64,000 nt of DNA from Evansella sp. LMS18 (GTDB lineage: Bacteria > Bacillota > Bacilli > Bacillales > Salisediminibacteriaceae), in contig NZ_CP093301.1 in assembly GCF_024362785.1 (NCBI RefSeq), positions 682,001 through 746,000 of the forward strand, given 5' to 3'. Under the pieces are notes generated by a model. That model had not been told where the DNA came from, did no database searches, and saw nothing but the letters and a program-made list of their open reading frames with translations. Shown piece after piece: positions 1 through 64,000 of this stretch. The position numbers were made by a program, and so were the translations under genes. Every line of letters begins with the position of its first letter. The first letter of the stretch is position 1.

Positions 1-7
1 CAGACAT
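1..7 (-). CDS. Probable start of ytfJ (only first codons in window)
   Basis: The leftmost bases read on the minus strand GGGAGGGATATTC followed by ATG TCT G, that is a strong ribosome binding site and a start codon overlapping the still-open upstream frame. In B. subtilis the sporulation protein gene ytfJ directly follows ytfI, so this is where it should begin. Only two codons are visible, so the identity is pure synteny. Confidence 0.35.
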
Positions 8-677
8 GAATATCCCTCCCTGCTGTTTGATCATTGTTTTTGCTGAACAGAGCTCTGCCTTTTTTCATATGACGTAATACCTTTATTCCTGCAAGGATAG
101 CATGTCCGATTCGAAAGGAAACCATGCATTTTAATGACGTTTTTAATTTAATTTGCTGAAAATAAGGTATTACTTCAATTTCCGGGGCTGTTTTTAATCG
201 CATATAATTAGAAATAATCCCCAGTACATTCCCTTTTATCATCCAGACCGCTCCTGAAGAGGAACCCGTTAAAGCCGCGTCTTCTGCGCCAATTTGAGTG
301 ACCCATCTTAATTTCAGCATGGAAACCTTCTTCAGGAATTTCCTAATAATAGTATGAAAACCAACTACATGGTTTAACAGCTGTTCAAATTTTCTCAAAT
401 CGAATAAAAACTCATCAACAGTGAACTTCTGTTTTCGTTCTGTCCCGCCCAGTGCGCTGTCCGTATGCTCTTCATATACGATTGAAGGACTTTCCTTATC
501 CACTGCTATTACAGGCACGTTGAGGGTATATTTGATGATCCGAAATATACTGAATTGTAACGATAAGTCGTCATTTTTACCGTCATGTAAATAGGTCACC
601 AGTACCCTTAGTTTCAGAAACGGCATTATTAAAAGCAGAAGTATGAGGATGACGAGTATCCACAGGAATATATTCAT
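1..677 (-). CDS. ytfI: DUF2953 family protein YtfI, 3' end off the window
   Basis: The frame starts at ATG 677 behind AAAGGAGGACTTT and stays open to the left edge (225 complete codons), so the gene is partial. The protein begins MNIFLWILVILILLLLIM, one N-terminal membrane anchor, followed by a soluble part with no enzyme motif I recognise. Its position, next to a likely ytfJ start and upstream of nothing but yteJ/sppA, matches ytfI of B. subtilis, a DUF2953 protein made around sporulation. Function is unknown. It overlaps the likely ytfJ start in another frame, which suggests translational coupling. Confidence 0.7.
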   Translation of the reverse strand, partial: MNIFLWILVILILLLLIMPFLKLRVLVTYLHDGKNDDLSLQFSIFRIIKYTLNVPVIAVDKESPSIVYEEHTDSALGGTERKQKFTVDEFLFDLRKFEQLLNHVVGFHTIIRKFLKKVSMLKLRWVTQIGAEDAALTGSSSGAVWMIKGNVLGIISNYMRLKTAPEIEVIPYFQQIKLKTSLKCMVSFRIGHAILAGIKVLRHMKKGRALFSKNNDQTAGRDIHV

Positions 678-696
678 AAAGTCCTCCTTTCATTTC

Positions 697-828
697 TAAA
701 GAAAACTCGCCGATTGGCGAGCCTTATAGGCGAAGACAGAGGCGTAGTTGCACTTATACTATAATCCTAAAAATTTTATCTACGCCGAGACTGCTCCCTT
801 GCTAAAATTTATACTTCCTATAGTGCAA
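697..828 (+). repeat. Dispersed repeat family A, copy 1
   Basis: About 130 bp nearly identical to 43857-43988. It opens with the perfect hairpin CTCGCC-GATT-GGCGAG, continues through GGCGAAGACAGAGGCGTAG, and carries an imperfect inverted pair (GCACTTATACTATA near 753 and its reverse form TATAGTGC near 818). It lies between ytfI and yteJ. No open frame of its own is credible. Confidence 0.8.
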
Positions 829-840
829 GTATCACCCAGC

Positions 841-878
841 AAATAAAAAATAAACCTGCACCAGCATGCAGGTTTATT
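841..878 (-). terminator. Rho-independent terminator of yteJ
   Basis: On the minus strand a 12-bp stem (AATAAACCTGCA / TGCAGGTTTATT) with a 6-base loop is followed by TTTTATTT, 23 bases after the yteJ stop codon. Confidence 0.85.
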
Positions 879-900
879 GTTTTTTAGCAATCGGTAATAT

Positions 901-1395
901 TTATTTTGACCGTGGCTCCAGCACAACATGAGTGTCGGCAAAAATATCATGCAGCCCCTTTTTCTTTGGATGAAAAGCAACTATCACATAAAGGATATTC
1001 GTAATTGCCAGAGACTGATGGATATACCTCCCTACTACTTCCCTCATTATTACATCCTTCCAGGCTAAACCTTCCGGACTGTCAGACAAAACTTTAATAC
1101 CCATAATTCTTTTTCCTAAAGTCTGTCCCCAAAATTTTGTTAAAACTACAAAATAAGAGTAACTTACCAATGCAGTGAGAAACCCGCCGGCAGTGTATAT
1201 TCCTAAAGTTAAATCATTCAGGTTAGTGAGGAAAAACAGTGGCGTGAGAATTATTCCATTGATACTTGCAGCAATGGCTATATCAATAAGGTAAGCCCAG
1301 AAACGCATCCAGAACCCGGCAGGTGCATATGTTTTTTCCGGCACCAGAATTTCTTTCCCAGCTTCTTCAGTATTTTCAGCGTATATATCGCTCAT
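901..1395 (-). CDS. yteJ: RDD family membrane protein YteJ
   Basis: 164 residues. The start is ATG 1395, behind AGGTGGGAAAA; a longer frame to 1437 has no ribosome site. The RDD domain begins near residue 27 with RFWAYLIDIAIA, in which the Arg and Asp that name the family are seen; three hydrophobic segments follow, typical of this small integral membrane family. Substrate unknown; some RDD proteins have been linked to sodium/proton exchange, but nothing in this sequence shows that. It lies 10 bases after the sppA stop and is certainly cotranscribed with it, as in B. subtilis, where the pair belongs to the cell-envelope stress response. A terminator follows. Confidence 0.85.
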   Translation of the reverse strand: MSDIYAENTEEAGKEILVPEKTYAPAGFWMRFWAYLIDIAIAASINGIILTPLFFLTNLNDLTLGIYTAGGFLTALVSYSYFVVLTKFWGQTLGKRIMGIKVLSDSPEGLAWKDVIMREVVGRYIHQSLAITNILYVIVAFHPKKKGLHDIFADTHVVLEPRSK

Positions 1396-1405
1396 TTTTC
1401 CCACC

Positions 1406-2404
1406 TCAATCCGTATACAGGTACATAAGCTTAGCACCCTGGTTCGAATGCACCCAATCAGTGATGCCTAATAAGTCTAATTCGTTTGTGAAAATTCTCT
1501 GAGCTGCAAATGAGAAGATACCCGGAAGCCCGAATGCCGGCTCGTATTCCACAACGGTTAAATTGCCCCTGTCCAGGTCTTCCTGCATTGTGTCTATTAC
1601 TTCGTGAAAATGGCCCAGTCCGTCAATCAGACCTGCTTCGTATGCCTGGCTGCCGCTATATATCCGGCCGTCAGCAAGCTCATACACTTCCTCTCTCGAG
1701 AAATCCCGGCCTGCTTCTATAACATCCACGAACTGTTCATAGGACTCATCAATCAGATCCTGAAGAATTTCCCTTTCGTCATCTGTCATTTCTCTAGTAG
1801 CAGACATTATATCCTTATAAGGGCCGCTCTTAATTACTTCACTGCTGATACCCAGATCCTCAGCAAGTTCACTTACATTAATCGACTGCATTATCACACC
1901 AAGCGACCCGGTTATTGTCTGGGAGTTAGCGAACACTTTATCCGCAGGTGCCGCGATGTAATAACCTCCGCTCGCAGCCATGCTTCCCATGGATATATAA
2001 ACAGGTTTTCTGAACTCTTCCTGAATATCTACGATTTTGTCGTGGATTTCACTTGATTCCACTACACCGCCTCCGGGAGTGTTGACCCGGATGATTATTC
2101 CATGGACTTGGCCATCCTCTGCTGCAGTATCAAGCTGCCGGAGGAAATTCTCATGATGATAACCGGCTGCCTGGAAAATTCCAGGTGGATTATAACTATT
2201 TTCAATAACACCGTTTAAATGGATAACCGCAATCTTCCCGGTACCATCCCCACTCTCAACAACCCTTTCTTCAAATGGCTGATCCGATACCTCAAACAGA
2301 TCATCTATACCAGTTGCAAACAGGGTGGTAAACATAGTGAACGCACTAGAAACCAGAAATAGTCCGGCCGCAGCTAACACAGCAATCCAGCGTTTTGTAC
2401 TCAT
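1406..2404 (-). CDS. sppA: Signal peptide peptidase SppA
   Basis: 332 residues, the usual length of the short Gram-positive form. An N-terminal membrane anchor (residues about 6-30) is followed by the S49 peptidase domain. Ser145 in MAASGGYYIA and Lys197 in SGPYKD are 52 residues apart, the spacing of the Ser/Lys dyad in B. subtilis SppA, so the enzyme looks active. It cleaves leftover signal peptides within the membrane, its active site facing outward. YteJ follows 10 bases later. The promoter region upstream is occupied by repeat copy B1, which separates it from the divergent NAD kinase gene. Confidence 0.93.
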   Translation of the reverse strand: MSTKRWIAVLAAAGLFLVSSAFTMFTTLFATGIDDLFEVSDQPFEERVVESGDGTGKIAVIHLNGVIENSYNPPGIFQAAGYHHENFLRQLDTAAEDGQVHGIIIRVNTPGGGVVESSEIHDKIVDIQEEFRKPVYISMGSMAASGGYYIAAPADKVFANSQTITGSLGVIMQSINVSELAEDLGISSEVIKSGPYKDIMSATREMTDDEREILQDLIDESYEQFVDVIEAGRDFSREEVYELADGRIYSGSQAYEAGLIDGLGHFHEVIDTMQEDLDRGNLTVVEYEPAFGLPGIFSFAAQRIFTNELDLLGITDWVHSNQGAKLMYLYTD

Positions 2405-2441
2405 AATGTTCCTCCTTAAATCAAATAATTAATTTGTACTT

Positions 2442-2775
2442 GAATCAATTTCATATATAGACTCTGCATAAAAAAGACGAACATTAATCTTCGATGGCAG
2501 CGTAAGACGGCGGTGACTGTCTCTTCCTCTGCCAGCTTAGCTCCGTAGAACATACGTCGAGACAACTCGATGCATTTGCGGTGAAGAAGATGCTCGTTCT
2601 TGCGGGAAAAGCATGAAAAGCTGAAAATCCATTTTTGACGGCATTCAGCCGTCAAAAATTAGTTGAAGCCGTGCCCGCAGAACGCGTCCGTCTGTAGCGT
2701 AAATCGAATTACAAAGTGACTTTTTAAGATAATGTTCGTATTCATGATAAAAAATTTGAATTATGAAATTGAGTC
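2442..2775 (+). mobile_element. MITE-like element family B, copy B1 (long form)
   Basis: 334 bp bounded by GAATCAATTTCATA and, inverted, ATGAAATTGAGTC. Directly outside lie identical 4-bp repeats ACTT (2438-2441 and 2776-2779). Inside is a perfect 11-bp stem TTTTTGACGGC / GCCGTCAAAAA (2632-2658) and the block GCCGTGCCCGCAGAACGCG found in most copies. No transposase or credible frame. It sits between the divergent sppA and NAD kinase genes. Confidence 0.85.
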
Positions 2776-2891
2776 ACTTGTTTAATTTTTCACGTTTGTG
2801 CAGGATTTGTTGAAAAAAACGAGAATACCACTAATCAGAACGGTTAAACGTTCCACCTCAATGATGTATTGCAGAAAGGATGAAAACAGTA

Positions 2892-3689
2892 ATGCCTAAT
2901 CGTAGAAATGTTTATTTATATTACACCCCTTCTGATGAATTAGAGCCTAAAGTGCAGGAGTTAAGAAAACTTGGAAGAAAATACGACTTCCAGCTCGTTA
3001 AAACCCCTGAAGAAGCCAATATAATTGCCAGTATTGGCGGCGACGGGGCTTTTCTGCAGGCAATCAGGAAAACAAAATTCCGGGAAGATTGCTTATATGT
3101 AGGAATCAACGATGGCCATCTTGGCTTTTATACGGATTTTGACCTGAATAACCTGGAAAGGATTGAAGCCGGAATGCAGGCTTCCGGCCTGGAAGTGCTT
3201 CGGTATCCAACCCTGGAAGTGACTGTCGACGGAATGCAGAGCTTCCAGTGCCTGAATGAGTGTGCGATCCGCTCCAATATTATAAAAACTTTTGCTATCG
3301 ATGTGTTTATTGATGACTTATATTTCGAAACCTTCCGTGGAGACGGAATGGTTGTTTCCACACCAACAGGCAGTACAGCCTATAATAAATCACTTGGTGG
3401 AGCAGTAGTTGACCCTAAGCTTAAAGGTTTCCAGCTCACAGAAATATCCTCCATCAACAACAACCAGTACCGTACTCTTGGCTCTCCGCTTCTGCTAAAC
3501 AAGGATCGTGAGCTCGTCTTAAAGGTCATTCAGGACGGAAACGACCATCCAATAATTGCAGCAGATAACGAAGCACTAAGTATAAGGCACATTCACGAGC
3601 TGAAAGTCCGGCTGTCAGAAAAAGAAATCAAAACTTTGCGTATGAAGGATAACCTCTTTCTTCACAAAGTGCGAAGAAGCTTTTTATGA
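2892..3689 (+). CDS. ppnK: NAD kinase (second Bacillus type, YtdI/NadF2)
   Basis: 265 residues from ATG 2892; the in-frame ATG at 2880 abuts the AGAAAGG ribosome site and is less likely. It phosphorylates NAD to NADP. Seen: the GGDG nucleotide motif (IASIGGDGAFLQA, about residue 47), NECAIRS, and STPTGSTAYNKS, all hallmarks of the family. The closest remembered relative is the ytdI product rather than the other paralogue PpnK1. Transcribed away from sppA with repeat B1 filling the upstream space, so its promoter must lie in, or between 2776 and 2870 after, the element. A terminator follows at 3720. Confidence 0.92.
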   Translation: MPNRRNVYLYYTPSDELEPKVQELRKLGRKYDFQLVKTPEEANIIASIGGDGAFLQAIRKTKFREDCLYVGINDGHLGFYTDFDLNNLERIEAGMQASGLEVLRYPTLEVTVDGMQSFQCLNECAIRSNIIKTFAIDVFIDDLYFETFRGDGMVVSTPTGSTAYNKSLGGAVVDPKLKGFQLTEISSINNNQYRTLGSPLLLNKDRELVLKVIQDGNDHPIIAADNEALSIRHIHELKVRLSEKEIKTLRMKDNLFLHKVRRSFL

Positions 3690-3719
3690 TTTAAGAAGTA
3701 CAAAACCTTAAAAAATCTC

Positions 3720-3758
3720 GAGGCTGGGACAGGAGATCGTTTCGTCCCTGCCTCTTTT
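3720..3758. terminator. Bidirectional terminator between ppnK and ytcJ
   Basis: GAGGC-TGGGAC ... GTCCC-TGCCTC stem followed by TTTTAGTTTT on the plus strand; on the minus strand the same stem is followed by GAGATTTTTT. The genes converge here. Confidence 0.85.
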
Positions 3759-3762
3759 AGTT

Positions 3763-5385
3763 TTAATTCTCCGCTGTTGCCGTACCGGCTTGCCTGTCAT
3801 ACATTACCGTATCATCCACTACTGTTTTTTCAACTTTCACTTCTAGCCATTCATCAGGCTCCAGCTCAAAAAGATCTTCGCTCAGGACGGTGAAATCAGC
3901 GGTATAGCCGCTTTTGATAAGCCCCTGCTCGTTCTCTTTACATACTGCCTGAGCACTGCCATATGTATATAGACGAAGAGCCTCAAATAAAGTAAGCTTC
4001 TGTTCAGGATAATATCCTTCATGCTTTTCTTCTGGTTTCCTTCTTGTGACAGCAGCATGAATGCCAAGCAATGGATCCACAGGCTCTATCGGGGCATCTG
4101 AACCACCGGCACAGATTAATCCTGCATCTAGCAAGGTCTTCCAGGCGAAAGAATACTTCATTCTTTCTTTGCCAAGCCTGTCTATCACCCACGGAAAATC
4201 GGAAGCAACAAATCTTGGCTGGAGATCCAGAATAACAGGAAGCTTTTTCATCCTGTCAATCAAGTCTTCTCTCGCAACCTGTATGTGAATAAGCCTGTCA
4301 CGCTGCCCGTCTGAGACTGGCGGGATTTTTTCAATAATGTCAATTGCAAGCTCAAGAGCGGCGTCCCCTATTGTATGTACAGCAATCGGCATATTCAGAT
4401 TCCTGGCTTTTCTTACAATGTCCTGCAGTTCCTCTCGGGAGTATATAGCCACTCCTTTCGTTGTTGCATCGTCTGCATATGGTTCGCTGAGGAGAGCTGT
4501 TCTTCCTCCAAGAGCACCATCTGCAAAAATCTTTACAGAACCGGCTTCCACAAAATTACTTTGTTCTCCAGCGGTAGCCATTTCAGACAGTATTTGTTCT
4601 GCAACTTCATGGTGAATAAGAAGATTGGCACGGAACTTCACTTTCACCCCATCAATTTTTTCGTGGAAAGCCGCTAATGTACCTGAGGGGTCTCCGTAGT
4701 AATTCAGGTCCTCTGTATGGCCTCCAACAAAACCCTTGCTTAACAAGTCATGAATTGATGTTCCGAGAGCCTTCTTAACATAATTTAAGCTTATAGAGGG
4801 AGCAGCTTCCCGGATTAATTCCTGAGCCTGGTCCAGCAGATAACCAGTAGGAATACCTGTATTATCCTTTACGATTATCCCGCCTGAAGGTTCCGGAGTT
4901 TCCGGCGTTATTCCCGCAAGCTCCAGTCCATATGAATTCGTAACGAGAGCATGGCGGCAAACCCGGGATAAAATAATCGGGTGTTCTGTAGTTACTTCGT
5001 CCAGAATATATCTGTCCGGCACTTTTGCATCTGCATATAAATTTTCATTAAAACCTTCTCCGACGAGCCACTCCCCCGGTGGAAGGCTGGCAGCGGCCTC
5101 AAGCAAGGTGTTTTTCAATTTATCAATACTGTCTATTTCAGAGAGGTCGAGTTTCAGGAGTTTCTCTCCGTGCCCCACCATATGTAAATGACTGTCAGTA
5201 AAACCAGGGTACATAACAGCACCTTCAATATCTTCCATCCTCGTAATTTCTTCCTTGAATTCGGATAGCAATTGTTCTTTGGTCCCAGTTCCCCGAATGA
5301 TTCCGTCTTTTACAAACACCGCTTCCTTACTATCGTGCTCATTCTCCAGTGTTCTTACTTTACCTCCGTACCACAGTGTTCCCAC
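3763..5385 (-). CDS. ytcJ: Amidohydrolase family protein YtcJ
   Basis: 540 residues, the size of the amidohydrolase_3 (YtcJ) family. A short N-terminal beta-sandwich part precedes the TIM-barrel; the metal-binding start is DSHLHMVGHG (near residue 64), later HTEDLNYYG, AVHTIGDAA, IHIQVA, and GGSDAPIEPVDP near residue 430, the order expected of a metal-dependent hydrolase of cyclic amides or similar. The substrate is not known. Gene order ytdI-ytcJ-sspA matches B. subtilis. It converges on the NAD kinase gene and has repeat B2 upstream of its start. Confidence 0.88.
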   Translation of the reverse strand: MGTLWYGGKVRTLENEHDSKEAVFVKDGIIRGTGTKEQLLSEFKEEITRMEDIEGAVMYPGFTDSHLHMVGHGEKLLKLDLSEIDSIDKLKNTLLEAAASLPPGEWLVGEGFNENLYADAKVPDRYILDEVTTEHPIILSRVCRHALVTNSYGLELAGITPETPEPSGGIIVKDNTGIPTGYLLDQAQELIREAAPSISLNYVKKALGTSIHDLLSKGFVGGHTEDLNYYGDPSGTLAAFHEKIDGVKVKFRANLLIHHEVAEQILSEMATAGEQSNFVEAGSVKIFADGALGGRTALLSEPYADDATTKGVAIYSREELQDIVRKARNLNMPIAVHTIGDAALELAIDIIEKIPPVSDGQRDRLIHIQVAREDLIDRMKKLPVILDLQPRFVASDFPWVIDRLGKERMKYSFAWKTLLDAGLICAGGSDAPIEPVDPLLGIHAAVTRRKPEEKHEGYYPEQKLTLFEALRLYTYGSAQAVCKENEQGLIKSGYTADFTVLSEDLFELEPDEWLEVKVEKTVVDDTVMYDRQAGTATAEN

Positions 5386-5494
5386 AGCCTGCCCCTCCTG
5401 ACATTTATTCTCTTATAACTGCTGATATTTTCCATATTAAGAGTATCACACAATCAGATTTTAATAAAAACAATGATTATTTTTTTTAGTAAGT

Positions 5495-5944
5495 GAATAA
5501 ATTTTATATAGATTTTACATAAAAAAAGACGGACATTGCTTTTCGATTGCAGCGTAAGACGGCGGTGACTGTCTCTTCCTCTGCTCCTGCGGTTACTCGT
5601 CGCAAAAAGAGACCTGCTCCTGCGATCACTCGTCGCAAAAAGAGACCTGCTCCTGCGGTTACTCGTCGCAAAAAGAGTTCTGCTCCTGCGGTTACTCGTC
5701 GCAAAAAGAGTTTTGCCAGCTTAGCGCCGTAAAATATCCATCGAGACAACTCGATGCATTTGCGGTGAAGAAGATGCTCGTTCTTGCGGGAAAAGCATGA
5801 GAAGCTGCCATTTTTGCCGGCGTTCAGCCGTCAAAAATTAGTTGAAGCCGTGCCCGCAGAACGCGTCCGTCTGAAGCGTAAATCGAATAATTTTAAAGTA
5901 CTGTTCGTATTAAAGATGAATATCTGGAATTATGAAATTGATTC
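5495..5944 (+). mobile_element. MITE-like element family B, copy B2 (long form, expanded)
   Basis: 450 bp between 4-bp direct repeats AAGT (5491-5494 and 5945-5948). Ends read GAATAAATTTTATATAG and, inverted, GAATCAATTTCATAATTCC. It is the long form plus a 132-bp tandem expansion at 5581-5712. The TTTTTG-CCGGC / GCCGTCAAAAA hairpin is present with one mismatch. Confidence 0.85.
5581..5712 (+). repeat. 33-bp tandem repeat, four units, inside copy B2
   Basis: Units start at 5581, 5614, 5647 and 5680, each opening CTGCTCCTGCG and containing ACTCGTCGCAAAAAGAG. Units differ by only a few bases. The other long copies (B1, B4) lack this block; it is inserted where they read CTCTTCC(T)TTGCCAGC. Confidence 0.95.
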
Positions 5945-5960
5945 AAGTTCAGAGCTCTTA

Positions 5961-5998
5961 AAAAGCATCCCCCGAAACCGGAGGATGCTTCTTTATTC
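5961..5998 (-). terminator. Terminator of sspA
   Basis: On the minus strand AGCATCCTCCGGTTTCGGGGGATGCT forms a strong stem-loop followed by TTTTTAAG, 11 bases after the sspA stop. Confidence 0.85.
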
Positions 5999-6009
5999 CA
6001 CTTATTTTA

Positions 6010-6201
6010 TTAACTCATTTGCTGCTGAGCCATTGAAACTAAACGTTTAGTAATCTCTCCACCTACTGATCCGTTAGCCCGGGATGTTGTGTCAGCACCC
6101 AGCTGTACGCCAAACTCCTGAGCAATCTCATATTTCATCTGATCTAAAGCTTGTTGTACACCAGGGACTAATAATTGGTTAGAACTGTTGTTGTTCGCCA
6201 T
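6010..6201 (-). CDS. sspA: Alpha/beta-type small acid-soluble spore protein
   Basis: 63 residues from ATG 6201, behind GGGAGGTGAAAAAG; the frame extends further upstream but without support. It coats and protects spore DNA and is degraded on germination. Seen: the Asn/Ser/Gln-rich start, the germination-protease site region [11 protein letters not shown], and the family C-terminal motif [15 protein letters not shown]. Gene position (ytcJ-sspA-thiI) is that of B. subtilis sspA. Expression should be confined to the forespore: the upstream sequence has a good sigma-G promoter (6225-6254). Confidence 0.96.
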
Positions 6202-6224
6202 CTTTTTCACCTCCCTTGTAATCA

Positions 6225-6254
6225 TAGATTGCACAGAATAAAGGGAATAATTCA
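6225..6254 (-). promoter_or_regulatory. Sigma-G-type promoter of sspA
   Basis: On the minus strand TGAATT, a 17-base spacer, then CAATCTA, close to the forespore consensus TGAATA-17/18-CATACTA. It lies about 25 bases upstream of the sspA start. Consensus from memory; spacing counted directly. Confidence 0.75.
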
Positions 6255-6361
6255 GTTAAAAAGATGGTTATTAAACCAGTTTTTGGAAATTAATTTACTA
6301 ATGTACCAGTTCAGTATTTAAGCTAAAGATTTGGGTTCCTTATCAACATCAGGATTTCTTG

Positions 6362-7570
6362 TTAAAAAAGGTCCTCAAACTCTTTTTCTATATTTGTATC
6401 GTGCTTGATAAACACTGTTTCGATACCTTCCACTGCTTCACTTACAAACTTATCCACGTCAATCGCCTGCTCATAAGCTGCCGCTTTTTTTATGGATGGG
6501 CGCGTTTTTGTCTGAGGCGGCAGGAAAATAGTACAGCAATCTTCATAAGGCAGGATTGATAATTCGTAAGTGCCGATATTTCTGGCAATATCGATGACCT
6601 CCAGTTTGTCCATTGTGACCAGCGGCCGGAGTATCGGCAAATTAGTAACTTCGTTTATTGTATGCATGCTGTGGAGCGTCTGGCTGGCAACCTGGCCGAG
6701 GCTTTCCCCGTTTACAAGAGCGAGAGCTCCATTTTTTTCAGCTGTTGCTTCTGCGATCCGCAGCATGAAACGGCGCATAATTGTCATTTCATAGTTATCT
6801 GGCACTTTCTTATGAATCTCCTGCTGGGCTGCAGTAAATGGGACGATGTGCAGTTTAATCCTGCCCCCGAACCTTGTAAGCACCCGGGCTAAATCTTCCA
6901 CTTTCTGTCTCGCCCGTTCATTTGTGAACGGAGGGCTGTGGAAATGGATAGCTTCGAGCTCCACCCCTCTCTTTAAAGCAAGATATCCTGCAACAGGACT
7001 GTCAATTCCACCGGAAAGCATAAGCATTACTTTCCCGGCCGTACCAACAGGAAGACCACCTGCCCCTTTTCTTGATTTGCACATAATGTAGCAGGCTTCA
7101 TCCCTGATCTCTACTTTAACTTCCACATCGGGGTTATGCACATCAACTGTCAGCTCTTTCGTATTTCTCAATATATGGGAGCCGATATGGTAATTCAGTT
7201 CCTGGGATCTTTTCGGAAAATTTTTATTCGCTCTTTTCACGGATACTTTAAAGGTCCCTCTTTCTTCAGGGAGTGCATCTTTTATTGCCCATAATGCCCC
7301 TTCGTCAATCCGCTCCTGGTCAAGTTCCAGTTTTAACGCCGGACTAAAGGAATGTATGCCGAATATATCTTTCAGGCGATCAGAAACTGCTTCTTCCTCT
7401 GCGCCGTTCAGTTCGATAAACATTCTTCCAAATGATCTTATCACTTTGATTTCCGGGAATTTCTTCAGAGCTCTTTTAAGATTGTCCTGAAGTTTTTTTT
7501 CAAATTCTTTTCTGTTCTTCCCTTTCAGAGCCAGCTCAGCATACCGAATTAAGATATGATTGTAATTCAT
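6362..7570 (-). CDS. thiI: tRNA uracil 4-sulfurtransferase ThiI
   Basis: 402 residues, as in Bacillus, and without the C-terminal rhodanese domain of E. coli ThiI. It makes 4-thiouridine in tRNA (and may supply thiamine sulfur) using persulfide from a dedicated cysteine desulfurase. An N-terminal ferredoxin-like and THUMP region (to about residue 165) precedes the PP-loop SGGIDSP near residue 185. Its ATG overlaps the iscS stop by the ATGA arrangement, so desulfurase and acceptor are translated together, as expected for the nifZ-thiI pair in which the desulfurase serves ThiI specifically. Confidence 0.95.
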   Translation of the reverse strand: MNYNHILIRYAELALKGKNRKEFEKKLQDNLKRALKKFPEIKVIRSFGRMFIELNGAEEEAVSDRLKDIFGIHSFSPALKLELDQERIDEGALWAIKDALPEERGTFKVSVKRANKNFPKRSQELNYHIGSHILRNTKELTVDVHNPDVEVKVEIRDEACYIMCKSRKGAGGLPVGTAGKVMLMLSGGIDSPVAGYLALKRGVELEAIHFHSPPFTNERARQKVEDLARVLTRFGGRIKLHIVPFTAAQQEIHKKVPDNYEMTIMRRFMLRIAEATAEKNGALALVNGESLGQVASQTLHSMHTINEVTNLPILRPLVTMDKLEVIDIARNIGTYELSILPYEDCCTIFLPPQTKTRPSIKKAAAYEQAIDVDKFVSEAVEGIETVFIKHDTNIEKEFEDLF

Positions 7571-8712
7571 TGTTTGTTTACCACCTTTTTCAGAGAAGCA
7601 ACAATATTACTGAACTCAGCAATAAACCTCTCCGCTTCTTCAAATGTATTTTCGTATGTCAAAGAAATCCTTAAAGCACTTGATGCTCTTTCCTTATCGT
7701 ATCCCATTGCGATCAATGTCCTGCTGGGTTCCGTTTCCCGGCTGGAGCAGGCAGACTTAGTCGAGACATAAATATCTTTTTCCGCAAGAGCCTGAACCAT
7801 TACTTCCGGCTTTATGCCTGGTACAGCAATATTAAGAATATGCGGCGCCCGCTCCTCTGGAGAGTTTATAACCACACCAGGAATATTACTGCATTTCTGT
7901 TCCATCCAGCGATTTATTTTTTCCATTTGAGGAAGGGAAGTTTCCGCTTTTCCCATACTCATTCTCAGAGCTTTTACCATAGCGGTAACACCAGCAACAT
8001 TCTCAGTTCCTGCTCTGATTCCTCTCTCCTGGCTGCCGCCGGACAGAAGAGAATGGAGCCTGACACCGTTTCTCACATAAAGTATTCCGCTCCCTTTCAT
8101 GCCATGGAATTTATGAGCGGATAATGTACTTAAATCCACCTTTGCAGTTCTGAAGTCCAGAGGCACTTTTGCGGCGCCCTGTACATGATCAACATGAAAC
8201 AATACTTTAGGATAACGAGAAAGCACTTCGCCAATTTCCTGGACAGGCTGTATACTTCCTGTTTCATTATGGACATGTATAAGAGAGACGAGAATAGTTT
8301 CGTCTGTAAGTTCTTCTTTCACCTGTTCCGAAGTAATTATCCCATTATTATCGGGTTCCAGATAGGAGACTCTGAATCCCTCTTTTTCGAGCTGCTGAAA
8401 TGCTTCCAATGATGAAGCATGTTCTGTACGGGAGGTAATTAAATGATTTCCCCTGCCCTGGTACTGATGGGCAGTTCCTTTTATCGCCAGGTTATTACTT
8501 TCTGTTCCTCCGGAAGTAAAAAGAATTTCTGATGGGTTTACCTTCAATAACTCCGCGGCCCGCTCCCTTGCCTGGACTAGAAGGCGCTCAGAGATTTTCC
8601 CTAAAGGATGGAGGGAGGATGGGTTGCCAAAATATTCTGTGGACACTTTCAAATATGTGTCAGATACTTCCGGGTATGGGCGGGTTGTAGCACTGTTATC
8701 AAAGTAAATCAT
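7567..8712 (-). CDS. nifZ: Cysteine desulfurase dedicated to ThiI (NifZ type)
   Basis: 381 residues from ATG 8712, behind AAGGAG; further upstream codons lack a ribosome site. PLP enzyme converting cysteine to alanine and enzyme persulfide. Seen: the start MIYFDNSATT, the PLP lysine in LSAHKFHGMKG, and the catalytic cysteine loop STKSACSS near residue 320. Coupled to thiI by a 4-base overlap. The divergent neighbour is braB, and repeat B3 occupies the space between. Could equally be named iscS; the pairing with thiI favours the nifZ (YtbJ) subtype. Confidence 0.93.
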   Translation of the reverse strand: MIYFDNSATTRPYPEVSDTYLKVSTEYFGNPSSLHPLGKISERLLVQARERAAELLKVNPSEILFTSGGTESNNLAIKGTAHQYQGRGNHLITSRTEHASSLEAFQQLEKEGFRVSYLEPDNNGIITSEQVKEELTDETILVSLIHVHNETGSIQPVQEIGEVLSRYPKVLFHVDHVQGAAKVPLDFRTAKVDLSTLSAHKFHGMKGSGILYVRNGVRLHSLLSGGSQERGIRAGTENVAGVTAMVKALRMSMGKAETSLPQMEKINRWMEQKCSNIPGVVINSPEERAPHILNIAVPGIKPEVMVQALAEKDIYVSTKSACSSRETEPSRTLIAMGYDKERASSALRISLTYENTFEEAERFIAEFSNIVASLKKVVNKQ

Positions 8713-8868
8713 CGTTTTTTTTCTCCTTTTTCTTCCAATATTATATATGTCAATCACAGCCATTACCTATTCTCTCGTATAAAAAAGATACAGACTGCAA
8801 CAATTAATCATACCATACCAGGGTGCAAAGGAAAAACAATTAATTACATGTATAATTGCATTTAATTT

Positions 8869-9116
8869 GTATGAATTTCATATATAGACTTTGCATAAAA
8901 AAGACGAACATTCCTTTTCGATTGCAGCGTAAGACGGCGACTCTGGCGGGAAAAGCGCGAGCTGAAAATCCATTTTTTACGGCGTTCAGCCGTCAAAAAT
9001 TAGTTGAAGCCGTGCCCGCAGAACGCGTCCGTCTGTAGCGTAAATCGAACAACAAAGTAACATTTTAAGATAATGTTGGTATTAATGATAAAAATCTTGA
9101 ATTATGGGATTGATTC
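8869..9116 (+). mobile_element. MITE-like element family B, copy B3 (short form)
   Basis: 248 bp between direct repeats AATTT (8864-8868 and 9117-9121). It lacks the roughly 85-bp internal segment of long copies: GACGGCGACTCTGGCGGGAA replaces it. Hairpin TTTTTTACGGC / GCCGTCAAAAA has one mismatch. It lies between the divergent nifZ and braB genes and ends 20 bases before the braB promoter. Confidence 0.85.
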
Positions 9117-9136
9117 AATTTATTTAATTTTAACTG

Positions 9137-9164
9137 TTTACAATTGTTGAATTTATTATATAAT
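9137..9164 (+). promoter_or_regulatory. Sigma-A-type promoter upstream of braB
   Basis: TTTACA, 16-base spacer, perfect TATAAT. It predicts a leader of about 165 bases before braB. That leader holds GTTGATTTTCGCTGCAG and GAAGGCGCTGCG (about 9235-9262), which resembles a degenerate remnant of a GC-rich intergenic repeat seen in many Bacillaceae. Confidence 0.6.
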
Positions 9165-9336
9165 TCTAATCGTCTGTGTTTTTTCGACGTTATTTTCAAA
9201 ATATTAAATTATATAGGCACTGTTACACTTTAATGTTGATTTTCGCTGCAGAAGGCGCTGCGACCAGCCCGCTTTTAAAATTCAACATAGCCCTTAACAT
9301 GACATGGCCTGTATAAAAGCGCGGAGGGTAACAACC

Positions 9337-10656
9337 ATGAATAACAATAACATTTCTTTAAAGGATACATTGGCAATCGGGCTGATGATGTTCGCATTGT
9401 TCCTGGGTGCAGGAAACTTGATTTTCCCTCCTGCTCTTGGACAGGAAGCCGGAAGCTCAGTGTGGACTGCAGCAGCTGGTTTTTTAGTTACAGGAGTAGG
9501 ATTGCCTGTTTTAGCTATTATAGCCATCGCAAAATCAGGGGGGGATCTTCAGCATATATCAAAACGGGTTAGTCCTTTGTTTGCCGTTATTTTTTCTCTT
9601 GCTGTTTATTTAGCAATCGGCCCTTTATTCGGGATACCACGTACTGGGTCTGTTGCATATGAAACAGGAGTGCTCCCCTATTTAAGCGAAGCCACCCCTG
9701 GATCTTTATTTCTGTTTACGTTCATCTTTTTTGGGATAAGTTACTGGCTAAGCCTGAACCCCGCAAAACTGGTGGGGAGAATTGGAAAAGTTATTACTCC
9801 TGTTCTTCTTTTCGTCATCGCCGTGCTTGCTGGCACAGGCCTGATTCGTCCTATGGGGGAGCCGGCTTCTCCTGCGGAAGCATATCAGGAATTCGCTTTT
9901 TTCCGAGGCTTTCAGGAAGGTTATTTAACGATGGACGCTATCGCGGCGCTTGTTTTTGGAATTGTCATTATATCAAGGCTGAAGGAAAGAGGTATTACCT
10001 CAAAGGATGAACTTACAAAGCGGACAATCCAGGCAGGACTTATAGCCGGAACAGGGTTGATGTTCGTTTATTTCTCCCTTGCATTTCTTGGAGCTTCCAG
10101 CGTCAGCGTGATTGGATACCAGGAAAATGGCGGTGCCATCCTGACTGCTGTTGCCGATGAACTTCTCGGTACTGGAGGGATTATATTACTGTCTGTAGTA
10201 ATCACTTTAGCGTGCTTAACTACCGCAGTAGGGTTAATATCGGCGTTTGGGGAATTTTTAAACAAGCTTCTTCCCTCCTTAAAATATTCCGTTACTACAG
10301 CAGCAATAACATTGTTCAGCCTTCTTATGGCAAACATGGGGCTTACACAGCTCATCCAGTTTTCACTGCCTATGCTCATTATGCTGTACCCTGTTGCTAT
10401 AGTGCTTATAGTTCTGTCACTAGCGAAAGACTTGTTCAATGAATCTTCCGGAGTTTTTAAAGGAGCCGTTACAGGAGCTGTCCTCGTCAGTATACCTGAT
10501 GGCTTGAGCGGCACGCCCCTCTTCTCTGGTTTGTTCCAGCCTCTGGTGGATGCCTTGCCTCTTTCAGCTTACGGAATCGCCTGGCTCATTCCTGCCGTTA
10601 TCGGAGGGTTTATCGGGGGTATATTAACACGCAAAAGAAATTTGCAAAGCAAATGA
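9337..10656 (+). CDS. braB: Branched-chain amino acid:cation symporter BraB/BrnQ
   Basis: 439 residues from ATG 9337, behind GGAGGG; an upstream in-frame ATG at 9304 has no ribosome site. It imports isoleucine, leucine and valine, probably with Na+ (family knowledge). Twelve hydrophobic segments are visible, beginning LAIGLMMFALFLGAGNLIFPP, the characteristic first helix of the LIVCS family. The B. subtilis gene has the same neighbours (nifZ and ezrA). A promoter with a perfect -10 lies at 9137-9164; CodY control would be expected, but I see no clear CodY box. Confidence 0.93.
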   Translation: MNNNNISLKDTLAIGLMMFALFLGAGNLIFPPALGQEAGSSVWTAAAGFLVTGVGLPVLAIIAIAKSGGDLQHISKRVSPLFAVIFSLAVYLAIGPLFGIPRTGSVAYETGVLPYLSEATPGSLFLFTFIFFGISYWLSLNPAKLVGRIGKVITPVLLFVIAVLAGTGLIRPMGEPASPAEAYQEFAFFRGFQEGYLTMDAIAALVFGIVIISRLKERGITSKDELTKRTIQAGLIAGTGLMFVYFSLAFLGASSVSVIGYQENGGAILTAVADELLGTGGIILLSVVITLACLTTAVGLISAFGEFLNKLLPSLKYSVTTAAITLFSLLMANMGLTQLIQFSLPMLIMLYPVAIVLIVLSLAKDLFNESSGVFKGAVTGAVLVSIPDGLSGTPLFSGLFQPLVDALPLSAYGIAWLIPAVIGGFIGGILTRKRNLQSK

Positions 10657-10835
10657 TAACGTAATGCTTATGTTACAAGGTCAAAAGAAGAAGCTTAGGG
10701 GAAATACTCGCGAATATATTCAGGGATCATCCGTAATTAAGCGCCTTGCAATGTAACCGCTGTCTCTGGCGCTGGAAATTGCATTTTCCCACTCTGATAA
10801 TTGCCCAATTGAAAATCAGATTCTCTTCCAAGGAC

Positions 10836-10871
10836 AAAAAAAGCAGAAACGGCTCTCCGTTTCTGCTTTTT
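10836..10871. terminator. Bidirectional terminator between braB and the ezrA operon
   Basis: AAAAAAAGCAGAAACGG-CTCT-CCGTTTCTGC followed by a T run; A and T runs on both sides make it usable from either strand. It abuts the stop codon of the minus-strand gene. Confidence 0.9.
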
Positions 10872-11279
10872 TTAATCGGATTCTTTGCTTATTCTTTCAA
10901 TCAGGTCATCCACAGAAATAACTTTGTCTGGTGCAATATCATCAAAATCGCCAGGATGTATCCCTCTGACAGCAAATTGTCTGCTTTCAGCAATTGGTTC
11001 GTCTGTCAGCGAAGGCTCTCCAGTGCGCTCTTCTGTTTCCCTGCCCGCAGTGTCCTTTAGTCCCGGGTCTTCAAAATTACCTGTGTCCAGTTCAGAAAAA
11101 AACAGGGAATCGCCGGACTCTATATTGCCTGGCTCATCCCCAGGGACGTCTTGTCCCTCCCCAACGATTTCCGCAGTTTCATTTCCTTTGTCCGGGAGAA
11201 GAGAGAAAATCAATACGGACCAGACGGACATGCAAGCGACTGCCGTTCCTATTAATAAGCTCCATCGGGCTGTTGTCAT
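10872..11279 (-). CDS. Unknown bitopic acidic membrane protein downstream of ezrA
   Basis: 135 residues that I do not recognise. One membrane segment near the N-terminus (about residues 7-28, LLIGTAVACMSVWSVLIFSL) is followed by a strongly acidic, Gly/Glu/Asp-rich, probably disordered stretch to about residue 105, then a short mixed C-terminal part (IAPDKVISVDDLIERISKE) that could form a helix. By the short basic start (MTTARW) the acidic part would be outside the cell. It starts 21 bases after the ezrA stop and shares its terminator, so it is in the ezrA transcript. A role linked to the division machinery is only a guess from position. Confidence 0.7.
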   Translation of the reverse strand: MTTARWSLLIGTAVACMSVWSVLIFSLLPDKGNETAEIVGEGQDVPGDEPGNIESGDSLFFSELDTGNFEDPGLKDTAGRETEERTGEPSLTDEPIAESRQFAVRGIHPGDFDDIAPDKVISVDDLIERISKESD

Positions 11280-11300
11280 TCAATCCTCCCCTTCACCTGA

Positions 11301-13001
11301 TTACACTGTCAGGAGTTCTCTGTTAGCAGAGACTTTCTCAAGTACATTCGGTTCAACTTTTTCGACTGCTTTAAGTGCGGTTTGAAGCGCCTCTTCATAC
11401 TGGTACTGCCTGAAACAGCTTTCAGCCTGGAGGAGCTTTATATTTAGTTCGTCGTATTTGTTTCTGTATCTGTTGCCGAACTGGATAACCTGTTCTGCCA
11501 GGCTGGCTTCTTCAATAGTCTTGTTCAGCAATTCTGTACAGCTTTCTACGTGATTCGTTGCTTCTTCGACTTTCATTCTGATCTCGTCCATGGAAAGAGG
11601 TAGTTCATTTAATTTCTTTGCTGCCTCTTCAACAGCTTTTCCAGCTTCCTCAAGTTCCCCCAGCAGTTCAGACGGTACACCAGGAAGGTTGCTCTTGTTT
11701 AGTTTCTTACGTCCTGAAAGGAGTGTTTCCCTGAGCTGCCTGATAGTTTCACCAGCGTCCCGCTCATCGCTTCTCAGGTGGTTAAGGTGCTCCTTTCTGT
11801 CCGCCATATCCTTTTCCGCTTCAGCCAGTTTCCCATTAAACTCTTCAATCAGCTTTCTGATCGCAGTAAAAGATTGTTTCTTTTCCTCAGCGGATGCCTT
11901 GATTACTGTATATTGGTTCACCAGTGCTTTAAATTGCTTCTCTGTTTTCAAAAGATTATCATCGTCTTCTTCTGTCAGCCTGTAACTAAGTTTCAGCGTT
12001 TCTATTTCTTTAATAAGGGCTTCATACTGTTCTGACATAGCAACGAGTTTCTGCTCAAGCACAGGCAGTTCTTTTTCTGAGTATTGCTTAGACAGGGCTT
12101 CATACTCAAGCTTCTCGTAAATCTCATTAATATTTTTCTGAATGGACTCAACCGGCTCTGCCACCTCATTAAGTTTCAGGGCCTCAGCCAGCGGGAGGAG
12201 CGTTCCGATTTGCTTTTTCAGCTCTTCCGTCTGCCATTTTACGGAGAAATGCTCAAGGACATATCCTTCTTTTTCCATCTCTTCGAAACCCCTCTCCAGT
12301 TCCTGGAGCTGTGCGGGCAATTCTCTCTGTAGAAGAACAAGGAATTCCGGTGCCTTCTCCATCGCCTCATTGATGAAACCAATCTCTTCTTTTAATTGGA
12401 GCAGTATTTCCCTTGCCTGGAGGTAGTTCCCCTGTTCCGTCTCTTCCTCGAAAGTTGTAAAGAGTTCCTGCAGATCCTGGATGCGCTTCTCCGCATTCGC
12501 GCCAGCAGTTCCGAGTATCCCCCGCTGCGCCCACATTTTTTTCTTCGTCTCCTGATACAGATCCTTGACATTATGTATGTCCTGGCGGTTTTGTTCTTCA
12601 CTGTCGACGAGCTGCTCCACGTCTGCGAACATTTCTTTCAAATGTGTATCCAGATTGTTAAGCTCCTCATCAACAAAGCGGGCAATTCTTCTTCCTTTAT
12701 TAAATCTGTATTTATTCGCTGATTCTTCAATGTCAAACAGCTTTTCTTCTATATCAGGCAGCTGAACTGTAACTATTTCATCCCATTCTTTGCGCCATTG
12801 CTCAAATCTTTCCTCCGTCTCCCCTGACATTTTAAGTGATTTGATCTTAGAAAGCTCCTCGGTTACAGGCTCGTTCATAAGCTGTATTTTCCTGTTTTCA
12901 AGCCTGTCCACTTCTTTATAGATCGCCTTTCTGGACCATGCCCCGTAAATGATCGCAAACAGAAAGACAACTATGGATGCGTAAATAACGTAAAATATCA
13001 T
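11301..13001 (-). CDS. ezrA: Septation ring formation regulator EzrA
   Basis: 566 residues. A short extracellular N-terminus and one membrane helix (MIFYVIYASIVVFLFAII) are followed by more than 500 residues of almost unbroken Glu/Lys/Leu-rich coiled coil, the architecture of the spectrin-like EzrA. It restrains FtsZ ring assembly and links it to the wall synthesis enzymes (family knowledge). Length equals the usual 562-570. Gene order nifZ-braB-ezrA-hisJ is conserved with B. subtilis. The stretch 13002-13268 between it and the divergent hisJ is AT-rich with no repeat element. Confidence 0.94.
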   Translation of the reverse strand: MIFYVIYASIVVFLFAIIYGAWSRKAIYKEVDRLENRKIQLMNEPVTEELSKIKSLKMSGETEERFEQWRKEWDEIVTVQLPDIEEKLFDIEESANKYRFNKGRRIARFVDEELNNLDTHLKEMFADVEQLVDSEEQNRQDIHNVKDLYQETKKKMWAQRGILGTAGANAEKRIQDLQELFTTFEEETEQGNYLQAREILLQLKEEIGFINEAMEKAPEFLVLLQRELPAQLQELERGFEEMEKEGYVLEHFSVKWQTEELKKQIGTLLPLAEALKLNEVAEPVESIQKNINEIYEKLEYEALSKQYSEKELPVLEQKLVAMSEQYEALIKEIETLKLSYRLTEEDDDNLLKTEKQFKALVNQYTVIKASAEEKKQSFTAIRKLIEEFNGKLAEAEKDMADRKEHLNHLRSDERDAGETIRQLRETLLSGRKKLNKSNLPGVPSELLGELEEAGKAVEEAAKKLNELPLSMDEIRMKVEEATNHVESCTELLNKTIEEASLAEQVIQFGNRYRNKYDELNIKLLQAESCFRQYQYEEALQTALKAVEKVEPNVLEKVSANRELLTV

Positions 13002-13268
13002 TAAAGGCCTCTCCTTTTATTAGTTTTTTATTTTGAAATCCAGTTATTTTATAAAGTTTCATACATCGACAAAATTTGAATTGTTAGTATAATAAATAGA
13101 TAATCTTATCTTAGCATAGAAAAACAAGAAATTACTTACAAAATCTATCTTTTTTTGATCATTTTCTCTTATTTTTTATCGCAATAAATTTGCAGGGTAA
13201 TTTCATACAACTTTTTACGCATTTTTGTTGTATTTTCCACTATAAACTTTAAACAGGAGTGTTACCAA

Positions 13269-14072
13269 ATGAGAGACGGGCACATACATTCCCCATACTG
13301 TCCCCACGGTTCCGGCGACGCGTTTGAAAAGTATATAAAACAGGCGATTTCCCTTGGATACAAAAGCATGACTTTTACAGAGCATGCCCCTCTTCCTGAA
13401 TCTTTTGCCGATCCTGTACCTGAAAAAGATTCAGCCATGCAGCTCAGGGACCTGCCTTCGTACATAAGAGACTTAAAACAATTGAAGGAACGTTACCGAA
13501 GCGATATAGAAATCAAGATTGGGCTTGAAATTGATTTTATTGAAGGGTTTGAAGAAGAAACAAAGGAGTTTCTCGATAATTGGGGGAACGAGCTGGATGA
13601 CGCGATTCTGTCGGTTCATTTTCTGAGACTTCCGGACAACCGCTATATTTGCCTGGACTATTCGCCAGAGTCATTCAAACTGCTGACAGAGGAATTATCT
13701 TCTCTGGAAGCTGTTTATAAAAAATATTATGAAACGCTGCTTCTTTCCGCCGAAGCCGATCTCGGACCGTACAAGCCGAAAAGAATAGGTCATATAACAC
13801 TGGTGAGGAAGTTCCAGAAATTATTCCCTCGGGATTTTGATGATAAAAACTATCTCACACCCTTACTACAGACTGTGAAAAAACAGGGTTATTCCCTTGA
13901 CATCAATGGGGCCGGCTTGTTTAAGCCATACTGCGGAGAACTTTATCCTCCGGAAGAATGGATCAGAGCCGCCCGAAAAGAGGGTATCAGTCTTGTTTAT
14001 GGTTCAGATGCCCATAATCCCCGTCAGCTTGGCCAGGGAGTACAAGAGCTGAGGAAACTGCCATTTTTCTAA
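13269..14072 (+). CDS. hisJ: Histidinol-phosphatase, PHP family
   Basis: 267 residues. It removes phosphate from L-histidinol phosphate in histidine synthesis. PHP-domain metal motifs are seen in order: DGHIHSPYCPHG at residue 3, FTEHAPLP near 38, GLEIDF near 88, SVHFL near 117, IGHITLVRKF, and YGSDAHNP near 244. AGGAG stands 10 bases upstream of the ATG. Transcribed divergently from ezrA and convergently with refZ, whose stop is 14 bases away. No other his gene is nearby, as in B. subtilis, where this gene is also outside the his operon. Confidence 0.93.
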   Translation: MRDGHIHSPYCPHGSGDAFEKYIKQAISLGYKSMTFTEHAPLPESFADPVPEKDSAMQLRDLPSYIRDLKQLKERYRSDIEIKIGLEIDFIEGFEEETKEFLDNWGNELDDAILSVHFLRLPDNRYICLDYSPESFKLLTEELSSLEAVYKKYYETLLLSAEADLGPYKPKRIGHITLVRKFQKLFPRDFDDKNYLTPLLQTVKKQGYSLDINGAGLFKPYCGELYPPEEWIRAARKEGISLVYGSDAHNPRQLGQGVQELRKLPFF

Positions 14073-14085
14073 TGGTCAGCTTCCC

Positions 14086-14709
14086 TCAGCTTACCGTTTT
14101 TTCTTTAAAATGGACACCAATCCATTGTGCAAGCTGTGAAAAATATTTATCCAGAAAAGTACTGTCATGAGGCATCAGATGATAGACTTCCCTGATATAC
14201 TGGGGATGGAGAAAAGGCATGTTCAGCATTCCCTTCAGCTGTATAAGAAAGAATTCATCGGGAAGGTCATACACTTCTCCATTGCTGTACCCCTTCTTCA
14301 GCAAGGTGCTGAAGAGATGTTTTTCCTTTGCCAGGTATGTGCTCATCAACTCTCTGACAAGCGTCGTATCAAGCGTTATCTCTCTGTGCACAAACCTGGC
14401 GAGGTGCGGCCTTTTTTGCTGGTATACGAGCACATTCCAGATCGCCTGCAGAAGACAGTCGTATGCCTTATCTTCTTCACTTAATGCTTTATCGACCTGC
14501 ACTTCTATTACTGCAGTGTATCCTTCAAGAAAATCCGTTATAAGCTGCTCCAGGAGACCTTGTTTATTTCTGAAATAATAAGAGATCAACGCTACATTAC
14601 ACTCCGCCTTTTGTGCGATATCCCTGACGGAAGTGCCTGAAAAACCTTGCACGTTAAACAGCTCCACCGCCGCTTTTATTACTTTTTCTTTTGAAGCTTT
14701 TTTTGCCAT
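14086..14709 (-). CDS. refZ: TetR-family regulator of FtsZ, RefZ
   Basis: 207 residues. A TetR helix-turn-helix (residues about 8-55: FSGTSVRDIAQKAECNVALISYYF) is followed by a helical domain containing FVHREITLDTTLVRELMSTYLAKEKHLF, very like B. subtilis RefZ (YttP). RefZ binds motifs around the origin and inhibits FtsZ assembly near the poles during sporulation (family knowledge). Position between hisJ and ytsP is conserved. It lies in the same window as ezrA, another FtsZ regulator. Upstream (14730-14755) a loose dyad TAGTAACAG / TTATCACTG is visible and could be an autoregulatory site, but this is weak. Confidence 0.9.
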   Translation of the reverse strand: MAKKASKEKVIKAAVELFNVQGFSGTSVRDIAQKAECNVALISYYFRNKQGLLEQLITDFLEGYTAVIEVQVDKALSEEDKAYDCLLQAIWNVLVYQQKRPHLARFVHREITLDTTLVRELMSTYLAKEKHLFSTLLKKGYSNGEVYDLPDEFFLIQLKGMLNMPFLHPQYIREVYHLMPHDSTFLDKYFSQLAQWIGVHFKEKTVS

Positions 14710-14877
14710 CTTTTAACACCACCTGTATACCAGTGATAACTATGCTGTTACTACTTTAAATTCTCGTTTTTACCGTTGTTTCCTGTATAAAAATATCGAC
14801 AGAATCAGAGCTAATCTCTCACACACAGCTTTTTGTTTGTGGTATAATTTCCGAAATATATTTCAGGAGGTTATCAC

Positions 14878-15357
14878 ATGTTCCAGACTACTGCATATTC
14901 CGGCTCCCTTAAGGAGCAATATGAATTCCTCTCCCGTCAGCTTGACGCACTGCTTGAAGGAGAAACAGACTTTACAGCAAACTTAAGTAATGCTTCTGCC
15001 CTGTTAAACCAGTTTCTTAACGATACTAACTGGGTAGGCTTTTATATTTGGAAAGAAGACCAGCTCGTATTAGGACCTTTCCAGGGCCTTCCTGCATGCG
15101 TAAGAATAGCCAGCGGGAAAGGAGTATGCGGTACAGCGGCTGCAGAAAGAAAAACACAGCGGATTGCAGATGTCCATGCATTCCCCGGCCATATCGCTTG
15201 TGACGCTGCTTCAAATTCAGAAATCGTCGTACCGATGGTTAAGGACGGCGAACTGATCGGAGTCCTCGATATCGACAGTCCGCTGAAGGATCGGTTCACG
15301 GAAGAAGACCAGCAGGGACTTGAGCTTTTTGTTGAAACATTAGTAAACAGATTATAA
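14878..15357 (+). CDS. ytsP: Free methionine-(R)-sulfoxide reductase (GAF domain), YtsP
   Basis: 159 residues, a single GAF domain. Reduces free methionine-R-sulfoxide. The three cysteines of the fRMsr mechanism are present: Cys74 (PACVRI), Cys84 (GVCGTAA) and Cys108 (HIACDAAS), with the same 10 and 24 spacing as in characterised members, so activity is likely. AGGAGG precedes ATG 14878. Gene order refZ-ytsP-rpsD is that of B. subtilis. A weak stem CCTGG/CCAGG follows the stop, but no convincing terminator. Confidence 0.92.
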   Translation: MFQTTAYSGSLKEQYEFLSRQLDALLEGETDFTANLSNASALLNQFLNDTNWVGFYIWKEDQLVLGPFQGLPACVRIASGKGVCGTAAAERKTQRIADVHAFPGHIACDAASNSEIVVPMVKDGELIGVLDIDSPLKDRFTEEDQQGLELFVETLVNRL

Positions 15358-15610
15358 GCCTGGAATTTATCGCCAGGATAATTTAATGCCATTTATTAGC
15401 AAGTGGTTCCATTCTACGATTCTTTGATCGGAAGGGTGGGATCACTTGTCTTTTATTTTACCCTACCTGCTTAATCCTGGTACAGGGAGAAAAACTAAAG
15501 CGCACTGCGCCGGTGATAAAGTGCCGTGACAGTATAGAGTTTCTTTTTAATGTAAATCTCGTTTTTCACCTTTTGAAGTATAGGGTTATTATGCAGAAGA
15601 GATCTTGCAC

Positions 15611-15714
15611 CCCCTGAGCAGCGTCGTTCTCCCTTCTCAAGTACCGCAAGACGCTCTTGCATCCCTTGAGCAGCGTGGTTCCCCCTTCTCAAGTAACGAA
15701 AGACGCTCTTGCAC
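15611..15714 (+). repeat. 52-bp tandem repeat, two units
   Basis: Units at 15611-15662 and 15663-15714 share TGAGCAGCGT, CCCTTCTCAAGTA and AGACGCTCTTGCA, with a few substitutions; a partial third copy (GATCTTGCACCCC) precedes. Found in the long space between ytsP and rpsD. No credible coding sense on either strand. Confidence 0.85.
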
Positions 15715-15843
15715 CCCCACATAGAGTCCCCCCACCCCGCTTATCACGCTCAAACTTACGACCCTCCCCAGCCGTCGTACCGTTTAAAAAGCACACCATC
15801 ACACCGGAAAAGGTTCCCAGTATAAAAAATATAGAAGCTTCCC

Positions 15844-15872
15844 TTGACTTCAGACTCCAAAAAATATACACT
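15844..15872 (+). promoter_or_regulatory. Likely promoter of rpsD
   Basis: TTGACT, 17-base spacer, TACACT. It would start a leader of about 240 bases, fitting the structured rpsD leader. The -10 is only 4 of 6, so the assignment is tentative. Confidence 0.45.
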
Positions 15873-15939
15873 ATACTTTGTGCAAATAAGACAGCCACGG
15901 TAAACATCATGTGGTTCATTTTATTCCCGTTTGATAGCA

Positions 15940-16112
15940 CGTAAGCTGTGCTGGCGCATTGAAGCGCCGCAGAGGGACGCCTCTGCTATAAAACGAGGTG
16001 CATCGCGTAACCTCTAGCTGTCGAGGCGAGGGTGCATGAAGATAAAATGTCCTTGTGAATGGGATTGCCACTGTTATTTATTTCACTAAAAACCGAAATA
16101 TAAAGGAGGAGC
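15940..16112 (+). promoter_or_regulatory. Structured leader of rpsD, likely S4 autoregulatory RNA
   Basis: Consecutive stable hairpins GGCGC-attgaa-GCGCC and GCAGAGG-gacg-CCTCTGC, then GAGGTGCATCGCGTAACCTC and further stems up to the AAGGAGGAG ribosome site. In B. subtilis, S4 represses its own gene by binding the rpsD leader (established); that this leader does the same is inferred from its position and structure. Confidence 0.6.
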
Positions 16113-16118
16113 TATATT

Positions 16119-16721
16119 ATGGCTCGATATACTGGACCAAGCTGGAAGCTCTCCCGCCGTTTAGGAATTTCTTTAAGCGGTACTGGAAAAGAGCTCCAAA
16201 AGCGCCCTTACGGACCTGGTGAACACGGTCCCAACCAACGTAAAAAACTTTCTGAGTACGGACTTCAGCTTCAGGAGAAGCAGAAACTTCGTCACATGTA
16301 CGGCATGAATGAGCGTCAATTCCGCAGCCTGTTCGACCAGGCTGGCAAAATGCAAGGTATCCACGGTGAGAACTTCATGATTCTTCTTGAGTCCCGCCTT
16401 GACAACCTTGTATACCGTTTAGGTCTTGCACGTACACGCCGTCAGGCTCGTCAGCTTGTTAACCACGGCCACGTTACTGTTGATGGCCAGCGCGTAGATA
16501 TCCCATCTTACCGCGTTGCACCTGGACAGACAATCTCTGTTCGTGAGAAATCACGTAACCTTGACATCGTTAAGGATGCACTTGAAGTTAACGACTTCGT
16601 ACCAGCATACCTTGAGTTCGATGTTGACAGCTTAGAAGGTAAATATGTTCGCTTCCCTGAGCGTTCTGAACTTCCAGCTGAAATCACTGAAGCTCTTATC
16701 GTTGAGTTCTACTCCCGTTAA
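16119..16721 (+). CDS. rpsD: 30S ribosomal protein S4
   Basis: 200 residues, starting [19 protein letters not shown], the Firmicutes form without the zinc-binding cysteines of some bacteria. An S4 RNA-binding domain is seen at about residues 93-155 ([30 protein letters not shown]). Primary 16S rRNA binder of the small subunit body and translational repressor of its own gene. Stand-alone gene as in Bacillus, preceded by a long structured leader and followed by a strong terminator. Codon use is visibly that of a highly expressed gene. Confidence 0.98.
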
Positions 16722-16731
16722 TAGCTTTGAG

Positions 16732-16766
16732 AAAAAGCACAGCCCCTTCCGGCTGTGCTTTTTTTA
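16732..16766. terminator. Bidirectional terminator between rpsD and gltC
   Basis: AAAAAGCACAGCC-ccttcc-GGCTGTGCTTTTTTT. It overlaps the gltC stop codon. Confidence 0.92.
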
Positions 16767-17669
16767 TTTGCCAAACTTATTAAACATGGAAAACAGCTTA
16801 ATTAAAAAGTCATAAAATAATTGCTCTGCAGGAAGGAGCTCCCGCTCTCTCGATATAATCACTCCTGCATTCCTGGTCACCTGCGGCTCTTCCAGCGGGA
16901 TTTTCACTGTGGAACGCGGGACCTCATCCAGCAGTGTCATCTCCGGAAGCAGAGTCACCCCCATTCCTGCTGATACGAGCCCCTTGATTGATCCAATATC
17001 CCATCCTTCCAGAACAACTTCCGGCTGGAATCCTTCTTTCCTGCAAGCTTCGGAAATGATTGTTCGGAGAATGTAGCCTTCCGGAAACAAAACAAAAGGC
17101 TCTCCCCTTAATTCATGCAGGCTTAGTTCACTTTTGTCAGCCAGTGGATGATCCTGTGGAACCAAAACAGCGATATTCTCTACATAAAGGATTTCCCCCT
17201 TGAGTTTTTTATCGTCCTTAGGAACTGGCGCCATAAGAGCGATATCGATTTCACCTTTTATGACAAGTGACATGAGTTCGTGATAAGAACTCTGATACAG
17301 CTGGAACTTCACCTGCGGATATTCCTTCCTGAAAGAAGAAATAACAAGAGGCAGAATGTAATTGGCCATACTCGCAGGAAAGCCGATACGCACAGTCCCC
17401 TTTTCCGGATCTACATACTCCTCCACTTCCCTCTTTGCCTTATCAATAATGGTTACTGCATCTTTCATATATTCAAGGAAAATCCTTCCTACCGGAGTAA
17501 GTTTCACCCTTCTCCCTTCACGGATAAACAAACGCACACCTAATTCTTCTTCCAGATTATTGATTTGTCTGCTTACTGCAGACTGGGCAACGTGCATAGC
17601 ATCAGCTGCTTTTGTAATATGTTCTCTTTTCGCCGCTTCTATAAAATATTCTATCTGTCGTAATTCCAA
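16764..17669 (-). CDS. gltC: LysR-family regulator of glutamate metabolism, GltC-like
   Basis: 301 residues from TTG 17669, which follows AGGTGG at 5 bases and gives the GltC-type start MELRQIEYFIEAAKREH; the ATG at 17687 has no ribosome site and would place coding sequence almost onto the dyad at 17689. Winged helix-turn-helix (residues about 18-37, KAADAMHVAQSAVSRQINNLE) and a LysR effector domain ending in SAGMGVTLLPE. B. subtilis GltC activates glutamate synthase gltAB and is held in check by a glutamate dehydrogenase; here the divergent partner is the dehydrogenase gene itself. Target inferred from position. Confidence 0.85.
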   Translation of the reverse strand: MELRQIEYFIEAAKREHITKAADAMHVAQSAVSRQINNLEEELGVRLFIREGRRVKLTPVGRIFLEYMKDAVTIIDKAKREVEEYVDPEKGTVRIGFPASMANYILPLVISSFRKEYPQVKFQLYQSSYHELMSLVIKGEIDIALMAPVPKDDKKLKGEILYVENIAVLVPQDHPLADKSELSLHELRGEPFVLFPEGYILRTIISEACRKEGFQPEVVLEGWDIGSIKGLVSAGMGVTLLPEMTLLDEVPRSTVKIPLEEPQVTRNAGVIISRERELLPAEQLFYDFLIKLFSMFNKFGK

Positions 17670-17688
17670 AATGTCCACCTCATACATT

Positions 17689-17709
17689 AATCTAATTTCG
17701 GCATAGATT
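17689..17709. promoter_or_regulatory. LysR-type operator between gltC and gdhA
   Basis: Interrupted perfect dyad AATCTA-N9-TAGATT, which contains the LysR signature T-N11-A. A further half-site ATCTAAT follows at 17713. It is 20 bases upstream of the gltC TTG and overlaps the probable gltC promoter, the usual place for LysR autorepression. Confidence 0.6.
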
Positions 17710-17725
17710 TTATCTAATATATATA

Positions 17726-17755
17726 TTGTTTGCGATTAATTATCAAATGTAAAAT
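17726..17755 (+). promoter_or_regulatory. Probable gdhA promoter
   Basis: TTGTTT, 18-base spacer, TAAAAT. It lies immediately downstream of the dyad, so a regulator bound there would sit just upstream of the -35, an activating position. The match is modest. Confidence 0.45.
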
Positions 17756-17826
17756 ATTTAATAGGTGTCTGTATCTTTTTACCAGTATAAAAAAAGGATA
17801 AAAATACGAATTCACAGACTTTATAA

Positions 17827-19227
<1,401 letters not shown>

Positions 19228-19230
19228 AGG

Positions 19231-19260
19231 AAAAGGCCGGGTTTGTTCCCGGCCTTTTTT
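19231..19260 (+). terminator. Terminator of gdhA
   Basis: AAAAGGCCGGG-tttgtt-CCCGGCCTTTTTT, four bases after the stop codon. Confidence 0.92.
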
Positions 19261-19305
19261 CAATAGCATATCCAGTTGTATAATGTTGATTACGGCCAGT
19301 TCTCG

Positions 19306-20589
<1,284 letters not shown>

Positions 20590-20698
20590 TCATCCACCCT
20601 CTTATTTTTATTTTCTGAACGTTGTGCAGTGGTCTAACTTGCTGTTTTGTTACCAATGATTCATTTAGACGGGCTTTGTACCTGCGCCGAAACAACAC

Positions 20699-20985
20699 AA
20701 AAAAAACCCCTCCCTTACCATAAGGGACGAGTTTACCGCGGTACCACCCTAATTGAAAACAGCCTTGTTTTCCACTCTATGAGTTAACGCCTCATCACAC
20801 GTTCTTTTTTTCCAGCAGGAAATCCTAAACCTGAGTATCATAAGAAAATCCCAGGCTGGTTCAAAAGAAAACTCCAAGGACGTAATTCATTTTTCGTCTG
20901 TGTACCGGTTCGCAGCAACCACCGGTTCTCTGAGACAGTGAGACTTAAACTACTTCATCCTTTTCAACGTCTGGATATTTAAATG
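20699..20985 (-). promoter_or_regulatory. T-box riboswitch of tyrS
   Basis: On the minus strand the T-box core AGGGTGGTACCGCG is followed by a terminator (CCCTTA-TGG-TAAGGG and GGGGTTTTTTTT). Upstream, stem I shows GATGAAGTAG, the distal part AACCGGTGGTTGC / GCGAACCGGT, and the specifier region GAATTACGTCC with UAC for tyrosine. All expected parts are present in order. Confidence 0.95.
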
Positions 20986-20996
20986 GTAATGTAACT

Positions 20997-21025
20997 TTTT
21001 TACCACCTTTTGCTGCAAATGTCAA
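20997..21025 (-). promoter_or_regulatory. Promoter of the tyrS T-box transcript
   Basis: Perfect TTGACA, 17-base spacer, TAAAAA on the minus strand, starting transcription about 10 bases before stem I. Confidence 0.65.
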
Positions 21026-21104
21026 CCTGGCGGGTATATAGCTTTTATACCTACTCATGATTGATTTATGCTATAATATCTATGACTTTTTAGGAGGTTT
21101 GCTA

Positions 21105-24100
21105 ATGGCTAAAGATAAATTTTCATTTAATAAAATCTTACAGAGAAAAGAACCGCAGACTATATTTAAAGGTGTACGGATTACATCCCAGGTTATGTGG
21201 AACTTATTTTTAATCTTTCTTACTCTTGGGATTATGGGAGCATTCTTTGTTGGCGGCGCAGGAGCAGGATACTTCGCTTCTCTCGTGAAGGACGAGCCTG
21301 TCCGGAGTTACGAAGAGATGAGAGAAGACATTTATGACTATGAAGAGGCAACAGAAATTTATTTTGCCAATGAGGTCTATCTTGGAGACCTGCCAAGTCC
21401 CCTGGAAAGAAGAGAGGTATCTCTTGAGGATGTATCCCAGGTTGCAATAGACGCAGTCATCGCGACGGAGGACGAATACTTTTTCGAGCATGAAGGTATT
21501 GTGCCTAAAGCTTTGCTTAGAGCTGTATATCAGGATTTCTCTAATGCGGCTACTCAAACCGGAGGAAGTACCCTCACCCAGCAGCTTATTAAAAACCAGG
21601 TTCTTTCCAGTGAAGTCACCCACGACAGGAAGGCTGCAGAAATTCTGCTTGCTATGAGGCTGGAAAACTTTTTTGATAAAGATGAAATACTGGAAGCATA
21701 TTTAAACGTTGTGCCTTTCGGCCGTAATTCATCCGGTACGCAAATCGCAGGAATACAATCGGCTGCCCAAGGTATATTTGGTGTTGATGCATCCGAACTG
21801 AATCTTCCTCAGGCTGCATTCATTGCCGGTCTGCCGCAAAGCCCGTTTGCCTATACTCCTTTCACTGGCCAGGGCGAAGTAAAAGAGAATATGGACGCCG
21901 GACTGAACCGAATGAGAACAGTGTTAAGCCGTATGCTTGCCGGAGATTTTATAACAGAAGAAGAGTATGAAGAGGCACTGGCTTACGACATAAGAGACAA
22001 CCTGACTCCGCCGGTGAGCGGCAGTTATGAAGAGTATCCATATATTACGGATCAGGTACGAAAACGCGCTATAGATAAGCTTACTATTGCGCTTATGGAA
22101 GCAGACGATATTTTTATCGATGAAATTGAGGATCCAGGGCAGGTTAGTCTGCTGACTCACAGATATAGAGAAGAAGCTACCCGGTCCCTCCAGCGGAACG
22201 GCTATAAAATTTATACTACAATTGATAAAGACATTTTCGATGCTCAGGCAAGAGCTGTAACTGAATTTGAATACTTTGAAAAGGAACTTGATGATACAGC
22301 TGTTAATGAGGATGGAGAAACCGTTGACATAAAAGTACAGGAAGAAGCAGGATCTGTCCTTCTCGATAACCGGACTGGAGCAATTATCAGTTTTGTTGCG
22401 GGGAGAGACCATACTACTTCAAACTGGAACCGGGCGATGCAGGCAGAGCGTCCAACTGGTTCTACAATGAAACCATTACTAACCTTCGGTGTCGGGTTTG
22501 ACACAGGCGTACTGCAACCGGGATTCGTTACACCGGATGTTCCGTTTTACTACGACCCTGACAATGAAGATGACCCAGGACAAGTTCATAACTTTGACAG
22601 GCAGCACATGGGAATCATGACAGCGAGAGAGGCTCTCGTTCGATCAAGAAACACACCTTCACTCCGGGAGTTTCAGAAAATTGAACATGAAGTCGCCCGT
22701 GAAAAAATGGAACAGATGGGATTCGGAGAATATCTGCATGATTGGGAGCCTGTAGCAAGTTCTCCTCTTGGCCCGCACAGTATCACGGTAGAAGCTAATA
22801 CAAGTGCATTTTCTCTTTTTGCGAACGAAGGTAAACGTGTAGAACCATATATGATCGAGAGGATTGAAACTTCAGACGGAGAAGTGGTTTTCGAGCATGA
22901 AACGGTCGAACATGAAGTATTCAGTCCCCAAACTGCTTATTTAGTTACCGATGTATTAAGGGGCGTGCTGGAATCACCTGGAACGGCCCGAAACCTTACA
23001 AGTTATCTTGACTTTACTGCAGACTGGGCAGGTAAAACAGGTACAACAAACGACTACAGGGATTCATGGTTTGTCGGCTATAACCCTAATGTGACCCTTT
23101 CCATCTGGATAGGCTATGATAATAACGAGCCAATTCCAAGGCCGGATTCAGGCGGTATAACAGGCTATAATTACAGTACTCGTTCACAGATGCTCTGGGC
23201 CGAACTCGCCAACGCTGCTTATGAAATTAATCCGGATTTGATGGCGCCGGAAGAAGCATTTGAAACTCCGAGCGGCATAGTGAGAGAGACAATCTGCGGT
23301 ATTTCAGGCAAACTTCCTTCCGACCTGTGCCGTGAAGCTGGTCTCGTAACAACTGACTTGTTTAATACTGATTTTGTACCTACAGAAGAAGATGACAGTT
23401 TACAGAGAGTTAGGTATGTTCGTGTAAACAATGGATTATACAAAGCACTTGATTCTACCCCAAGTGAGTTTACAAATTCGGGTGTTGCTGTAAAAGAAGA
23501 ATATTTTGATTTTGCAGATGGCGATATGTCAGATTTCCTGCCGGACTCTGCCACAATCATCCCGGATAAAGAAGCACCGGACAACGGTAAAACCCCTGAT
23601 GCTTTGTCTTCTGTAAGGGCTTCAGGCGGAACCGTAACATGGGATGAACATCCAGAAGGGGATGTTATCGGCTACCGGGTGTACAGTTCTTCCGGAACAC
23701 TTGTCTCAAGTGTGAAATGGGATGAATCGTTCAGGTATTCAGGAAGCGGCGGAACATATTATGTTACTGCAGTGGATGTTGCTGGCCGTGAATCCTCACG
23801 GAGCTCTGAAGTTTCAATCGGAGGCGGTTCATCGCCTGATGAAGATGAGGAAGAGGACAGTTCCGAAGACGGCAGCGACAATAATGATGATGGCCGGGAA
23901 GATAATGACGATGATGATAATAACGAGGACAATAACGGAGGAAACAACAACGACGATAATAATGCCGATTCCGAAAGCGGAAGCAACAGTAATAACTCCG
24001 GAAATAATGGCAACAGCAATGACAGCAATAACGGAAATAACAACAGTAACAGCAACGATGATGAAAATAATGATAACAATAATGACGGCAATGATGGTAA

Positions 24101-24137
24101 TGACGACAATGGCAACAACAATGGAAACGAGGATTAA
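21105..24137 (+). CDS. Class A penicillin-binding protein with Asp/Asn-rich tail
   Basis: 1010 residues from ATG 21105, behind TAGGAGG; the in-frame ATG at 21057 has no ribosome site and lies before the TATAAT at 21072. Order: basic cytoplasmic tail, membrane helix (about 30-57), glycosyltransferase domain with catalytic EDEYFFEHEG, transpeptidase domain with STMK (TGSTMKP), SRN and KTGTT motifs, a fibronectin-III-like domain, then about 105 residues made almost only of Asp, Asn, Ser, Gly and Glu. It polymerises and cross-links peptidoglycan outside the membrane. The tail is common in Bacillus PBP1-like proteins but is unusually acidic here, in keeping with an alkaline or saline habitat. Confidence 0.93.
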   Translation: MAKDKFSFNKILQRKEPQTIFKGVRITSQVMWNLFLIFLTLGIMGAFFVGGAGAGYFASLVKDEPVRSYEEMREDIYDYEEATEIYFANEVYLGDLPSPLERREVSLEDVSQVAIDAVIATEDEYFFEHEGIVPKALLRAVYQDFSNAATQTGGSTLTQQLIKNQVLSSEVTHDRKAAEILLAMRLENFFDKDEILEAYLNVVPFGRNSSGTQIAGIQSAAQGIFGVDASELNLPQAAFIAGLPQSPFAYTPFTGQGEVKENMDAGLNRMRTVLSRMLAGDFITEEEYEEALAYDIRDNLTPPVSGSYEEYPYITDQVRKRAIDKLTIALMEADDIFIDEIEDPGQVSLLTHRYREEATRSLQRNGYKIYTTIDKDIFDAQARAVTEFEYFEKELDDTAVNEDGETVDIKVQEEAGSVLLDNRTGAIISFVAGRDHTTSNWNRAMQAERPTGSTMKPLLTFGVGFDTGVLQPGFVTPDVPFYYDPDNEDDPGQVHNFDRQHMGIMTAREALVRSRNTPSLREFQKIEHEVAREKMEQMGFGEYLHDWEPVASSPLGPHSITVEANTSAFSLFANEGKRVEPYMIERIETSDGEVVFEHETVEHEVFSPQTAYLVTDVLRGVLESPGTARNLTSYLDFTADWAGKTGTTNDYRDSWFVGYNPNVTLSIWIGYDNNEPIPRPDSGGITGYNYSTRSQMLWAELANAAYEINPDLMAPEEAFETPSGIVRETICGISGKLPSDLCREAGLVTTDLFNTDFVPTEEDDSLQRVRYVRVNNGLYKALDSTPSEFTNSGVAVKEEYFDFADGDMSDFLPDSATIIPDKEAPDNGKTPDALSSVRASGGTVTWDEHPEGDVIGYRVYSSSGTLVSSVKWDESFRYSGSGGTYYVTAVDVAGRESSRSSEVSIGGGSSPDEDEEEDSSEDGSDNNDDGREDNDDDDNNEDNNGGNNNDDNNADSESGSNSNNSGNNGNSNDSNNGNNNSNSNDDENNDNNNDGNDGNDDNGNNNGNED

Positions 24138-24159
24138 CTGAATTTTATCTCTTGATTAA

Positions 24160-24199
24160 GAAGCCTGTTCCAGGGACCTTCCCCGGAACAGGCTTTTTT
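24160..24199 (+). terminator. Terminator of the penicillin-binding protein gene
   Basis: AAGCCTGTTCC ... GGAACAGGCTTTTTTG stem-loop, 23 bases after the stop. Confidence 0.9.
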
Positions 24200-24272
24200 G
24201 TGTGAAAACAGCGTTTGGAATCCCTTCTATATAAAAAATGGTGAAATGACAGTCTTAAATACATTCTTATTT

Positions 24273-24599
24273 GAATGAATTTCATATATAGACTTTGCAT
24301 AAAAAAGAAGAACATTACTTTTCGATTGCAGCGTAAGACGGCGGTGACTGTCTCTTCCTTTGCCAGCTTAGTTCCGTAGAATATCCGTCGAGACAACTCG
24401 ACGCATTTGCGGTGAAGAAGATGCTCGTTCCTGCGGGAAAAGCATGAGAAGCTGAAAGGCCATTTTTGCCGGCGTTCAGCCGTCAAAAATTAGTTGAAGC
24501 CGTGCCCGCAGAACGCGTCCGTCTGTAGCGTAAATCGGACAATAAAGTAACTTTTAAGATAAAGTTCGTATTAATGATGAAAATCTTGAAAATTGATTC
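24273..24599 (+). mobile_element. MITE-like element family B, copy B4 (long form)
   Basis: 327 bp between direct repeats ATTT (24269-24272 and 24600-24603). Ends GAATGAATTTCATATATAG and, inverted, GAATCAATTTTC. Long form with about 90% identity to B1 by eye. It lies between the penicillin-binding protein gene and acuA, where B. subtilis has acsA near acuA. Confidence 0.85.
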
Positions 24600-24805
24600 A
24601 TTTAAATTAAATAAGTAAAACTCACACTCTTTTAATTAGATGTCATGCCATTCCTTAATTGGTGACCTGCAAAAGATAGCAATAGCACTTTGATAAAAAG
24701 TATGTTAAAAGAATGAATTTTTAGTTAATATTACATATATAAACATTTTATATGATATAGTGAAGAAAAAGTGGTTCTGTTAATCGACGAAAAGGTGGCA
24801 TGCCA

Positions 24806-25438
24806 ATGAAGCATTCAAAAACCTATCATTCGATGGAGATTGAAAAAAAAGACCGGAAATTCATTATCGAAGGCCCGGTAACCGAAGAGGCTCTTTCAAG
24901 TTTCGACTTTGACAGCGGACTAATCGCATTTCGGCCTGCCGAAAAGCAGTATGAAGCTTTATTAGAAGTTTCCCGGCTTCCGGAAAGCAGAATAATTCTG
25001 GCCAGAGAAAATGATAAAATTGTAGGTTATGCGATCTATTTATATCCTGATCCCCTGGAGAGATGGTCAGAAGTCAAACTGGACAATCTCCTGGAACTCG
25101 GTGCTATTGAAATTTCAGCAAATTACAGAGGCTACGGCCTTGCCAAAAACATTCTCAAGCTATCAATGATGGATGATGCTATGGAAGACTACATTATAAT
25201 AACAACCGAGTATTACTGGCATTGGGATCTTCGCGGCACCGGCCTGAGTATTTGGGAATATCGTGATGTTATGGAGAAGGTAATGCAGTCTGGCGGATTA
25301 GAATGGTATGCAACAGACGATCCGGAAATTTGCTCTCATCCTGCAAATTGTTTGATGGCCAGAATCGGGTCATGTGTGGCTCCAGATGCGGTTCACGAGT
25401 TTAACAGAGTGCGATTTAAGCACAGATATATGTTTTAG
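24806..25438 (+). CDS. acuA: Protein N-acetyltransferase AcuA
   Basis: 210 residues from ATG 24806 (7 bases after AGGTGG; the ATG at 24800 is only one base from it), matching the B. subtilis length. A GNAT-fold protein: EISANYRGYGLAKNILKLSMMD is the acetyl-CoA-binding motif. AcuA acetylates the active-site lysine of acetyl-CoA synthetase AcsA and switches it off (family knowledge). First gene of acuABC. Its usual divergent neighbour acsA is absent here; the region upstream holds repeat B4 and an AT-rich stretch with a loose promoter (TATAGT near 24756). Confidence 0.94.
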   Translation: MKHSKTYHSMEIEKKDRKFIIEGPVTEEALSSFDFDSGLIAFRPAEKQYEALLEVSRLPESRIILARENDKIVGYAIYLYPDPLERWSEVKLDNLLELGAIEISANYRGYGLAKNILKLSMMDDAMEDYIIITTEYYWHWDLRGTGLSIWEYRDVMEKVMQSGGLEWYATDDPEICSHPANCLMARIGSCVAPDAVHEFNRVRFKHRYMF

Positions 25439-25488
25439 TAATCGTTATATATAAAGAGTAACTATGCTTAGCTGAAGGAGAGGTTTTC

Positions 25489-26130
25489 TTGAAGATTAAT
25501 GACATTATGATCAAAAACGTTATTTCCGCAAAGCCTGAGCTGGCTATTAAAGACGCGCTCCAAATTATGAAAGAAAACAAAATACGTCATCTTCCTGTAA
25601 TAAACGAAGAGAATACTGTGATTGGGATAATATCTGACCGGGACTTGAAAGACGCCAGCCCGTCGGTTTTTGCAGCCGATCAGAAAGAACTCCTTGAAAA
25701 ACCTGTCAGTGAAGTAATGATAACAGATGTTTTGACAGCGTTTACAAATGATTTTGTGGAAGAAGCCGCCCACATGATGACAGAAAACCAGATTAGCTGC
25801 CTTCCTATCGAACAAAATGGCAAGCTTGCCGGAATAATTACGGAAACTGACCTTCTCCATACGCTGGTCAGGCTGACAGGAGCTGATGCCCCATCTTCCC
25901 GCCTTGAGCTGGAAGTTCCGAACCGAAGCGGTATGCTGTCAAATGTCGCTGCAATCATTAAAGAACACAACATAAATATCCAAAGTGTCCTTGTATACCC
26001 TTCTAACGATCAATCGAAAAAAATCCTCGTTTTCAGGCTGCGCTCTATGGATTTGCGAATGCTGATCCAGTCTTTAAGAGAAAGTGATTATTCTGTATTG
26101 TGGCCTGAAGAATTGGGGATGAGCACATGA
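25489..26130 (+). CDS. acuB: CBS-ACT domain protein AcuB
   Basis: 213 residues from TTG 25489, with AAGGAG 9 bases upstream. Two CBS domains (residues about 1-60 and 72-128: HLPVINEENTVIGIISDRDL and CLPIEQNGKLAGIITETDL) are followed by an ACT domain (about 139-213, LELEVPNRSGMLSNVAAIIKEH). The CBS pair probably binds adenine nucleotides and the ACT domain a small ligand; the exact task in acetoin/acetate utilisation is not settled. Its stop overlaps the acuC start by ATGA. Confidence 0.93.
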   Translation: MKINDIMIKNVISAKPELAIKDALQIMKENKIRHLPVINEENTVIGIISDRDLKDASPSVFAADQKELLEKPVSEVMITDVLTAFTNDFVEEAAHMMTENQISCLPIEQNGKLAGIITETDLLHTLVRLTGADAPSSRLELEVPNRSGMLSNVAAIIKEHNINIQSVLVYPSNDQSKKILVFRLRSMDLRMLIQSLRESDYSVLWPEELGMST

Positions 26131-27317
26131 TGCCTGAAGCAGCATACATTTATTCCCCGGAACAGCTCAATTACAAATTTTCCGAAGACCATCCATTTAA
26201 TCAGAGAAGGCTGTCTTTGACCCTTGATCTGCTGAAAGAACTGGGTGCCTTGGAACAGCATCAGATTTTTCCGGCAAGAATGGCTACAGACCAGGAGCTC
26301 CTGCTTATTCACGAAGAGGAATATATAAAAGCAGTTAAAAGTGCCAGTACTGGGCTTGTACAGTCTTCCTATTCCTCTACGTTTGGCATTGGAACAGAAG
26401 ACACACCGGCATTTCCAAACATGCACGAAGCGGCAGCATGGCTTGTGGGTGGTACATTAGCTGCGGTCGACATGGTTTTTGAACAGGGATACAAGCACGC
26501 ACTTAATCTCGGCGGCGGTCTTCACCATGGTTTTCGTGGTAAAGCCTCAGGCTTCTGTGTCTATAATGACAGTTCTATAGCAATCGAATATATGAGAAGA
26601 AAATACCAGGCCCGTGTATTATATGTAGATACAGACGCGCATCATGGAGACGGGGTGCAATGGGCGTTTTATAACGATCCTGATGTTTGTACTCTGTCCA
26701 TTCATGAAAGCGGCAGGTTTCTGTTCCCTGGTACAGGTAACGTAAACGAACGAGGTCATGGAGAAGGTAACGGTTATACTTTCAATATTCCTTTAGAGGC
26801 CTTTACAGAGGACGACTCATTTCTGGAATCTTACAGAAAAGCATTCACAGAAGTAGTTGAATACTTTAAGCCTGATGTTATAATTACCCAGAATGGAGCA
26901 GATGCCCATTATTATGATCCGCTCACTCACCTGTGCGGAACATCAAAGATTTTCCTTGAAATCCCAAAACTCGCCCACGAACTTGCGCATAAATATTGTG
27001 AAGGGCGCTGGATAGCCGTTGGCGGCGGGGGATATGATATTTGGCGTGTCGTCCCAAGAGCATGGTCCGCAATATGGCTGGAGATGAGCGGACAGACAGA
27101 CCTTTTTAAACAATCATTGCCTGATACATGGTTAAAACGCTGGCAAAAGGAAACGGATGCAGTTCTTCCCGACAGCTGGTACGATAAGCCAGATATGTAT
27201 CCGCCTATCCCCCGGAAAAATGAAATAAACTTAAAAAATGAACGGACTCTGAATAAAGCTCTTGAACCGATATTCAAAAAAAAAACTGACAACGAAAAAC
27301 AAAACGTCCTTTTATAG
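26127..27317 (+). CDS. acuC: Class I/IV histone-deacetylase-like protein deacetylase AcuC
   Basis: 396 residues. Zinc-dependent deacetylase that reactivates acetylated AcsA (family knowledge). Seen: the catalytic pair in LGGGLHHGF, the metal ligands in VDTDAHHGDG, NGADAHYYDP, and the glycine-rich GGGGYDIWR. All catalytic residues expected of the family are there. Last gene of acuABC; convergent with mtnN across a shared terminator. Confidence 0.95.
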   Translation: MMPEAAYIYSPEQLNYKFSEDHPFNQRRLSLTLDLLKELGALEQHQIFPARMATDQELLLIHEEEYIKAVKSASTGLVQSSYSSTFGIGTEDTPAFPNMHEAAAWLVGGTLAAVDMVFEQGYKHALNLGGGLHHGFRGKASGFCVYNDSSIAIEYMRRKYQARVLYVDTDAHHGDGVQWAFYNDPDVCTLSIHESGRFLFPGTGNVNERGHGEGNGYTFNIPLEAFTEDDSFLESYRKAFTEVVEYFKPDVIITQNGADAHYYDPLTHLCGTSKIFLEIPKLAHELAHKYCEGRWIAVGGGGYDIWRVVPRAWSAIWLEMSGQTDLFKQSLPDTWLKRWQKETDAVLPDSWYDKPDMYPPIPRKNEINLKNERTLNKALEPIFKKKTDNEKQNVLL

Positions 27318-27336
27318 ATAATACTAAAACAGAATG

Positions 27337-27381
27337 AAAACAGGACAAACCTGGCTGATATCCGGCAGGTTTGTCCTGTTT
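27337..27381. terminator. Bidirectional terminator between acuC and mtnN
   Basis: 16-bp stem AAACAGGACAAACCTG / CAGGTTTGTCCTGTTT with a 12-base loop, followed by TCTTTT on the plus strand; on the minus strand by CATTCTGTTTT. Confidence 0.85.
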
Positions 27382-27387
27382 CTTTTA

Positions 27388-28101
27388 TCATCTTTTTTCA
27401 GGCAGTTCTTTTAACATCTTCTCTACTATGGCAGCTGAATTTTCAGCTGCTTTGTTCACAAAAGTTTCGAAGCTTTCTGCAGCCTCTCCATTCGCCTTAT
27501 CGGAAATCGAACGTATGACTACGAACGGTATATTATTAAAATAAGCAGACTGTGCTACTGCCGCCCCTTCCATTTCCACACAAGCAGCTGAAAAATCGTT
27601 TCTCAATTGCTTTACTTTGTCAGTGTCTGCAATGAACTGGTCCCCGCTCACAATTTTCCCTTTGACTACCTTTATATCATTTGAAACCGTATTTAACGCT
27701 GAACGATATGCAATGTCCAGCAGTCCTTTGTCAGCCTGAAAGTCAGACGGGCCGTCAAACATAGGGATTGTCCCTCTCTCAAAACCAAGAGGACTGGCAT
27801 CAATATCATGCTGCTGGCAGCTCGTTGATATGACTACATCCCCCACATTCAAGTTTTCTTCCGCTCCTCCGGCAACTCCGGTGAATATAATAATTTCCGC
27901 CCCGAATACATCAATTAAAACCTGTGATGTAATTGCAGCGTTTACTTTTCCCACTCCGCAGCGGCTTATAAAAACATCGTGTCCTTTCCATGCTCCTGTG
28001 TAATATATTCTTTTCCCTTTCTGTATTTCATCCAGGTTGTCTATCTCCTGCCTGAAAAAACTAATTTCTTCCTCCATTGCACCAATTATTCCTATTTTCA
28101 A
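27388..28101 (-). CDS. mtnN: 5'-methylthioadenosine/S-adenosylhomocysteine nucleosidase
   Basis: 237 residues from TTG 28101, which follows GAGGTGG at 5 bases and gives the canonical start MKIGIIGAMEEE; a GTG at 28110 would overlap the ribosome site. It cleaves adenine from MTA and SAH, recycling methyl-cycle waste. Seen: the purine pocket VTFTGVAGG-type stretch (IIFTGVAGGAEENLNVGDVV), SGDQFI, CVEMEGAAVAQ with the substrate glutamate, and RSISDKANG with the catalytic Asp. In B. subtilis mtnN lies elsewhere; here it is an addition between acuC and motS, with repeat B5 just upstream. Confidence 0.94.
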   Translation of the reverse strand: MKIGIIGAMEEEISFFRQEIDNLDEIQKGKRIYYTGAWKGHDVFISRCGVGKVNAAITSQVLIDVFGAEIIIFTGVAGGAEENLNVGDVVISTSCQQHDIDASPLGFERGTIPMFDGPSDFQADKGLLDIAYRSALNTVSNDIKVVKGKIVSGDQFIADTDKVKQLRNDFSAACVEMEGAAVAQSAYFNNIPFVVIRSISDKANGEAAESFETFVNKAAENSAAIVEKMLKELPEKR

Positions 28102-28145
28102 TGCAGCCACCTCATTTTATGTATCTATATTTGCTGTTTTTAATT

Positions 28146-28384
28146 GAATCAATTTCATAATTCAGGATTTTCATATTTAATACGAACGTTACCTTAAAAT
28201 GTTACTTTGTTATTCGATTTATGCTTCAGACGGAAGCGTTCTGCGGGCACGGCTTCAACTAATTTTTGACGACTAACGCGTCAAAAGTGATTTTCAGCTC
28301 GCACTGTTCCCGCCAGAGTCGCCGTCTTACGCTGCAAGTATGTTCGGCTTTTCTTTTTACCAAGCCTATATATGAAATTCATTC
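28146..28384 (-). mobile_element. MITE-like element family B, copy B5 (short form, inverted)
   Basis: 239 bp between direct repeats AATT (28142-28145 and 28385-28388). Opposite orientation to B1-B4. Short form; the central hairpin has decayed (TTTTTGACGACTAACGCGTC), so this looks like an older or relaxed copy. It lies between mtnN and motS. Confidence 0.83.
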
Positions 28385-28416
28385 AATTATATAAGTATAA
28401 TACAAAGTTCAACTAT

Positions 28417-28457
28417 AAAAAACAGGAAAGCTGCAGCTGCAGTTTTCCTGTTTTTTT
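28417..28457 (-). terminator. Terminator of the ccpA-motPS operon
   Basis: On the minus strand AAAACAGGAAAACTGCAG-CTGCAGCTTTCCTGTTTTTT, one long near-perfect stem about 30 bases after the motS stop. Confidence 0.88.
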
Positions 28458-28484
28458 GAAGCGAACAGCATTTCCCCGGAAATA

Positions 28485-29258
28485 TCAAAAGAGATCCTCT
28501 TCCTCCATAGCGGGATCAGAGATGACAATAACTACCCGTCGGTTTTGCTGAAGATTTTCTTCAGAGGTATTAGGGACGACCGGTTTTGTTTCCCCGTAGC
28601 CTACTGATATAAATCTTTCGGGATCAAGATTATGCTGATCAACTAAGTATCTTATAACACTGCTGGCCCTGGCCCCGGATAGCTCCCAGTTAGAAGGGTA
28701 CCTGTGGGTACTAATAGGCCTGCTGTCTGTATGCCCTTCCACTTTCACTATATTTGGCACAGACTCAAGAAGGGTCCCTACTTTATCAAGGAAAGGAACA
28801 GCATCTGGAATCACATCCGCTTCTGCAGAAGCAAATAACACCTGTTCCTGCAATACCAGCACGACGCCCCTGTCATCTCTTGATGCTGTAATGGCCTCTA
28901 ATAAATCCTGAGAGTCGAGGAATTCGATAACCTCCTCTAAAAATTGATCAAGCTGCCCCTCTCCTTCTTCCGCTTCACCTTCCAGAAAGCTCTCAAAAGG
29001 ATCCTCCTGCTCAAACGGGTCATCCCCCGGCTCTGTATCAGGTGCAGGGTTTTCAAAAGGAATAATGGAAGGATTAAAATCGAAAACTGAGCGTTCCTGG
29101 AAAGACTCTGAAATGGCCCGAAACTTATTTGCATCCACAACTGACATAGAAAAAAGAAGAATAAAAAAGACGAGAATCAGCGTCATCAGGTCAGAGAATG
29201 TTACCATCCACTTAGGACTCCCTTTGTCAGGCCGAGTCTGGGGTCTTCTTTTAATCAT
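28485..29258 (-). CDS. motS: Sodium-type flagellar stator protein MotS
   Basis: 257 residues. Short basic N-terminus, a single membrane helix with the ion-binding aspartate (PKWMVTFSDLMTLILVFFIL), an acidic linker (about residues 70-105, many Glu/Asp), and an OmpA-like peptidoglycan-binding domain (VEGHTDSRPIS ... NWELSGARASSVIRYL ... VGYGETKP). The helix sequence is of the MotS rather than the proton-type MotB kind, so Na+ should power the flagellum, consistent with an alkaliphile. Overlaps motP by 8 bases. The two form a 4:2 or 5:2 stator complex (family knowledge). Confidence 0.94.
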   Translation of the reverse strand: MIKRRPQTRPDKGSPKWMVTFSDLMTLILVFFILLFSMSVVDANKFRAISESFQERSVFDFNPSIIPFENPAPDTEPGDDPFEQEDPFESFLEGEAEEGEGQLDQFLEEVIEFLDSQDLLEAITASRDDRGVVLVLQEQVLFASAEADVIPDAVPFLDKVGTLLESVPNIVKVEGHTDSRPISTHRYPSNWELSGARASSVIRYLVDQHNLDPERFISVGYGETKPVVPNTSEENLQQNRRVVIVISDPAMEEEDLF

Positions 29259-30054
29259 TAATTATCTCCTCTTCTTCCTCCTGGCGTGCTTTTGAATGAT
29301 TCGGCAGAAAAGCGCTTAGTTTTTCCTGCAGGATTTTCGGATTTTGGCCGGACTGCACACCGATAACTCCTTCAACCACAATCTGCTTTACAAAGACTTC
29401 ATCTTCCGTGGAAATTGCCAGTTTGTTTGCGACCGGCAGAAATACTAAATTCGCCAGCAAAGTCCCATACAAAGTTGTTAACAATGCCACAGCCATATTC
29501 GGGCCCAGTGTGGAGGGGTCATTCAGGTTCTGAAGCATAAGGACGAGCCCGACCAATGTACCAATCATCCCCCAGGCAGGAGCATATTCCCCGGCTTTTT
29601 CAATAATATACCGGCCTTTTCTGTGCCTTTCCTCCATCGCAGCTACTTCTGCCATCATAATATCTTTAATTACTTCCGGCTCGATGCCGTCCACTGCAAG
29701 AAGCACGCCTTTTTCAATAAAGGGATCCTTTACATCCTCAATCCCGGCTTCAAGCGCGAGAAGGCCTTCTCTTCTTGCTCTTGTGGAAAGGTCTGAAAAC
29801 GTATCAATCAACTCCTGCAAATCATGCTCCTGGGTCTGGAAAGACTCTTTGAAAACACCTGGAAGCAATTTTAAATCACTGGCTGAAAAGTTTATTAAAA
29901 TGGCTGCAGTGAGCCCTCCGAACACAATCAGGATCGACGCCCACTGGAAAAAGAAAACTAAATTCCCTCCGGCTGTATTTGTTTGTATAGCAAGCAAAAC
30001 CATTGTTAATCCGATTAGTATCCCGACAGGCGTTAACAAATCAATTTTTTTCAT
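29251..30054 (-). CDS. motP: Sodium-type flagellar stator protein MotP
   Basis: 267 residues, four membrane segments (about 5-25, 30-50, 150-170, 180-205) with the large cytoplasmic loop between the second and third that contacts FliG: RHRKGRYIIEKAG precedes the MotA-family signature APAWGMIGTLVGLVLML. It forms the ion channel with MotS. It starts 58 bases after the ccpA stop, without a terminator between, so it is read from the ccpA promoter as in B. subtilis, tying stator synthesis to the carbon regulator's transcript. Confidence 0.94.
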   Translation of the reverse strand: MKKIDLLTPVGILIGLTMVLLAIQTNTAGGNLVFFFQWASILIVFGGLTAAILINFSASDLKLLPGVFKESFQTQEHDLQELIDTFSDLSTRARREGLLALEAGIEDVKDPFIEKGVLLAVDGIEPEVIKDIMMAEVAAMEERHRKGRYIIEKAGEYAPAWGMIGTLVGLVLMLQNLNDPSTLGPNMAVALLTTLYGTLLANLVFLPVANKLAISTEDEVFVKQIVVEGVIGVQSGQNPKILQEKLSAFLPNHSKARQEEEEEIIND

Positions 30055-30112
30055 AATCCTCTCCCTAACCCACTACGCAGTCAATCTCTCTCTTTAGGGG
30101 GAATCCGCGCTG

Positions 30113-31114
30113 TTATTCTTTCGTAGAATTTCTGTATTCTATTCTGTGCGGAAGCAGAACTGCATTTTCCCCAACTTCTTCTTTATTCATATACTTTGTT
30201 AAAAGTCTCATGGAGACAGCTCCAATGTCATACATTGGCTGCACCACAGATGTAAGCGTCGGTCTTACCATGGAAGCAAGACGTGTATTATCAAAGCCAA
30301 TTACTTCTGTGTCTTCAGGAACTTTCAGCCCTGCATCCTGAATACTGTGGATGACACCCAAAGCCATTTCATCTGTTGATGCAAATACAGCTGTTGGCCT
30401 GTTTTCCAGAGCTAACAAGGAATTCATTGCTTCAAGTCCTGAATCATAGGTGTAATCCGCGATAGCCACATAGCTGTCTTTAATGGCCAGTCCCGCTTCT
30501 TCCATCGCACGTTTATATCCTGCAAACTTCATATAACCGTTTATTGGATCTTCCAGCGTTCCTGAAACCATTGCTATATCTGTATGGCCGCGCTGAATGA
30601 ATGAATTTACCGCATCAAATGCAGCCTGTTCATAATCAATATTTACAGATGGAAATTCTTTATCATCATCAACTGTAGCGGAAAGAACAATTGGAACTGG
30701 AGACTTTCTGAATGCCTCTTCGTGCTCCTTTGTAATTTCTCCACCCATAAATACGATGCCATCTACCTGTTTTTCAAGAAGTGTATTCAGCAAGTGAATT
30801 TCTTTTTCTTTATTTTGATCTGAGTTGCTAAGGATAATATTGTATTTATACATGGTTGCGATATCTTCAATACCCCTTGCAAGCTCAGCAAAAAATATGC
30901 TTGAAATATCCGGAATAATAACACCGACAGTCGTTGTCCTCTTGCTGGCAAGTCCCCTCGCTACTGCATTCGGGCGGTAACCAAGACGTTCAATAGCTTC
31001 CAGGACTCTTTTCCTCGTTGTCGGCTTAACATTAGGGTTGCCATTAACAACCCTGGAAACCGTCGCCATAGACACTCCGGCTTCTCTTGCTACGTCATAA
31101 ATCGTGATATTCAT
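30113..31114 (-). CDS. ccpA: Catabolite control protein A
   Basis: 333 residues. LacI-family helix-turn-helix at the N-terminus ([25 protein letters not shown]...), hinge helix ([17 protein letters not shown]) and a periplasmic-binding-protein-like core. With HPr-Ser46-P it binds cre sites and governs carbon catabolite repression and activation. AGGAGG stands upstream of the ATG. Gene order aroA-ccpA-motPS is exactly that of B. subtilis. The space upstream (31115-31479) contains an inverted repeat at 31186-31241 that would lie in the leader if transcription starts further upstream. Confidence 0.97.
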
Positions 31115-31185
31115 TTATAATCCTCCTCAAAACCGTTTCCATATTATGGTTTTCATACTTTCATAATGTAATGATATAATACGAT

Positions 31186-31241
31186 ACTTTAAGGAGGTGC
31201 GCAAATTCTAATAATTATATCGGCGCTCACCTCTTCAAAGT
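31186..31241. repeat. Inverted repeat upstream of ccpA
   Basis: ACTTTAAGGAGGTGCGC at 31186-31202 faces GCGCTCACCTCTTCAAAGT at 31223-31241, a stem with few bulges around a 20-base AT-rich loop. Note that AAGGAGGTG reads as a ribosome site on the plus strand, but no credible frame follows it. Confidence 0.6.
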
Positions 31242-31479
31242 TTAGGAATTATGAAAAAATCAGTCAATTTCCATACCTTTTTCCTTTCCAAAACCAGGGT
31301 GTATATCAGCTGTCTGCACCTGATCGATATTGAGTTACCTATCCTCATTTGTTTGCTGCACTTATACAGTATAATCGTTCCTTCATTTAGATTGACTCAA
31401 ACACCATAATCTTATTCCTTCTTATTCAGGCAGGGATCCTGCCTGCTAAACCCATTCGTTTTTTTACGGCCAAACATTC

Positions 31480-31507
31480 AAAAAGCCTCCGGATATCCGG
31501 AGGCTTT
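31480..31507 (-). terminator. Terminator of aroA
   Basis: On the minus strand AAAGCCTCCGGATATCCGGAGGCTTT, a perfect palindrome followed by TTGAATG; the T run is short (the stem itself ends in TTTTT). Confidence 0.85.
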
Positions 31508-31515
31508 GCCTGATA

Positions 31516-32619
31516 TTATTTTTGTACTGCCACAGCTTCTTTTTCTCTTTCATAAAGCCCTGAAGCAATAAGGTTTGAGACGAATTCACTGAACTGAGGA
31601 ATATCCATTTGTTGTGCAGAGTCAGACAGCGCTACTGCAGGGTCAGGATGAACTTCCGCCATTACTCCGTCAGCACCAATTGCCAGTGCCGCTTTCGCTG
31701 TAGGGAGCAGGAGATCCCTGCGTCCTGTGGAATGTGTTACATCCACCCATACAGGCAAGTGTGTTTCCTGTTTTAAGATCGGAACAGCAGAAATGTCCAA
31801 TGTGTTTCTCGTTGCCTTTTCATACGTACGGATACCCCGCTCACAGAGCATAATGTTTCCATTTCCTCTTGAATGGATATACTCGGCTGCATTGATGAAT
31901 TCTTCAATAGTAGCAGAAAGGCCGCGTTTTAGAAGGACTGGTTTGTCTACGCTTCCCGCTGCTTTCAGAAGCTCGAAATTCTGCATGTTACGTGCACCGA
32001 TCTGGATGACATCCACATACTGCAATGCCATTTCAATATCTTGAGGGCTGACAATTTCACTAATAACTGCCAAATCGTATTTATCGGCTGCCTTCCTTAG
32101 TATCTGGAGCCCTTCTTCCCCAAGCCCCTGGAAATCGTAAGGAGAGGTACGCGGTTTAAAAGCCCCCCCACGGAGAAACTTCACTCCCTCTGCTTTCAGA
32201 GCTTTTGCTACTTCCTCCACTTGCTCGTATCCTTCTACTGAGCAAGGTCCGGCAATAAGGCGCTGTTTTCCATCACCGACTTTTTCATTTTTAATCGGTA
32301 CAACCGTATCTTCCGGATGTCTTTTCCTGGATACAAGCAGTGCCTTACGGTGATCGTCTTCCTGAAGCTCCAGGCTCGCTTTGAATATCTGCTTAAACAG
32401 ATGCTGAAGCGTCGATGTTTCGAACGGTCCCTGATTTTCTTCCGCAATAAGGTCAAGCATTTTACGCTCTCTTACGGGATCAAAACGGTTCAGGCCCTGT
32501 GAGCTCTTCACCCTGCCTATTTCCTTAACTAAGCTCGCTCTCTCGTTAATAAGCTCCATCAATTGAAGATTTACTTTATCCAATTGATTTCTCAACTCTT
32601 CTAATTGTTCGTTACCCAT
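31516..32619 (-). CDS. aroA: Bifunctional chorismate mutase / DAHP synthase
   Basis: 367 residues. N-terminal AroQ-type chorismate mutase (about 1-90, [23 protein letters not shown]) fused to a type I-beta KDO8P-like DAHP synthase (about 110-355: [65 protein letters not shown]). It condenses phosphoenolpyruvate and erythrose 4-phosphate, the first step to aromatic amino acids; in this fusion the mutase domain senses prephenate/chorismate for feedback control (B. subtilis AroA(G)). AGGAG precedes the ATG. Upstream is a 650-bp space with iterated motifs and no T-box. Confidence 0.96.
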
Positions 32620-32925
32620 AAGAAAACTCCTCCCATTTACATCAGCTCATATTGTATAGCTTGTTGTTTACGGACTATTATATACGATGAAACATATTCT
32701 GTCACGGGGTTTCTTTAACAATTAAACGCTTTTATGCGCTAAAGTATTTATTTATTATTCTGTAAAAGCCTTTCCCACGGGCTTTTGCGGTACAACCTTT
32801 TTTAAAAACTGTTTGAAAATTTTATAAAAATAATTTTTATAAGTTTTATAAAACAAGTGTCCACCTCCCTGATCCACCCTATTAGCGATTGAGGATCCAC
32901 AAGTGCTTTGCTTTCCGTGCAGATC

Positions 32926-33137
32926 GGTTCTTCATTCCGCTATTCGGTTAAAATCCTTACTCTTAAGCTGTTTTTAGGATCCTCGTTCCGCTATTTAACC
33001 ATTTCTCCGTTGAAATCACTAAAATTTCTGCTGATAACGGAACGTGAAACCATCACACCTCCAGAGAAACACCTGTTCATCCATTTAAAGGAATGAGAAA
33101 CCGTATGCACAGCGCTTACGGTTCCTCATTCCCTTAT
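32926..33137. repeat. Cluster of five 19-20 bp motifs in both orientations
   Basis: Motif AATA(G/A)CGGAA(C/T)GAGGAACC-like. Minus-strand copies at about 32927-32946 (AATAGCGGAATGAAGAACC), 32977-32995 (AATAGCGGAACGAGGATCC) and 33118-33136 (AATAAGGGAATGAGGAACC); plus-strand copies at 33036-33054 (GATAACGGAACGTGAAACC) and 33086-33104 (TTAAAGGAATGAGAAACCG). The last two face each other and form a 17-bp imperfect hairpin at 33088-33137. Intergenic between aroA and ytxJ. Confidence 0.75.
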
Positions 33138-33177
33138 TCCACTGTCATCCCCCTGAACTCACCAACTCGAATTAAAA

Positions 33178-33212
33178 AATACAGGCCAAATCCCCCGGAT
33201 CTGGCCTGTATT
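33178..33212 (-). terminator. Terminator of ytxGHJ
   Basis: On the minus strand AATACAGGCCAGATCC ... GGCCTGTATTTTTTAAT: 11-bp stem with T run, 57 bases after the ytxJ stop. Confidence 0.87.
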
Positions 33213-33268
33213 AATATACTGCTTCATATATTCTCCGCCGAGTCAGAACCGGCTTCTTGTTCACACAC

Positions 33269-33601
33269 CTATTTATTCTCCCACGCCTTCGCCAGCTCTT
33301 TTTTCGTTACCTTCCAATGGGAGGCATGCCAGGATACTTTCCCGTCTGAAAACAAGAGTGCCTGGGGAGATTCATGTTTAACATTGTATTTCTCAGCCAC
33401 TTCATTGGAAAGGTCCCTCAGTTCCTGGACGTTCAGGTAATATACAGGAACACTGTCATTTTCTCCAGCGAAATTTTCCGTTTCTTTAAACGCTTCATGG
33501 CTTATAGGACAGGTAGTACTGTTTTTAAGGAGAATCAGTGTTTCCTGCTCTTTCAGCACTTCTTCAAACTGTTGCTCTTCTTCAATTTTAGTTAGGGCCA
33601 T
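33269..33601 (-). CDS. ytxJ: Bacillithiol-system monothiol bacilliredoxin YtxJ
   Basis: 110 residues from ATG 33601 (GGAGGGG 10 bases upstream); coding overlaps the ytxH end by 14 bases. Thioredoxin fold with a single active cysteine in NSTTCPISHEAF, the monothiol TCP(I/V)S motif of YtxJ, and YLNVQELRDLSNEVAEKYNVKHESPQALLF, containing the cis-proline. It probably removes bacillithiol from mixed disulfides (family knowledge). Third gene of the general-stress operon ytxGHJ. Confidence 0.93.
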   Translation of the reverse strand: MALTKIEEEQQFEEVLKEQETLILLKNSTTCPISHEAFKETENFAGENDSVPVYYLNVQELRDLSNEVAEKYNVKHESPQALLFSDGKVSWHASHWKVTKKELAKAWENK

Positions 33602-34127
33602 TTGCCTCTTCCCCTCCTGCATCCTGATTTTCCGGAGATGAAGCGCCGTTCTTCTCATTTCTGGCCTTTTCTTTCTCTTCTACTTCTTTAACCAGCTGCT
33701 CTACAGAACGCTGGAGATCTTCAACTTCTTTCCTTACGGAAGCAGCAATCTCATCGCTGATTCCTTCCATATCATCTGTGAGATAATCGGCAGATTCTGT
33801 GAGCTCCTCCATGTCTTTTCGGACCTTGCCTGCAAGGTCTTTAACCTTTTCCACTAAACTGGAGGACTGTCCTGAAACTGTTTTAGCGATAGTGCTGGTG
33901 CCTTCCTTTGCAGTTACGGCCAGCTGGTTTCCTTTTTCCACTGCCTGGCTGGTCCAGTCTGTCGTTCTGTCCTTTGCTGCCCGCGCCTGTTCGTTAATAT
34001 CGCTGCGAAGCTCTTTACCTGACTTGGGAGCTGTCAGAAGGGCTGCCGCTGCACCTATTGTTCCTCCTACGAACATTCCAATAATAAAATCTTTCGTATT
34101 CATACCGTTGTTATTCTCGCCCATCAC
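33588..34127 (-). CDS. ytxH: General stress protein YtxH
   Basis: 179 residues. Glycine-rich hydrophobic start (KDFIIGMFVGGTIGAAAALLTAPKSGKELR), the YtxH/DUF883-like signature in which TAPKSGKELR is diagnostic, then amphipathic Ala/Glu/Lys-rich helices to the end, like LEA-type proteins. Exact role unknown; made under stress and at the onset of stationary phase in B. subtilis. Longer than B. subtilis YtxH by an acidic C-terminal coiled-coil region. Second gene of ytxGHJ, 20 bases after ytxG. Confidence 0.9.
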   Translation of the reverse strand: MMGENNNGMNTKDFIIGMFVGGTIGAAAALLTAPKSGKELRSDINEQARAAKDRTTDWTSQAVEKGNQLAVTAKEGTSTIAKTVSGQSSSLVEKVKDLAGKVRKDMEELTESADYLTDDMEGISDEIAASVRKEVEDLQRSVEQLVKEVEEKEKARNEKNGASSPENQDAGGEEANGPN

Positions 34128-34147
34128 AATTCCTCCTTGGAAAATAA

Positions 34148-34591
34148 TTATTTTACTTTTGTCTCTTTAGTATCTATATCTGCTTTTTTTGCTTTCCACT
34201 TTCCCCAGAAATCCAGAGCAACATTGCCCCATTTAACAGCCTGCGCCACCTGGTCTGACTGTTCATTCGCTTTTTTGGAAATTGCAGCGGAGACCGTCTT
34301 TAAAGAATGGTTCACATTCTGGACTGTTTCTCCAAGATCATTGGCCGCTGCAAAAACAGAGTTCAACGAATCTGACTTTCGCTGAATATCATCAGCAAGC
34401 AAATTCGTTTTATGTATCAGTTCCTGGGACTCCTTTGTAATTCCATCAACCTGCTGCTGTAGTCCCTCAACAGTAGACGATACATTATCCAATGTTTGCT
34501 TCATGGAGATTAATGTCTTGATCAAATAAAAAACCAATGCCGCGAAAGCAACTGCGATAATTGCTACACTCAAATATAATAGCCACTCCAT
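34148..34591 (-). CDS. ytxG: DUF948 general stress membrane protein YtxG
   Basis: 147 residues from ATG 34591, behind AGGAGG; a GTG at 34603 is closer to, and overlaps, the ribosome site. One N-terminal membrane helix (YLSVAIIAVAFAALVFYLIKTL) then a long amphipathic helix with heptad spacing (LDNVSSTVEGLQQQVDGITKESQELIHKTN...), as in DUF948 proteins. First gene of ytxGHJ. A good sigma-H promoter lies 92 bases upstream; I see no clear sigma-B promoter, although the B. subtilis operon uses both. Confidence 0.88.
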   Translation of the reverse strand: MEWLLYLSVAIIAVAFAALVFYLIKTLISMKQTLDNVSSTVEGLQQQVDGITKESQELIHKTNLLADDIQRKSDSLNSVFAAANDLGETVQNVNHSLKTVSAAISKKANEQSDQVAQAVKWGNVALDFWGKWKAKKADIDTKETKVK

Positions 34592-34682
34592 TAACGAAAG
34601 CACCTCCTGAATTTATTCTATATCTTTTAAACACTCTAAAAAGAGTATTACTGCCTGCAGGTAATTTCATCCCTCATTATCA

Positions 34683-34712
34683 TTATTCTACATTTTTTTC
34701 ACTAAATCCTCC
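34683..34712 (-). promoter_or_regulatory. Sigma-H-type promoter of ytxGHJ
   Basis: On the minus strand GGAGGATTT, 12-base spacer, GTAGAATAA. Every defined position of the consensus RnAGGAwWW-N11/12-RnnGAATww is met. The operon is known to be sigma-H dependent in B. subtilis. Confidence 0.75.
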
Positions 34713-34831
34713 ATTATTGTGTAATTTACCTGTCAGGGACAGCATGCGTTACGCTGGTTTCCTGTAAAAGAAGTGTGTAGAATATAACCATACTTTAATC
34801 ATTATACAATTTACAGGAGGAATAAAAAAAG

Positions 34832-35947
34832 ATGAGAGATCCTCGAATTCAGACACTTGCGAAAAACTTAATCAATTATTCGGTAAACCTTCAAAAAGGA
34901 GAAAAACTGCTCATTGAAAACTTTGGCCTCCAGAAGGAGCTTGTAAGCGCCTTGGTGGAGGAAGCTTATGAAGCAGGTGGTCTTCCTTTCGTTTCCCTGA
35001 AAGAGCATGAAATAAACCGTTCTTTACTCATCGGAGCTGATGAAGAACAGCAGAATCTCACTGCACAATTTGAAGCTCAGGTTATGAAAGAAATGGACGC
35101 ATACATAGGACTCAGAGCTGGTGATAACATAAATGAGCTGTCAGACGTTCCTGATGAAAAAATGAGCCTTCACCAAAAAACTGTAGGTACAAAAGTACAC
35201 AGAGAAATCCGCGTGCCGGAAACTAAATGGGTGGTCCTCCGTTATCCTACCTCTTCTATGGCGCAGCTGGCAAAAATGAGCACAGCAGGTTTTGAAGATT
35301 TCTATTTCAATGTGTGTAATCTCGATTACAGCAAAATGGATAAAGCAATGGACGCTTTAGTGGAACGGATGAATAATACAGACGAAGTAAGAATAACCGG
35401 TGAAGGTACAGACATCAGTTTTTCCATAAAAGATATTCCCGCAATTAAGTGTGCAGGAAGGCTGAACATCCCTGATGGTGAAGTGTATACTGCACCTGTC
35501 AAAGATTCAGTGAACGGGACTATTACTTATAACACTGCTTCACCTTATCAAGGTTTCTCCTTTGAAAATATTAAATTCACATTTGTGAACGGAAAAATTG
35601 TCCAGGCAGAATCAAATAACACAGAGAAAATAAATGCCATACTGGACACAGACGAAGGTGCCCGTTATATCGGAGAATTTGCAATAGGCGTTAATCCATA
35701 CATACTCCACCCAATGCAGGATATTCTTTTCGACGAGAAAATAGACGGAAGTTTCCATTTCACCCCAGGGCAGGCATACGATAATGCTTATAATGGGAAT
35801 GACTCTGCAGTACACTGGGATATAGTGAATATCCAGCGCCCGGAATACGGCGGCGGCAAAATCTATTTTGACGGAGAACTCATCCGGGAAGATGGAAGGT
35901 TTGTTGCAGAAGACCTTAAATCACTAAATCCGGAGAATTTGAAGTAA
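34832..35947 (+). CDS. M29 family aminopeptidase (AmpS/PepS type)
   Basis: 371 residues, somewhat shorter than the 410 of B. subtilis AmpS. Metallo-aminopeptidase that trims N-terminal residues from peptides in the cytosol. Seen: an N-terminal helical domain, then ITGEGTDISFSIKDI, NIPDGEVYTAPVKDSVNGTI (metal-binding Glu region), GEFAIGVNP, and the C-terminal HFTPGQAYDNAYNGNDSAVHWDIV with the His and Asp ligands. AGGAGG precedes the ATG. Single gene; a B6 element follows the stop by six bases. Confidence 0.9.
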   Translation: MRDPRIQTLAKNLINYSVNLQKGEKLLIENFGLQKELVSALVEEAYEAGGLPFVSLKEHEINRSLLIGADEEQQNLTAQFEAQVMKEMDAYIGLRAGDNINELSDVPDEKMSLHQKTVGTKVHREIRVPETKWVVLRYPTSSMAQLAKMSTAGFEDFYFNVCNLDYSKMDKAMDALVERMNNTDEVRITGEGTDISFSIKDIPAIKCAGRLNIPDGEVYTAPVKDSVNGTITYNTASPYQGFSFENIKFTFVNGKIVQAESNNTEKINAILDTDEGARYIGEFAIGVNPYILHPMQDILFDEKIDGSFHFTPGQAYDNAYNGNDSAVHWDIVNIQRPEYGGGKIYFDGELIREDGRFVAEDLKSLNPENLK

Positions 35948-35952
35948 CACAT

Positions 35953-36206
35953 GAATCAATTTCATAAACCTAGATTTTCATCATTAATACGAACATTATC
36001 TTGAAATATAACTTTGCTGTTCGATTTACGCTTCAGACGGACGCGTTCTGCGGGCACGGCTTCAACTAATTTTTGACGGCTGAAGGCCGTCAAAAATGGA
36101 TTTTCAGCTCGCGCTATTCCCGCACGAGTCGCCGTCTTACGCTGCAATCGAAAAGTAAAAAATGTTCGTCTTTATTTTTTAAAAAGTCTCTATATGAAAT
36201 TCATTC
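35953..36206 (-). mobile_element. MITE-like element family B, copy B6 (short form, inverted)
   Basis: 254 bp between direct repeats ACAT (35949-35952 and 36207-36210). The central hairpin is perfect: TTTTTGACGGC-TGAAG-GCCGTCAAAAA. The left target repeat begins two bases after the aminopeptidase stop codon, so this copy inserted immediately behind a gene and now provides the first stem-loop of its 3' end. Confidence 0.88.
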
Positions 36207-36232
36207 ACATCTATAAACTTTCGAAATCCATT

Positions 36233-36270
36233 AAAAAATCCCCGGGGATGATTCCCCGGGGATTTATTTA
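36233..36270. terminator. Bidirectional terminator between the aminopeptidase and murC
   Basis: AAAAAATCCCCGGGG-atgatt-CCCCGGGGATTTATTTA; strong 8-bp GC stem extended by AT pairs, with A and T runs on the two sides. Confidence 0.85.
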
Positions 36271-36306
36271 TCCGGCTGGCTATAATGCCGCCGGGTAATT
36301 ACTTAT

Positions 36307-37611
36307 TCAGTTACTGACTTTCAGTGCTTCGTATGCCCGCTGGAACTTTTGCACATCTCCGGCACCCATGAACAGCAGTACCCCATTTTCATGTTCTGTC
36401 AGCTGGCTGACCGTGTCTTCTGTCAGAAGTTTTGCCCCTGGAATTCGGTCCTGCAGGTCCTGGATTGACAGCTCCCCGCCTTTTTCCCTTGCAGATGAAA
36501 ATATATCACAAAGGTATACATGGTCCGCTGTTTTCAGGCTCTCCGCGAATTCATCGAGGAATGTTTTCGTCCTCGTAAAGGTATGAGGCTGAAATACTGC
36601 CACAACTTCTCTTGAGGAATACTTCTGCTTCGCCGATTCAATCGTTGCCGAGATCTCTGTTGGATGGTGGGCATAATCATCAATAAGAATCTGGGAACCA
36701 AATTCCTTCTCAGTAAAACGCCGTTTTACCCCTTTAAAAGTCTTCAGCTGTGATTGTACTACTTCCACTTCCACCCCTTCATAATGGCAAAGGGCAATGA
36801 CAGAGAGGGAATTAAGGACGTAATGATTTCCGTATCCCGGCACTGTAAACGAAGCGTATAATGAATTACGGACGTAAACGTCAAAATGTGTTCCTTCTTC
36901 ATCAGTGCGGATATTTTTCGCACAGAAGTCATTATCGTCGTTCAGGCCATAATAAACGACGGGAACCTGTGCATTGATTTTCTGAAGATACTCATCATCT
37001 CCGCAAGCGATAATAGCCTTGTTTACCTGCATCGCCATGTCCTGAAAAGCAGCAAATACATCGTTCACATCTTTGAAGTAATCCGGGTGGTCAAAATCAA
37101 CATTGGTCATAATCGCGTAATCCGGTTTGTAATTGAGAAAATGCCGGCGATACTCACAGGCCTCAAAAACAAAGTATTCACTTTCTTCTTCGCCTTTCCC
37201 AGTGCCGTCCCCTATAAGGAAAGATGTAGGTTTTGCTGCCTGAAGCACGTGGGACAGCAAACCTGTCGTAGAAGTTTTTCCGTGGGAGCCAGTAACAGCG
37301 ATACTCGTAAATTGCTGAATGAACTCTCCAAGGAAATTCGGATACGGGTGTACAGGTATGTTAAGTTCGTTTGCCGTCCTGATCTCTTCATTTTCATCGT
37401 TGTAAGCCGCGGAAGCGATAATAGTCTGGCCTTCCTCTATGTTTTCCTTTTGAAACGGAAGCAAAGGAATTCCTTTTTTCTCCAGAGGCTTCTGGGTAAA
37501 AAATTCTTTATCTACATCTGAACCTTGGACACTAAACTTCATGTCGCTCAATATTTGTGCTAATGCGCTCATTCCTGAGCCTTTAATTCCAATAAAATGA
37601 TAAACTGTCAT
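36307..37611 (-). CDS. murC: UDP-N-acetylmuramate--L-alanine ligase
   Basis: 434 residues from ATG 37611 behind GGAGG; frame further upstream unsupported. It adds L-alanine to UDP-MurNAc, using ATP, in the cytosolic stage of wall precursor synthesis. Seen: N-terminal Rossmann [16 protein letters not shown] loop [12 protein letters not shown] (residues 106-117), [10 protein letters not shown], and C-terminal [10 protein letters not shown]. Gene order murC next to sftA and ytxGHJ agrees with B. subtilis. The 297 bases upstream hold nothing I recognise. Confidence 0.96.
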
Positions 37612-37908
37612 GTTGAACCTCCACAAATCCATTGGTTCTAAGGACTGCCTTAGCACCAGGCTTTTTTGTACGGGTATCTCTAAAGTATATGCCTAATTAA
37701 TATTAATTGGGAATAGAAATTTCATACTTTCCCATTATAGCAAAAAAGCAAAACGGGAAACAATCAATATAATTATATTACCCCTTATTCCTAAGCTTTG
37801 ATTTTTTCCGTCTGCATCCCTGATTTCCCAGAAGCCAGGCTTATGGAAGAAGATGTTATGGCAATGTCAAAGCAAGTTAATAATAAATCAGGCTGACTAC
37901 TCTTATCT

Positions 37909-38571
37909 TTACCCCTTTTTGTGTCTTAAATAATCAATTCCCGACTCTTTTAAGTATTTTCTTACTCTTCCTTCTTTTCCTGCAGTTTTTATTTCAGATA
38001 AAATATCCGCTACGTCACTATCTGCAACCGCAAAGGGAGGACCAATAATAAAGTTTTTAAATCCTGCCCGGACTATTCTGAGAAAAACTGTATCGCCTTC
38101 CTTAATGCTGAAACTGCTTTTGAGGAAAAACACAGCCTCCCTTTCTCCCCCTGAACTGTCCAGGGCGCCTGAAAATATAATTTCGTCATCTTCAACTGCT
38201 TTAATATGTACAGGCTCCAGCGCCATCAGCATCATAAACCCGCTTAGATCCAGCATTGGCTTGGTTAATTCCTCTTGTTTTTCCCTTACAAATAAGTCAA
38301 ACATCCTCGAACCTGTTACTGTAATGTAATCAAAAGCGAACCAGTGTTCAAAATGCAGGGCTGTATTGTGCTCTAATATATATTCTGCCGGTATGCCGGT
38401 TTTATGGGAGAAAATCTGCTTTGCCCGTACTTTTTCCCGTATATTGGCTTCCTTATCAATATAAGTAAACAATTTCTCGTAAAGTTCCATGAGGGCATTT
38501 TCCATATGTTTTTGTTTTTGCTCTTTTACCGTTTCGAAATCAATAATAAACGAAGCATGCTTTTCGTCCAT
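37909..38571 (-). CDS. Uncharacterised cytosolic protein
   Basis: 220 residues from ATG 38571 (AAAGGAG 8 bases upstream). I do not recognise a named family. A helical N-terminal half contains HFEHWFAFDYITVTGSRMFDLFV, which resembles the FxxWFxFDY stretch of Bacillus proteins related to SEC-C-motif proteins, and a beta-rich second half with EGDTVFLRIVRAGFKNFIIGPPF reads like the 'KGD...RI' segment of the same group; the SEC-C zinc motif itself is absent. No signal peptide or membrane helix. Monocistronic, with repeats B7 and C1 upstream. Confidence 0.75.
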   Translation of the reverse strand: MDEKHASFIIDFETVKEQKQKHMENALMELYEKLFTYIDKEANIREKVRAKQIFSHKTGIPAEYILEHNTALHFEHWFAFDYITVTGSRMFDLFVREKQEELTKPMLDLSGFMMLMALEPVHIKAVEDDEIIFSGALDSSGGEREAVFFLKSSFSIKEGDTVFLRIVRAGFKNFIIGPPFAVADSDVADILSEIKTAGKEGRVRKYLKESGIDYLRHKKG

Positions 38572-38646
38572 ACCGGCACTCCTTTCTCTTATGCTGCAAT
38601 AAGAGTTATCATTCATGTTTACCAGGTTTTCCCCAGATAAATAAAA

Positions 38647-38896
38647 GTATGAATTTCATAATTCTAGATTTTCATCTTTAATACGAACACTATCTTAAAA
38701 TGTTACTTTATTGGTTCGATTTACGTTTCAGACGGACACGTTCTGCGGGCACGGCTTCAACTAATTTTTGCCGGCTGAACGCCGTCAAAAATGGATTTTC
38801 AGCTCGCGCTGTTCCCGCCAGAGTCGCCGTCTTACTCTGCAATCGAAAAGTAATGTTCGTCTTTTTTTATTAAAAGCCTATGTATGAAATTCATTC
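38647..38896 (-). mobile_element. MITE-like element family B, copy B7 (short form, inverted)
   Basis: 250 bp. Ends GTATGAATTTCATAATTC and, inverted, GAATGAATTTCATACATAG. Flanks are AAAA and AAAT, so no clean target repeat is left; the right flank is a short (AAAT)n run that may have slipped. The hairpin has one mismatch. It is followed after 18 bases by family C copy C1. Confidence 0.8.
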
Positions 38897-38914
38897 AAAT
38901 AAATAAATAAATAA

Positions 38915-39062
38915 AGCGAACCTTCAATCAGTGGGGTTTTATTCATCCCCCATTGATTGTTAGTTGAACCAATTTAGCGTCCGTTATCTCACGCCTGAAC
39001 CTCTTCGCTACCACTCTTGTTTTGAGGCTGGAGTTTTACGGACGGTTACATCGGGATAAAAC
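38915..39062 (+). repeat. Dispersed two-hairpin repeat family C, copy C1
   Basis: 148 bp. First hairpin CAATCAGTGGGG / CCCCATTGATTG (one G-T pair), second GTCCGT-N-CACGCC ... GGCTGGAG-N-ACGGAC with mismatches, ending ACATCGGGATAAAA. Compared with C3 it lacks about eight bases (CGGGATGA) between the hairpins. Confidence 0.85.
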
Positions 39063-39091
39063 AAGTCCAATGCCCTTTTCCGTATTCCAAA

Positions 39092-39128
39092 GGAAAAGAC
39101 TGCTCAATTAATACCGATTGAACAGTCT
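39092..39128 (-). terminator. Terminator of the nicotinate phosphoribosyltransferase gene
   Basis: On the minus strand AGACTGTTCAAT-cggtatta-ATTGAGCAGTCTTTTCC, 12 bases after the stop codon. Confidence 0.82.
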
Positions 39129-39140
39129 GGCAGTTACTGG

Positions 39141-40247
39141 TTAGTCATCAAATTCTATTTTCTCGAGTCGGGGATTCGGGCGGTATATTCTCCCTGTTTT
39201 GGCTTCCGGTTTGCCATTAAGGAGAACATTGTCGCCAGTGAAGCCGATGTGGATCTTTAAAAGGCTGCTTCCTACTCCGTAAATGTCTACAGGAGCACCC
39301 AGTTTCTCATATTCCTCAATCCGCTTCGCGTCAAACCCTCCAGACACAACTATTTTCACATGCTGGAAACCTTCTTCATCGAGGGCTTTTCTGAGAGCAA
39401 AAAGCAAGGTTGGATTAATACCTCTTGGATCAAACGTTCCAAGCACTTCAGGATTACGGAAGAAATACTGATCCACTAACGTTTTTGAAGTATCAACACG
39501 GACACCTTTCAGTTTGTCTCCAAACTCCCTGGCCACTTTGAGTGAGTCAGTGATAACATCGTTATTGTAATCAACGAGAGCCATCAGTTCATCGTCCGGA
39601 AATGTTTCCTGGTAAGCTTTCGTTGCTTCTACCACATCGCCTTCAAATAACTGAATCAGCGCGTGGGGCATGGTCCCCATTCCCTTCTTCCCCCACCATT
39701 CATTCATGGCGTGGGTCGCCTGAGCCTGTGAACCGCCTATAAACGCTGCGTAGCCATCACCAGCCTGCTGTGTAAAATGGTCATCCCTGTCTCCCATGAA
39801 GATGACCGGCTTCTCAACACCGGAAGATTTAGCCGCTTTTACAACCTCATAAACATTTGTAGCCACGGAAGTTCTTCTCGCGAGTATGCCGTCAATGACA
39901 CCTTCCAAAAAACCAAATTGCTGGTAATGCCCTTTGATGGTAAGAACTGTTTCGAACGGTGCGATTTTGTCGCCGTCCTTAAGAGAATAAATTTCAAGTT
40001 CCTCCGGTTTTTCAGCAAATGTCTTAATCAGGGCAATCACTTCATCAGTTCCGCAAAGCACAGCATGCTTTTTCTGGAAGAACTGCATGGTAATTATATT
40101 ATCCGCCTTATGTCTCTCGGCGATTTTCTTTGTTTTTAAAAAGTAGACCGCAGAGAACCATCCTTCACCTACACGTTCATCAAATTTAAAAGTATCGTTA
40201 GTAAGGCGCTTAATTTTTCCCTGTAGTTTCAAAGTAATCTCTTTCAT
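39141..40247 (-). CDS. Nicotinate phosphoribosyltransferase, short type
   Basis: 368 residues, the compact form known from archaea and many Bacilli rather than the roughly 490-residue PncB of B. subtilis. It makes nicotinate mononucleotide from nicotinate and PRPP for NAD salvage. Seen: LEGVIDGILARRTSVATN, FMGDRDDHFTQQAGDGYAA, PHALIQLFEGD, VDYNNDVITDSL, GVRVDTSK, VVSGGFDAKRI and GVGSSLLK, the phosphate- and PRPP-binding loops in order. AAGGAG precedes the ATG. With the NAD kinase at 2892 it gives this window two steps of pyridine nucleotide supply. A 62-residue protein gene is just upstream. Confidence 0.9.
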   Translation of the reverse strand: MKEITLKLQGKIKRLTNDTFKFDERVGEGWFSAVYFLKTKKIAERHKADNIITMQFFQKKHAVLCGTDEVIALIKTFAEKPEELEIYSLKDGDKIAPFETVLTIKGHYQQFGFLEGVIDGILARRTSVATNVYEVVKAAKSSGVEKPVIFMGDRDDHFTQQAGDGYAAFIGGSQAQATHAMNEWWGKKGMGTMPHALIQLFEGDVVEATKAYQETFPDDELMALVDYNNDVITDSLKVAREFGDKLKGVRVDTSKTLVDQYFFRNPEVLGTFDPRGINPTLLFALRKALDEEGFQHVKIVVSGGFDAKRIEEYEKLGAPVDIYGVGSSLLKIHIGFTGDNVLLNGKPEAKTGRIYRPNPRLEKIEFDD

Positions 40248-40298
40248 TTTCTACTCCTTAATTTACGTCGGCATTTTCTGTCACACTTGACGATCGTT

Positions 40299-40487
40299 TT
40301 AGTGATAAAAAGGGGTTTTCTGATGCTCCAGTATTACTGCTTCAACAATTTCAACTAAATCCTGTTTATCTACTTGCTGAATCCCGTTCTGGAGAACTAT
40401 CCATTGGGTTAGCTCTTCTTCTTTCAATAGATGACGCAACTTCGGAGATACAAATTGAACCAAATTTCCTAAAGGAATCTGCTGCAT
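40299..40487 (-). CDS. Small conserved-looking protein, 62 residues
   Basis: MQQIPLGNLVQFVSPKLRHL is the start; the rest is helical, with no cysteine, signal or membrane segment. A strong GGGGGAG ribosome site 8 bases before the ATG and a position 51 bases upstream of the nicotinate phosphoribosyltransferase support a real gene. I cannot assign a family. No terminator separates the two, so they may be cotranscribed. Confidence 0.65.
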   Translation of the reverse strand: MQQIPLGNLVQFVSPKLRHLLKEEELTQWIVLQNGIQQVDKQDLVEIVEAVILEHQKTPFYH

Positions 40488-40658
40488 AAGAACACTCCCC
40501 CTTATAGTATTGATTCGATCTCATTTGAAGATACCGGAGTCCGCTGTAAAAAGTGCGGTCTGCCGGGACTGGCATCCTGAAAGCTTTTCTGCATCCCTTC
40601 CCTTGATTATTTCTCTATCTATACCATATTGTATATAAAAAGGAGAATGGTGTGTAGT

Positions 40659-43655
40659 CTAAGTATCCCCTCTTACTCCTATTTTTCCGCTATTTCCCTC
40701 TTTTGTCAAATAAACTTCCCTCGGTTTGCTACCTTTGGCGGAGGAAATTATACCCCTTTCCTCCATTTCATCAATCAGGCGCGCTGCCCGGTTATAGCCA
40801 ATCCGGAAGTGCCGCTGCAGAAGCGAAGCTGATGCTGCCTGCTGTTCATAAACGAAATCGCATGCAGGTTCGAATAAATCATCTTCTGAATCTGCTTCTA
40901 TTTGTTTTTGTAAATTTTCTCTTTCAAATAAATATTCTGCCTTCCCTGCCTGTTTTACATACTCCATTACCCGGTCTATTTCCTCATCCGAAACAAAAGT
41001 TCCCTGGATGCGGACAGGTTTGCCTGATCCATTTTCCATGAAGAGCATATCCCCTCTTCCAAGAAGACGTTCCGCTCCCCCGCTGTCGATAATCGTTCTG
41101 GAGTCGGCCTGGGACGAAACAGAAAATGCGATACGCGTCGGGATATTGGATTTAATCAGGCCAGTGATTACATCCACTGATGGACGCTGGGTAGCCACGA
41201 GTAAATGGATGCCGCAAGCTCTTGCTTTCTGGGCAAGCCGGCAGATTGCTTCCTCTACATCATGAGGAGCGACCATCATCAAGTCAGCCAGCTCATCGAC
41301 GACCACCACGAGATATGGTAAAACTTCTTTCTCCTGGCCTTTTTCTTTCATTTTTTTGTTGAAACGCTTTAAATCTCTTGAACCTTCTTTTGCGAATAAT
41401 TCATATCTTCTTTCCATTTCACCGACAGCCCATTTCAGACCCTCCGTAGCTTCCTTTGGATCTGTAATAACAGGAGCTGCAAGATGCGGTATACCGTTAT
41501 ACGGCGCAAGCTCCACCATTTTCGGGTCAATTAACAGTAATCTTACTTCTTCAGGAGACGCCTTATACAGCAGACTCACAAGAATGGAGTTTACACATAC
41601 GCTTTTACCTGACCCGGTAGCCCCGGCGATCAGACCATGAGGCATTTTTTGGAGATCTGTAACCACCGGCTCCCCGGTAATATCCATCCCAAGGGCTGCA
41701 GTAAGGGGAGATTCCTGAGTGCGGAACTCCTTATGATGCAGTATCTCTCTTAAGAAAACTGGTTCGGAAACCTTATTCGGAACCTCTATCCCTATCGTGC
41801 TCTTGCCGGGGATAGGTGCTTCAATCCTGATTTCTTTTGCTGCAAGGCTTAGCTTCAAGTCATCAGTCAGATTAGTAATTTTACTTACTTTGACTCCCGG
41901 CTCAGGCTGGATCTCGAAACGGGTAACAGAAGGTCCCTTTGTCACATGTACAACCTTGGCACGAATACGGAAGTAATCGAATGTTTCATTCAACGTGCTT
42001 ACCTGATCAGTCACCCATTCATCGTCGATGCCCATTCTCCTTGGAGGAATGTCCAGAAGCTGTAATGATGGAAAAGCATATCCTCTTTTTCGTTCTTCTT
42101 CTCTCCGCTTTACTTTCACTCTGTCTGACCTGTTCATCAGTACATTGAATGGTATGTTACTCTGCCTGTTCCCTTCTGCTTTTTTCATGTCTGAACCAGC
42201 AGCCGGGCTTGTACTTTCAATTCTATGCCTGCCTTTTCTTTTCTTGTCCTTTTTCCTTGAAAAAGCATGGCGATCCAATGTATTTTCTTCTCCAGGTGAA
42301 GGATCAGCCGCCGCCTCAGAACGAGGTTCGTCTGAGTGTTTAACTTCAGCTGGGACTTCTTCCTCTTCTGTCCTTACTGGCTCGTTATTATATGCAGAGA
42401 AAGTTTGCTCGTCTTCCCCTTCCGCGAGGAACTGATTCTCCGCTTCTTCTTTTGCATGGACGGCTTCGTCAACGAAAAAATCGCTGTTTACAGTTTCAGT
42501 TTCAGTCTCATGATCAGCCTGTTCCACGACAGTTTTGGAAGGTGCGATTTCTGTTTCTGTTTCTGTTTCTGTTTCCATAGCTGCAGCAGGAGCATCCTCC
42601 TCCTCTGAATTACACTCTCGTTCGGTTGTATTTTTCTCCTGATAAAAGCTATCCTCTGCTTCATGAATCGGCTCATCATCTGCTGCTGTTTCATTGTCCT
42701 GGAGCCAATATTCTTCTTTAGTTTTTTCGTTATTGAACCCTGCTGTTTCTGTTTCATTTTCTTCGTCCTGAAGCCAAATATCTCCTCTTTCAGTTCCAGC
42801 TTTATGGTGCGAGGTTTCTGCTTCAGTTTCTTCGTAACGAAGCGAAGTTTCTGCCGTTTCATTTTCTTTGTAATCAGGCGAAGTAAATTCTGCTTCTTCT
42901 GTTTCTTCATTTTGAATCGGAGTTACTGTTTTACTCTTTTCCTTAGCGAACCAGTTAGCTTCTTCTGTTTCATTCTCATCGTTTTGCAGAAGCTCCTCCT
43001 TTTCCTGCTCACGGGTTGCATGAGGTGAAGATGGAGGAAGGAAGTCTGCTTTCTCATAAGTATCCTGCGGCTCTCTTTCAGCTGCATAATCTTCTGTTAA
43101 GTCACGTTTAGTTGTCTCTTCAGGAGTAGACCATGCTTGATTTCTCTGCTCGTCCCTGTTCTCTTCATCAACGACAGTATTTTGTTTCCGAACCGGCGGC
43201 TTATTAAACCCGTAAACCGGAGAAGGAACAGAACGAACATAAAAGTCTTTGCCCTGAAACCTGGGTTTGTGATTCTCTGTATCTTTCTTTACCTGCGCAG
43301 GCTTTCTCTCCTTACGTTCGGTACTAGTTGCCCTTGTACTGTACTGCTCTGTTTTAAAGGAGGGTTTTTCCTTGTTTCTTCTCACTTCAGGCGGTCTCTG
43401 TATTTTTCCTCTTTTTTGAGCAGGCTCCTCATCTTTAATGACCGGGAAACGAAAGTTGCCCTTCTTAGGATATTGATGAATCACTTTAGGCTCTGGGCTG
43501 TTCTGTTTTTGCAGCCTTGGATAATATGTATCTGAATCTGTTTTATTCTTTACCTGATAATCTGTGCCGTTACTATCTGAATACTCCTGGTCCTCTGATG
43601 AAGGGAACATCCAGTTTTTTAAGCCTATTAAAAAACGGGGAAACCGTTTAGCCAT
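40659..43655 (-). CDS. sftA: DNA translocase SftA (FtsK/SpoIIIE family)
   Basis: 998 residues. No membrane helices at the N-terminus, which separates SftA from SpoIIIE. Residues about 1-140 are basic; about 140-500 is a long acidic, low-complexity linker with many Glu-Thr pairs; the motor follows, with Walker A GATGSGKSV near residue 680, Walker B VVVDELADLMM, VATQRPSVDVITG, and a C-terminal winged-helix gamma domain (LLQRHFRIGYNRAARLIDEMEERGI) that reads orientation motifs. It clears DNA from the closing septum, recruited by FtsZ. The linker is much longer than I remember for B. subtilis. Repeat A2 lies upstream. Confidence 0.93.
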   Translation of the reverse strand: MAKRFPRFLIGLKNWMFPSSEDQEYSDSNGTDYQVKNKTDSDTYYPRLQKQNSPEPKVIHQYPKKGNFRFPVIKDEEPAQKRGKIQRPPEVRRNKEKPSFKTEQYSTRATSTERKERKPAQVKKDTENHKPRFQGKDFYVRSVPSPVYGFNKPPVRKQNTVVDEENRDEQRNQAWSTPEETTKRDLTEDYAAEREPQDTYEKADFLPPSSPHATREQEKEELLQNDENETEEANWFAKEKSKTVTPIQNEETEEAEFTSPDYKENETAETSLRYEETEAETSHHKAGTERGDIWLQDEENETETAGFNNEKTKEEYWLQDNETAADDEPIHEAEDSFYQEKNTTERECNSEEEDAPAAAMETETETETEIAPSKTVVEQADHETETETVNSDFFVDEAVHAKEEAENQFLAEGEDEQTFSAYNNEPVRTEEEEVPAEVKHSDEPRSEAAADPSPGEENTLDRHAFSRKKDKKRKGRHRIESTSPAAGSDMKKAEGNRQSNIPFNVLMNRSDRVKVKRREEERKRGYAFPSLQLLDIPPRRMGIDDEWVTDQVSTLNETFDYFRIRAKVVHVTKGPSVTRFEIQPEPGVKVSKITNLTDDLKLSLAAKEIRIEAPIPGKSTIGIEVPNKVSEPVFLREILHHKEFRTQESPLTAALGMDITGEPVVTDLQKMPHGLIAGATGSGKSVCVNSILVSLLYKASPEEVRLLLIDPKMVELAPYNGIPHLAAPVITDPKEATEGLKWAVGEMERRYELFAKEGSRDLKRFNKKMKEKGQEKEVLPYLVVVVDELADLMMVAPHDVEEAICRLAQKARACGIHLLVATQRPSVDVITGLIKSNIPTRIAFSVSSQADSRTIIDSGGAERLLGRGDMLFMENGSGKPVRIQGTFVSDEEIDRVMEYVKQAGKAEYLFERENLQKQIEADSEDDLFEPACDFVYEQQAASASLLQRHFRIGYNRAARLIDEMEERGIISSAKGSKPREVYLTKEGNSGKIGVRGDT

Positions 43656-43856
43656 TTTATATCACCTGTTTCTTTGAAGTCTTGTTTGGAAAACATTTCT
43701 GTGTAAACTAAAGTATATCAGAAAAGTAACCAACGTAAGGATAGGTTTCGTTAATTTTGTCCTCTCTTTGTCCGCTTTTGCGCCACTTCCATGGTTAAGC
43801 CTGCATGGTGCATTACCAAGCGGCATAATGCTGCAGACGATCGCCGGCTTTCACCA

Positions 43857-43988
43857 TAAAGAAAACTCGCCGATTGGCGAGCCTTAAGGCGAAGACAGAG
43901 GCGTAGTTGCACTTATACTTAAGCCCTGAAAATTTTCTCTGCGCCGAATCAACTTCCCTGCTAAAGTATTATACTTTCTTAAAGTGCT
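43857..43988 (+). repeat. Dispersed repeat family A, copy 2
   Basis: About 130 bp matching 697-828: hairpin CTCGCC-GATT-GGCGAG, GGCGAAGACAGAGGCGTAG, TGCACTTATACTTAAG, and an inverted tail CTTAAAGTGC. Lies between sftA and ytpQ, next to the ytpQ terminator. Confidence 0.85.
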
Positions 43989-43989
43989 A

Positions 43990-44020
43990 AAAAGAACCAC
44001 CCTGTTAGGCGGTCCTGATT
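43990..44020 (-). terminator. Probable terminator of ytpQ
   Basis: On the minus strand GGACCGCC-taacagg-GTGGTTCTTTTTAGC, 8-bp stem with G-T pairs, about 30 bases after the stop. Confidence 0.65.
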
Positions 44021-44048
44021 AGTTTACACTCTTAATAACGGAAAAGCT

Positions 44049-44858
44049 CTACTTCTTTTTACCTGATTTGGGCTTTCGCTGAGCCAGGATAAATACAGGT
44101 TCCAATTCATTGTTTTCGTATATAAATGGCAGAGCTGTGATTGGCACCCGTCCTTCGGAAAAGAATTGAAACACCATCTGAGCCAGAATATCAAAGCCTG
44201 TCTCATTTCTGATGTCGCCAAATATAAGCACATCCTGGTGAGGCACGGCAACCGCAAGCTCACCGGCAGATTTCTCACTCATTTCCTTTAACAGGGATTC
44301 GTTAAGGATGCGGCTTGCATCATAGCCGTCATCTGTGTTCAGAAAGTAGAAAGTATTCCCTGCTACTTTATCACTTTTCATATCTCCGCTCAGAGACCGA
44401 ATATTAAACAGAGCAGCTTCATGTATTTCTTTTAATGATTTGCCTTCATTTTCAAGTGTTTCGGCATCGATTAAAGAAAATGATCTCCCATGGTCGACCG
44501 CGTAATATACCCTGGTTTCAGCCGTATGGTCTGAGTAGATGAGTTTTTTTCCATCCTCAGTTTCCGTTGGAAAAGATGTCGCTCTGATAACCGGAAAAAT
44601 GTTTTTTTCATTTCCTTCAAGGTTGATTGTTTTACCAAGCAGCCCCAGGCCTTCATTGATAAAATTTATTGTCTCCTCCAGAGCTTTTTCTTTGTTTTCC
44701 TTGAACTTATCCTTAAGGTTTGAAAGCTGAACCGTTACCCCTTTATCGTAACGTTTGTCTACTATTCGGAGGGTCTCACTGTCCCTGTCAAAAGAAGTGA
44801 CCCAATTTTCATCAGTTAGCCTGCTTTCAATTTCCCGTTTTATTTGTAAAGGTTTCAT
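44049..44858 (-). CDS. ytpQ: DUF1444 family protein YtpQ
   Basis: 269 residues from ATG 44858 behind GGGAGG. UPF0354/DUF1444 family; starts MKPLQIKREIESRL, with VIRATSFPT, YAVDHGRSFSLID, FYFLNTDDGYDASRIL and AVPHQDVLIFGDI, all typical family stretches. The biochemical role is unknown. Position downstream of ytpP and near sftA is that of B. subtilis. Ends in a lysine-rich tail (RKPKSGKKK). Confidence 0.88.
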   Translation of the reverse strand: MKPLQIKREIESRLTDENWVTSFDRDSETLRIVDKRYDKGVTVQLSNLKDKFKENKEKALEETINFINEGLGLLGKTINLEGNEKNIFPVIRATSFPTETEDGKKLIYSDHTAETRVYYAVDHGRSFSLIDAETLENEGKSLKEIHEAALFNIRSLSGDMKSDKVAGNTFYFLNTDDGYDASRILNESLLKEMSEKSAGELAVAVPHQDVLIFGDIRNETGFDILAQMVFQFFSEGRVPITALPFIYENNELEPVFILAQRKPKSGKKK

Positions 44859-44942
44859 TACCTTGACCTCCCTTTTGTTACAACTTCTTATTTTATCATT
44901 TCTCAGGCAATGAACCAACAAACGGGCTCACCCGGAGACAGA

Positions 44943-44980
44943 AAAAATGCCATGGAAGCTGAAAACCTTCCACGGCTGTT
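44943..44980 (-). terminator. Terminator of ytpP
   Basis: On the minus strand GCCGTGGAAG-gttttcag-CTTCCATGGC followed by ATTTTTTC, 10 bases after the stop. Confidence 0.85.
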
Positions 44981-44988
44981 ATTTTTGC

Positions 44989-45309
44989 TTACTTTTCTTT
45001 TGCTTCGTTTAAGAATTCGATAATTTCATCTTTCGATTTACGGTCTTTACTTACAAACCTGTGCACTTCTTTTCCTTTTTTAAAAACAAGAAAACTTGGG
45101 ATCCCGTATATGTCCAGTTCCTGGCACTGGTCAATGAACTGGTCACGGTCCACTTTATAGAAATTAAATTCAGGAAAGTGCTCCTGCAGTGCAGGGAGGT
45201 CAGGTTCCAGCACTGTACAGTCAGGACACCAGCCAGCGGTAAACATCATTACAGACCCGTCTTCCTGTTTCACTTCTTTGAACTGCTCAATATTTAATAC
45301 CGTCTCCAT
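44989..45309 (-). CDS. ytpP: Thioredoxin-like protein YtpP
   Basis: 106 residues, one thioredoxin fold with the active site WCPDC (FTAGWCPDCTVL) and the cis-proline in YGIPSFLVF. A thiol oxidoreductase of the cytosol; the substrate is not known. CPDC differs from the CGPC of TrxA, so redox potential probably differs. It lies 10 bases after the PTS-like carrier gene (which ends at 45320) and before ytpQ. Confidence 0.9.
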   Translation of the reverse strand: METVLNIEQFKEVKQEDGSVMMFTAGWCPDCTVLEPDLPALQEHFPEFNFYKVDRDQFIDQCQELDIYGIPSFLVFKKGKEVHRFVSKDRKSKDEIIEFLNEAKEK

Positions 45310-45319
45310 TTTACTCCTC

Positions 45320-46354
45320 CTAGGATTGTTCTATTTTCATATCTCCAAAGCGGATTTTCCCTGTTTTCCGCATCCACTCTGAGAATATCAGACTTAACAC
45401 TGCCGGACCAATAAAATGCAGCAGGAGGATGGCCAACAATACTCCGGAGGTGCTCCCCATCGTGTTAATGGTCATTATTTGCCCAACTAAACCGCTCGTA
45501 CCCATGCCGGCCCCTTCCGGACTGTTTTCCATCTGAAAAACCAGAGTGGAAACAGGACCTAATATTGCGGCAGCAAGTGTAGGCGGCAGGATAATCCATG
45601 GGTTCTTCACGACGTTAGCTATCTGGAGCATCGAAGTGCCTATTCCTAAAGAAACGAGCCCGGACCACTTGTTTTCCCTGTAGCTGCTTACTGCAAAACC
45701 GACCATCTGAGCCGCACATCCAACTGTAGCTGCCCCGGCAGCAAGCCCTTCAAGCCCTAAAATAATCGCAATCGCAGCACTGGATATTGGCGCTGTTAAA
45801 GCAAGCCCCATAAAAACAGCTACGAGTATCCCCATAATGAATGGCTGCTGCTGGGTCGCCCACATGATAAACTGTCCAAAGCCAGTGAGAAATGCAGCAA
45901 TTGGCGGACCAATCAAAGTCGCTGTCCCCACACCTGCAGCTATCGTTACGAATGGTGTAACGATAATGTCTACCTTCGTTTCCAGGGAGACTAGCTTTCC
46001 AATTTCCGTTGACAATAATGCAGCTATGAAACTCCCTGCCGGACCGGCAAGTTCAGCCCCGGCTGCGCCGCTTACGACCGCAGCGAAAATTACAAGACGA
46101 GGTGCTTTCAAGCCATAGGCAACTGCCACCCCAATAGCAGGCCCCATCAGGGACATCGCCGTCCCGCCCATCGTTTCCAGGAAACCTGCTGCTCCAGTGA
46201 GGACGTTCAGATCACTAAGCAAACGCCCCGCAGTCTGCATGATAAGCCCGATGATCAAGGATGAAAACAGACCTAAAGCCATATAGCTTAAAGCGTCTAT
46301 TAAATATGTCTGGAGGGAAGGCCTGACACCTTTTCTATGTAAAAATTCCTTCAT
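45320..46354 (-). CDS. PTS_EIIC_2-type membrane carrier
   Basis: 344 residues from ATG 46354 behind GGAGG. About ten hydrophobic segments, rich in Gly and Ala: the family of 'PTS transporter subunit IIC' (PTS_EIIC_2), with FMGLALTAPISSAAIA, GCAAQMVGFA and WIILPPTLAAAILGP. It has no EIIA or EIIB domain, and none is encoded nearby, so whether it works in a phosphotransferase system is open; the substrate is unknown. Directly upstream of ytpP on the same strand, likely cotranscribed, which is not the B. subtilis arrangement. Confidence 0.85.
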   Translation of the reverse strand: MKEFLHRKGVRPSLQTYLIDALSYMALGLFSSLIIGLIMQTAGRLLSDLNVLTGAAGFLETMGGTAMSLMGPAIGVAVAYGLKAPRLVIFAAVVSGAAGAELAGPAGSFIAALLSTEIGKLVSLETKVDIIVTPFVTIAAGVGTATLIGPPIAAFLTGFGQFIMWATQQQPFIMGILVAVFMGLALTAPISSAAIAIILGLEGLAAGAATVGCAAQMVGFAVSSYRENKWSGLVSLGIGTSMLQIANVVKNPWIILPPTLAAAILGPVSTLVFQMENSPEGAGMGTSGLVGQIMTINTMGSTSGVLLAILLLHFIGPAVLSLIFSEWMRKTGKIRFGDMKIEQS

Positions 46355-46647
46355 CGTTATTCCTCCGCTGATATGATTGTACAGAAATAGTTCACAATGA
46401 TATTTAAGTTTCACTGCCTGTTTTTTAAGCTTATAAAATTAATCTGTACGGACAGTGCAGCTACAAATAGATTACCTCTCTTTTATCTGCACATACCTTT
46501 TTTCCAAAACTTTCTTCTAATACCGCCAATGTCAATATTACACGGATAACAGGAGATTGCCAAGCTCCGTTTGAAACCGATTTCTTTACTGGCATTTCTG
46601 TTTATGTTTAAAATAGAAACACGAATAGAAGAAGGAGTGAAGCAATT

Positions 46648-47091
46648 ATGGAATTAACAGTTTACCTGGCTGGCCAGATTCATGATGACTGGCGAAGAGA
46701 AATTAAGGATAAGGCAGCACAAATGGACCTGCCTCTTCAGTTCACCGGGCCTATGGAAAACCATGACAGGTCTGATAACATTGGAGAAGAAATTCTCGGG
46801 GAGCAGCCCAACGCTGTGCTTAAGGACGAAGCTGCTTCAAAAATAAACAACCTCCGGACTCAGGTTCTACTGAATAAATCAGACATCGTCATTGCCTTGT
46901 TCGGCGAAAAATATAAGCAATGGAACAGCGCAATGGATGCAGCCACCGCTATCGCCCTGAATAAGCCGCTTATACTCATCCGCCCGGAAAATCTGCACCA
47001 CCCTCTTAAAGAGCTTTCAGAAAAAGCACAAGTGACTGTGGAAACACCGGAGCAGGCTCTGAAGGCTATCTCTTATATTTTTGAGGGGTAA
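46648..47091 (+). CDS. ytoQ: YtoQ family protein
   Basis: 147 residues, starting MELTVYLAGQIHDDWRREIK, with VLLNKSDIVIALFGEKYKQWNSAMDAATAIALNKPLILIRP, which looks like a Rossmann-like nucleoside 2-deoxyribosyltransferase-type fold (YAGQI... D..IAL... W...A). The family's function is not established. AGGAGTG precedes the ATG. Single gene with its own terminator; the position upstream of ytoP agrees with B. subtilis. Confidence 0.88.
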   Translation: MELTVYLAGQIHDDWRREIKDKAAQMDLPLQFTGPMENHDRSDNIGEEILGEQPNAVLKDEAASKINNLRTQVLLNKSDIVIALFGEKYKQWNSAMDAATAIALNKPLILIRPENLHHPLKELSEKAQVTVETPEQALKAISYIFEG

Positions 47092-47161
47092 AGAAAAATA
47101 AACGCCTGTGGAAACAGTCCACATAGGTCCGTTATTGGTGCTTTCTTAAAAGACAAGAATT

Positions 47162-47188
47162 GACGTATGAATTGGCATACGTCTTTTT
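47162..47188 (+). terminator. Terminator of ytoQ
   Basis: GACGTATG-aattgg-CATACGTCTTTTTC. Confidence 0.82.
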
Positions 47189-47292
47189 CTTTATTAATCA
47201 AGGTTTTCTGCGAAATTGCATTGACTTTGGCATAGGATTCCTGAATGACAGCGATTCATCCCTTCAGCGCTGGGATTGCTTCCTCTGGATTC

Positions 47293-47481
47293 AATAGAAG
47301 GAAAAATTCCGCTTCATTCATAATTTTTATAAAAAAAACCATAAATAGACGGAGAAATTCCGCCTATTAACTCAGAAAATTTCAAAACGGGTGATTTTGC
47401 CACGCATAACCGGAAAACCTCCCCTTATATCACCCCGAAATGAGCTTCCACCTGCATATAAACGAAAAATTTCCGTTTATT
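47293..47481. repeat. Three short palindromes of one motif
   Basis: Motif ATAGACGGARAAATTCCGYCTATT: copies at about 47294-47318 (ATAGAAGGAAAAATTCCGCTTC), 47345-47368 (ATAGACGGAGAAATTCCGCC) and 47457-47481 (ATAAACGAAAAATTTCCGTT). Each is a dyad of 7-9 bp around an A/T centre. They lie in a 530-bp space downstream of ytoQ and of the convergent DUF84 gene, in no obvious promoter. Confidence 0.75.
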
Positions 47482-47624
47482 TCACTTTTGCTGAGGATTA
47501 CTCCATTAAAGGCAAGGCATATTTCTATCCCTGACAATAACGATGTAAAAAGGATTGTCCTTCCCTCACTTTTCTTTAGAGTAAAGACACATACCACCGT
47601 TTTTTAATTTGAGTGAGGACCAAT

Positions 47625-48146
47625 TTATTCCTCCGACCTTAACCGGGAAAATTTCCACTGTCCATAAAGGAGCCTTACAATATGCTCAAACATAAGTTCA
47701 CGGGTAATTTCCCCTGCAGTTAAAATACCAATCGTTCCTTCTTTTTTCCTCACGTCTGTCTTTTCCGCCCATTGATCAATAACATCTCCAAGCTCATTGC
47801 CCGCCCTAATTTTTGCGGCAATATCATCAGGAAGCGGGATTCGCGCGCCACCGGCCGTGTAAACTCCTCCGCCTTTAACAGCCAATGCTCCCCAGTTGCA
47901 AAGGAACATCCCTTCTTCACTGTCAATGACGCCTCCTTCAAGGCCGATTCCCAATGAAACATTTTTATTATTGGTAATTAAATATACTGCTCTGTTCACA
48001 GCTCCTTGTTTCGTCTCCTCGTCCGATAATGGTTGAGGAGATACCGAAGTAGGAACCTCCTCTGACAGAACTTGCGCATCTGTAAAGACACTTTGAACTG
48101 CGGCTATTTTCGCAGGATTTGTTGAACCGATATATATTTCATCCAC
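47625..48146 (-). CDS. DUF84 inosine/xanthosine triphosphatase
   Basis: 173 residues from GTG 48146, which follows GGAGGG at 9 bases and gives the family start MDEIYIGSTNPAKIAAVQSVF; the TTG at 48194 has no ribosome site. House-cleaning hydrolase of ITP/XTP (YjjX-like; family knowledge). Seen: STNPAKIAAV, the QP(L)SDEET-QGAVNRA stretch, and GIGLEGGV that lines the nucleotide pocket. Convergent with ytoQ, same strand as ytoP. Upstream GC-rich hairpin belongs to ytoP. Confidence 0.88.
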   Translation of the reverse strand: MDEIYIGSTNPAKIAAVQSVFTDAQVLSEEVPTSVSPQPLSDEETKQGAVNRAVYLITNNKNVSLGIGLEGGVIDSEEGMFLCNWGALAVKGGGVYTAGGARIPLPDDIAAKIRAGNELGDVIDQWAEKTDVRKKEGTIGILTAGEITRELMFEHIVRLLYGQWKFSRLRSEE

Positions 48147-48262
48147 AGGAACTTGCCCTCCAATTGTTAAATTTTTATAACTGTCCTTCTTCAATCAATC
48201 AGGACATATACAAAAGTATCCGCTACCTTTTTCTGTCTGAAAACCAATACAACCTTCCACAC

Positions 48263-48291
48263 AGAAAACCCCTTTCCTTTACCGGAAAGGG
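48263..48291 (-). terminator. Terminator of ytoP
   Basis: On the minus strand CCCTTTCC-ggtaaa-GGAAAGGGGTTTTC, 15 bases after the stop. Confidence 0.82.
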
Positions 48292-48305
48292 ATTTCATCA
48301 TCTGA

Positions 48306-49379
48306 TTAGACATTACTTCTAATTGTTTCAAGGGTTGTTTTGTCTGTTTTTCTTACAAGAGTGGTGATAAGCTCTTTTGCAGCTGCATAATCATCTACGT
48401 GGATGATGGATGCGGAAGTATGGATGTAACGGGAGCAGATTCCAATAACTGCGGAAGGTACGCCATTTCCTGACATATGAACACGGCCGGCGTCTGTTCC
48501 GCCCTGGGAAATGAAGTACTGGTAAGGAATGTTACCTGACTCGGCGGTATCAAGGATAAAATCCCTCATACCCCGGTGAGTCACCATTGTCCGGTCCAGA
48601 ATACGCAGCAAAGCTCCTTTTCCAAGATGGCCGAACGTATCTTTTTCGTCAGAAGTATCATTGGCCGGGCTGGCATCGAGAGCATAAAAAATGTCAGGCT
48701 GGATCATGTTTGCAGCAACCTGGGCACCTCGAAGGCCTACTTCCTCCTGGACAGTCGCTCCGGAATATAAAGTGTTAGGCAATGTTTCTCCCTGAAGTTC
48801 TTTTAACAATTCAATGGAAAGCCCTACACCGTAGCGGTTATCCCACGCCTTGGACATCACTTTCTTCTCATTCGCCATCTTTTCAAACGGGCAGACAGGC
48901 ACGATCTGCTGTCCTGGTTTAATTCCGATTCTCTCGGCATCTTCTTTATCATCCGCACCTATATCCAGGTGCATATTCTTTATTTCCATCGGCTTGTTCC
49001 GCTTCGCTTCATCAAGAAGATGCGGCGGGATGGAACCAACCACTCCCATAACAGGTCCTTTATCGGTGATCACCTGAAAGCGCTGGGCAAGAAGCACCTG
49101 GCTCCACCAGCCTCCCAGCGGCTGAAAACGAATTAAACCTTTGTCAGTGATTGAGGTGACCATGAAGCCTACTTCGTCCATATGCCCCGCAACCATCACT
49201 TTAGGCCCGTCTTCTTCACCTTTTTTCACACCGAAGATCCCGCCGAGGCGGTCCTGGATTACTTCGTCGCTGTATTTTCTAAGCTCTTCGCGCACAAAGC
49301 CTCTTACTTCATGCTCAAAGCCTGGTGCCCCGGGAATCTGTGTTAACGTTTTGAATAAATCAAGTGTCTCCTGTTTCAT
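48306..49379 (-). CDS. ytoP: M42 family glutamyl aminopeptidase/endoglucanase-like, YtoP
   Basis: 357 residues. Dinuclear metal aminopeptidase of family M42, normally a large tetrahedral assembly. Metal ligands and catalysts seen in order: [12 protein letters not shown] (near residue 65), SKAWDNRYG (near 178), [11 protein letters not shown] (near 211), ALDASPAND (near 233), and [11 protein letters not shown] near the end. Start ATG 49379 behind AAAGGAGC. Gene position as in B. subtilis. All ligands are present, so it should be active. Confidence 0.94.
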
Positions 49380-49624
49380 TATGTGCTCCTTTCAGAATCT
49401 AAGCTTATGTACCTTTCTACATTTTAACAAAATTATCAGACTTGTTTCCAGTTTTTCGGCTGTCGAAACAAAAACTTCTTTCATTATAATTCACCTTTTT
49501 TTCAAAATTTAACATTATTAAATTTGGCATTTTTGTTTTTGTTGGTTATACTGAAAGCAGAATTGGAATTGTTTTCACTGAAAAAGCTAATCTTATAGTG
49601 CTAACTGGAAAGAGGTGTTTTACA

Positions 49625-49948
49625 ATGGGATGGAAACGTTTCGCAGCGGGAGTAGGGGCTGGTGTGGCCGTAACGCTGATTGCAAAAAACCAGATGGAAA
49701 AAAATCAGAGCCAGCTCTCTCCTGAAAAAGCGTTAAAACAAGTGAAGGAAAAAGCGAAGCATCTTGGTTCGATAGAAGGATCATGGGTGCATATGATCCC
49801 TGAAAAGTATGAAACTGATGAACTTTCCTATAACGTTTACAGGGGCGGAATTACCTGTACCGATGAGCAGGGGAAAATGAACGCTTATGAATTCTATGCA
49901 GATAGCTCGACCGGAGCAATTCTTAAACTGGTTAAACAGGATGATTAA
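49625..49948 (+). CDS. ytzB: PepSY-domain protein YtzB
   Basis: 107 residues from ATG 49625, behind AGAGGTG; upstream frame unsupported. A hydrophobic start (FAAGVGAGVAVTLIA) is a signal or anchor, followed by LSPEKALKQVKEKAKHL and a PepSY-like beta sheet (YNVYRGGITCTDEQGKMNAYEFYADSSTG). PepSY domains often inhibit or chaperone proteases on the cell surface. Function here unknown. Convergent with ytnP over a shared terminator. Confidence 0.88.
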   Translation: MGWKRFAAGVGAGVAVTLIAKNQMEKNQSQLSPEKALKQVKEKAKHLGSIEGSWVHMIPEKYETDELSYNVYRGGITCTDEQGKMNAYEFYADSSTGAILKLVKQDD

Positions 49949-50007
49949 TCGCTGACTGCTTACCTTCAGGCAGCCGCAGCAACAACATTATATACTGTGC
50001 CATACTG

Positions 50008-50042
50008 AAACAGACCCGGAAATGCCGGGTCTGTTCTTTTTG
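50008..50042. terminator. Bidirectional terminator between ytzB and ytnP
   Basis: ACAGACCCGG-aaatg-CCGGGTCTGTTCTTTTT. Confidence 0.88.
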
Positions 50043-50052
50043 TGTTTCAGCC

Positions 50053-50916
50053 TTATTCATTTTCCCGATTTCTGAGAACAGCCTCTTCAATCGTTTTTCC
50101 TTCCTCATCCCATTGCAGTGCCCTGTATTTATAATCGTGGTAAAAAAGAAACCATGCCCGTTCCTTCATTGCCGGCAATAAATATTTCTGCTTCGCATCG
50201 ATGGAGTCCATTGGGTAGTCGTCATATGCAAGCACCCACAATACATTCTGATGCGCATGGGTAGGCATGAGGTCGGCGAGATGTACCACTTTCTCACCGC
50301 CACGTTCCACTACAAGAATGCTGTGCCCCGCACTATGACCTCCGGTATGTATAAGCCGGATGCCCTCCACAGGCTCACATGACTCCTTATATGTTTTCAC
50401 CTGATGCTCGATCGGCTGCCAGTTTTCTTTAAAATACGTATTTTTGGAACGGATGTTAGGTTTTTTTAACTCAGCCCATTCTGTCTCCTGCACCCAGTAT
50501 TCCGCATTCTTAAATACGCTCTCAAATTCACCAGTATCTGTTTTTCGCGAAGTACCGCTGGCATGGTCGAAATGCATATGTGTCATTAGAACATAATCAA
50601 TATCTTCCGGTTTCAGACCGAGGCTGTTTAAGTTTTCCACCACGGAAGATTCGTGGGTAATCCCATAGTTCCTTAATGCTTTTTCGGTAAATTTGCCGTT
50701 GCCCAGCCCCGTTTCCAGCAGAATGTTTTTCCCATCTGCCTGAATCAAAACCGGGTCAGTCCGCAGTTCAACCTGGTTCTTTTCGTTAACTGGATATTTC
50801 CTCTCCCATAATGGCTTTGGAACCACTCCAAACATTGCCCCTCCGTCCATATGGGTGACACCTCCGTTCAGCCATGTATACGTTACGCCACCCGCTTCGA
50901 ACTGTTCTAATGCCAT
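50053..50916 (-). CDS. ytnP: Metallo-beta-lactamase-fold quorum-quenching lactonase YtnP
   Basis: 287 residues. The MBL zinc motif is THMHFDHASG (near residue 110), with HTGGHSAGH (near 194) and HLADLMPTHAH (near 217); FYHDYKY supplies the last His. B. subtilis YtnP degrades acyl-homoserine lactones and interferes with Streptomyces signalling (established for that protein). All ligands are conserved. Lies 28 bases after trmB on the same strand, so is probably cotranscribed with it. Confidence 0.9.
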   Translation of the reverse strand: MALEQFEAGGVTYTWLNGGVTHMDGGAMFGVVPKPLWERKYPVNEKNQVELRTDPVLIQADGKNILLETGLGNGKFTEKALRNYGITHESSVVENLNSLGLKPEDIDYVLMTHMHFDHASGTSRKTDTGEFESVFKNAEYWVQETEWAELKKPNIRSKNTYFKENWQPIEHQVKTYKESCEPVEGIRLIHTGGHSAGHSILVVERGGEKVVHLADLMPTHAHQNVLWVLAYDDYPMDSIDAKQKYLLPAMKERAWFLFYHDYKYRALQWDEEGKTIEEAVLRNRENE

Positions 50917-50944
50917 TTTTTATCATCCCTTCGTCATTCTATGT

Positions 50945-51592
50945 TTACCAATCAGGATTCTTTTCGGCTTCCAGGCGATAGATTCTCATCCCCTTATCAA
51001 CATAACGTTCTTCATACTCGGTCATAATATTGCCTTCCATTTCACTGTTGTGGAGGTCAAGGCTGATATTTTTAAGCCTGAATCCAAACTGGCTCAGGCT
51101 TTCAAGGGAATACTCGAAAAGCGCCTGATTATCTGTCTTCATATGTACTTCTCCCGATTTACCTAATACTTCGGCATATTTCTTCAAAAATCCTTCATGA
51201 GTCAGGCGCCGCTTCTCATGGCGGTTTTTCGGCCATGGATCAGTGAAGTTAATATACACACGGGAAATCTCCCCTTCAGCAAAAATGTCCGTCAGCTTCT
51301 CCACATCATCCTTTATCAGTTTCACGTTTTTCTGAGGCGTCTCAATAAGACGTTCAACTGCAGTGAGAATAACACTATCGTATTTTTCCATACCGATAAT
51401 ATTCCTGTCAGGATAGGCTTCTCCCATCCTCGTGACAAATCTGCCTTTGCCTGTTCCCACTTCAATGTATATAGGATTTTCATTCCCAAAATGTTCGTGC
51501 CATTTCCCTTTCAGCTCTTCCGGTTCAGGGGTCACAATTTCCGGGTGATTTCCGATTACTTCCGAAGCCCAAGGTTTATTCCGTAAACGCAT
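50945..51592 (-). CDS. trmB: tRNA (guanine-N7)-methyltransferase
   Basis: 215 residues from ATG 51592 (AAGGAG 8 bases upstream; a GTG at 51601 overlaps that spacing). Uses S-adenosylmethionine to methylate G46 of tRNAs. Seen: YIEVGTGKGRFV (SAM motif I near residue 43), NIIGMEKYDSV, and YINFTDPWPKNRHEKRRLTHEGF, the TrmB catalytic signature. Gene order ytnP-trmB-ytzH-ytmP as in B. subtilis. Confidence 0.95.
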   Translation of the reverse strand: MRLRNKPWASEVIGNHPEIVTPEPEELKGKWHEHFGNENPIYIEVGTGKGRFVTRMGEAYPDRNIIGMEKYDSVILTAVERLIETPQKNVKLIKDDVEKLTDIFAEGEISRVYINFTDPWPKNRHEKRRLTHEGFLKKYAEVLGKSGEVHMKTDNQALFEYSLESLSQFGFRLKNISLDLHNSEMEGNIMTEYEERYVDKGMRIYRLEAEKNPDW

Positions 51593-51670
51593 AGTTAACA
51601 CTCCTTCTCACATCATCGTCATTACTATATCCTATCTTACCCGTTCTGTCAGTTGTTTTAAAATCCTGAC

Positions 51671-51722
51671 TTCCCGATTGGTTCAGCTAACAACGCAACC
51701 GCTGATTTAAGTTTCACTTAAT
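51671..51722 (-). repeat. Remnant of family C (C4)
   Basis: CCCGATTGGTTCAGCTAAC, a short unrelated stretch, then GCTGATTTAAGTTTCACTTA. The two pieces match the ends of the first-hairpin half of copy C2 (57537-57603); the hairpin between has been lost. Confidence 0.65.
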
Positions 51723-51875
51723 GTGTGTAAAACAGGCAGGCCCGGGGAAAAGAGTTAAAAAGCCATTTTAAAAATATTATCAGAATTCATAGGAGTAAAA
51801 CAAAGGACTGTAGGAAACATTTGATTCACGGGCAAAAAGGGTTATCAATTTACGAAGAAAATAAGGAGGCCGCAA

Positions 51876-52208
51876 ATGGAAAAAGATGAGATGATCCAGC
51901 AAGTGAGGGCGATACTTAAGGAGCAGTTAAAAACTAAGGATGCGGGAAATGGCCAGATGAGAGAATTGGATGATCTGTTAAGTTCTCTCAGGGAAAAGCA
52001 TTTTAATGCTAATTTCAGTGGTACTGTCGAAGAAATCCACGCATACACAAAAACAGCACTAGAAACAAACAGCAAGGATAAACTGCAGGCGCATGTGGAA
52101 CACCACCATCTTAATCTGTCACGCTGGCTGGAAGAGCTGAATTTACTGAAAGCCGGCGGAGGCGCAGTAACCATCGACTATGAACAAAGGAAAGGCAGGG
52201 AAATTTAA
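51876..52208 (+). CDS. Small helical protein, possible divergent YtzH relative
   Basis: 110 residues, start ATG 51876 behind AAGGAGG. All helical by composition; no cysteine, signal or membrane segment. Aligned by eye with the next gene's YtzH-like product: both have an ILxxQ stretch near residue 14, a leucine-rich DDLLSSL / ERLANALL segment near 35, then T-xEIHAYT / TLNTIRNF, and end in HHHLNLSRWLEELN / SELSSWVNQIQ. Its length and the neighbour suggest an ancient tandem pair. Function unknown. The gene has no counterpart I recall in the B. subtilis locus. Confidence 0.7.
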   Translation: MEKDEMIQQVRAILKEQLKTKDAGNGQMRELDDLLSSLREKHFNANFSGTVEEIHAYTKTALETNSKDKLQAHVEHHHLNLSRWLEELNLLKAGGGAVTIDYEQRKGREI

Positions 52209-52294
52209 CATACCCCGCATAATTTCATTTTAAAATCACATCCTTAAATTATGATTCCAAAAGTCAAAACGCTGTTAAGGATGTGGCTTTTAAA

Positions 52295-52606
52295 ATGACA
52301 ATGAATTACCATCACCAGCTTCAGCTGCTGTCCGATATTCTGATGAACCAGCACGATGAACATTACGGGACACACGATGAATATCAACAAGTGGAAAGAC
52401 TTGCAAACGCTTTACTGCAGAATCCATCTGTGAACGGGGAACTCCGTGAGACTCTTAACACCATCCGGAATTTTGCCGCAGAACACGATATAGACGGACA
52501 ACAGGGAAATTTTATACCATCAGAACTAAGCAGCTGGGTGAACCAAATTCAAAACTCGAACCAGAATGGCCCCGGTATGGGAAATACGGGGAACCTGAAT
52601 ATGTAG
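52295..52606 (+). CDS. ytzH: YtzH-like protein
   Basis: 103 residues from ATG 52295 (the GTG at 52283 touches the AAGGA site and is less likely). HQLQLLSDILMNQHDEHYGT then EYQQVERLANALL is what I remember of YtzH, a 90-residue helical protein unique to Bacillaceae and of unknown function. Longer than usual by a Gly/Asn/Gln-rich tail after SSWVNQIQNS. Conserved place between trmB and ytmP. A terminator shared with convergent ytmP follows. Confidence 0.8.
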   Translation: MTMNYHHQLQLLSDILMNQHDEHYGTHDEYQQVERLANALLQNPSVNGELRETLNTIRNFAAEHDIDGQQGNFIPSELSSWVNQIQNSNQNGPGMGNTGNLNM

Positions 52607-52616
52607 CATAGACAGG

Positions 52617-52650
52617 AAAAGACCGGGAACGGCCCGGTCTTTTCTTTATT
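52617..52650. terminator. Bidirectional terminator between ytzH and ytmP
   Basis: AAAAGACCGGG-aacgg-CCCGGTCTTTTCTTTATTT. Confidence 0.88.
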
Positions 52651-52685
52651 TCCCAGCTGAATCAGCTGAAGATAGTCTGTATTTT

Positions 52686-53483
52686 TCAGGAGGAATGAAA
52701 CCGCGACTGACGAATAATCTCGGTAAGGATATCCGACCACTTCGTAATATCATGGAACTCCTGTCTCTGCCAGTGCCATAGCATGCTTTCCACACAATGG
52801 GCTGCCATATACCAGTCAAGACGGTATTTGAGCTCCGGTGTATACGTCACTCCGTATTCTTTCAGCCAGCTTCCCCATTCGTTCTCCGGCACATATAAAT
52901 ACAGCATGGGAGCCAGGTCAAGAGCAGGATCAGCAACTGTCGCGCCGTCCCAGTCAATCAGATATAAACTGTCCTCACTGCTTATGATCCAGTTATTATG
53001 GTTAACGTCCGCATGGCAGACTACATGTTCTTCTATCCTGCTTTCAGGAAGATTCTTCTCAAGCCATTTCAGCGCTTCCGTAATATAAGGATCTTTTATT
53101 TGTAAGCGGACTGCCCGCGATTTGGTTTCTTTAAAAAGTGCCTGCGGTGTCAGGGGATGATTTCCCATCCGCGTAAACATATCAAGGAGCTCTCTTGACC
53201 GGTGGATTTTGGCCAGCAGCCTTGCCACACGCTTCTGGCGCAGTTCCGGCGATTTTAACTCACGGCCTTTGATCCACCTCTGGGCAGTGAGTACATCTCC
53301 GTTTTCAAGACGCTTTGTCCATAGAAGCTTTGGGACAATCCCTTCAGCGGACAGAACAGCAAGAAAAGGAGAGGAATTTCTCTTTATGAAGATTTTCTGG
53401 TCCCCGTTCTCAGCGATATAGGCTTCGCCCGTCGCACCTCCGGCAGGACATATATTCCACTCTTCGCCCAATAAGTGTTCCAA
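52686..53483 (-). CDS. ytmP: Choline/aminoglycoside-kinase-like phosphotransferase YtmP
   Basis: 265 residues from TTG 53483, which follows GAGGGTG at 6 bases and gives MEHLLGEEWNICPAGGATGEAYIAE, as in B. subtilis YtmP. Kinase-like fold: IKRNSSPFLAVLSAEG (lysine of the ATP site), catalytic loop VCHADVNHNNW (Asp near 168), LIDWDGATVADPALDLA (DxD metal site). The phosphate acceptor is unknown; such enzymes act on sugars or choline-like alcohols. Same position as in B. subtilis. Confidence 0.9.
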   Translation of the reverse strand: MEHLLGEEWNICPAGGATGEAYIAENGDQKIFIKRNSSPFLAVLSAEGIVPKLLWTKRLENGDVLTAQRWIKGRELKSPELRQKRVARLLAKIHRSRELLDMFTRMGNHPLTPQALFKETKSRAVRLQIKDPYITEALKWLEKNLPESRIEEHVVCHADVNHNNWIISSEDSLYLIDWDGATVADPALDLAPMLYLYVPENEWGSWLKEYGVTYTPELKYRLDWYMAAHCVESMLWHWQRQEFHDITKWSDILTEIIRQSRFHSS

Positions 53484-53623
53484 TAATTTCACCCTCAATT
53501 TTCTGTATATGATTCCAGCAATGGTAAAGACAATTTCTCAGGTTCCGAAAAGCCTTTACCTATTGTAAAAAATAATTACACTTTCTTCAACTTAATACAT
53601 ATTTTCTTATCTTAATGCTCTTT

Positions 53624-54547
53624 TTAAATATCGTCAATCCTTCCCTGTGCTTCATCCATACGAAGTACAGAGTTTGTAAGGCACTGGCCAAGGAGAGTTT
53701 CAGCAATTTTCAGCTGGTGGTGCTTTACCGGAACAGTTGCAGCTGTAAATTCTTTCTTCCAGCTTGCGAAATTTCTTCTGTCAATAACTTTGGTACGCTT
53801 GCCAGGAAGCTGCGGGAGATCAATGAAGCTGTTTTTAGCAATCACAGCGGTCCTTACAGGAATCTTCATTCCATTATCAGCAAGAATCTCCTCTGTTACA
53901 GTTTTCATTCGCTTTAAAGCAACTCCCGGATTAAGAAGCTTTTCCGTCCGGTCCCCCTGTTTTTTTTCCCAGAACCGGTTGGAAAAGCTTTTATAAACTG
54001 TTTTATCTGTCCCAGGAAGCGCGGTAATCAGCCAAAGCTCCGTAGGTGTCAATATAAGTATATCAAAATCCACAGGTGCTTTTTCCAGGAAAAAAACAGG
54101 CTCATAGAAAATAAAATAAGAGTCAGGAAGCTCCTTCACAAAAAATGAGAGGAGATGATCATAATAATATTTCCTGTTGATTTCTGATTTTTCCGAGATA
54201 GTTGAACTGGCCCAGCTTAGCTGGAAATGAAAAACATCCTCCATAAAAGCTGCTTTTAATTCCTGTTTATCTTTAAATTTAGTGCCAGGTGGAGGAGCTG
54301 GCTCCACTTCATCTGCCTCATTTTTTCTCAGAAAGAGATGTTTCAGTCTCTGGCCCAACGTTTTTCTTTCTTCTGTTTCCTGTTCGAAAGAAATGTCCAT
54401 TTCTGGCAGATAAACTTCCGAACTTCCCCATTCGCTTGAAAATCGTTTCCACCGTTCTTTTTTCAGCCGGACAAACCGGCTTGGATAACGGTAAATATCT
54501 GTCTCATACCGAGAGATATAATCTGATAACTTTACTAGCTGAGCCAA
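53624..54547 (-). CDS. ytlQ: Uncharacterised NERD/nuclease-like protein YtlQ
   Basis: 307 residues from TTG 54547 behind GGAGG. N-terminal half mixed charged; the second half, FFLEKAPVDFDILILTPTELWLITALPG, resembles the beta-rich core of NERD/restriction-endonuclease-like folds, with a conserved Asp in VDFDILIL, but I see no clear E-x-K. Function not known. Between ytmP and the 2'-5' ligase gene as in B. subtilis ytlQ; the pullulanase amyX and ytlR that lie near there in B. subtilis are absent. Confidence 0.8.
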   Translation of the reverse strand: MAQLVKLSDYISRYETDIYRYPSRFVRLKKERWKRFSSEWGSSEVYLPEMDISFEQETEERKTLGQRLKHLFLRKNEADEVEPAPPPGTKFKDKQELKAAFMEDVFHFQLSWASSTISEKSEINRKYYYDHLLSFFVKELPDSYFIFYEPVFFLEKAPVDFDILILTPTELWLITALPGTDKTVYKSFSNRFWEKKQGDRTEKLLNPGVALKRMKTVTEEILADNGMKIPVRTAVIAKNSFIDLPQLPGKRTKVIDRRNFASWKKEFTAATVPVKHHQLKIAETLLGQCLTNSVLRMDEAQGRIDDI

Positions 54548-54589
54548 AATTCTACCTCCATCTCCACCGTTCGCTATATATCTTCTATT

Positions 54590-55144
54590 TTATCCTGAAA
54601 ATCGAATTTTTGAAACGGGTTTATACATAGGTTTTTTTCCCGGCTGCACTTCATAAAGAATTACTTCCTCCACAAGCCACTCCATATTATTCAGGTTCGT
54701 TCCCGTGCTTTCTGTAAAATCATTGTCTGTGTTATAAGATTTCGCAAGTGTGATATGTGGCCGGTAAGGCCGTTTCTCCCTCTTGAAACCATGCTCTTCT
54801 GCTTTACCCGCCGTTTTTTCCTGTATTCGTGACAAGGGTTGTTCCCCGCTAATCCCTGCCCAGAAAACCCTTGGTTTGTTTTTGCTGCCAAAAAAACCTG
54901 TCTGGTCCAGGGTTAACTTGAATGGTTCCTCTTTAGCAAGCCTGTCAGCCAGGGTCGACCATAACGACTCCCTTTCCCCCTCTTTTCCCCAATCCCCTAA
55001 AAACAAGAGTGTGATATGAAAATCTTCTGCATGCGTTATTTTTTTAAAGTAGTTCTCTAAGCTAAGTTGCTGCTGCAGTTCTTCTAAATAACTGCTGATA
55101 TTTTCAGGTACCGGAATGCCAATAAAAAAGTGTGGGCTGCCCAA
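54590..55144 (-). CDS. thpR: RNA 2',3'-cyclic phosphodiesterase (2'-5' ligase family)
   Basis: 184 residues from TTG 55144, with GAAGGTG 6 bases upstream and the family start MGSPHFFIGIPVPENI. Two HxTx motifs, HITLLFLG (near residue 44) and HITLAKSY (near 135), form the catalytic centre. Hydrolyses terminal 2',3'-cyclic phosphates of RNA, and can ligate 2'-5' in reverse. Called ytlP in B. subtilis. Lies between ytlQ (same strand) and the divergent ytkP. Confidence 0.92.
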   Translation of the reverse strand: MGSPHFFIGIPVPENISSYLEELQQQLSLENYFKKITHAEDFHITLLFLGDWGKEGERESLWSTLADRLAKEEPFKLTLDQTGFFGSKNKPRVFWAGISGEQPLSRIQEKTAGKAEEHGFKREKRPYRPHITLAKSYNTDNDFTESTGTNLNNMEWLVEEVILYEVQPGKKPMYKPVSKIRFSG

Positions 55145-55262
55145 GGTAATCACCTTCTTTTTTGAGATAATAAAACTGTGGTACAATAATAAAGCTTAAT
55201 AAACCCGATTGATTTAATCAGATTTCACAGAAATAAAGATGTTATAGAAAGGAAGTGATCAG

Positions 55263-56201
55263 ATGCGTGTCGCAAATAACATGGCCGAGCTGATCGGCGA
55301 TACACCCCTTGTCAAACTGAACCGTGTACCTGATGAGGGAGGCGCCTCTGTTTATCTAAAACTGGAATTTATGAACCCGAGCGGAAGTGTAAAAGACAGG
55401 GCCGCTTATAACATGATTCTACAGGCAGAAAAGGAAGGGCTCCTTAATAGTGACTCGGTAATCATTGAACCAACATCCGGGAACACCGGTATTGGCCTGG
55501 CTATGAATACAGCGGCCAGAGGCTACCGGACAATCCTTACCATGCCTGACACAATGTCGCAGGAGCGGATTAATCTCCTTAAAGCATATGGAGCTGAAGT
55601 GGTACTTACTCCCGGAGACAAAAAAATGCCAGGCGCAATTGAAAAAGCGCATGAGCTCGTAAAAGAAATTCCGAACAGCTTCATGCCTATGCAGTTCGAA
55701 AACAGTGCAAACCCTGATGCCCACAGATCCACAACCGCGAAAGAGATTGAGGAGTGCATGAAAGATATCGGCAAGCCATTATCAGCTTTTGTGGCGGCTT
55801 CAGGAACAGGGGGAACCATCACTGGCACAGCAGAAGAGCTTAAGAAAGTTTATCCTGATCTGACTGTCCATGTAGTCGAGCCTAAAGGTTCTCCAGTGCT
55901 TTCCGGCGGGAAACCTGGGCCTCATAAGCTGGTGGGTACAAGCCCCGGCTTCATTCCCCCAATATTAAATGAAGACGTATATAGTGAAATCTTTTGTATT
56001 TCTGACGAGAATGCCTACGATATTTCACGCCAGCTAGCCAGGAAAGAAGGAATCCTGGTTGGCCCGTCCTCCGGAGCAGCATGCTATGCAGCCCTTCAGG
56101 TGGCGAAACGCTTAACCCCTGATGATGTAGTGGTTGCCATTGCCTGTGATACAGGAGAACGGTATCTTTCTACAGACCTTTTTGATTTTGAAAAAGAATA
56201 A
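55263..56201 (+). CDS. ytkP: Cysteine synthase family protein YtkP
   Basis: 312 residues. PLP-dependent fold type II: Lys in NPSGSVKDRAAYNM (residue about 43), PTSGNTGIGLA, and the phosphate loop GTGGTITGTAEEL. It should make cysteine from O-acetylserine and sulfide or thiosulfate, or a related beta-replacement; substrate choice relative to CysK is not readable. AGGAAGTG precedes the ATG. Divergent from thpR. Followed by a terminator. Same location as B. subtilis ytkP. Confidence 0.92.
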   Translation: MRVANNMAELIGDTPLVKLNRVPDEGGASVYLKLEFMNPSGSVKDRAAYNMILQAEKEGLLNSDSVIIEPTSGNTGIGLAMNTAARGYRTILTMPDTMSQERINLLKAYGAEVVLTPGDKKMPGAIEKAHELVKEIPNSFMPMQFENSANPDAHRSTTAKEIEECMKDIGKPLSAFVAASGTGGTITGTAEELKKVYPDLTVHVVEPKGSPVLSGGKPGPHKLVGTSPGFIPPILNEDVYSEIFCISDENAYDISRQLARKEGILVGPSSGAACYAALQVAKRLTPDDVVVAIACDTGERYLSTDLFDFEKE

Positions 56202-56210
56202 TCTGCATTT

Positions 56211-56240
56211 AAGAGGCTGGGACTTGCCAGCCTCTTTTCT
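56211..56240 (+). terminator. Terminator of ytkP
   Basis: AAGAGGCTGG-gactt-GCCAGCCTCTTTTCT (stem AGAGGCTGG / CCAGCCTCT). Confidence 0.88.
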
Positions 56241-56267
56241 ATGGTGATTAGCTTTTCCTCATTCCGT

Positions 56268-57428
56268 CTACAAAGAAACTTGTTTTTCCTGCCGTATGAT
56301 GACCAGCATCAGTACCGCTCCTGCAAGAGTCAGCACACCGTAGAAAAGATAGACGGATAATATTCCGAACCAGTCAATTAACAGCCCTGCCGAAAAAGTA
56401 AAGAACCATGCACCCAGACCATTTCCTGCTGCCGAATACAAAGAAACAGCAGTCGCTTTAATTTCTCCAGGCGCAATCTTTATCACATACTGAAGGGCCG
56501 CAGGTATAAACAATCCAATGGAAAAACCCTGAATTACAGTCGTAACATAAATAAAAACAGGACTGGGTCCAGCAGCATAGAAAAGCCACCTTAACCCGGA
56601 AATAAGTGAAGCAATAAATAGGATTTTCAGGACTCCGGCCCGTTCAATCCAGCTTCCTGCCCAGCGCATAAAAGGGACCTCGCTTCCAGCTGCAAGCAGG
56701 AAAGCTAAACCTACCCCGGCGAGAGATCCCCCCGCAAACTGAATAAACAGTCCAAAATAAAAATTATTTGCCATGATTGGCCCGAAAACGAGAAATGTCA
56801 CCGTAAGGAAAATCATAAAACGAGGCATTTTAATTAAAGTTCCCAATCCATTTTTTATCCCCGGATTTACTTCAGCCGACTCCCTTGGCATCCTCATGGA
56901 AAAAACAGAACTCAAAATCATCGAGGCTGCAAAAATATAAAAGATGACGTGGAGGCCGGCTAAATCAGAGATGTTTCCCGCAACCCAGACGGCCACTGCA
57001 AATCCGGCCGCTCCCCAGAGCCGGACGTTGCCATAGTGTTCCTTATGTTTATATACATAATTCATCGCCATACTGTCCGACAAAGGAACAAGGGGGCTTT
57101 GAAATAATGCAAGTAAGGCTGCAATAAGAAACAGCCAAATATATTCATATGTAAATAAATACAACAAGCCTGTGCATGCGGTAATCACAACGGCCACCGT
57201 TAAAAGCACTCTCGGCTTGCCGGTATAATCACTGAGCATTCCCCATACTGGCTGGGAAAGAAGCATAACTATGGGACCAACAGACATGATGGTGCCGATT
57301 TGTGCTCCTGAAAGTCCAGCTTCGTTCTGCAGATAAACACTTAATAAGGGAAACAGTCCTCCCAGAGCGAAAAAGGAGAAGAAATAAAAGCTTTTCATAC
57401 TAAACATCGTCTTCTTATGCTGATTCAT
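56268..57428 (-). CDS. Major facilitator superfamily transporter
   Basis: 386 residues with twelve membrane segments. MFS, of the oligosaccharide:H+/nucleoside symporter-like branch: GLFPLLSVYLQNEAGLSGAQIGTIMSVGPIVMLLSQPVWGMLSD is the first pair of helices with the D-rich loop, and YGNVRLWGAAGFAVAVWVAG the fourth/fifth helix signature. The substrate is not known; LacY-like and YwbF-like carriers are the relatives. Not part of the B. subtilis block here. Repeat C2 lies immediately upstream of its start. Confidence 0.85.
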   Translation of the reverse strand: MNQHKKTMFSMKSFYFFSFFALGGLFPLLSVYLQNEAGLSGAQIGTIMSVGPIVMLLSQPVWGMLSDYTGKPRVLLTVAVVITACTGLLYLFTYEYIWLFLIAALLALFQSPLVPLSDSMAMNYVYKHKEHYGNVRLWGAAGFAVAVWVAGNISDLAGLHVIFYIFAASMILSSVFSMRMPRESAEVNPGIKNGLGTLIKMPRFMIFLTVTFLVFGPIMANNFYFGLFIQFAGGSLAGVGLAFLLAAGSEVPFMRWAGSWIERAGVLKILFIASLISGLRWLFYAAGPSPVFIYVTTVIQGFSIGLFIPAALQYVIKIAPGEIKATAVSLYSAAGNGLGAWFFTFSAGLLIDWFGILSVYLFYGVLTLAGAVLMLVIIRQEKQVSL

Positions 57429-57447
57429 TTACCATCATCCTTGCTGT

Positions 57448-57603
57448 TTATCCCGATGTTACCGTCCGTAAAACCCCCACCTCAAAACATGAGTTATACT
57501 GGTGATGTTCAGGTGGGAGATAACGGACGCTAACATCCCGATTGGTTCAACTAACCATCAGTGGGGGATGAATACCCCCACCACTGATTGAAGGTTCACT
57601 TAA
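57448..57603 (-). repeat. Dispersed two-hairpin repeat family C, copy C2
   Basis: 156 bp, inverted relative to C1 and C3. Outer stem CCGTCC / GGACG and CCCACCT / AGGTGGG; second stem CAGTGGGGG / CCCCCAC(CA)CTG. Ends TTATCCCGATG and TTGAAGGTTCACTTA. Between the MFS gene start and the pepV stop. Confidence 0.85.
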
Positions 57604-57660
57604 TGCCAGGTTGTTTTTTATTGCTCAGTGAGCATATTACTCTGAACCTGGATATTTGCC

Positions 57661-59058
57661 TTATCTTGCTAGTTCGTATATCGCCTGTGCATAGATAGCA
57701 GCTGCTTTTTTCAGGCTGGCAATGGAAATATACTCATCTGCCTGGTGAGCAACATCTTCTTCTCCAGGGAACAAAGGTCCATATGCAGCCCCCGCTTTAA
57801 GAGATCTTGCATAAGTACCACCTCCAATGGCTATACATTCCGCTTCATCTCCTGTTTGTTCCTCATACACTTTTGCCAGCGTCTTAATAAGAGGGTGGCT
57901 CTTCTCCACTGCATGGGGCTTCTCATGCGCTCTGATTTCTGCCTGGTAACCACTTTCAGTAAAGATATCATTCAGTTTATTTTGCATAGCTGAAAAGTCA
58001 GCGCCTTCCGGATACCTGAGATTAATGCCGATTTCAGCTTTTCCACCCGCTTTATACCGTAGTATCCCCAGGTTCTGTGTTACATGTCCTTTTTCCTCGT
58101 CATTATGAGCAATCCCCAGCTTCTCTCCCCTGCTGTCCTCAAGAAAATAATCTTTGAGCATAGAAAAGTATGTTTCCTCTTCTGAATTCAGCTCAATATG
58201 GTCTGTGATATAGGCGGCAAGCAAGAGCCCGCTGTTCAGCCCCTTCTCTGGCTCAAGGCCATGGGCTGACTTTCCGGTAAGGTTTAATTTTATTTCGCTG
58301 CCATTCGCGTTTACTGAGCCTTTGAGATGATTTTTCTCCAGATAAAAATCAAACGATTTCTCCACTTCCTCCTGACTGACTCCCTGTAAAACTGCAAACG
58401 CCTGCTCCGGAACCATGTTGAACCGCTCTCCGGCATGGAACTCCAAAACAGCACCTTTCTCTCCGCTTGTTAAGCCTTTTGTATAGGAAAGGTCGCAAAT
58501 TCCTTTTTCTGCATAAATAATCGGGAACACAGCATCCGGCGCAAAACCTGTTTCCGGCATCCTTTCATGCTTAAAATAATGAGGAACACAGCGCCACTGG
58601 CTTTCCTCATCAGTACCTATAATGATGCGGACTCTTTTTTTCAGAGGCAGGTTCATTTCTTTCACTATTTTCAGGGCGTAATAGGCAGCCATCGTAGGGC
58701 CTTTATCGTCGATCGCTCCCCTGGCATAAATTCGGCCATCACGGATTTCCGCAGCGAAAGGCGGTGAGGTCCATCCCTCTCCCTCCGGTACTACATCAAT
58801 ATGGCAAAGTACTCCGACAATCTCTTCTCCATCCCCATATTCAATATGGCCTGCATACCCATCGAGATCTTTGATTGTGAAACCATCTCTTTCCGCCTTA
58901 TTCAGCATCCAGTCATAGCATTCCCGTATGCCCCTGCCAAAAGGAGCTCCAGCCTCTGCGGTTGATTCATCCAGTACACTTTTAATTCTCAGGAAATCCT
59001 GTGTATCCGCTATAATTTCAGTCTCTCTTTTTTCTGCTTCTGCCTGCCAGTCAGCCAT
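57661..59058 (-). CDS. pepV: Dipeptidase PepV
   Basis: 465 residues, M20 family. Metal and catalytic motifs: VGVLCHIDVVPEGEGW (near residue 82), YARGAIDDKGPTMAAYYA (near 112), IIGTDEESQWRC (near 147), FAPDAVFPI, and HQADEYIS near the end; the dimerisation/lid domain starts near 190. It hydrolyses a wide range of dipeptides. GGAGG precedes ATG 59058. Named ytjP in B. subtilis, same position relative to ytzE. C2 lies just downstream. Confidence 0.93.
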   Translation of the reverse strand: MADWQAEAEKRETEIIADTQDFLRIKSVLDESTAEAGAPFGRGIRECYDWMLNKAERDGFTIKDLDGYAGHIEYGDGEEIVGVLCHIDVVPEGEGWTSPPFAAEIRDGRIYARGAIDDKGPTMAAYYALKIVKEMNLPLKKRVRIIIGTDEESQWRCVPHYFKHERMPETGFAPDAVFPIIYAEKGICDLSYTKGLTSGEKGAVLEFHAGERFNMVPEQAFAVLQGVSQEEVEKSFDFYLEKNHLKGSVNANGSEIKLNLTGKSAHGLEPEKGLNSGLLLAAYITDHIELNSEEETYFSMLKDYFLEDSRGEKLGIAHNDEEKGHVTQNLGILRYKAGGKAEIGINLRYPEGADFSAMQNKLNDIFTESGYQAEIRAHEKPHAVEKSHPLIKTLAKVYEEQTGDEAECIAIGGGTYARSLKAGAAYGPLFPGEEDVAHQADEYISIASLKKAAAIYAQAIYELAR

Positions 59059-59372
59059 TACGGCACCTCCATTTTTAAAATTATGTATTTATTTGAAAAG
59101 TTACGCTGAACATTAAAAATGCTGCATAGTCTTTTAGGAATCCGAATTAAATATATAATAACACGAGTTTTGAGGAAAGGCTTTCGCTCAAAAATATTCA
59201 CTGAGTTTTCCGACTAGTAAAGCAATTACCCTTTACCTTACTGCTTTATTACAGTAAAATTAAAGAAAGGGGGGAAGGTTGAAAATTTTGTACCGCAGCT
59301 GAAAAAACTGATCAGCTTATTCTACAACTCTTTTTACAGGGAAAAAGAGGAAAATGGGTAAGGAGTGGTTTT

Positions 59373-59591
59373 TTGAAACCTTCAACTGACCGGATGCTGA
59401 CCAGGATAAAATCCGTCTACTTTTACATTAAAGGGAGAGAAAGTGTCACCACAAAGGAATTGGTTGAAGAATTCGGGACAACTCAAAGGACGATTCAGCG
59501 GGATTTAAGTGCCCTTGAACAGCATAATCTCGTGATAAGTCCGGAGCGGGGAAAGTGGACAACTACCAGCCGGAAGACCATTATGTCATAA
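59373..59591 (+). CDS. ytzE: DeoR-type helix-turn-helix protein YtzE
   Basis: 72 residues from TTG 59373, with AAGGAG 7 bases upstream. A lone winged helix-turn-helix of DeoR type: RIKSVYFYIKGRESVTTKELVEEFGTTQRTIQRDLSALE. Ends GKWTTTSRKTIMS, nearly as in B. subtilis YtzE. No ligand domain, so it acts either constitutively or through a partner. Targets unknown. Divergent from pepV; family C copy C3 and a terminator follow. Confidence 0.92.
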   Translation: MKPSTDRMLTRIKSVYFYIKGRESVTTKELVEEFGTTQRTIQRDLSALEQHNLVISPERGKWTTTSRKTIMS

Positions 59592-59609
59592 CTGAACTGA
59601 TAATATATA

Positions 59610-59764
59610 AAGTGAAACTTCAATCAGTGGGGTTTTATCCATCCCCCACTGATTGTTAGTGGAACCAATCGGGATGATAGCGTCCGTTATCTCCCGCCTT
59701 AACCTCTTCGCTTCCGCTCATGTTTTGAGGCGGGAGTTCTACGGACGGTTACATCGGGATAAAA
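59610..59764 (+). repeat. Dispersed two-hairpin repeat family C, copy C3 (best preserved)
   Basis: 155 bp. First stem CAATCAGTGGGG / CCCCACTGATTG perfect; second stem GTCCGT-tat-CTCCCGCC / GGCGGGAG-ttct-ACGGAC perfect apart from a small inner loop. Contains ATCGGGATGATAG between the stems and ATCGGGATAAA at the end, a direct repeat. Begins 18 bases after the ytzE stop. Confidence 0.88.
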
Positions 59765-59786
59765 ACTATCTTATAGCTTAAATTCA

Positions 59787-59822
59787 AACAGCCCTTCACA
59801 AAAATGTGATGGCTGTTTTTTG
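59787..59822 (+). terminator. Terminator downstream of ytzE and C3
   Basis: AACAGCC-ctt-CACAAAAATGTG-at-GGCTGTTTTTTG. Confidence 0.78.
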
Positions 59823-60020
59823 TTTTGAAGTTTACTTGACTGGATTTCGTTACCTGACAGGGATGAAAATGGCTTTTGGAGGTAGAAACAAGTTTTTTTA
59901 CTGAGGACTGGCTATAGATGAGGGTGTCAGTCTCTGATTTTTTTAATTCTGGAGGACAAACCCCTATTTAGATGAGGTAAAAAGCGGATCTATCCTATTA
60001 ATATGTGTTTTTATATGTGT

Positions 60021-60122
60021 ATATCGGCGAAAAACTAAATATATCGGCGATATCTGATTTTTATCGGCGAAGTTGCAGCTTTTATCGGCGAAATTCTCAA
60101 TTTATTGGCGACCCGCCAATAA
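60021..60122 (+). repeat. Five direct iterons TTATCGGCGA with 20-21 bp period
   Basis: ATATCGGCGA at 60021 and 60041, TTATCGGCGA at 60061 and 60082, TTATTGGCGA at 60102. The last unit is followed by CC CGCCAATAA, making the perfect 9-bp dyad TTATTGGCG-acc-CGCCAATAA (60102-60122). Spacer bases between iterons vary (AAACTAAAT, TATCTGATTT and so on). Located between the convergent 3' ends of ytzE and rsuA. Confidence 0.9.
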
Positions 60123-60219
60123 ACACAGTAATGCCAACCCAAAAACACACCCCTCCTTCCACAGATACAAGAAGACGAAAAAAGGAACGAACACTGTCCG
60201 TCCCCTCTCGCCTCAATAA

Positions 60220-60936
60220 TCATAAATTCCCTTTACGCAATAACTCCACTTCGTCGTCATTTAATTCTCTGTATGTGCCAGGTTCCAGGTCAGGGTCCAG
60301 TGTCAAAGGGCCAATGGATTCACGTTTCAGCGCGACCACTTTTCTTCCTACAGCCTGGAACATTCGTTTCACCTGATGAAACTTTCCTTCTGTGATGGTG
60401 AGCTGTACTGTTGTTTCCGGTTCGCCATTATAATAAGCCAGCTTAGCCGGCTTTGTTTTATAACCATCATCCAGCACCACTCCAGCTTTGAGCTCTTCCT
60501 CCTGGTCTTTCGTCAGCACACCGTCAATATGGACCCGGTACGTTTTATCCACTTTCTTTTTCGGGGAAGTGAGCTGGTGGGCAAGCTTCCCGTCGTTAGT
60601 GAGGAGCATGAATCCAGTGGTGTCCTTGTCAAGCCGCCCCACTGGGAACGGATCATAAATCAAGTCCTCTGTTTCAAGCAAATCAAGGACTGTACTCTCA
60701 GAAGCATCCTCAGTTGCTGAGATAACACCTTGCGGCTTATTCATCATTAGATAGATGTTCGGTTTATACTCCACCTTCTCACCAAAAATCTCGATATCGT
60801 CATTTTCCGGATCCACCTGCGTCTTGGCGTCCTTAACTGGAGCCCCGCTAAGAGTGACTCCACCCTTTTTCAGAAGCTGTTTCACTTCTTTTCTTGAACC
60901 AAAACCCATATTTGCGAGAAGTTTGTCAATTCTCAT
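60220..60936 (-). CDS. rsuA: 16S rRNA pseudouridine synthase, RsuA family
   Basis: 238 residues. S4-like domain at the start (MRIDKLLANMGFGSRKEVKQLLKKGGVTL) then the RsuA/RluB catalytic domain with the aspartate in PVGRLDKDTTGFMLLTNDG (near residue 103), and KVDKTYRV, VTEGKFHQVKRMF-type (ITEGKFHQVKRMFQAVG) motif. Isomerises uridine 516-equivalent in 16S rRNA. ytzG in B. subtilis. Its ATG overlaps the end of the upstream oxidoreductase-like gene by 11 bases, so the two are translated together. Confidence 0.92.
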   Translation of the reverse strand: MRIDKLLANMGFGSRKEVKQLLKKGGVTLSGAPVKDAKTQVDPENDDIEIFGEKVEYKPNIYLMMNKPQGVISATEDASESTVLDLLETEDLIYDPFPVGRLDKDTTGFMLLTNDGKLAHQLTSPKKKVDKTYRVHIDGVLTKDQEEELKAGVVLDDGYKTKPAKLAYYNGEPETTVQLTITEGKFHQVKRMFQAVGRKVVALKRESIGPLTLDPDLEPGTYRELNDDEVELLRKGNL

Positions 60937-61603
60937 TTTTGTTCCCCCTTCTCTCTTTTATCACCTGCTGGCCGAAGCCTCCAAGTCTGCCTTCCACATA
61001 ACTGTTAATTACTCCGGGGATAAGCTGCCTGCTTGCATGATTAATCAATTTTTCCGGCAGCCCCAGTTCTTTCATTTCGTCGCGCAGCTCTTCTGCAGCG
61101 AGGACAGCTTTTTCGGTTGCCGATTTATTAAGCTGCAGAACATCTTTCTCTTCCGAGATGACTATTTCCATCGTTTCGCCAAACATCTCTGCCAATCGCT
61201 CCTTCCAGCCGCAGTATGCACTGGGAAGAGCTGCCATTCCTTTCCCATCCTTTTTCAGCTGGCCAGCTTCAGTAATAAACTTTACAGGCACCAGCTGCTG
61301 CTTATCTTTAAGAAGAGGGGCGATGTCTGCAGACATACCTTTTGTTGCGCAGTAAAAAAACACCGTCTCCGGGTGAAAATAAGTCTGGTTTTCCTCCAGG
61401 AAATCTGGCACTGCATCGGCAGGGAGAAACAGCCATACCTCTTTTTCCGAGGAAAAATCTTTTGGGTCAATCCAGGTGATCCTCCTCTCAGCCTTCGATG
61501 CTTCGACAACCTTTTCCTTTGTCCTTGAGTGAACCCTGACCGGCACATCAGCCCTGCTGATTTCCACTAAAGCACTCGCCAGTCTTCCAAACCCTGCATA
61601 CAT
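60926..61603 (-). CDS. Rossmann-fold NAD(P)-binding protein, ProC-like
   Basis: 225 residues from ATG 61603 behind GGAAGGTG; frame upstream unsupported. Starts MYAGFGRLASALVEISRADV, a dinucleotide-binding beta-alpha with GFGRLA, as in pyrroline-5-carboxylate reductase and 6-phosphogluconate-like enzymes, then VWLFLPADAV and FFYCATKGMSADIAPLL in positions where those enzymes have their strand-5/6 loops. The C-terminal helical half contains KLINHASRQLIPGVINSYVEGRLGG. No specific reaction can be named. Translationally coupled to rsuA. Confidence 0.72.
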   Translation of the reverse strand: MYAGFGRLASALVEISRADVPVRVHSRTKEKVVEASKAERRITWIDPKDFSSEKEVWLFLPADAVPDFLEENQTYFHPETVFFYCATKGMSADIAPLLKDKQQLVPVKFITEAGQLKKDGKGMAALPSAYCGWKERLAEMFGETMEIVISEEKDVLQLNKSATEKAVLAAEELRDEMKELGLPEKLINHASRQLIPGVINSYVEGRLGGFGQQVIKERRGNKNEN

Positions 61604-61714
61604 ATCTTTTTTCACCTTCCAATCATCTAGTTTATTGTACAAAAAAGAGAGCTGCCGGAACAACTCTCCATGTCAAATGCCAGCACGCCATTTTCGGCAT
61701 GTCTCAGTGTACAC

Positions 61715-62887
61715 TTAATCTTCTTCACCAAACATATAATGTTTTGTCCTTACGTTTACATTAAGAACAAGGCCTATTGCTATCATATTGGTGAGAAGTG
61801 CGCTGCCTCCGTAACTAATAAATGGAAGAGCAAGACCAGTAATTGGCATTAAACCTATTGTCATAGCGATATTCTGGAAAACCTGGAACAAAATCAGTCC
61901 GATTGTGCCTGCCACAATATATGTGCCAAACGTATTATTGCAGCTGAAGGCAATAATGACAAGGCGATAGAGGAGGAGGAAATAAACGACAATCAGTACC
62001 GTTGCGCCCACAAACCCAAATTCTTCGCCAATAACTGTAAAAATAAAGTCCGTGTGAAGCTCCGGGATAATTCCGCTCTGGGATTTTGCCCCTTGAGCTA
62101 AGCCGCTCCCGTATAATTTACCTGCCCCGATACCTTGGATCGCATGGTAAAGCTGGTAACCTTCCCCGCCAATATTAGCGGAGGGATCAAGCCAGGCATA
62201 TATCCTGCTCAGCTGGTGGTCCTTGATGACCTTTGTAAATAAGCTGAAATAGTTATTATGCAGCCAGACGAGAAAAGCGATAGCCATGATCACAAGGGAA
62301 GATAACAGGCCGATCATTCTGTATGTCACACCTGACATCAGGATCATACTGAAGATGATTGCGCCAATAACAAGAGCAGTTCCCAGGTCAGGCTGTACAA
62401 GTATCAGTGCAAATGGCGGAAGCCCTACCGCAAGAATCTTTCCAATCACAATTGCATCTGATTTAAAAGACTTCTCTCTCGGAGTTTTCGTTATATGGTA
62501 AAGCAAATGAGCCAGAGTAATAATAACGAATATTTTCACAAACTCCGATGGCTGGAACCGGAAACCGCCTTCAATCCCAATCCATCTTTGCGCACCGTTA
62601 TGTTCAATTCCAAAAAAGTGAACGAGAAGGAGCAGCACCATTCCTAATGCATATAACGGAATGGAGAAATTTTTAAAAAGCTCATAATCTATACTCATCG
62701 CTGCCAGCATAAGGATAGTCCCTATGCCGAACCAGACAATCTGTCTTTTTACATAAAACATTCGGTCTGCTGTGTATTGTTCGGTCGTCCCGCTGTATAT
62801 GGCAAGCAGACTGATACACATCAGAACAAACAGAAGAAATAGCAATGTATAATCAAGCTGCTGAAACGTGGTTTTTCTTTCTTGCAT
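61715..62887 (-). CDS. rodA: RodA/FtsW-family peptidoglycan glycosyltransferase (paralogue 1)
   Basis: 390 residues, about ten membrane segments. SEDS glycosyltransferase: QPSEFVKIFVIITLA, the essential QPDLGTAL loop (near residue 186), PELHTDFIFTVIGEEFGFVG, and the C-terminal signature PITGLALPFISYGGSALLTNM. It polymerises glycan strands with a class B penicillin-binding protein. Length and the QPSEFVK / PELHTDFI motifs fit RodA better than SpoVE. Ten bases after a second SEDS gene on the same strand, so the two form an operon. Cell elongation role inferred. Confidence 0.9.
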   Translation of the reverse strand: MQERKTTFQQLDYTLLFLLFVLMCISLLAIYSGTTEQYTADRMFYVKRQIVWFGIGTILMLAAMSIDYELFKNFSIPLYALGMVLLLLVHFFGIEHNGAQRWIGIEGGFRFQPSEFVKIFVIITLAHLLYHITKTPREKSFKSDAIVIGKILAVGLPPFALILVQPDLGTALVIGAIIFSMILMSGVTYRMIGLLSSLVIMAIAFLVWLHNNYFSLFTKVIKDHQLSRIYAWLDPSANIGGEGYQLYHAIQGIGAGKLYGSGLAQGAKSQSGIIPELHTDFIFTVIGEEFGFVGATVLIVVYFLLLYRLVIIAFSCNNTFGTYIVAGTIGLILFQVFQNIAMTIGLMPITGLALPFISYGGSALLTNMIAIGLVLNVNVRTKHYMFGEED

Positions 62888-62896
62888 CTATACCAC

Positions 62897-64000
62897 CTAT
62901 CTATTATTTCCTATTGATCTTACCGGACGAAGATGCTCTCTTTTGCTGAGTTTGGTGGCAGCCACTTCACTTTCCGCTTCCACGTCTTCCCTGTGGCGTT
63001 CGTGGTATTCTCTTTCAGCTCTCCTGGAAATATTCGCCAGGATCCCCATTGACACAAATGTCACCATTAATGAAGAGCCCCCGTAACTGAGAAACGGAAA
63101 TGGAATTCCTGTGATCGGAAGAAGCCCGCTGACCGCACCGGCATTAAAGCCCATCTGTATAGCCAGCTGGAAAACGATCCCGAAGGCTAATAAACTTCCA
63201 AAAGCATCCCGCGAACGGGCTCCAATAATAATACCACGAATTATTATAATCAGCATACATGTAAATACAAATAATATTCCCAGTAAGCCTAATTCTTCAC
63301 TTACAATAGCCAGGATAAAATCAGTATGTGCTTCCGGGAGATAGAACAGTTTCTGGACACTCTGGCCGAAACCTGCACCGGAAAGTCCCCCGTGGGCAAT
63401 TGCTATGTAAGACTGGACCAGCTGGTACCCTTCCGTTGCTTCCAGTTCAAACGGATTCCTGTGCCCTATAAGACGGTTTAACCGGTACGTTTCTGAATTT
63501 GCGTAATGCCAGAGACCCCAGGCTGCAATGCTTCCGAGCGATATCAAATGTATCAGCTTTGCTCCGGAGCAGAAAGCTATTAAACCGGCAACCAGGACGA
63601 TGGATGTTGCTGTACCAAGGTCAGGCTGCATCATGATTAAAACAAAAAACACAATGACTACTACGAGAGGCGGCATGACACCCTTAAAGAATTTATTTAT
63701 ATATGCTTGTTTACGGGAGTAAACATATGCGAGATAAATAATCGCCCCTATCTTTACAAACTCGGAAGGCTGCAATCTGAACCCGCCTGCATTAATCCAT
63801 CTTGTGGCCCCGTTCACTTCATGCCCCACACCCGGGACCAGAACGAGTAAAAGGAGAATAACAGAACCCCCCACGATAAACGGGGAAAGCTTCCGGAAAT
63901 GCCGGTATGGGAAAAACATAAAGACAGTAAATAAAACAGCTGAGATTATAAGAAATTGCAGCTGCCTGTCAAAAAAGTGAGCTATGTTTCCAAATGTTTC
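62897..64000 (-). CDS. RodA/FtsW-family protein (paralogue 2), 5' end off the window
   Basis: At least 367 residues; the frame is open to the right edge (bases 63920-64000 read ETFGNIAHFFDRQLQFLIIS on the minus strand without a stop), so the gene's start is outside. SEDS family: RWINAGGFRLQPSEFVKIGAIIYLA, MMQPDLGTATS, EAHTDFILAIVSEELGLLG, and PITGIPFPFLSYGGSSLMVTF. Compared with its neighbour it has a longer basic C-terminal tail (RRAEREYHERHREDVEAESEV...). It could be a second RodA or an FtsW type. About 45% identical by eye to paralogue 1. Confidence 0.88.
   Translation of the reverse strand, partial: ETFGNIAHFFDRQLQFLIISAVLFTVFMFFPYRHFRKLSPFIVGGSVILLLLVLVPGVGHEVNGATRWINAGGFRLQPSEFVKIGAIIYLAYVYSRKQAYINKFFKGVMPPLVVVIVFFVLIMMQPDLGTATSIVLVAGLIAFCSGAKLIHLISLGSIAAWGLWHYANSETYRLNRLIGHRNPFELEATEGYQLVQSYIAIAHGGLSGAGFGQSVQKLFYLPEAHTDFILAIVSEELGLLGILFVFTCMLIIIIRGIIIGARSRDAFGSLLAFGIVFQLAIQMGFNAGAVSGLLPITGIPFPFLSYGGSSLMVTFVSMGILANISRRAEREYHERHREDVEAESEVAATKLSKREHLRPVRSIGNNR

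Follow-up and report, generated by a model that had tools for sequence, protein, structure and literature searches.

A 64-kb stretch of an Evansella genome (the whole stretch that was analyzed, hereafter the window) holds seven related sequence blocks in its intergenic spaces, raising the question of whether these are mobile elements and, if so, what they carry. All seven blocks reported in an earlier note on this DNA were confirmed at their positions, and a core model built later recovers 7/7. On the forward strand, B1 (2442–2775, core 2569–2720) is a full element with an extra block of ~84 bp at about 2513–2596; B2 (5495–5944, core 5753–5899) is likewise full and carries, besides the extra block, tandem repeats of 33 bp at 5581–5710, a unit that reaches 15.8 copies in the element copy at locus L093; B3 (8869–9116, core 8913–9061) is a basic element of 248 bp; and B4 (24273–24599, core 24400–24551) is again a full element with the extra block. 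On the reverse strand lie three basic elements, B5 (28146–28384, core 28201–28346), B6 (35953–36206, core 36008–36156), and B7 (38647–38896, core 38703–38851). The elements are non-coding, and none in the window contains a transposase, as had been noted. Their density is high, with seven copies compared with 1.6 expected per 64 kb.

The ends are inverted repeats beginning GAAT(C/G)AATTTCATA, as first described, with GAATSAATTTCATA at both ends followed by a second block, CGAACATT. The inner inverted pair GACGAACATT / AATGTTCGT is also present; it is not a separate nested repeat, since each end has two parts and this pair forms the inner one, about 36–45 bp in. Flanking direct repeats had been claimed for six blocks, and exact 4-bp repeats were found at B1 (ACTT), B2 (AAGT), B4 (ATTT), B5 (AATT), and B6 (ATGT or ACAT, depending on the strand). 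The AATTT claimed for B3 belongs to a 5-bp register; compared over 4 bp, the B3 flanks match at 3/4 positions, as do those of B7.

To extend the count to the genome, a core word was used, which gave 121 matches in 4.90 Mb (reversed control, 0). The projected "hundreds per genome" was thus somewhat high, whether judged by these matches or by the 155 candidates of a first look. Most copies in this genome are imperfect. Duplications were counted on 117 matches drawn from the window, the first-look loci, the surroundings of 100 core-word places, and single ends, so that up to ~21 of the 121 fall outside the count; 25 matches were partial, and 16 of the 92 near-full copies were left out for poor ends. 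The remaining 76 copies with both ends recognizable are 219–450 bp long, and 44 of them have an exact 4-bp flanking repeat, ten times the frequency expected by chance (mean 4.2 and maximum 12 per 76 copies in 1000 rounds with shuffled right flanks). Repeat lengths of 2 and 3 showed no excess, and length 5 a small one (4/76 versus 0.08).

The blocks might instead be regulatory elements inherited in place, with flanking 4-mers that match by chance in AT-rich DNA, and their intergenic location would agree with this. The shuffled maximum of 12 stands against 44 exact repeats, and a comparison with Evansella clarkii revealed empty sites. A 464-kb segment contained 15 matches, both flanks of which could be placed in E. 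clarkii for 13. Four of the 13, including B5 and B6, are shared by the two species, as inheritance in place would have it, and nine (two of them 90-bp fragments) are absent; the possibility raised in the earlier note that a sister species carries every copy therefore does not hold. The B3 site forms a nearly perfect filled/empty pair, the remaining pairs being noisier. At B1, the E. clarkii site is occupied by an inverted copy, and at B7 it lacks the element in locally divergent sequence. In the reverse direction, 2/6 placed E. clarkii copies are absent from the genome of the window, one of which (at 2282040) is clean and has a perfect empty site with a single AATT. Inheritance in place is refuted by these empty sites, and we consider it vanishingly improbable. 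The 4-mer excess and the E. clarkii comparison support the original reading of transposition: given the 121 matches, the 44/76 repeats, and the filled/empty pairs, the seven blocks very probably belong to a real family of MITEs (non-autonomous DNA transposons) whose core is structured and conserved. We infer that a transposase acting in trans moves them; it would recognize the bipartite end of ~45 bp, in which GAATSAATTTCATA precedes CGAACATT, and would make cuts staggered by 4 bp at AT-rich targets of the form T|AWWT|A.

The two-part ends were also detected in 9/59 other genomes (the reversed control gave four matches in three genomes). In GTDB genomes, 104 stretches contain them, and 37/51 end pairs assigned there with confidence are flanked by an exact 4-bp repeat, compared with 3.1 on average and at most eight after shuffling; viral contigs searched for the end pattern yielded 0 stretches. 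The ends thus occur in other genera, and Rummeliibacillus suwonensis contains ten 264-bp copies that are recent, with a median identity of 95.8%.

An insertion sequence carrying the same ends, suggested in the earlier note as a target for searching, was not found among the genes and loci examined. The search covered DDE_Tnp_1, IS1182-type, and IS1380-type genes (PF01609, PF13751, and PF13701) in R. suwonensis, A. persepolensis, the Evansella genome of the window, and E. clarkii, and none of the examined genes was flanked by the ends. An examinable locus was available for 30/32 PF01609, 20/30 PF13751, and 8/8 PF13701 matches; five of the ten PF13751 matches without their own locus are genes already covered under PF01609. 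The three families are the extent of this search. At two places in R. suwonensis, worn copies or single ends adjoin transposase remnants, never surrounding them. Across all 104 GTDB loci, no long end pair enclosed a transposase: the long span at L224 is an assembly-gap case, that at L237 is a 675-bp element with two cores, those at L303 and L321 run between separate elements, that at L257 is a weak 2.7-kb span, and that at L291 is a chance-like 983 bp. Open reading frames beside 17/24 single ends, judged by eye, were host genes, with no transposase recognized. R. suwonensis is a host in which a live transposase may be caught.

Inside the elements, the GC-rich block, which had been likened to repeats in other Bacillaceae, forms part of a structured ~110-nt module, and the earlier remark on its relatives was correct and understated. 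The core consists of three stem regions, an internal loop with UGAA opposite UGAA, which would fit tandem sheared G-A pairs, and a freely varying terminal hairpin. Compensatory change demonstrates this fold, with covariation exceeding both shuffled and slid controls: among 32 cores, 17 of the 25 pairs changed on both sides, and 93.4% of cells are paired, compared with 77.2% after shuffling and 35–48% when slid. The pattern used to choose these 32 holds certain letters constant, and their letter conservation is to that extent built in. In an alignment of 69 distinct cores fitted to a covariance model, and hence tilted toward the model's fold, a single fold accommodates 94.8% of paired cells (74.0% shuffled) and 20/25 pairs changed on both sides. 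The covariance model found the core in 104/149 other genomes of the order, many of them with at least 20 scored matches, compared with 0/158 others sampled over the phylum; 62 of the 84 genera sampled contain it. Weak core matches also occur on plasmids (one Planococcus, two Kurthia, and one Radiobacillus record), where they are unannotated. A search of Rfam 15 at the gathering score returned only a T-box in the window and no family on the elements; with B3 as the query, up to E 10, it gave two weak matches far below gathering, and at ten further loci it placed no family on the element.

The core is not confined to one carrier. The same core is present in a second MITE type, whose ends start with GGCTCTGTTAAAG and whose duplications are 8 bp long. 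At least two sets of ends therefore accompany the core, which was also found with neither. This distribution could mean that the core itself is the mobile unit, entering MITEs or recruiting ends and moved by its own enzyme, for example a REP-type Y1 transposase. In the GAATSAATTTCATA type, the duplications sit at the element ends, and 0/4 Y1_Tnp genes of the window's genome have an element or core within 1.5 kb; at one Y1_Tnp locus, L160, similarity is limited to 23 bp of B2's left end (E 0.003). A REP/RAYT origin of the core was therefore rejected for this genome, with no Y1_Tnp gene flanked by the repeat, and a self-moving core is very unlikely overall. Our tentative reading, to which we give somewhat less than even weight, is that a structured RNA (or single-stranded DNA) module unmatched in Rfam 15 has spread through Evansella's order on at least two unrelated MITE chassis with different ends and repeat lengths. 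The module may be cargo under selection: host transcripts would be unharmed by insertions carrying it, or would profit from them, and transposon families that capture it would win.

In what form the core would act is much less certain than its fold. Judged from sequence patterns, there is about an even chance that the module acts as RNA in the transcripts that run through an insertion, for instance by making insertions in operons tolerable. The evidence from orientation is mixed: within tandem-gene contexts of the window's genome, 52 copies are sense and 22 antisense (p 0.0006), a significant bias, but pooled other genomes show none (17 sense, 12 antisense, p 0.46). G-U cells outnumber A-C cells in the core pairs (40 versus 17), but G-U makes up only 2.5% of standard pairs, a low share for an RNA that would fit selection acting on DNA or on the two strands alike. 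The core might instead act as DNA, as an extruded one-strand hairpin or a cruciform bound by a transposase or host protein, its fold being kept for transposition. The scarcity of G-U pairs, the lack of orientation bias outside the window's genome, and the travel of the core with moving elements are consistent with such a role, whereas the sense bias in the window's genome and the excess of G-U over A-C speak for RNA. One transposase is also unlikely as the common binder, given that the elements carrying this core differ in their ends and in target-repeat length. On balance, we regard a DNA role as possible and rather less probable than one in RNA. The fold could also be a functionless remnant of a palindromic origin, kept by quasi-palindrome correction in ordinary MITE relics. 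Such correction at the DNA level would suit the few G-U pairs, and decay would suit the imperfect state of most copies in the window's genome. Against it, whole stems have been replaced with loop letters retained among cores of more than ten genera, the core reaches across most genera sampled, and the R. suwonensis copies are recent; we consider this explanation unlikely.

MITEs are usually viewed as empty relics of an insertion sequence. The interior of these elements keeps its fold better than its letters across many genera and is common to unrelated end types, which raises the question of why transposons would keep one folded cargo. The 104 other genomes of the order constitute a large natural data set on such cargo, and a covariance model is now available for repeats that have no Rfam match in the elements searched.

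Among the matches listed in the open PubMed Central literature, including those for core and end sequence strings, there was no paper on the core or the ends. Several known systems are similar in part. ISL3 elements have 8-bp duplications and ends starting GGCT, and ISL3-type MITEs thus resemble the second carrier of the core, with its GGCTCTGTTAAAG start and 8-bp duplications, but differ from the elements of the window in both ends and duplication length (4 bp). In the Bacillus cereus group, bcr1 and the other bcr repeats (100–400 bp, dozens of copies, mobile features; PMC6542083), counted among MITEs (PMC3733652), share size range, copy number, and mobile features with the window's family. 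As far as the excerpted descriptions go, bcr differs in its TTTAT motif and in the confinement of bcr1 to the B. cereus group (PMC6542083), whereas the family reported here has 4-bp AWWT duplications and is order-wide. BOX, RUP, and SPRITE of Streptococcus pneumoniae are MITE-like with predicted RNA folds, and BOX is modular, with a variable tandem boxB block (PMC3049150) that resembles the 33-bp units of the window's elements; they belong to another host group, and the excerpted account describes no inner module across unrelated ends. The MRSC-65-2 motif, as outlined in part of its report (PMC11109978), resembles the core in its covarying structure, its many copies (often dozens per genome), and its possible mobility, and whether it acts as RNA or DNA is likewise left undecided there; it differs in having a single long stem, UYCCGG repeats, and a distribution over diverse phyla, compared with three stem regions and an absence from the genomes sampled elsewhere in the phylum for the core. 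Bhal-1 of Bacillus halodurans, a 74-bp intergenic structured repeat with 36 copies and a conserved stem-loop (PMC2267715), is, by the excerpted description, similar to the core in being intergenic, multicopy, and built around a conserved stem-loop, and may be an earlier sighting of it.

The Evansella sp. LMS18 window carries seven related blocks in the places where the earlier note had described MITE-like copies (B1 2442-2775, B2 5495-5944, B3 8869-9116, B4 24273-24599, B5 28146-28384, B6 35953-36206, and B7 38647-38896). B3, B5, B6, and B7 have the basic form of 239-254 bp, while B1, B2, and B4 are longer forms with an extra block of ~84 bp, B2 also containing 33-bp tandem units. Across the genome, a single contig of 4,903,744 bases, a 25-base word from the GC-rich core of the element matched 121 times with at most three mismatches (61 forward and 60 reverse; reversed control, 0). 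A copy set was drawn from the initial candidate loci and from stretches around 100 core-word places and around single ends; with three window-repeating loci excluded, its profile search gave 117 matches scoring 60 bits or more. Of these, 92 were near full length, 11 contained the 33-bp unit, and 76 had both ends with at most four mismatches (53 copies of up to 260 bp, 15 of 300-345 bp, and 8 of 346-460 bp). One element (L093, 2252-2774) encloses a 33-bp minisatellite of 15.8 units with 98% matches, and in three loci (L026, L065, and L106) elements adjoin head to tail, two or three in a row.

The proposal that direct repeats flank the copies as a mark of transposition was borne out genome-wide: the flanking 4 bases were identical on both sides in 44 of the 76 two-ended copies, compared with a mean of 4.2 and a maximum of 12 in 1000 shuffles of partners. 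Per-position flank agreement was 82-87% at length 4 and 12-62% at other lengths, with a small excess of length-5 repeats (4/76), and the target site consensus was T, AWWT, A. We compared 464 kb of this genome with 400 kb of Evansella clarkii, in which gene order is kept at 90% identity. Among 15 matches in the own-genome segment, 13 had both flanks placed; four were common to both species (561642, B1, B5, and B6) and nine were missing from E. clarkii. Of these nine, 620233 and B3 face near-exact empty sites, 636990 and 792840 are themselves 90-bp fragments, and the remaining sites differ by other sequence. The B2 counterpart is a remnant. Conversely, the E. clarkii segment had eight matches, six with placed flanks, of which four were common and two missing from LMS18. 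At E. clarkii 2282040, the filled site has two AATT and the LMS18 site one, a perfect empty site of the single-4-mer kind that the earlier note had proposed looking for; base-level agreement is less clean for 620233 and for E. clarkii 2161499. The DNA side of the account, a mobile element, is well supported. At B1, the E. clarkii counterpart (C1:2367020-2367280) has the same ACTT repeats and the element in opposite orientation, lacks the extra block, and has a repeated stretch at one end; the difference in orientation would be explained either by the element having inverted in situ or by two insertions into the same target.

Each element end consists of two parts, GAATSAATTTCATA and CGAACATT, with the word AATTTCATA starting mostly 32 bases ahead of CGAACATT. 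The end pattern was present in 10 of 60 genomes (LMS18 included), belonging to 4 of the 33 genera. Its reversed control also produced 4 hits, spread over 3 genomes, and an isolated end, such as that in G008, which has no second end, can therefore be chance. Scanning GTDB genomes yielded 104 stretches, the 80 named ones including Rummeliibacillus, Alteribacillus, Amphibacillus, Alkalicoccus, Texcoconibacillus, Lysinibacillus, Paraliobacillus, Salsuginibacillus, and other Evansella, together with a single end in Emticicia, which lies outside the group of the other genera and is likely a chance match. End pairs were mostly spaced 150-400 bp apart, and 37 of 51 confident pairs had an exact 4-bp repeat (shuffled, 3.1; maximum, 8). 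Rummeliibacillus suwonensis has ten 264-bp copies with a median pairwise identity of 95.8% in ungapped comparison. The earlier note had also suggested seeking an insertion sequence with these ends; none appeared as a long end pair in the 104 stretches, none of the PF01609, PF13751, and PF13701 genes examined in R. suwonensis, A. persepolensis, LMS18, and E. clarkii was flanked by them, and no transposase was recognised by eye among ORFs beside 17 of 24 single ends.

Inside the element lies the core, a structured module of ~110 nt. A pattern search of the collected loci gave 120 unique cores, and 32 chosen among 64, with near-duplicates thinned, were aligned over 161 columns. Letters around CTC..GGA and GA.G.C..GCCC were prescribed by the search pattern, which accounts for part of the invariance there; no such constraint applies to the outer stem, terminal hairpin, or 5' UGAA. 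RNAalifold predicted 25 pairs, 17 with compensatory change. Paired cells made up 93.4%, compared with 77.2% when letters were shuffled and 35-48% when partners were slid, and the covariation score was 0.467 versus 0.191. Columns 56-99 are A-U in 16 cores and G-C in the other 16, the pair being intact in all. For the outer stem, some genera have AGACGG/CCGTCT and others have GAAATACAC/GTGTATTTC, and the terminal hairpin changes wholesale between cores. Near-invariant letters lie between the stems, including UGAA facing UGAA, which would fit tandem sheared G-A pairs. A covariance model run on 58 chosen sources gave 75 matches, 69 of them distinct, with 94.8% of cells paired (shuffled, 74.0%) and both sides changed in 20 of 25 pairs, in an alignment that leans towards structure, having been made by the model itself. 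The elements searched had no match in Rfam 15.

End types were sorted in the flanks of the 75 matches, with 0.3% false calls on shuffled flanks. GAATSAATTTCAT occurred at one or both sides in Evansella, Alkalicoccus, Texcoconibacillus, Alteribacillus, Rummeliibacillus, and the sampled genomes G009, G016, G041, G049, and G121; GGCTCTGTTAAAG occurred on both sides in G009, G018, G115, and G120; in G012, G015, G017, G087, G124, G128, and G141, every match had neither type. In G009, three 215-bp copies (L152-L154) carry GGC..TGTTAAAG at their ends and are flanked by exact 8-bp duplications, the second end of a fourth copy tried (L155) being unmatched. The GAATSAATTTCAT type is weaker there, comprising a two-sided copy with two mismatches per end (L157) and a single two-part end (L131); judged from these few copies, G009 likely holds both carrier types. 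The sorted flanks and the G009 copies thus indicate that the core travels in elements differing in ends and duplication length. With strict filters and rough E-values, the covariance model recognised the core in 105 of the 150 genomes sampled from the order (LMS18 included) and 62 of 84 genera, often with at least 20 scored matches per positive genome and in some with just one or two. In a phylum-wide draw of 159 genomes, which among those listed included one other of the same order and three of the same class, LMS18 alone matched under equally strict filters. A core-like match also lies in a 1,566-bp record labelled plasmid from Planococcus sp. MB-3u-03 (NZ_CP025132.1, 984-1122), with no annotation beneath.

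The window contains other repeats. A two-block family (CAATCAGTGGGG... and TAGCGTCCGTTATC...GGACGGTTACATCGGG) occupies 38906-39061, 57447-57574, and 59602-59764, one copy directly adjoining B7; a repeat resembling this family occupies the place of copy 635389 in E. clarkii. A 79-bp repeat starting AGGCGAAGACAGAGGCGTAG has two copies 84% alike (728-806 and 43887-43965), two tandem 52-bp units 88% alike lie at 15603-15706, and a T-box leader is on the minus strand at 20720-20976 (Rfam RF00230, 131 bits).

We lean towards the core acting as RNA, although it may instead serve as a DNA hairpin. With neighbour genes taken from simple ORF calls, tandem-gene contexts in LMS18 were sense in 52 and antisense in 22 (among 108 copies flanked by a neighbour gene on each side), and G-U cells outnumbered A-C cells by 40 to 17, both favouring RNA; by contrast, other genomes pooled lacked an orientation bias (17 sense versus 12 antisense in 45 contexts), and G-U made up just 2.5% of standard pairs. 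Our literature search found no published account of the core or the ends among the matches listed. MITEs with a folded interior are already known, namely bcr1, BOX, and RUP (BOX and RUP in PMC3049150). Bhal-1 of B. halodurans, given as 74 bp with 36 copies in PMC2267715, may, from its description, be an earlier sighting of the core.
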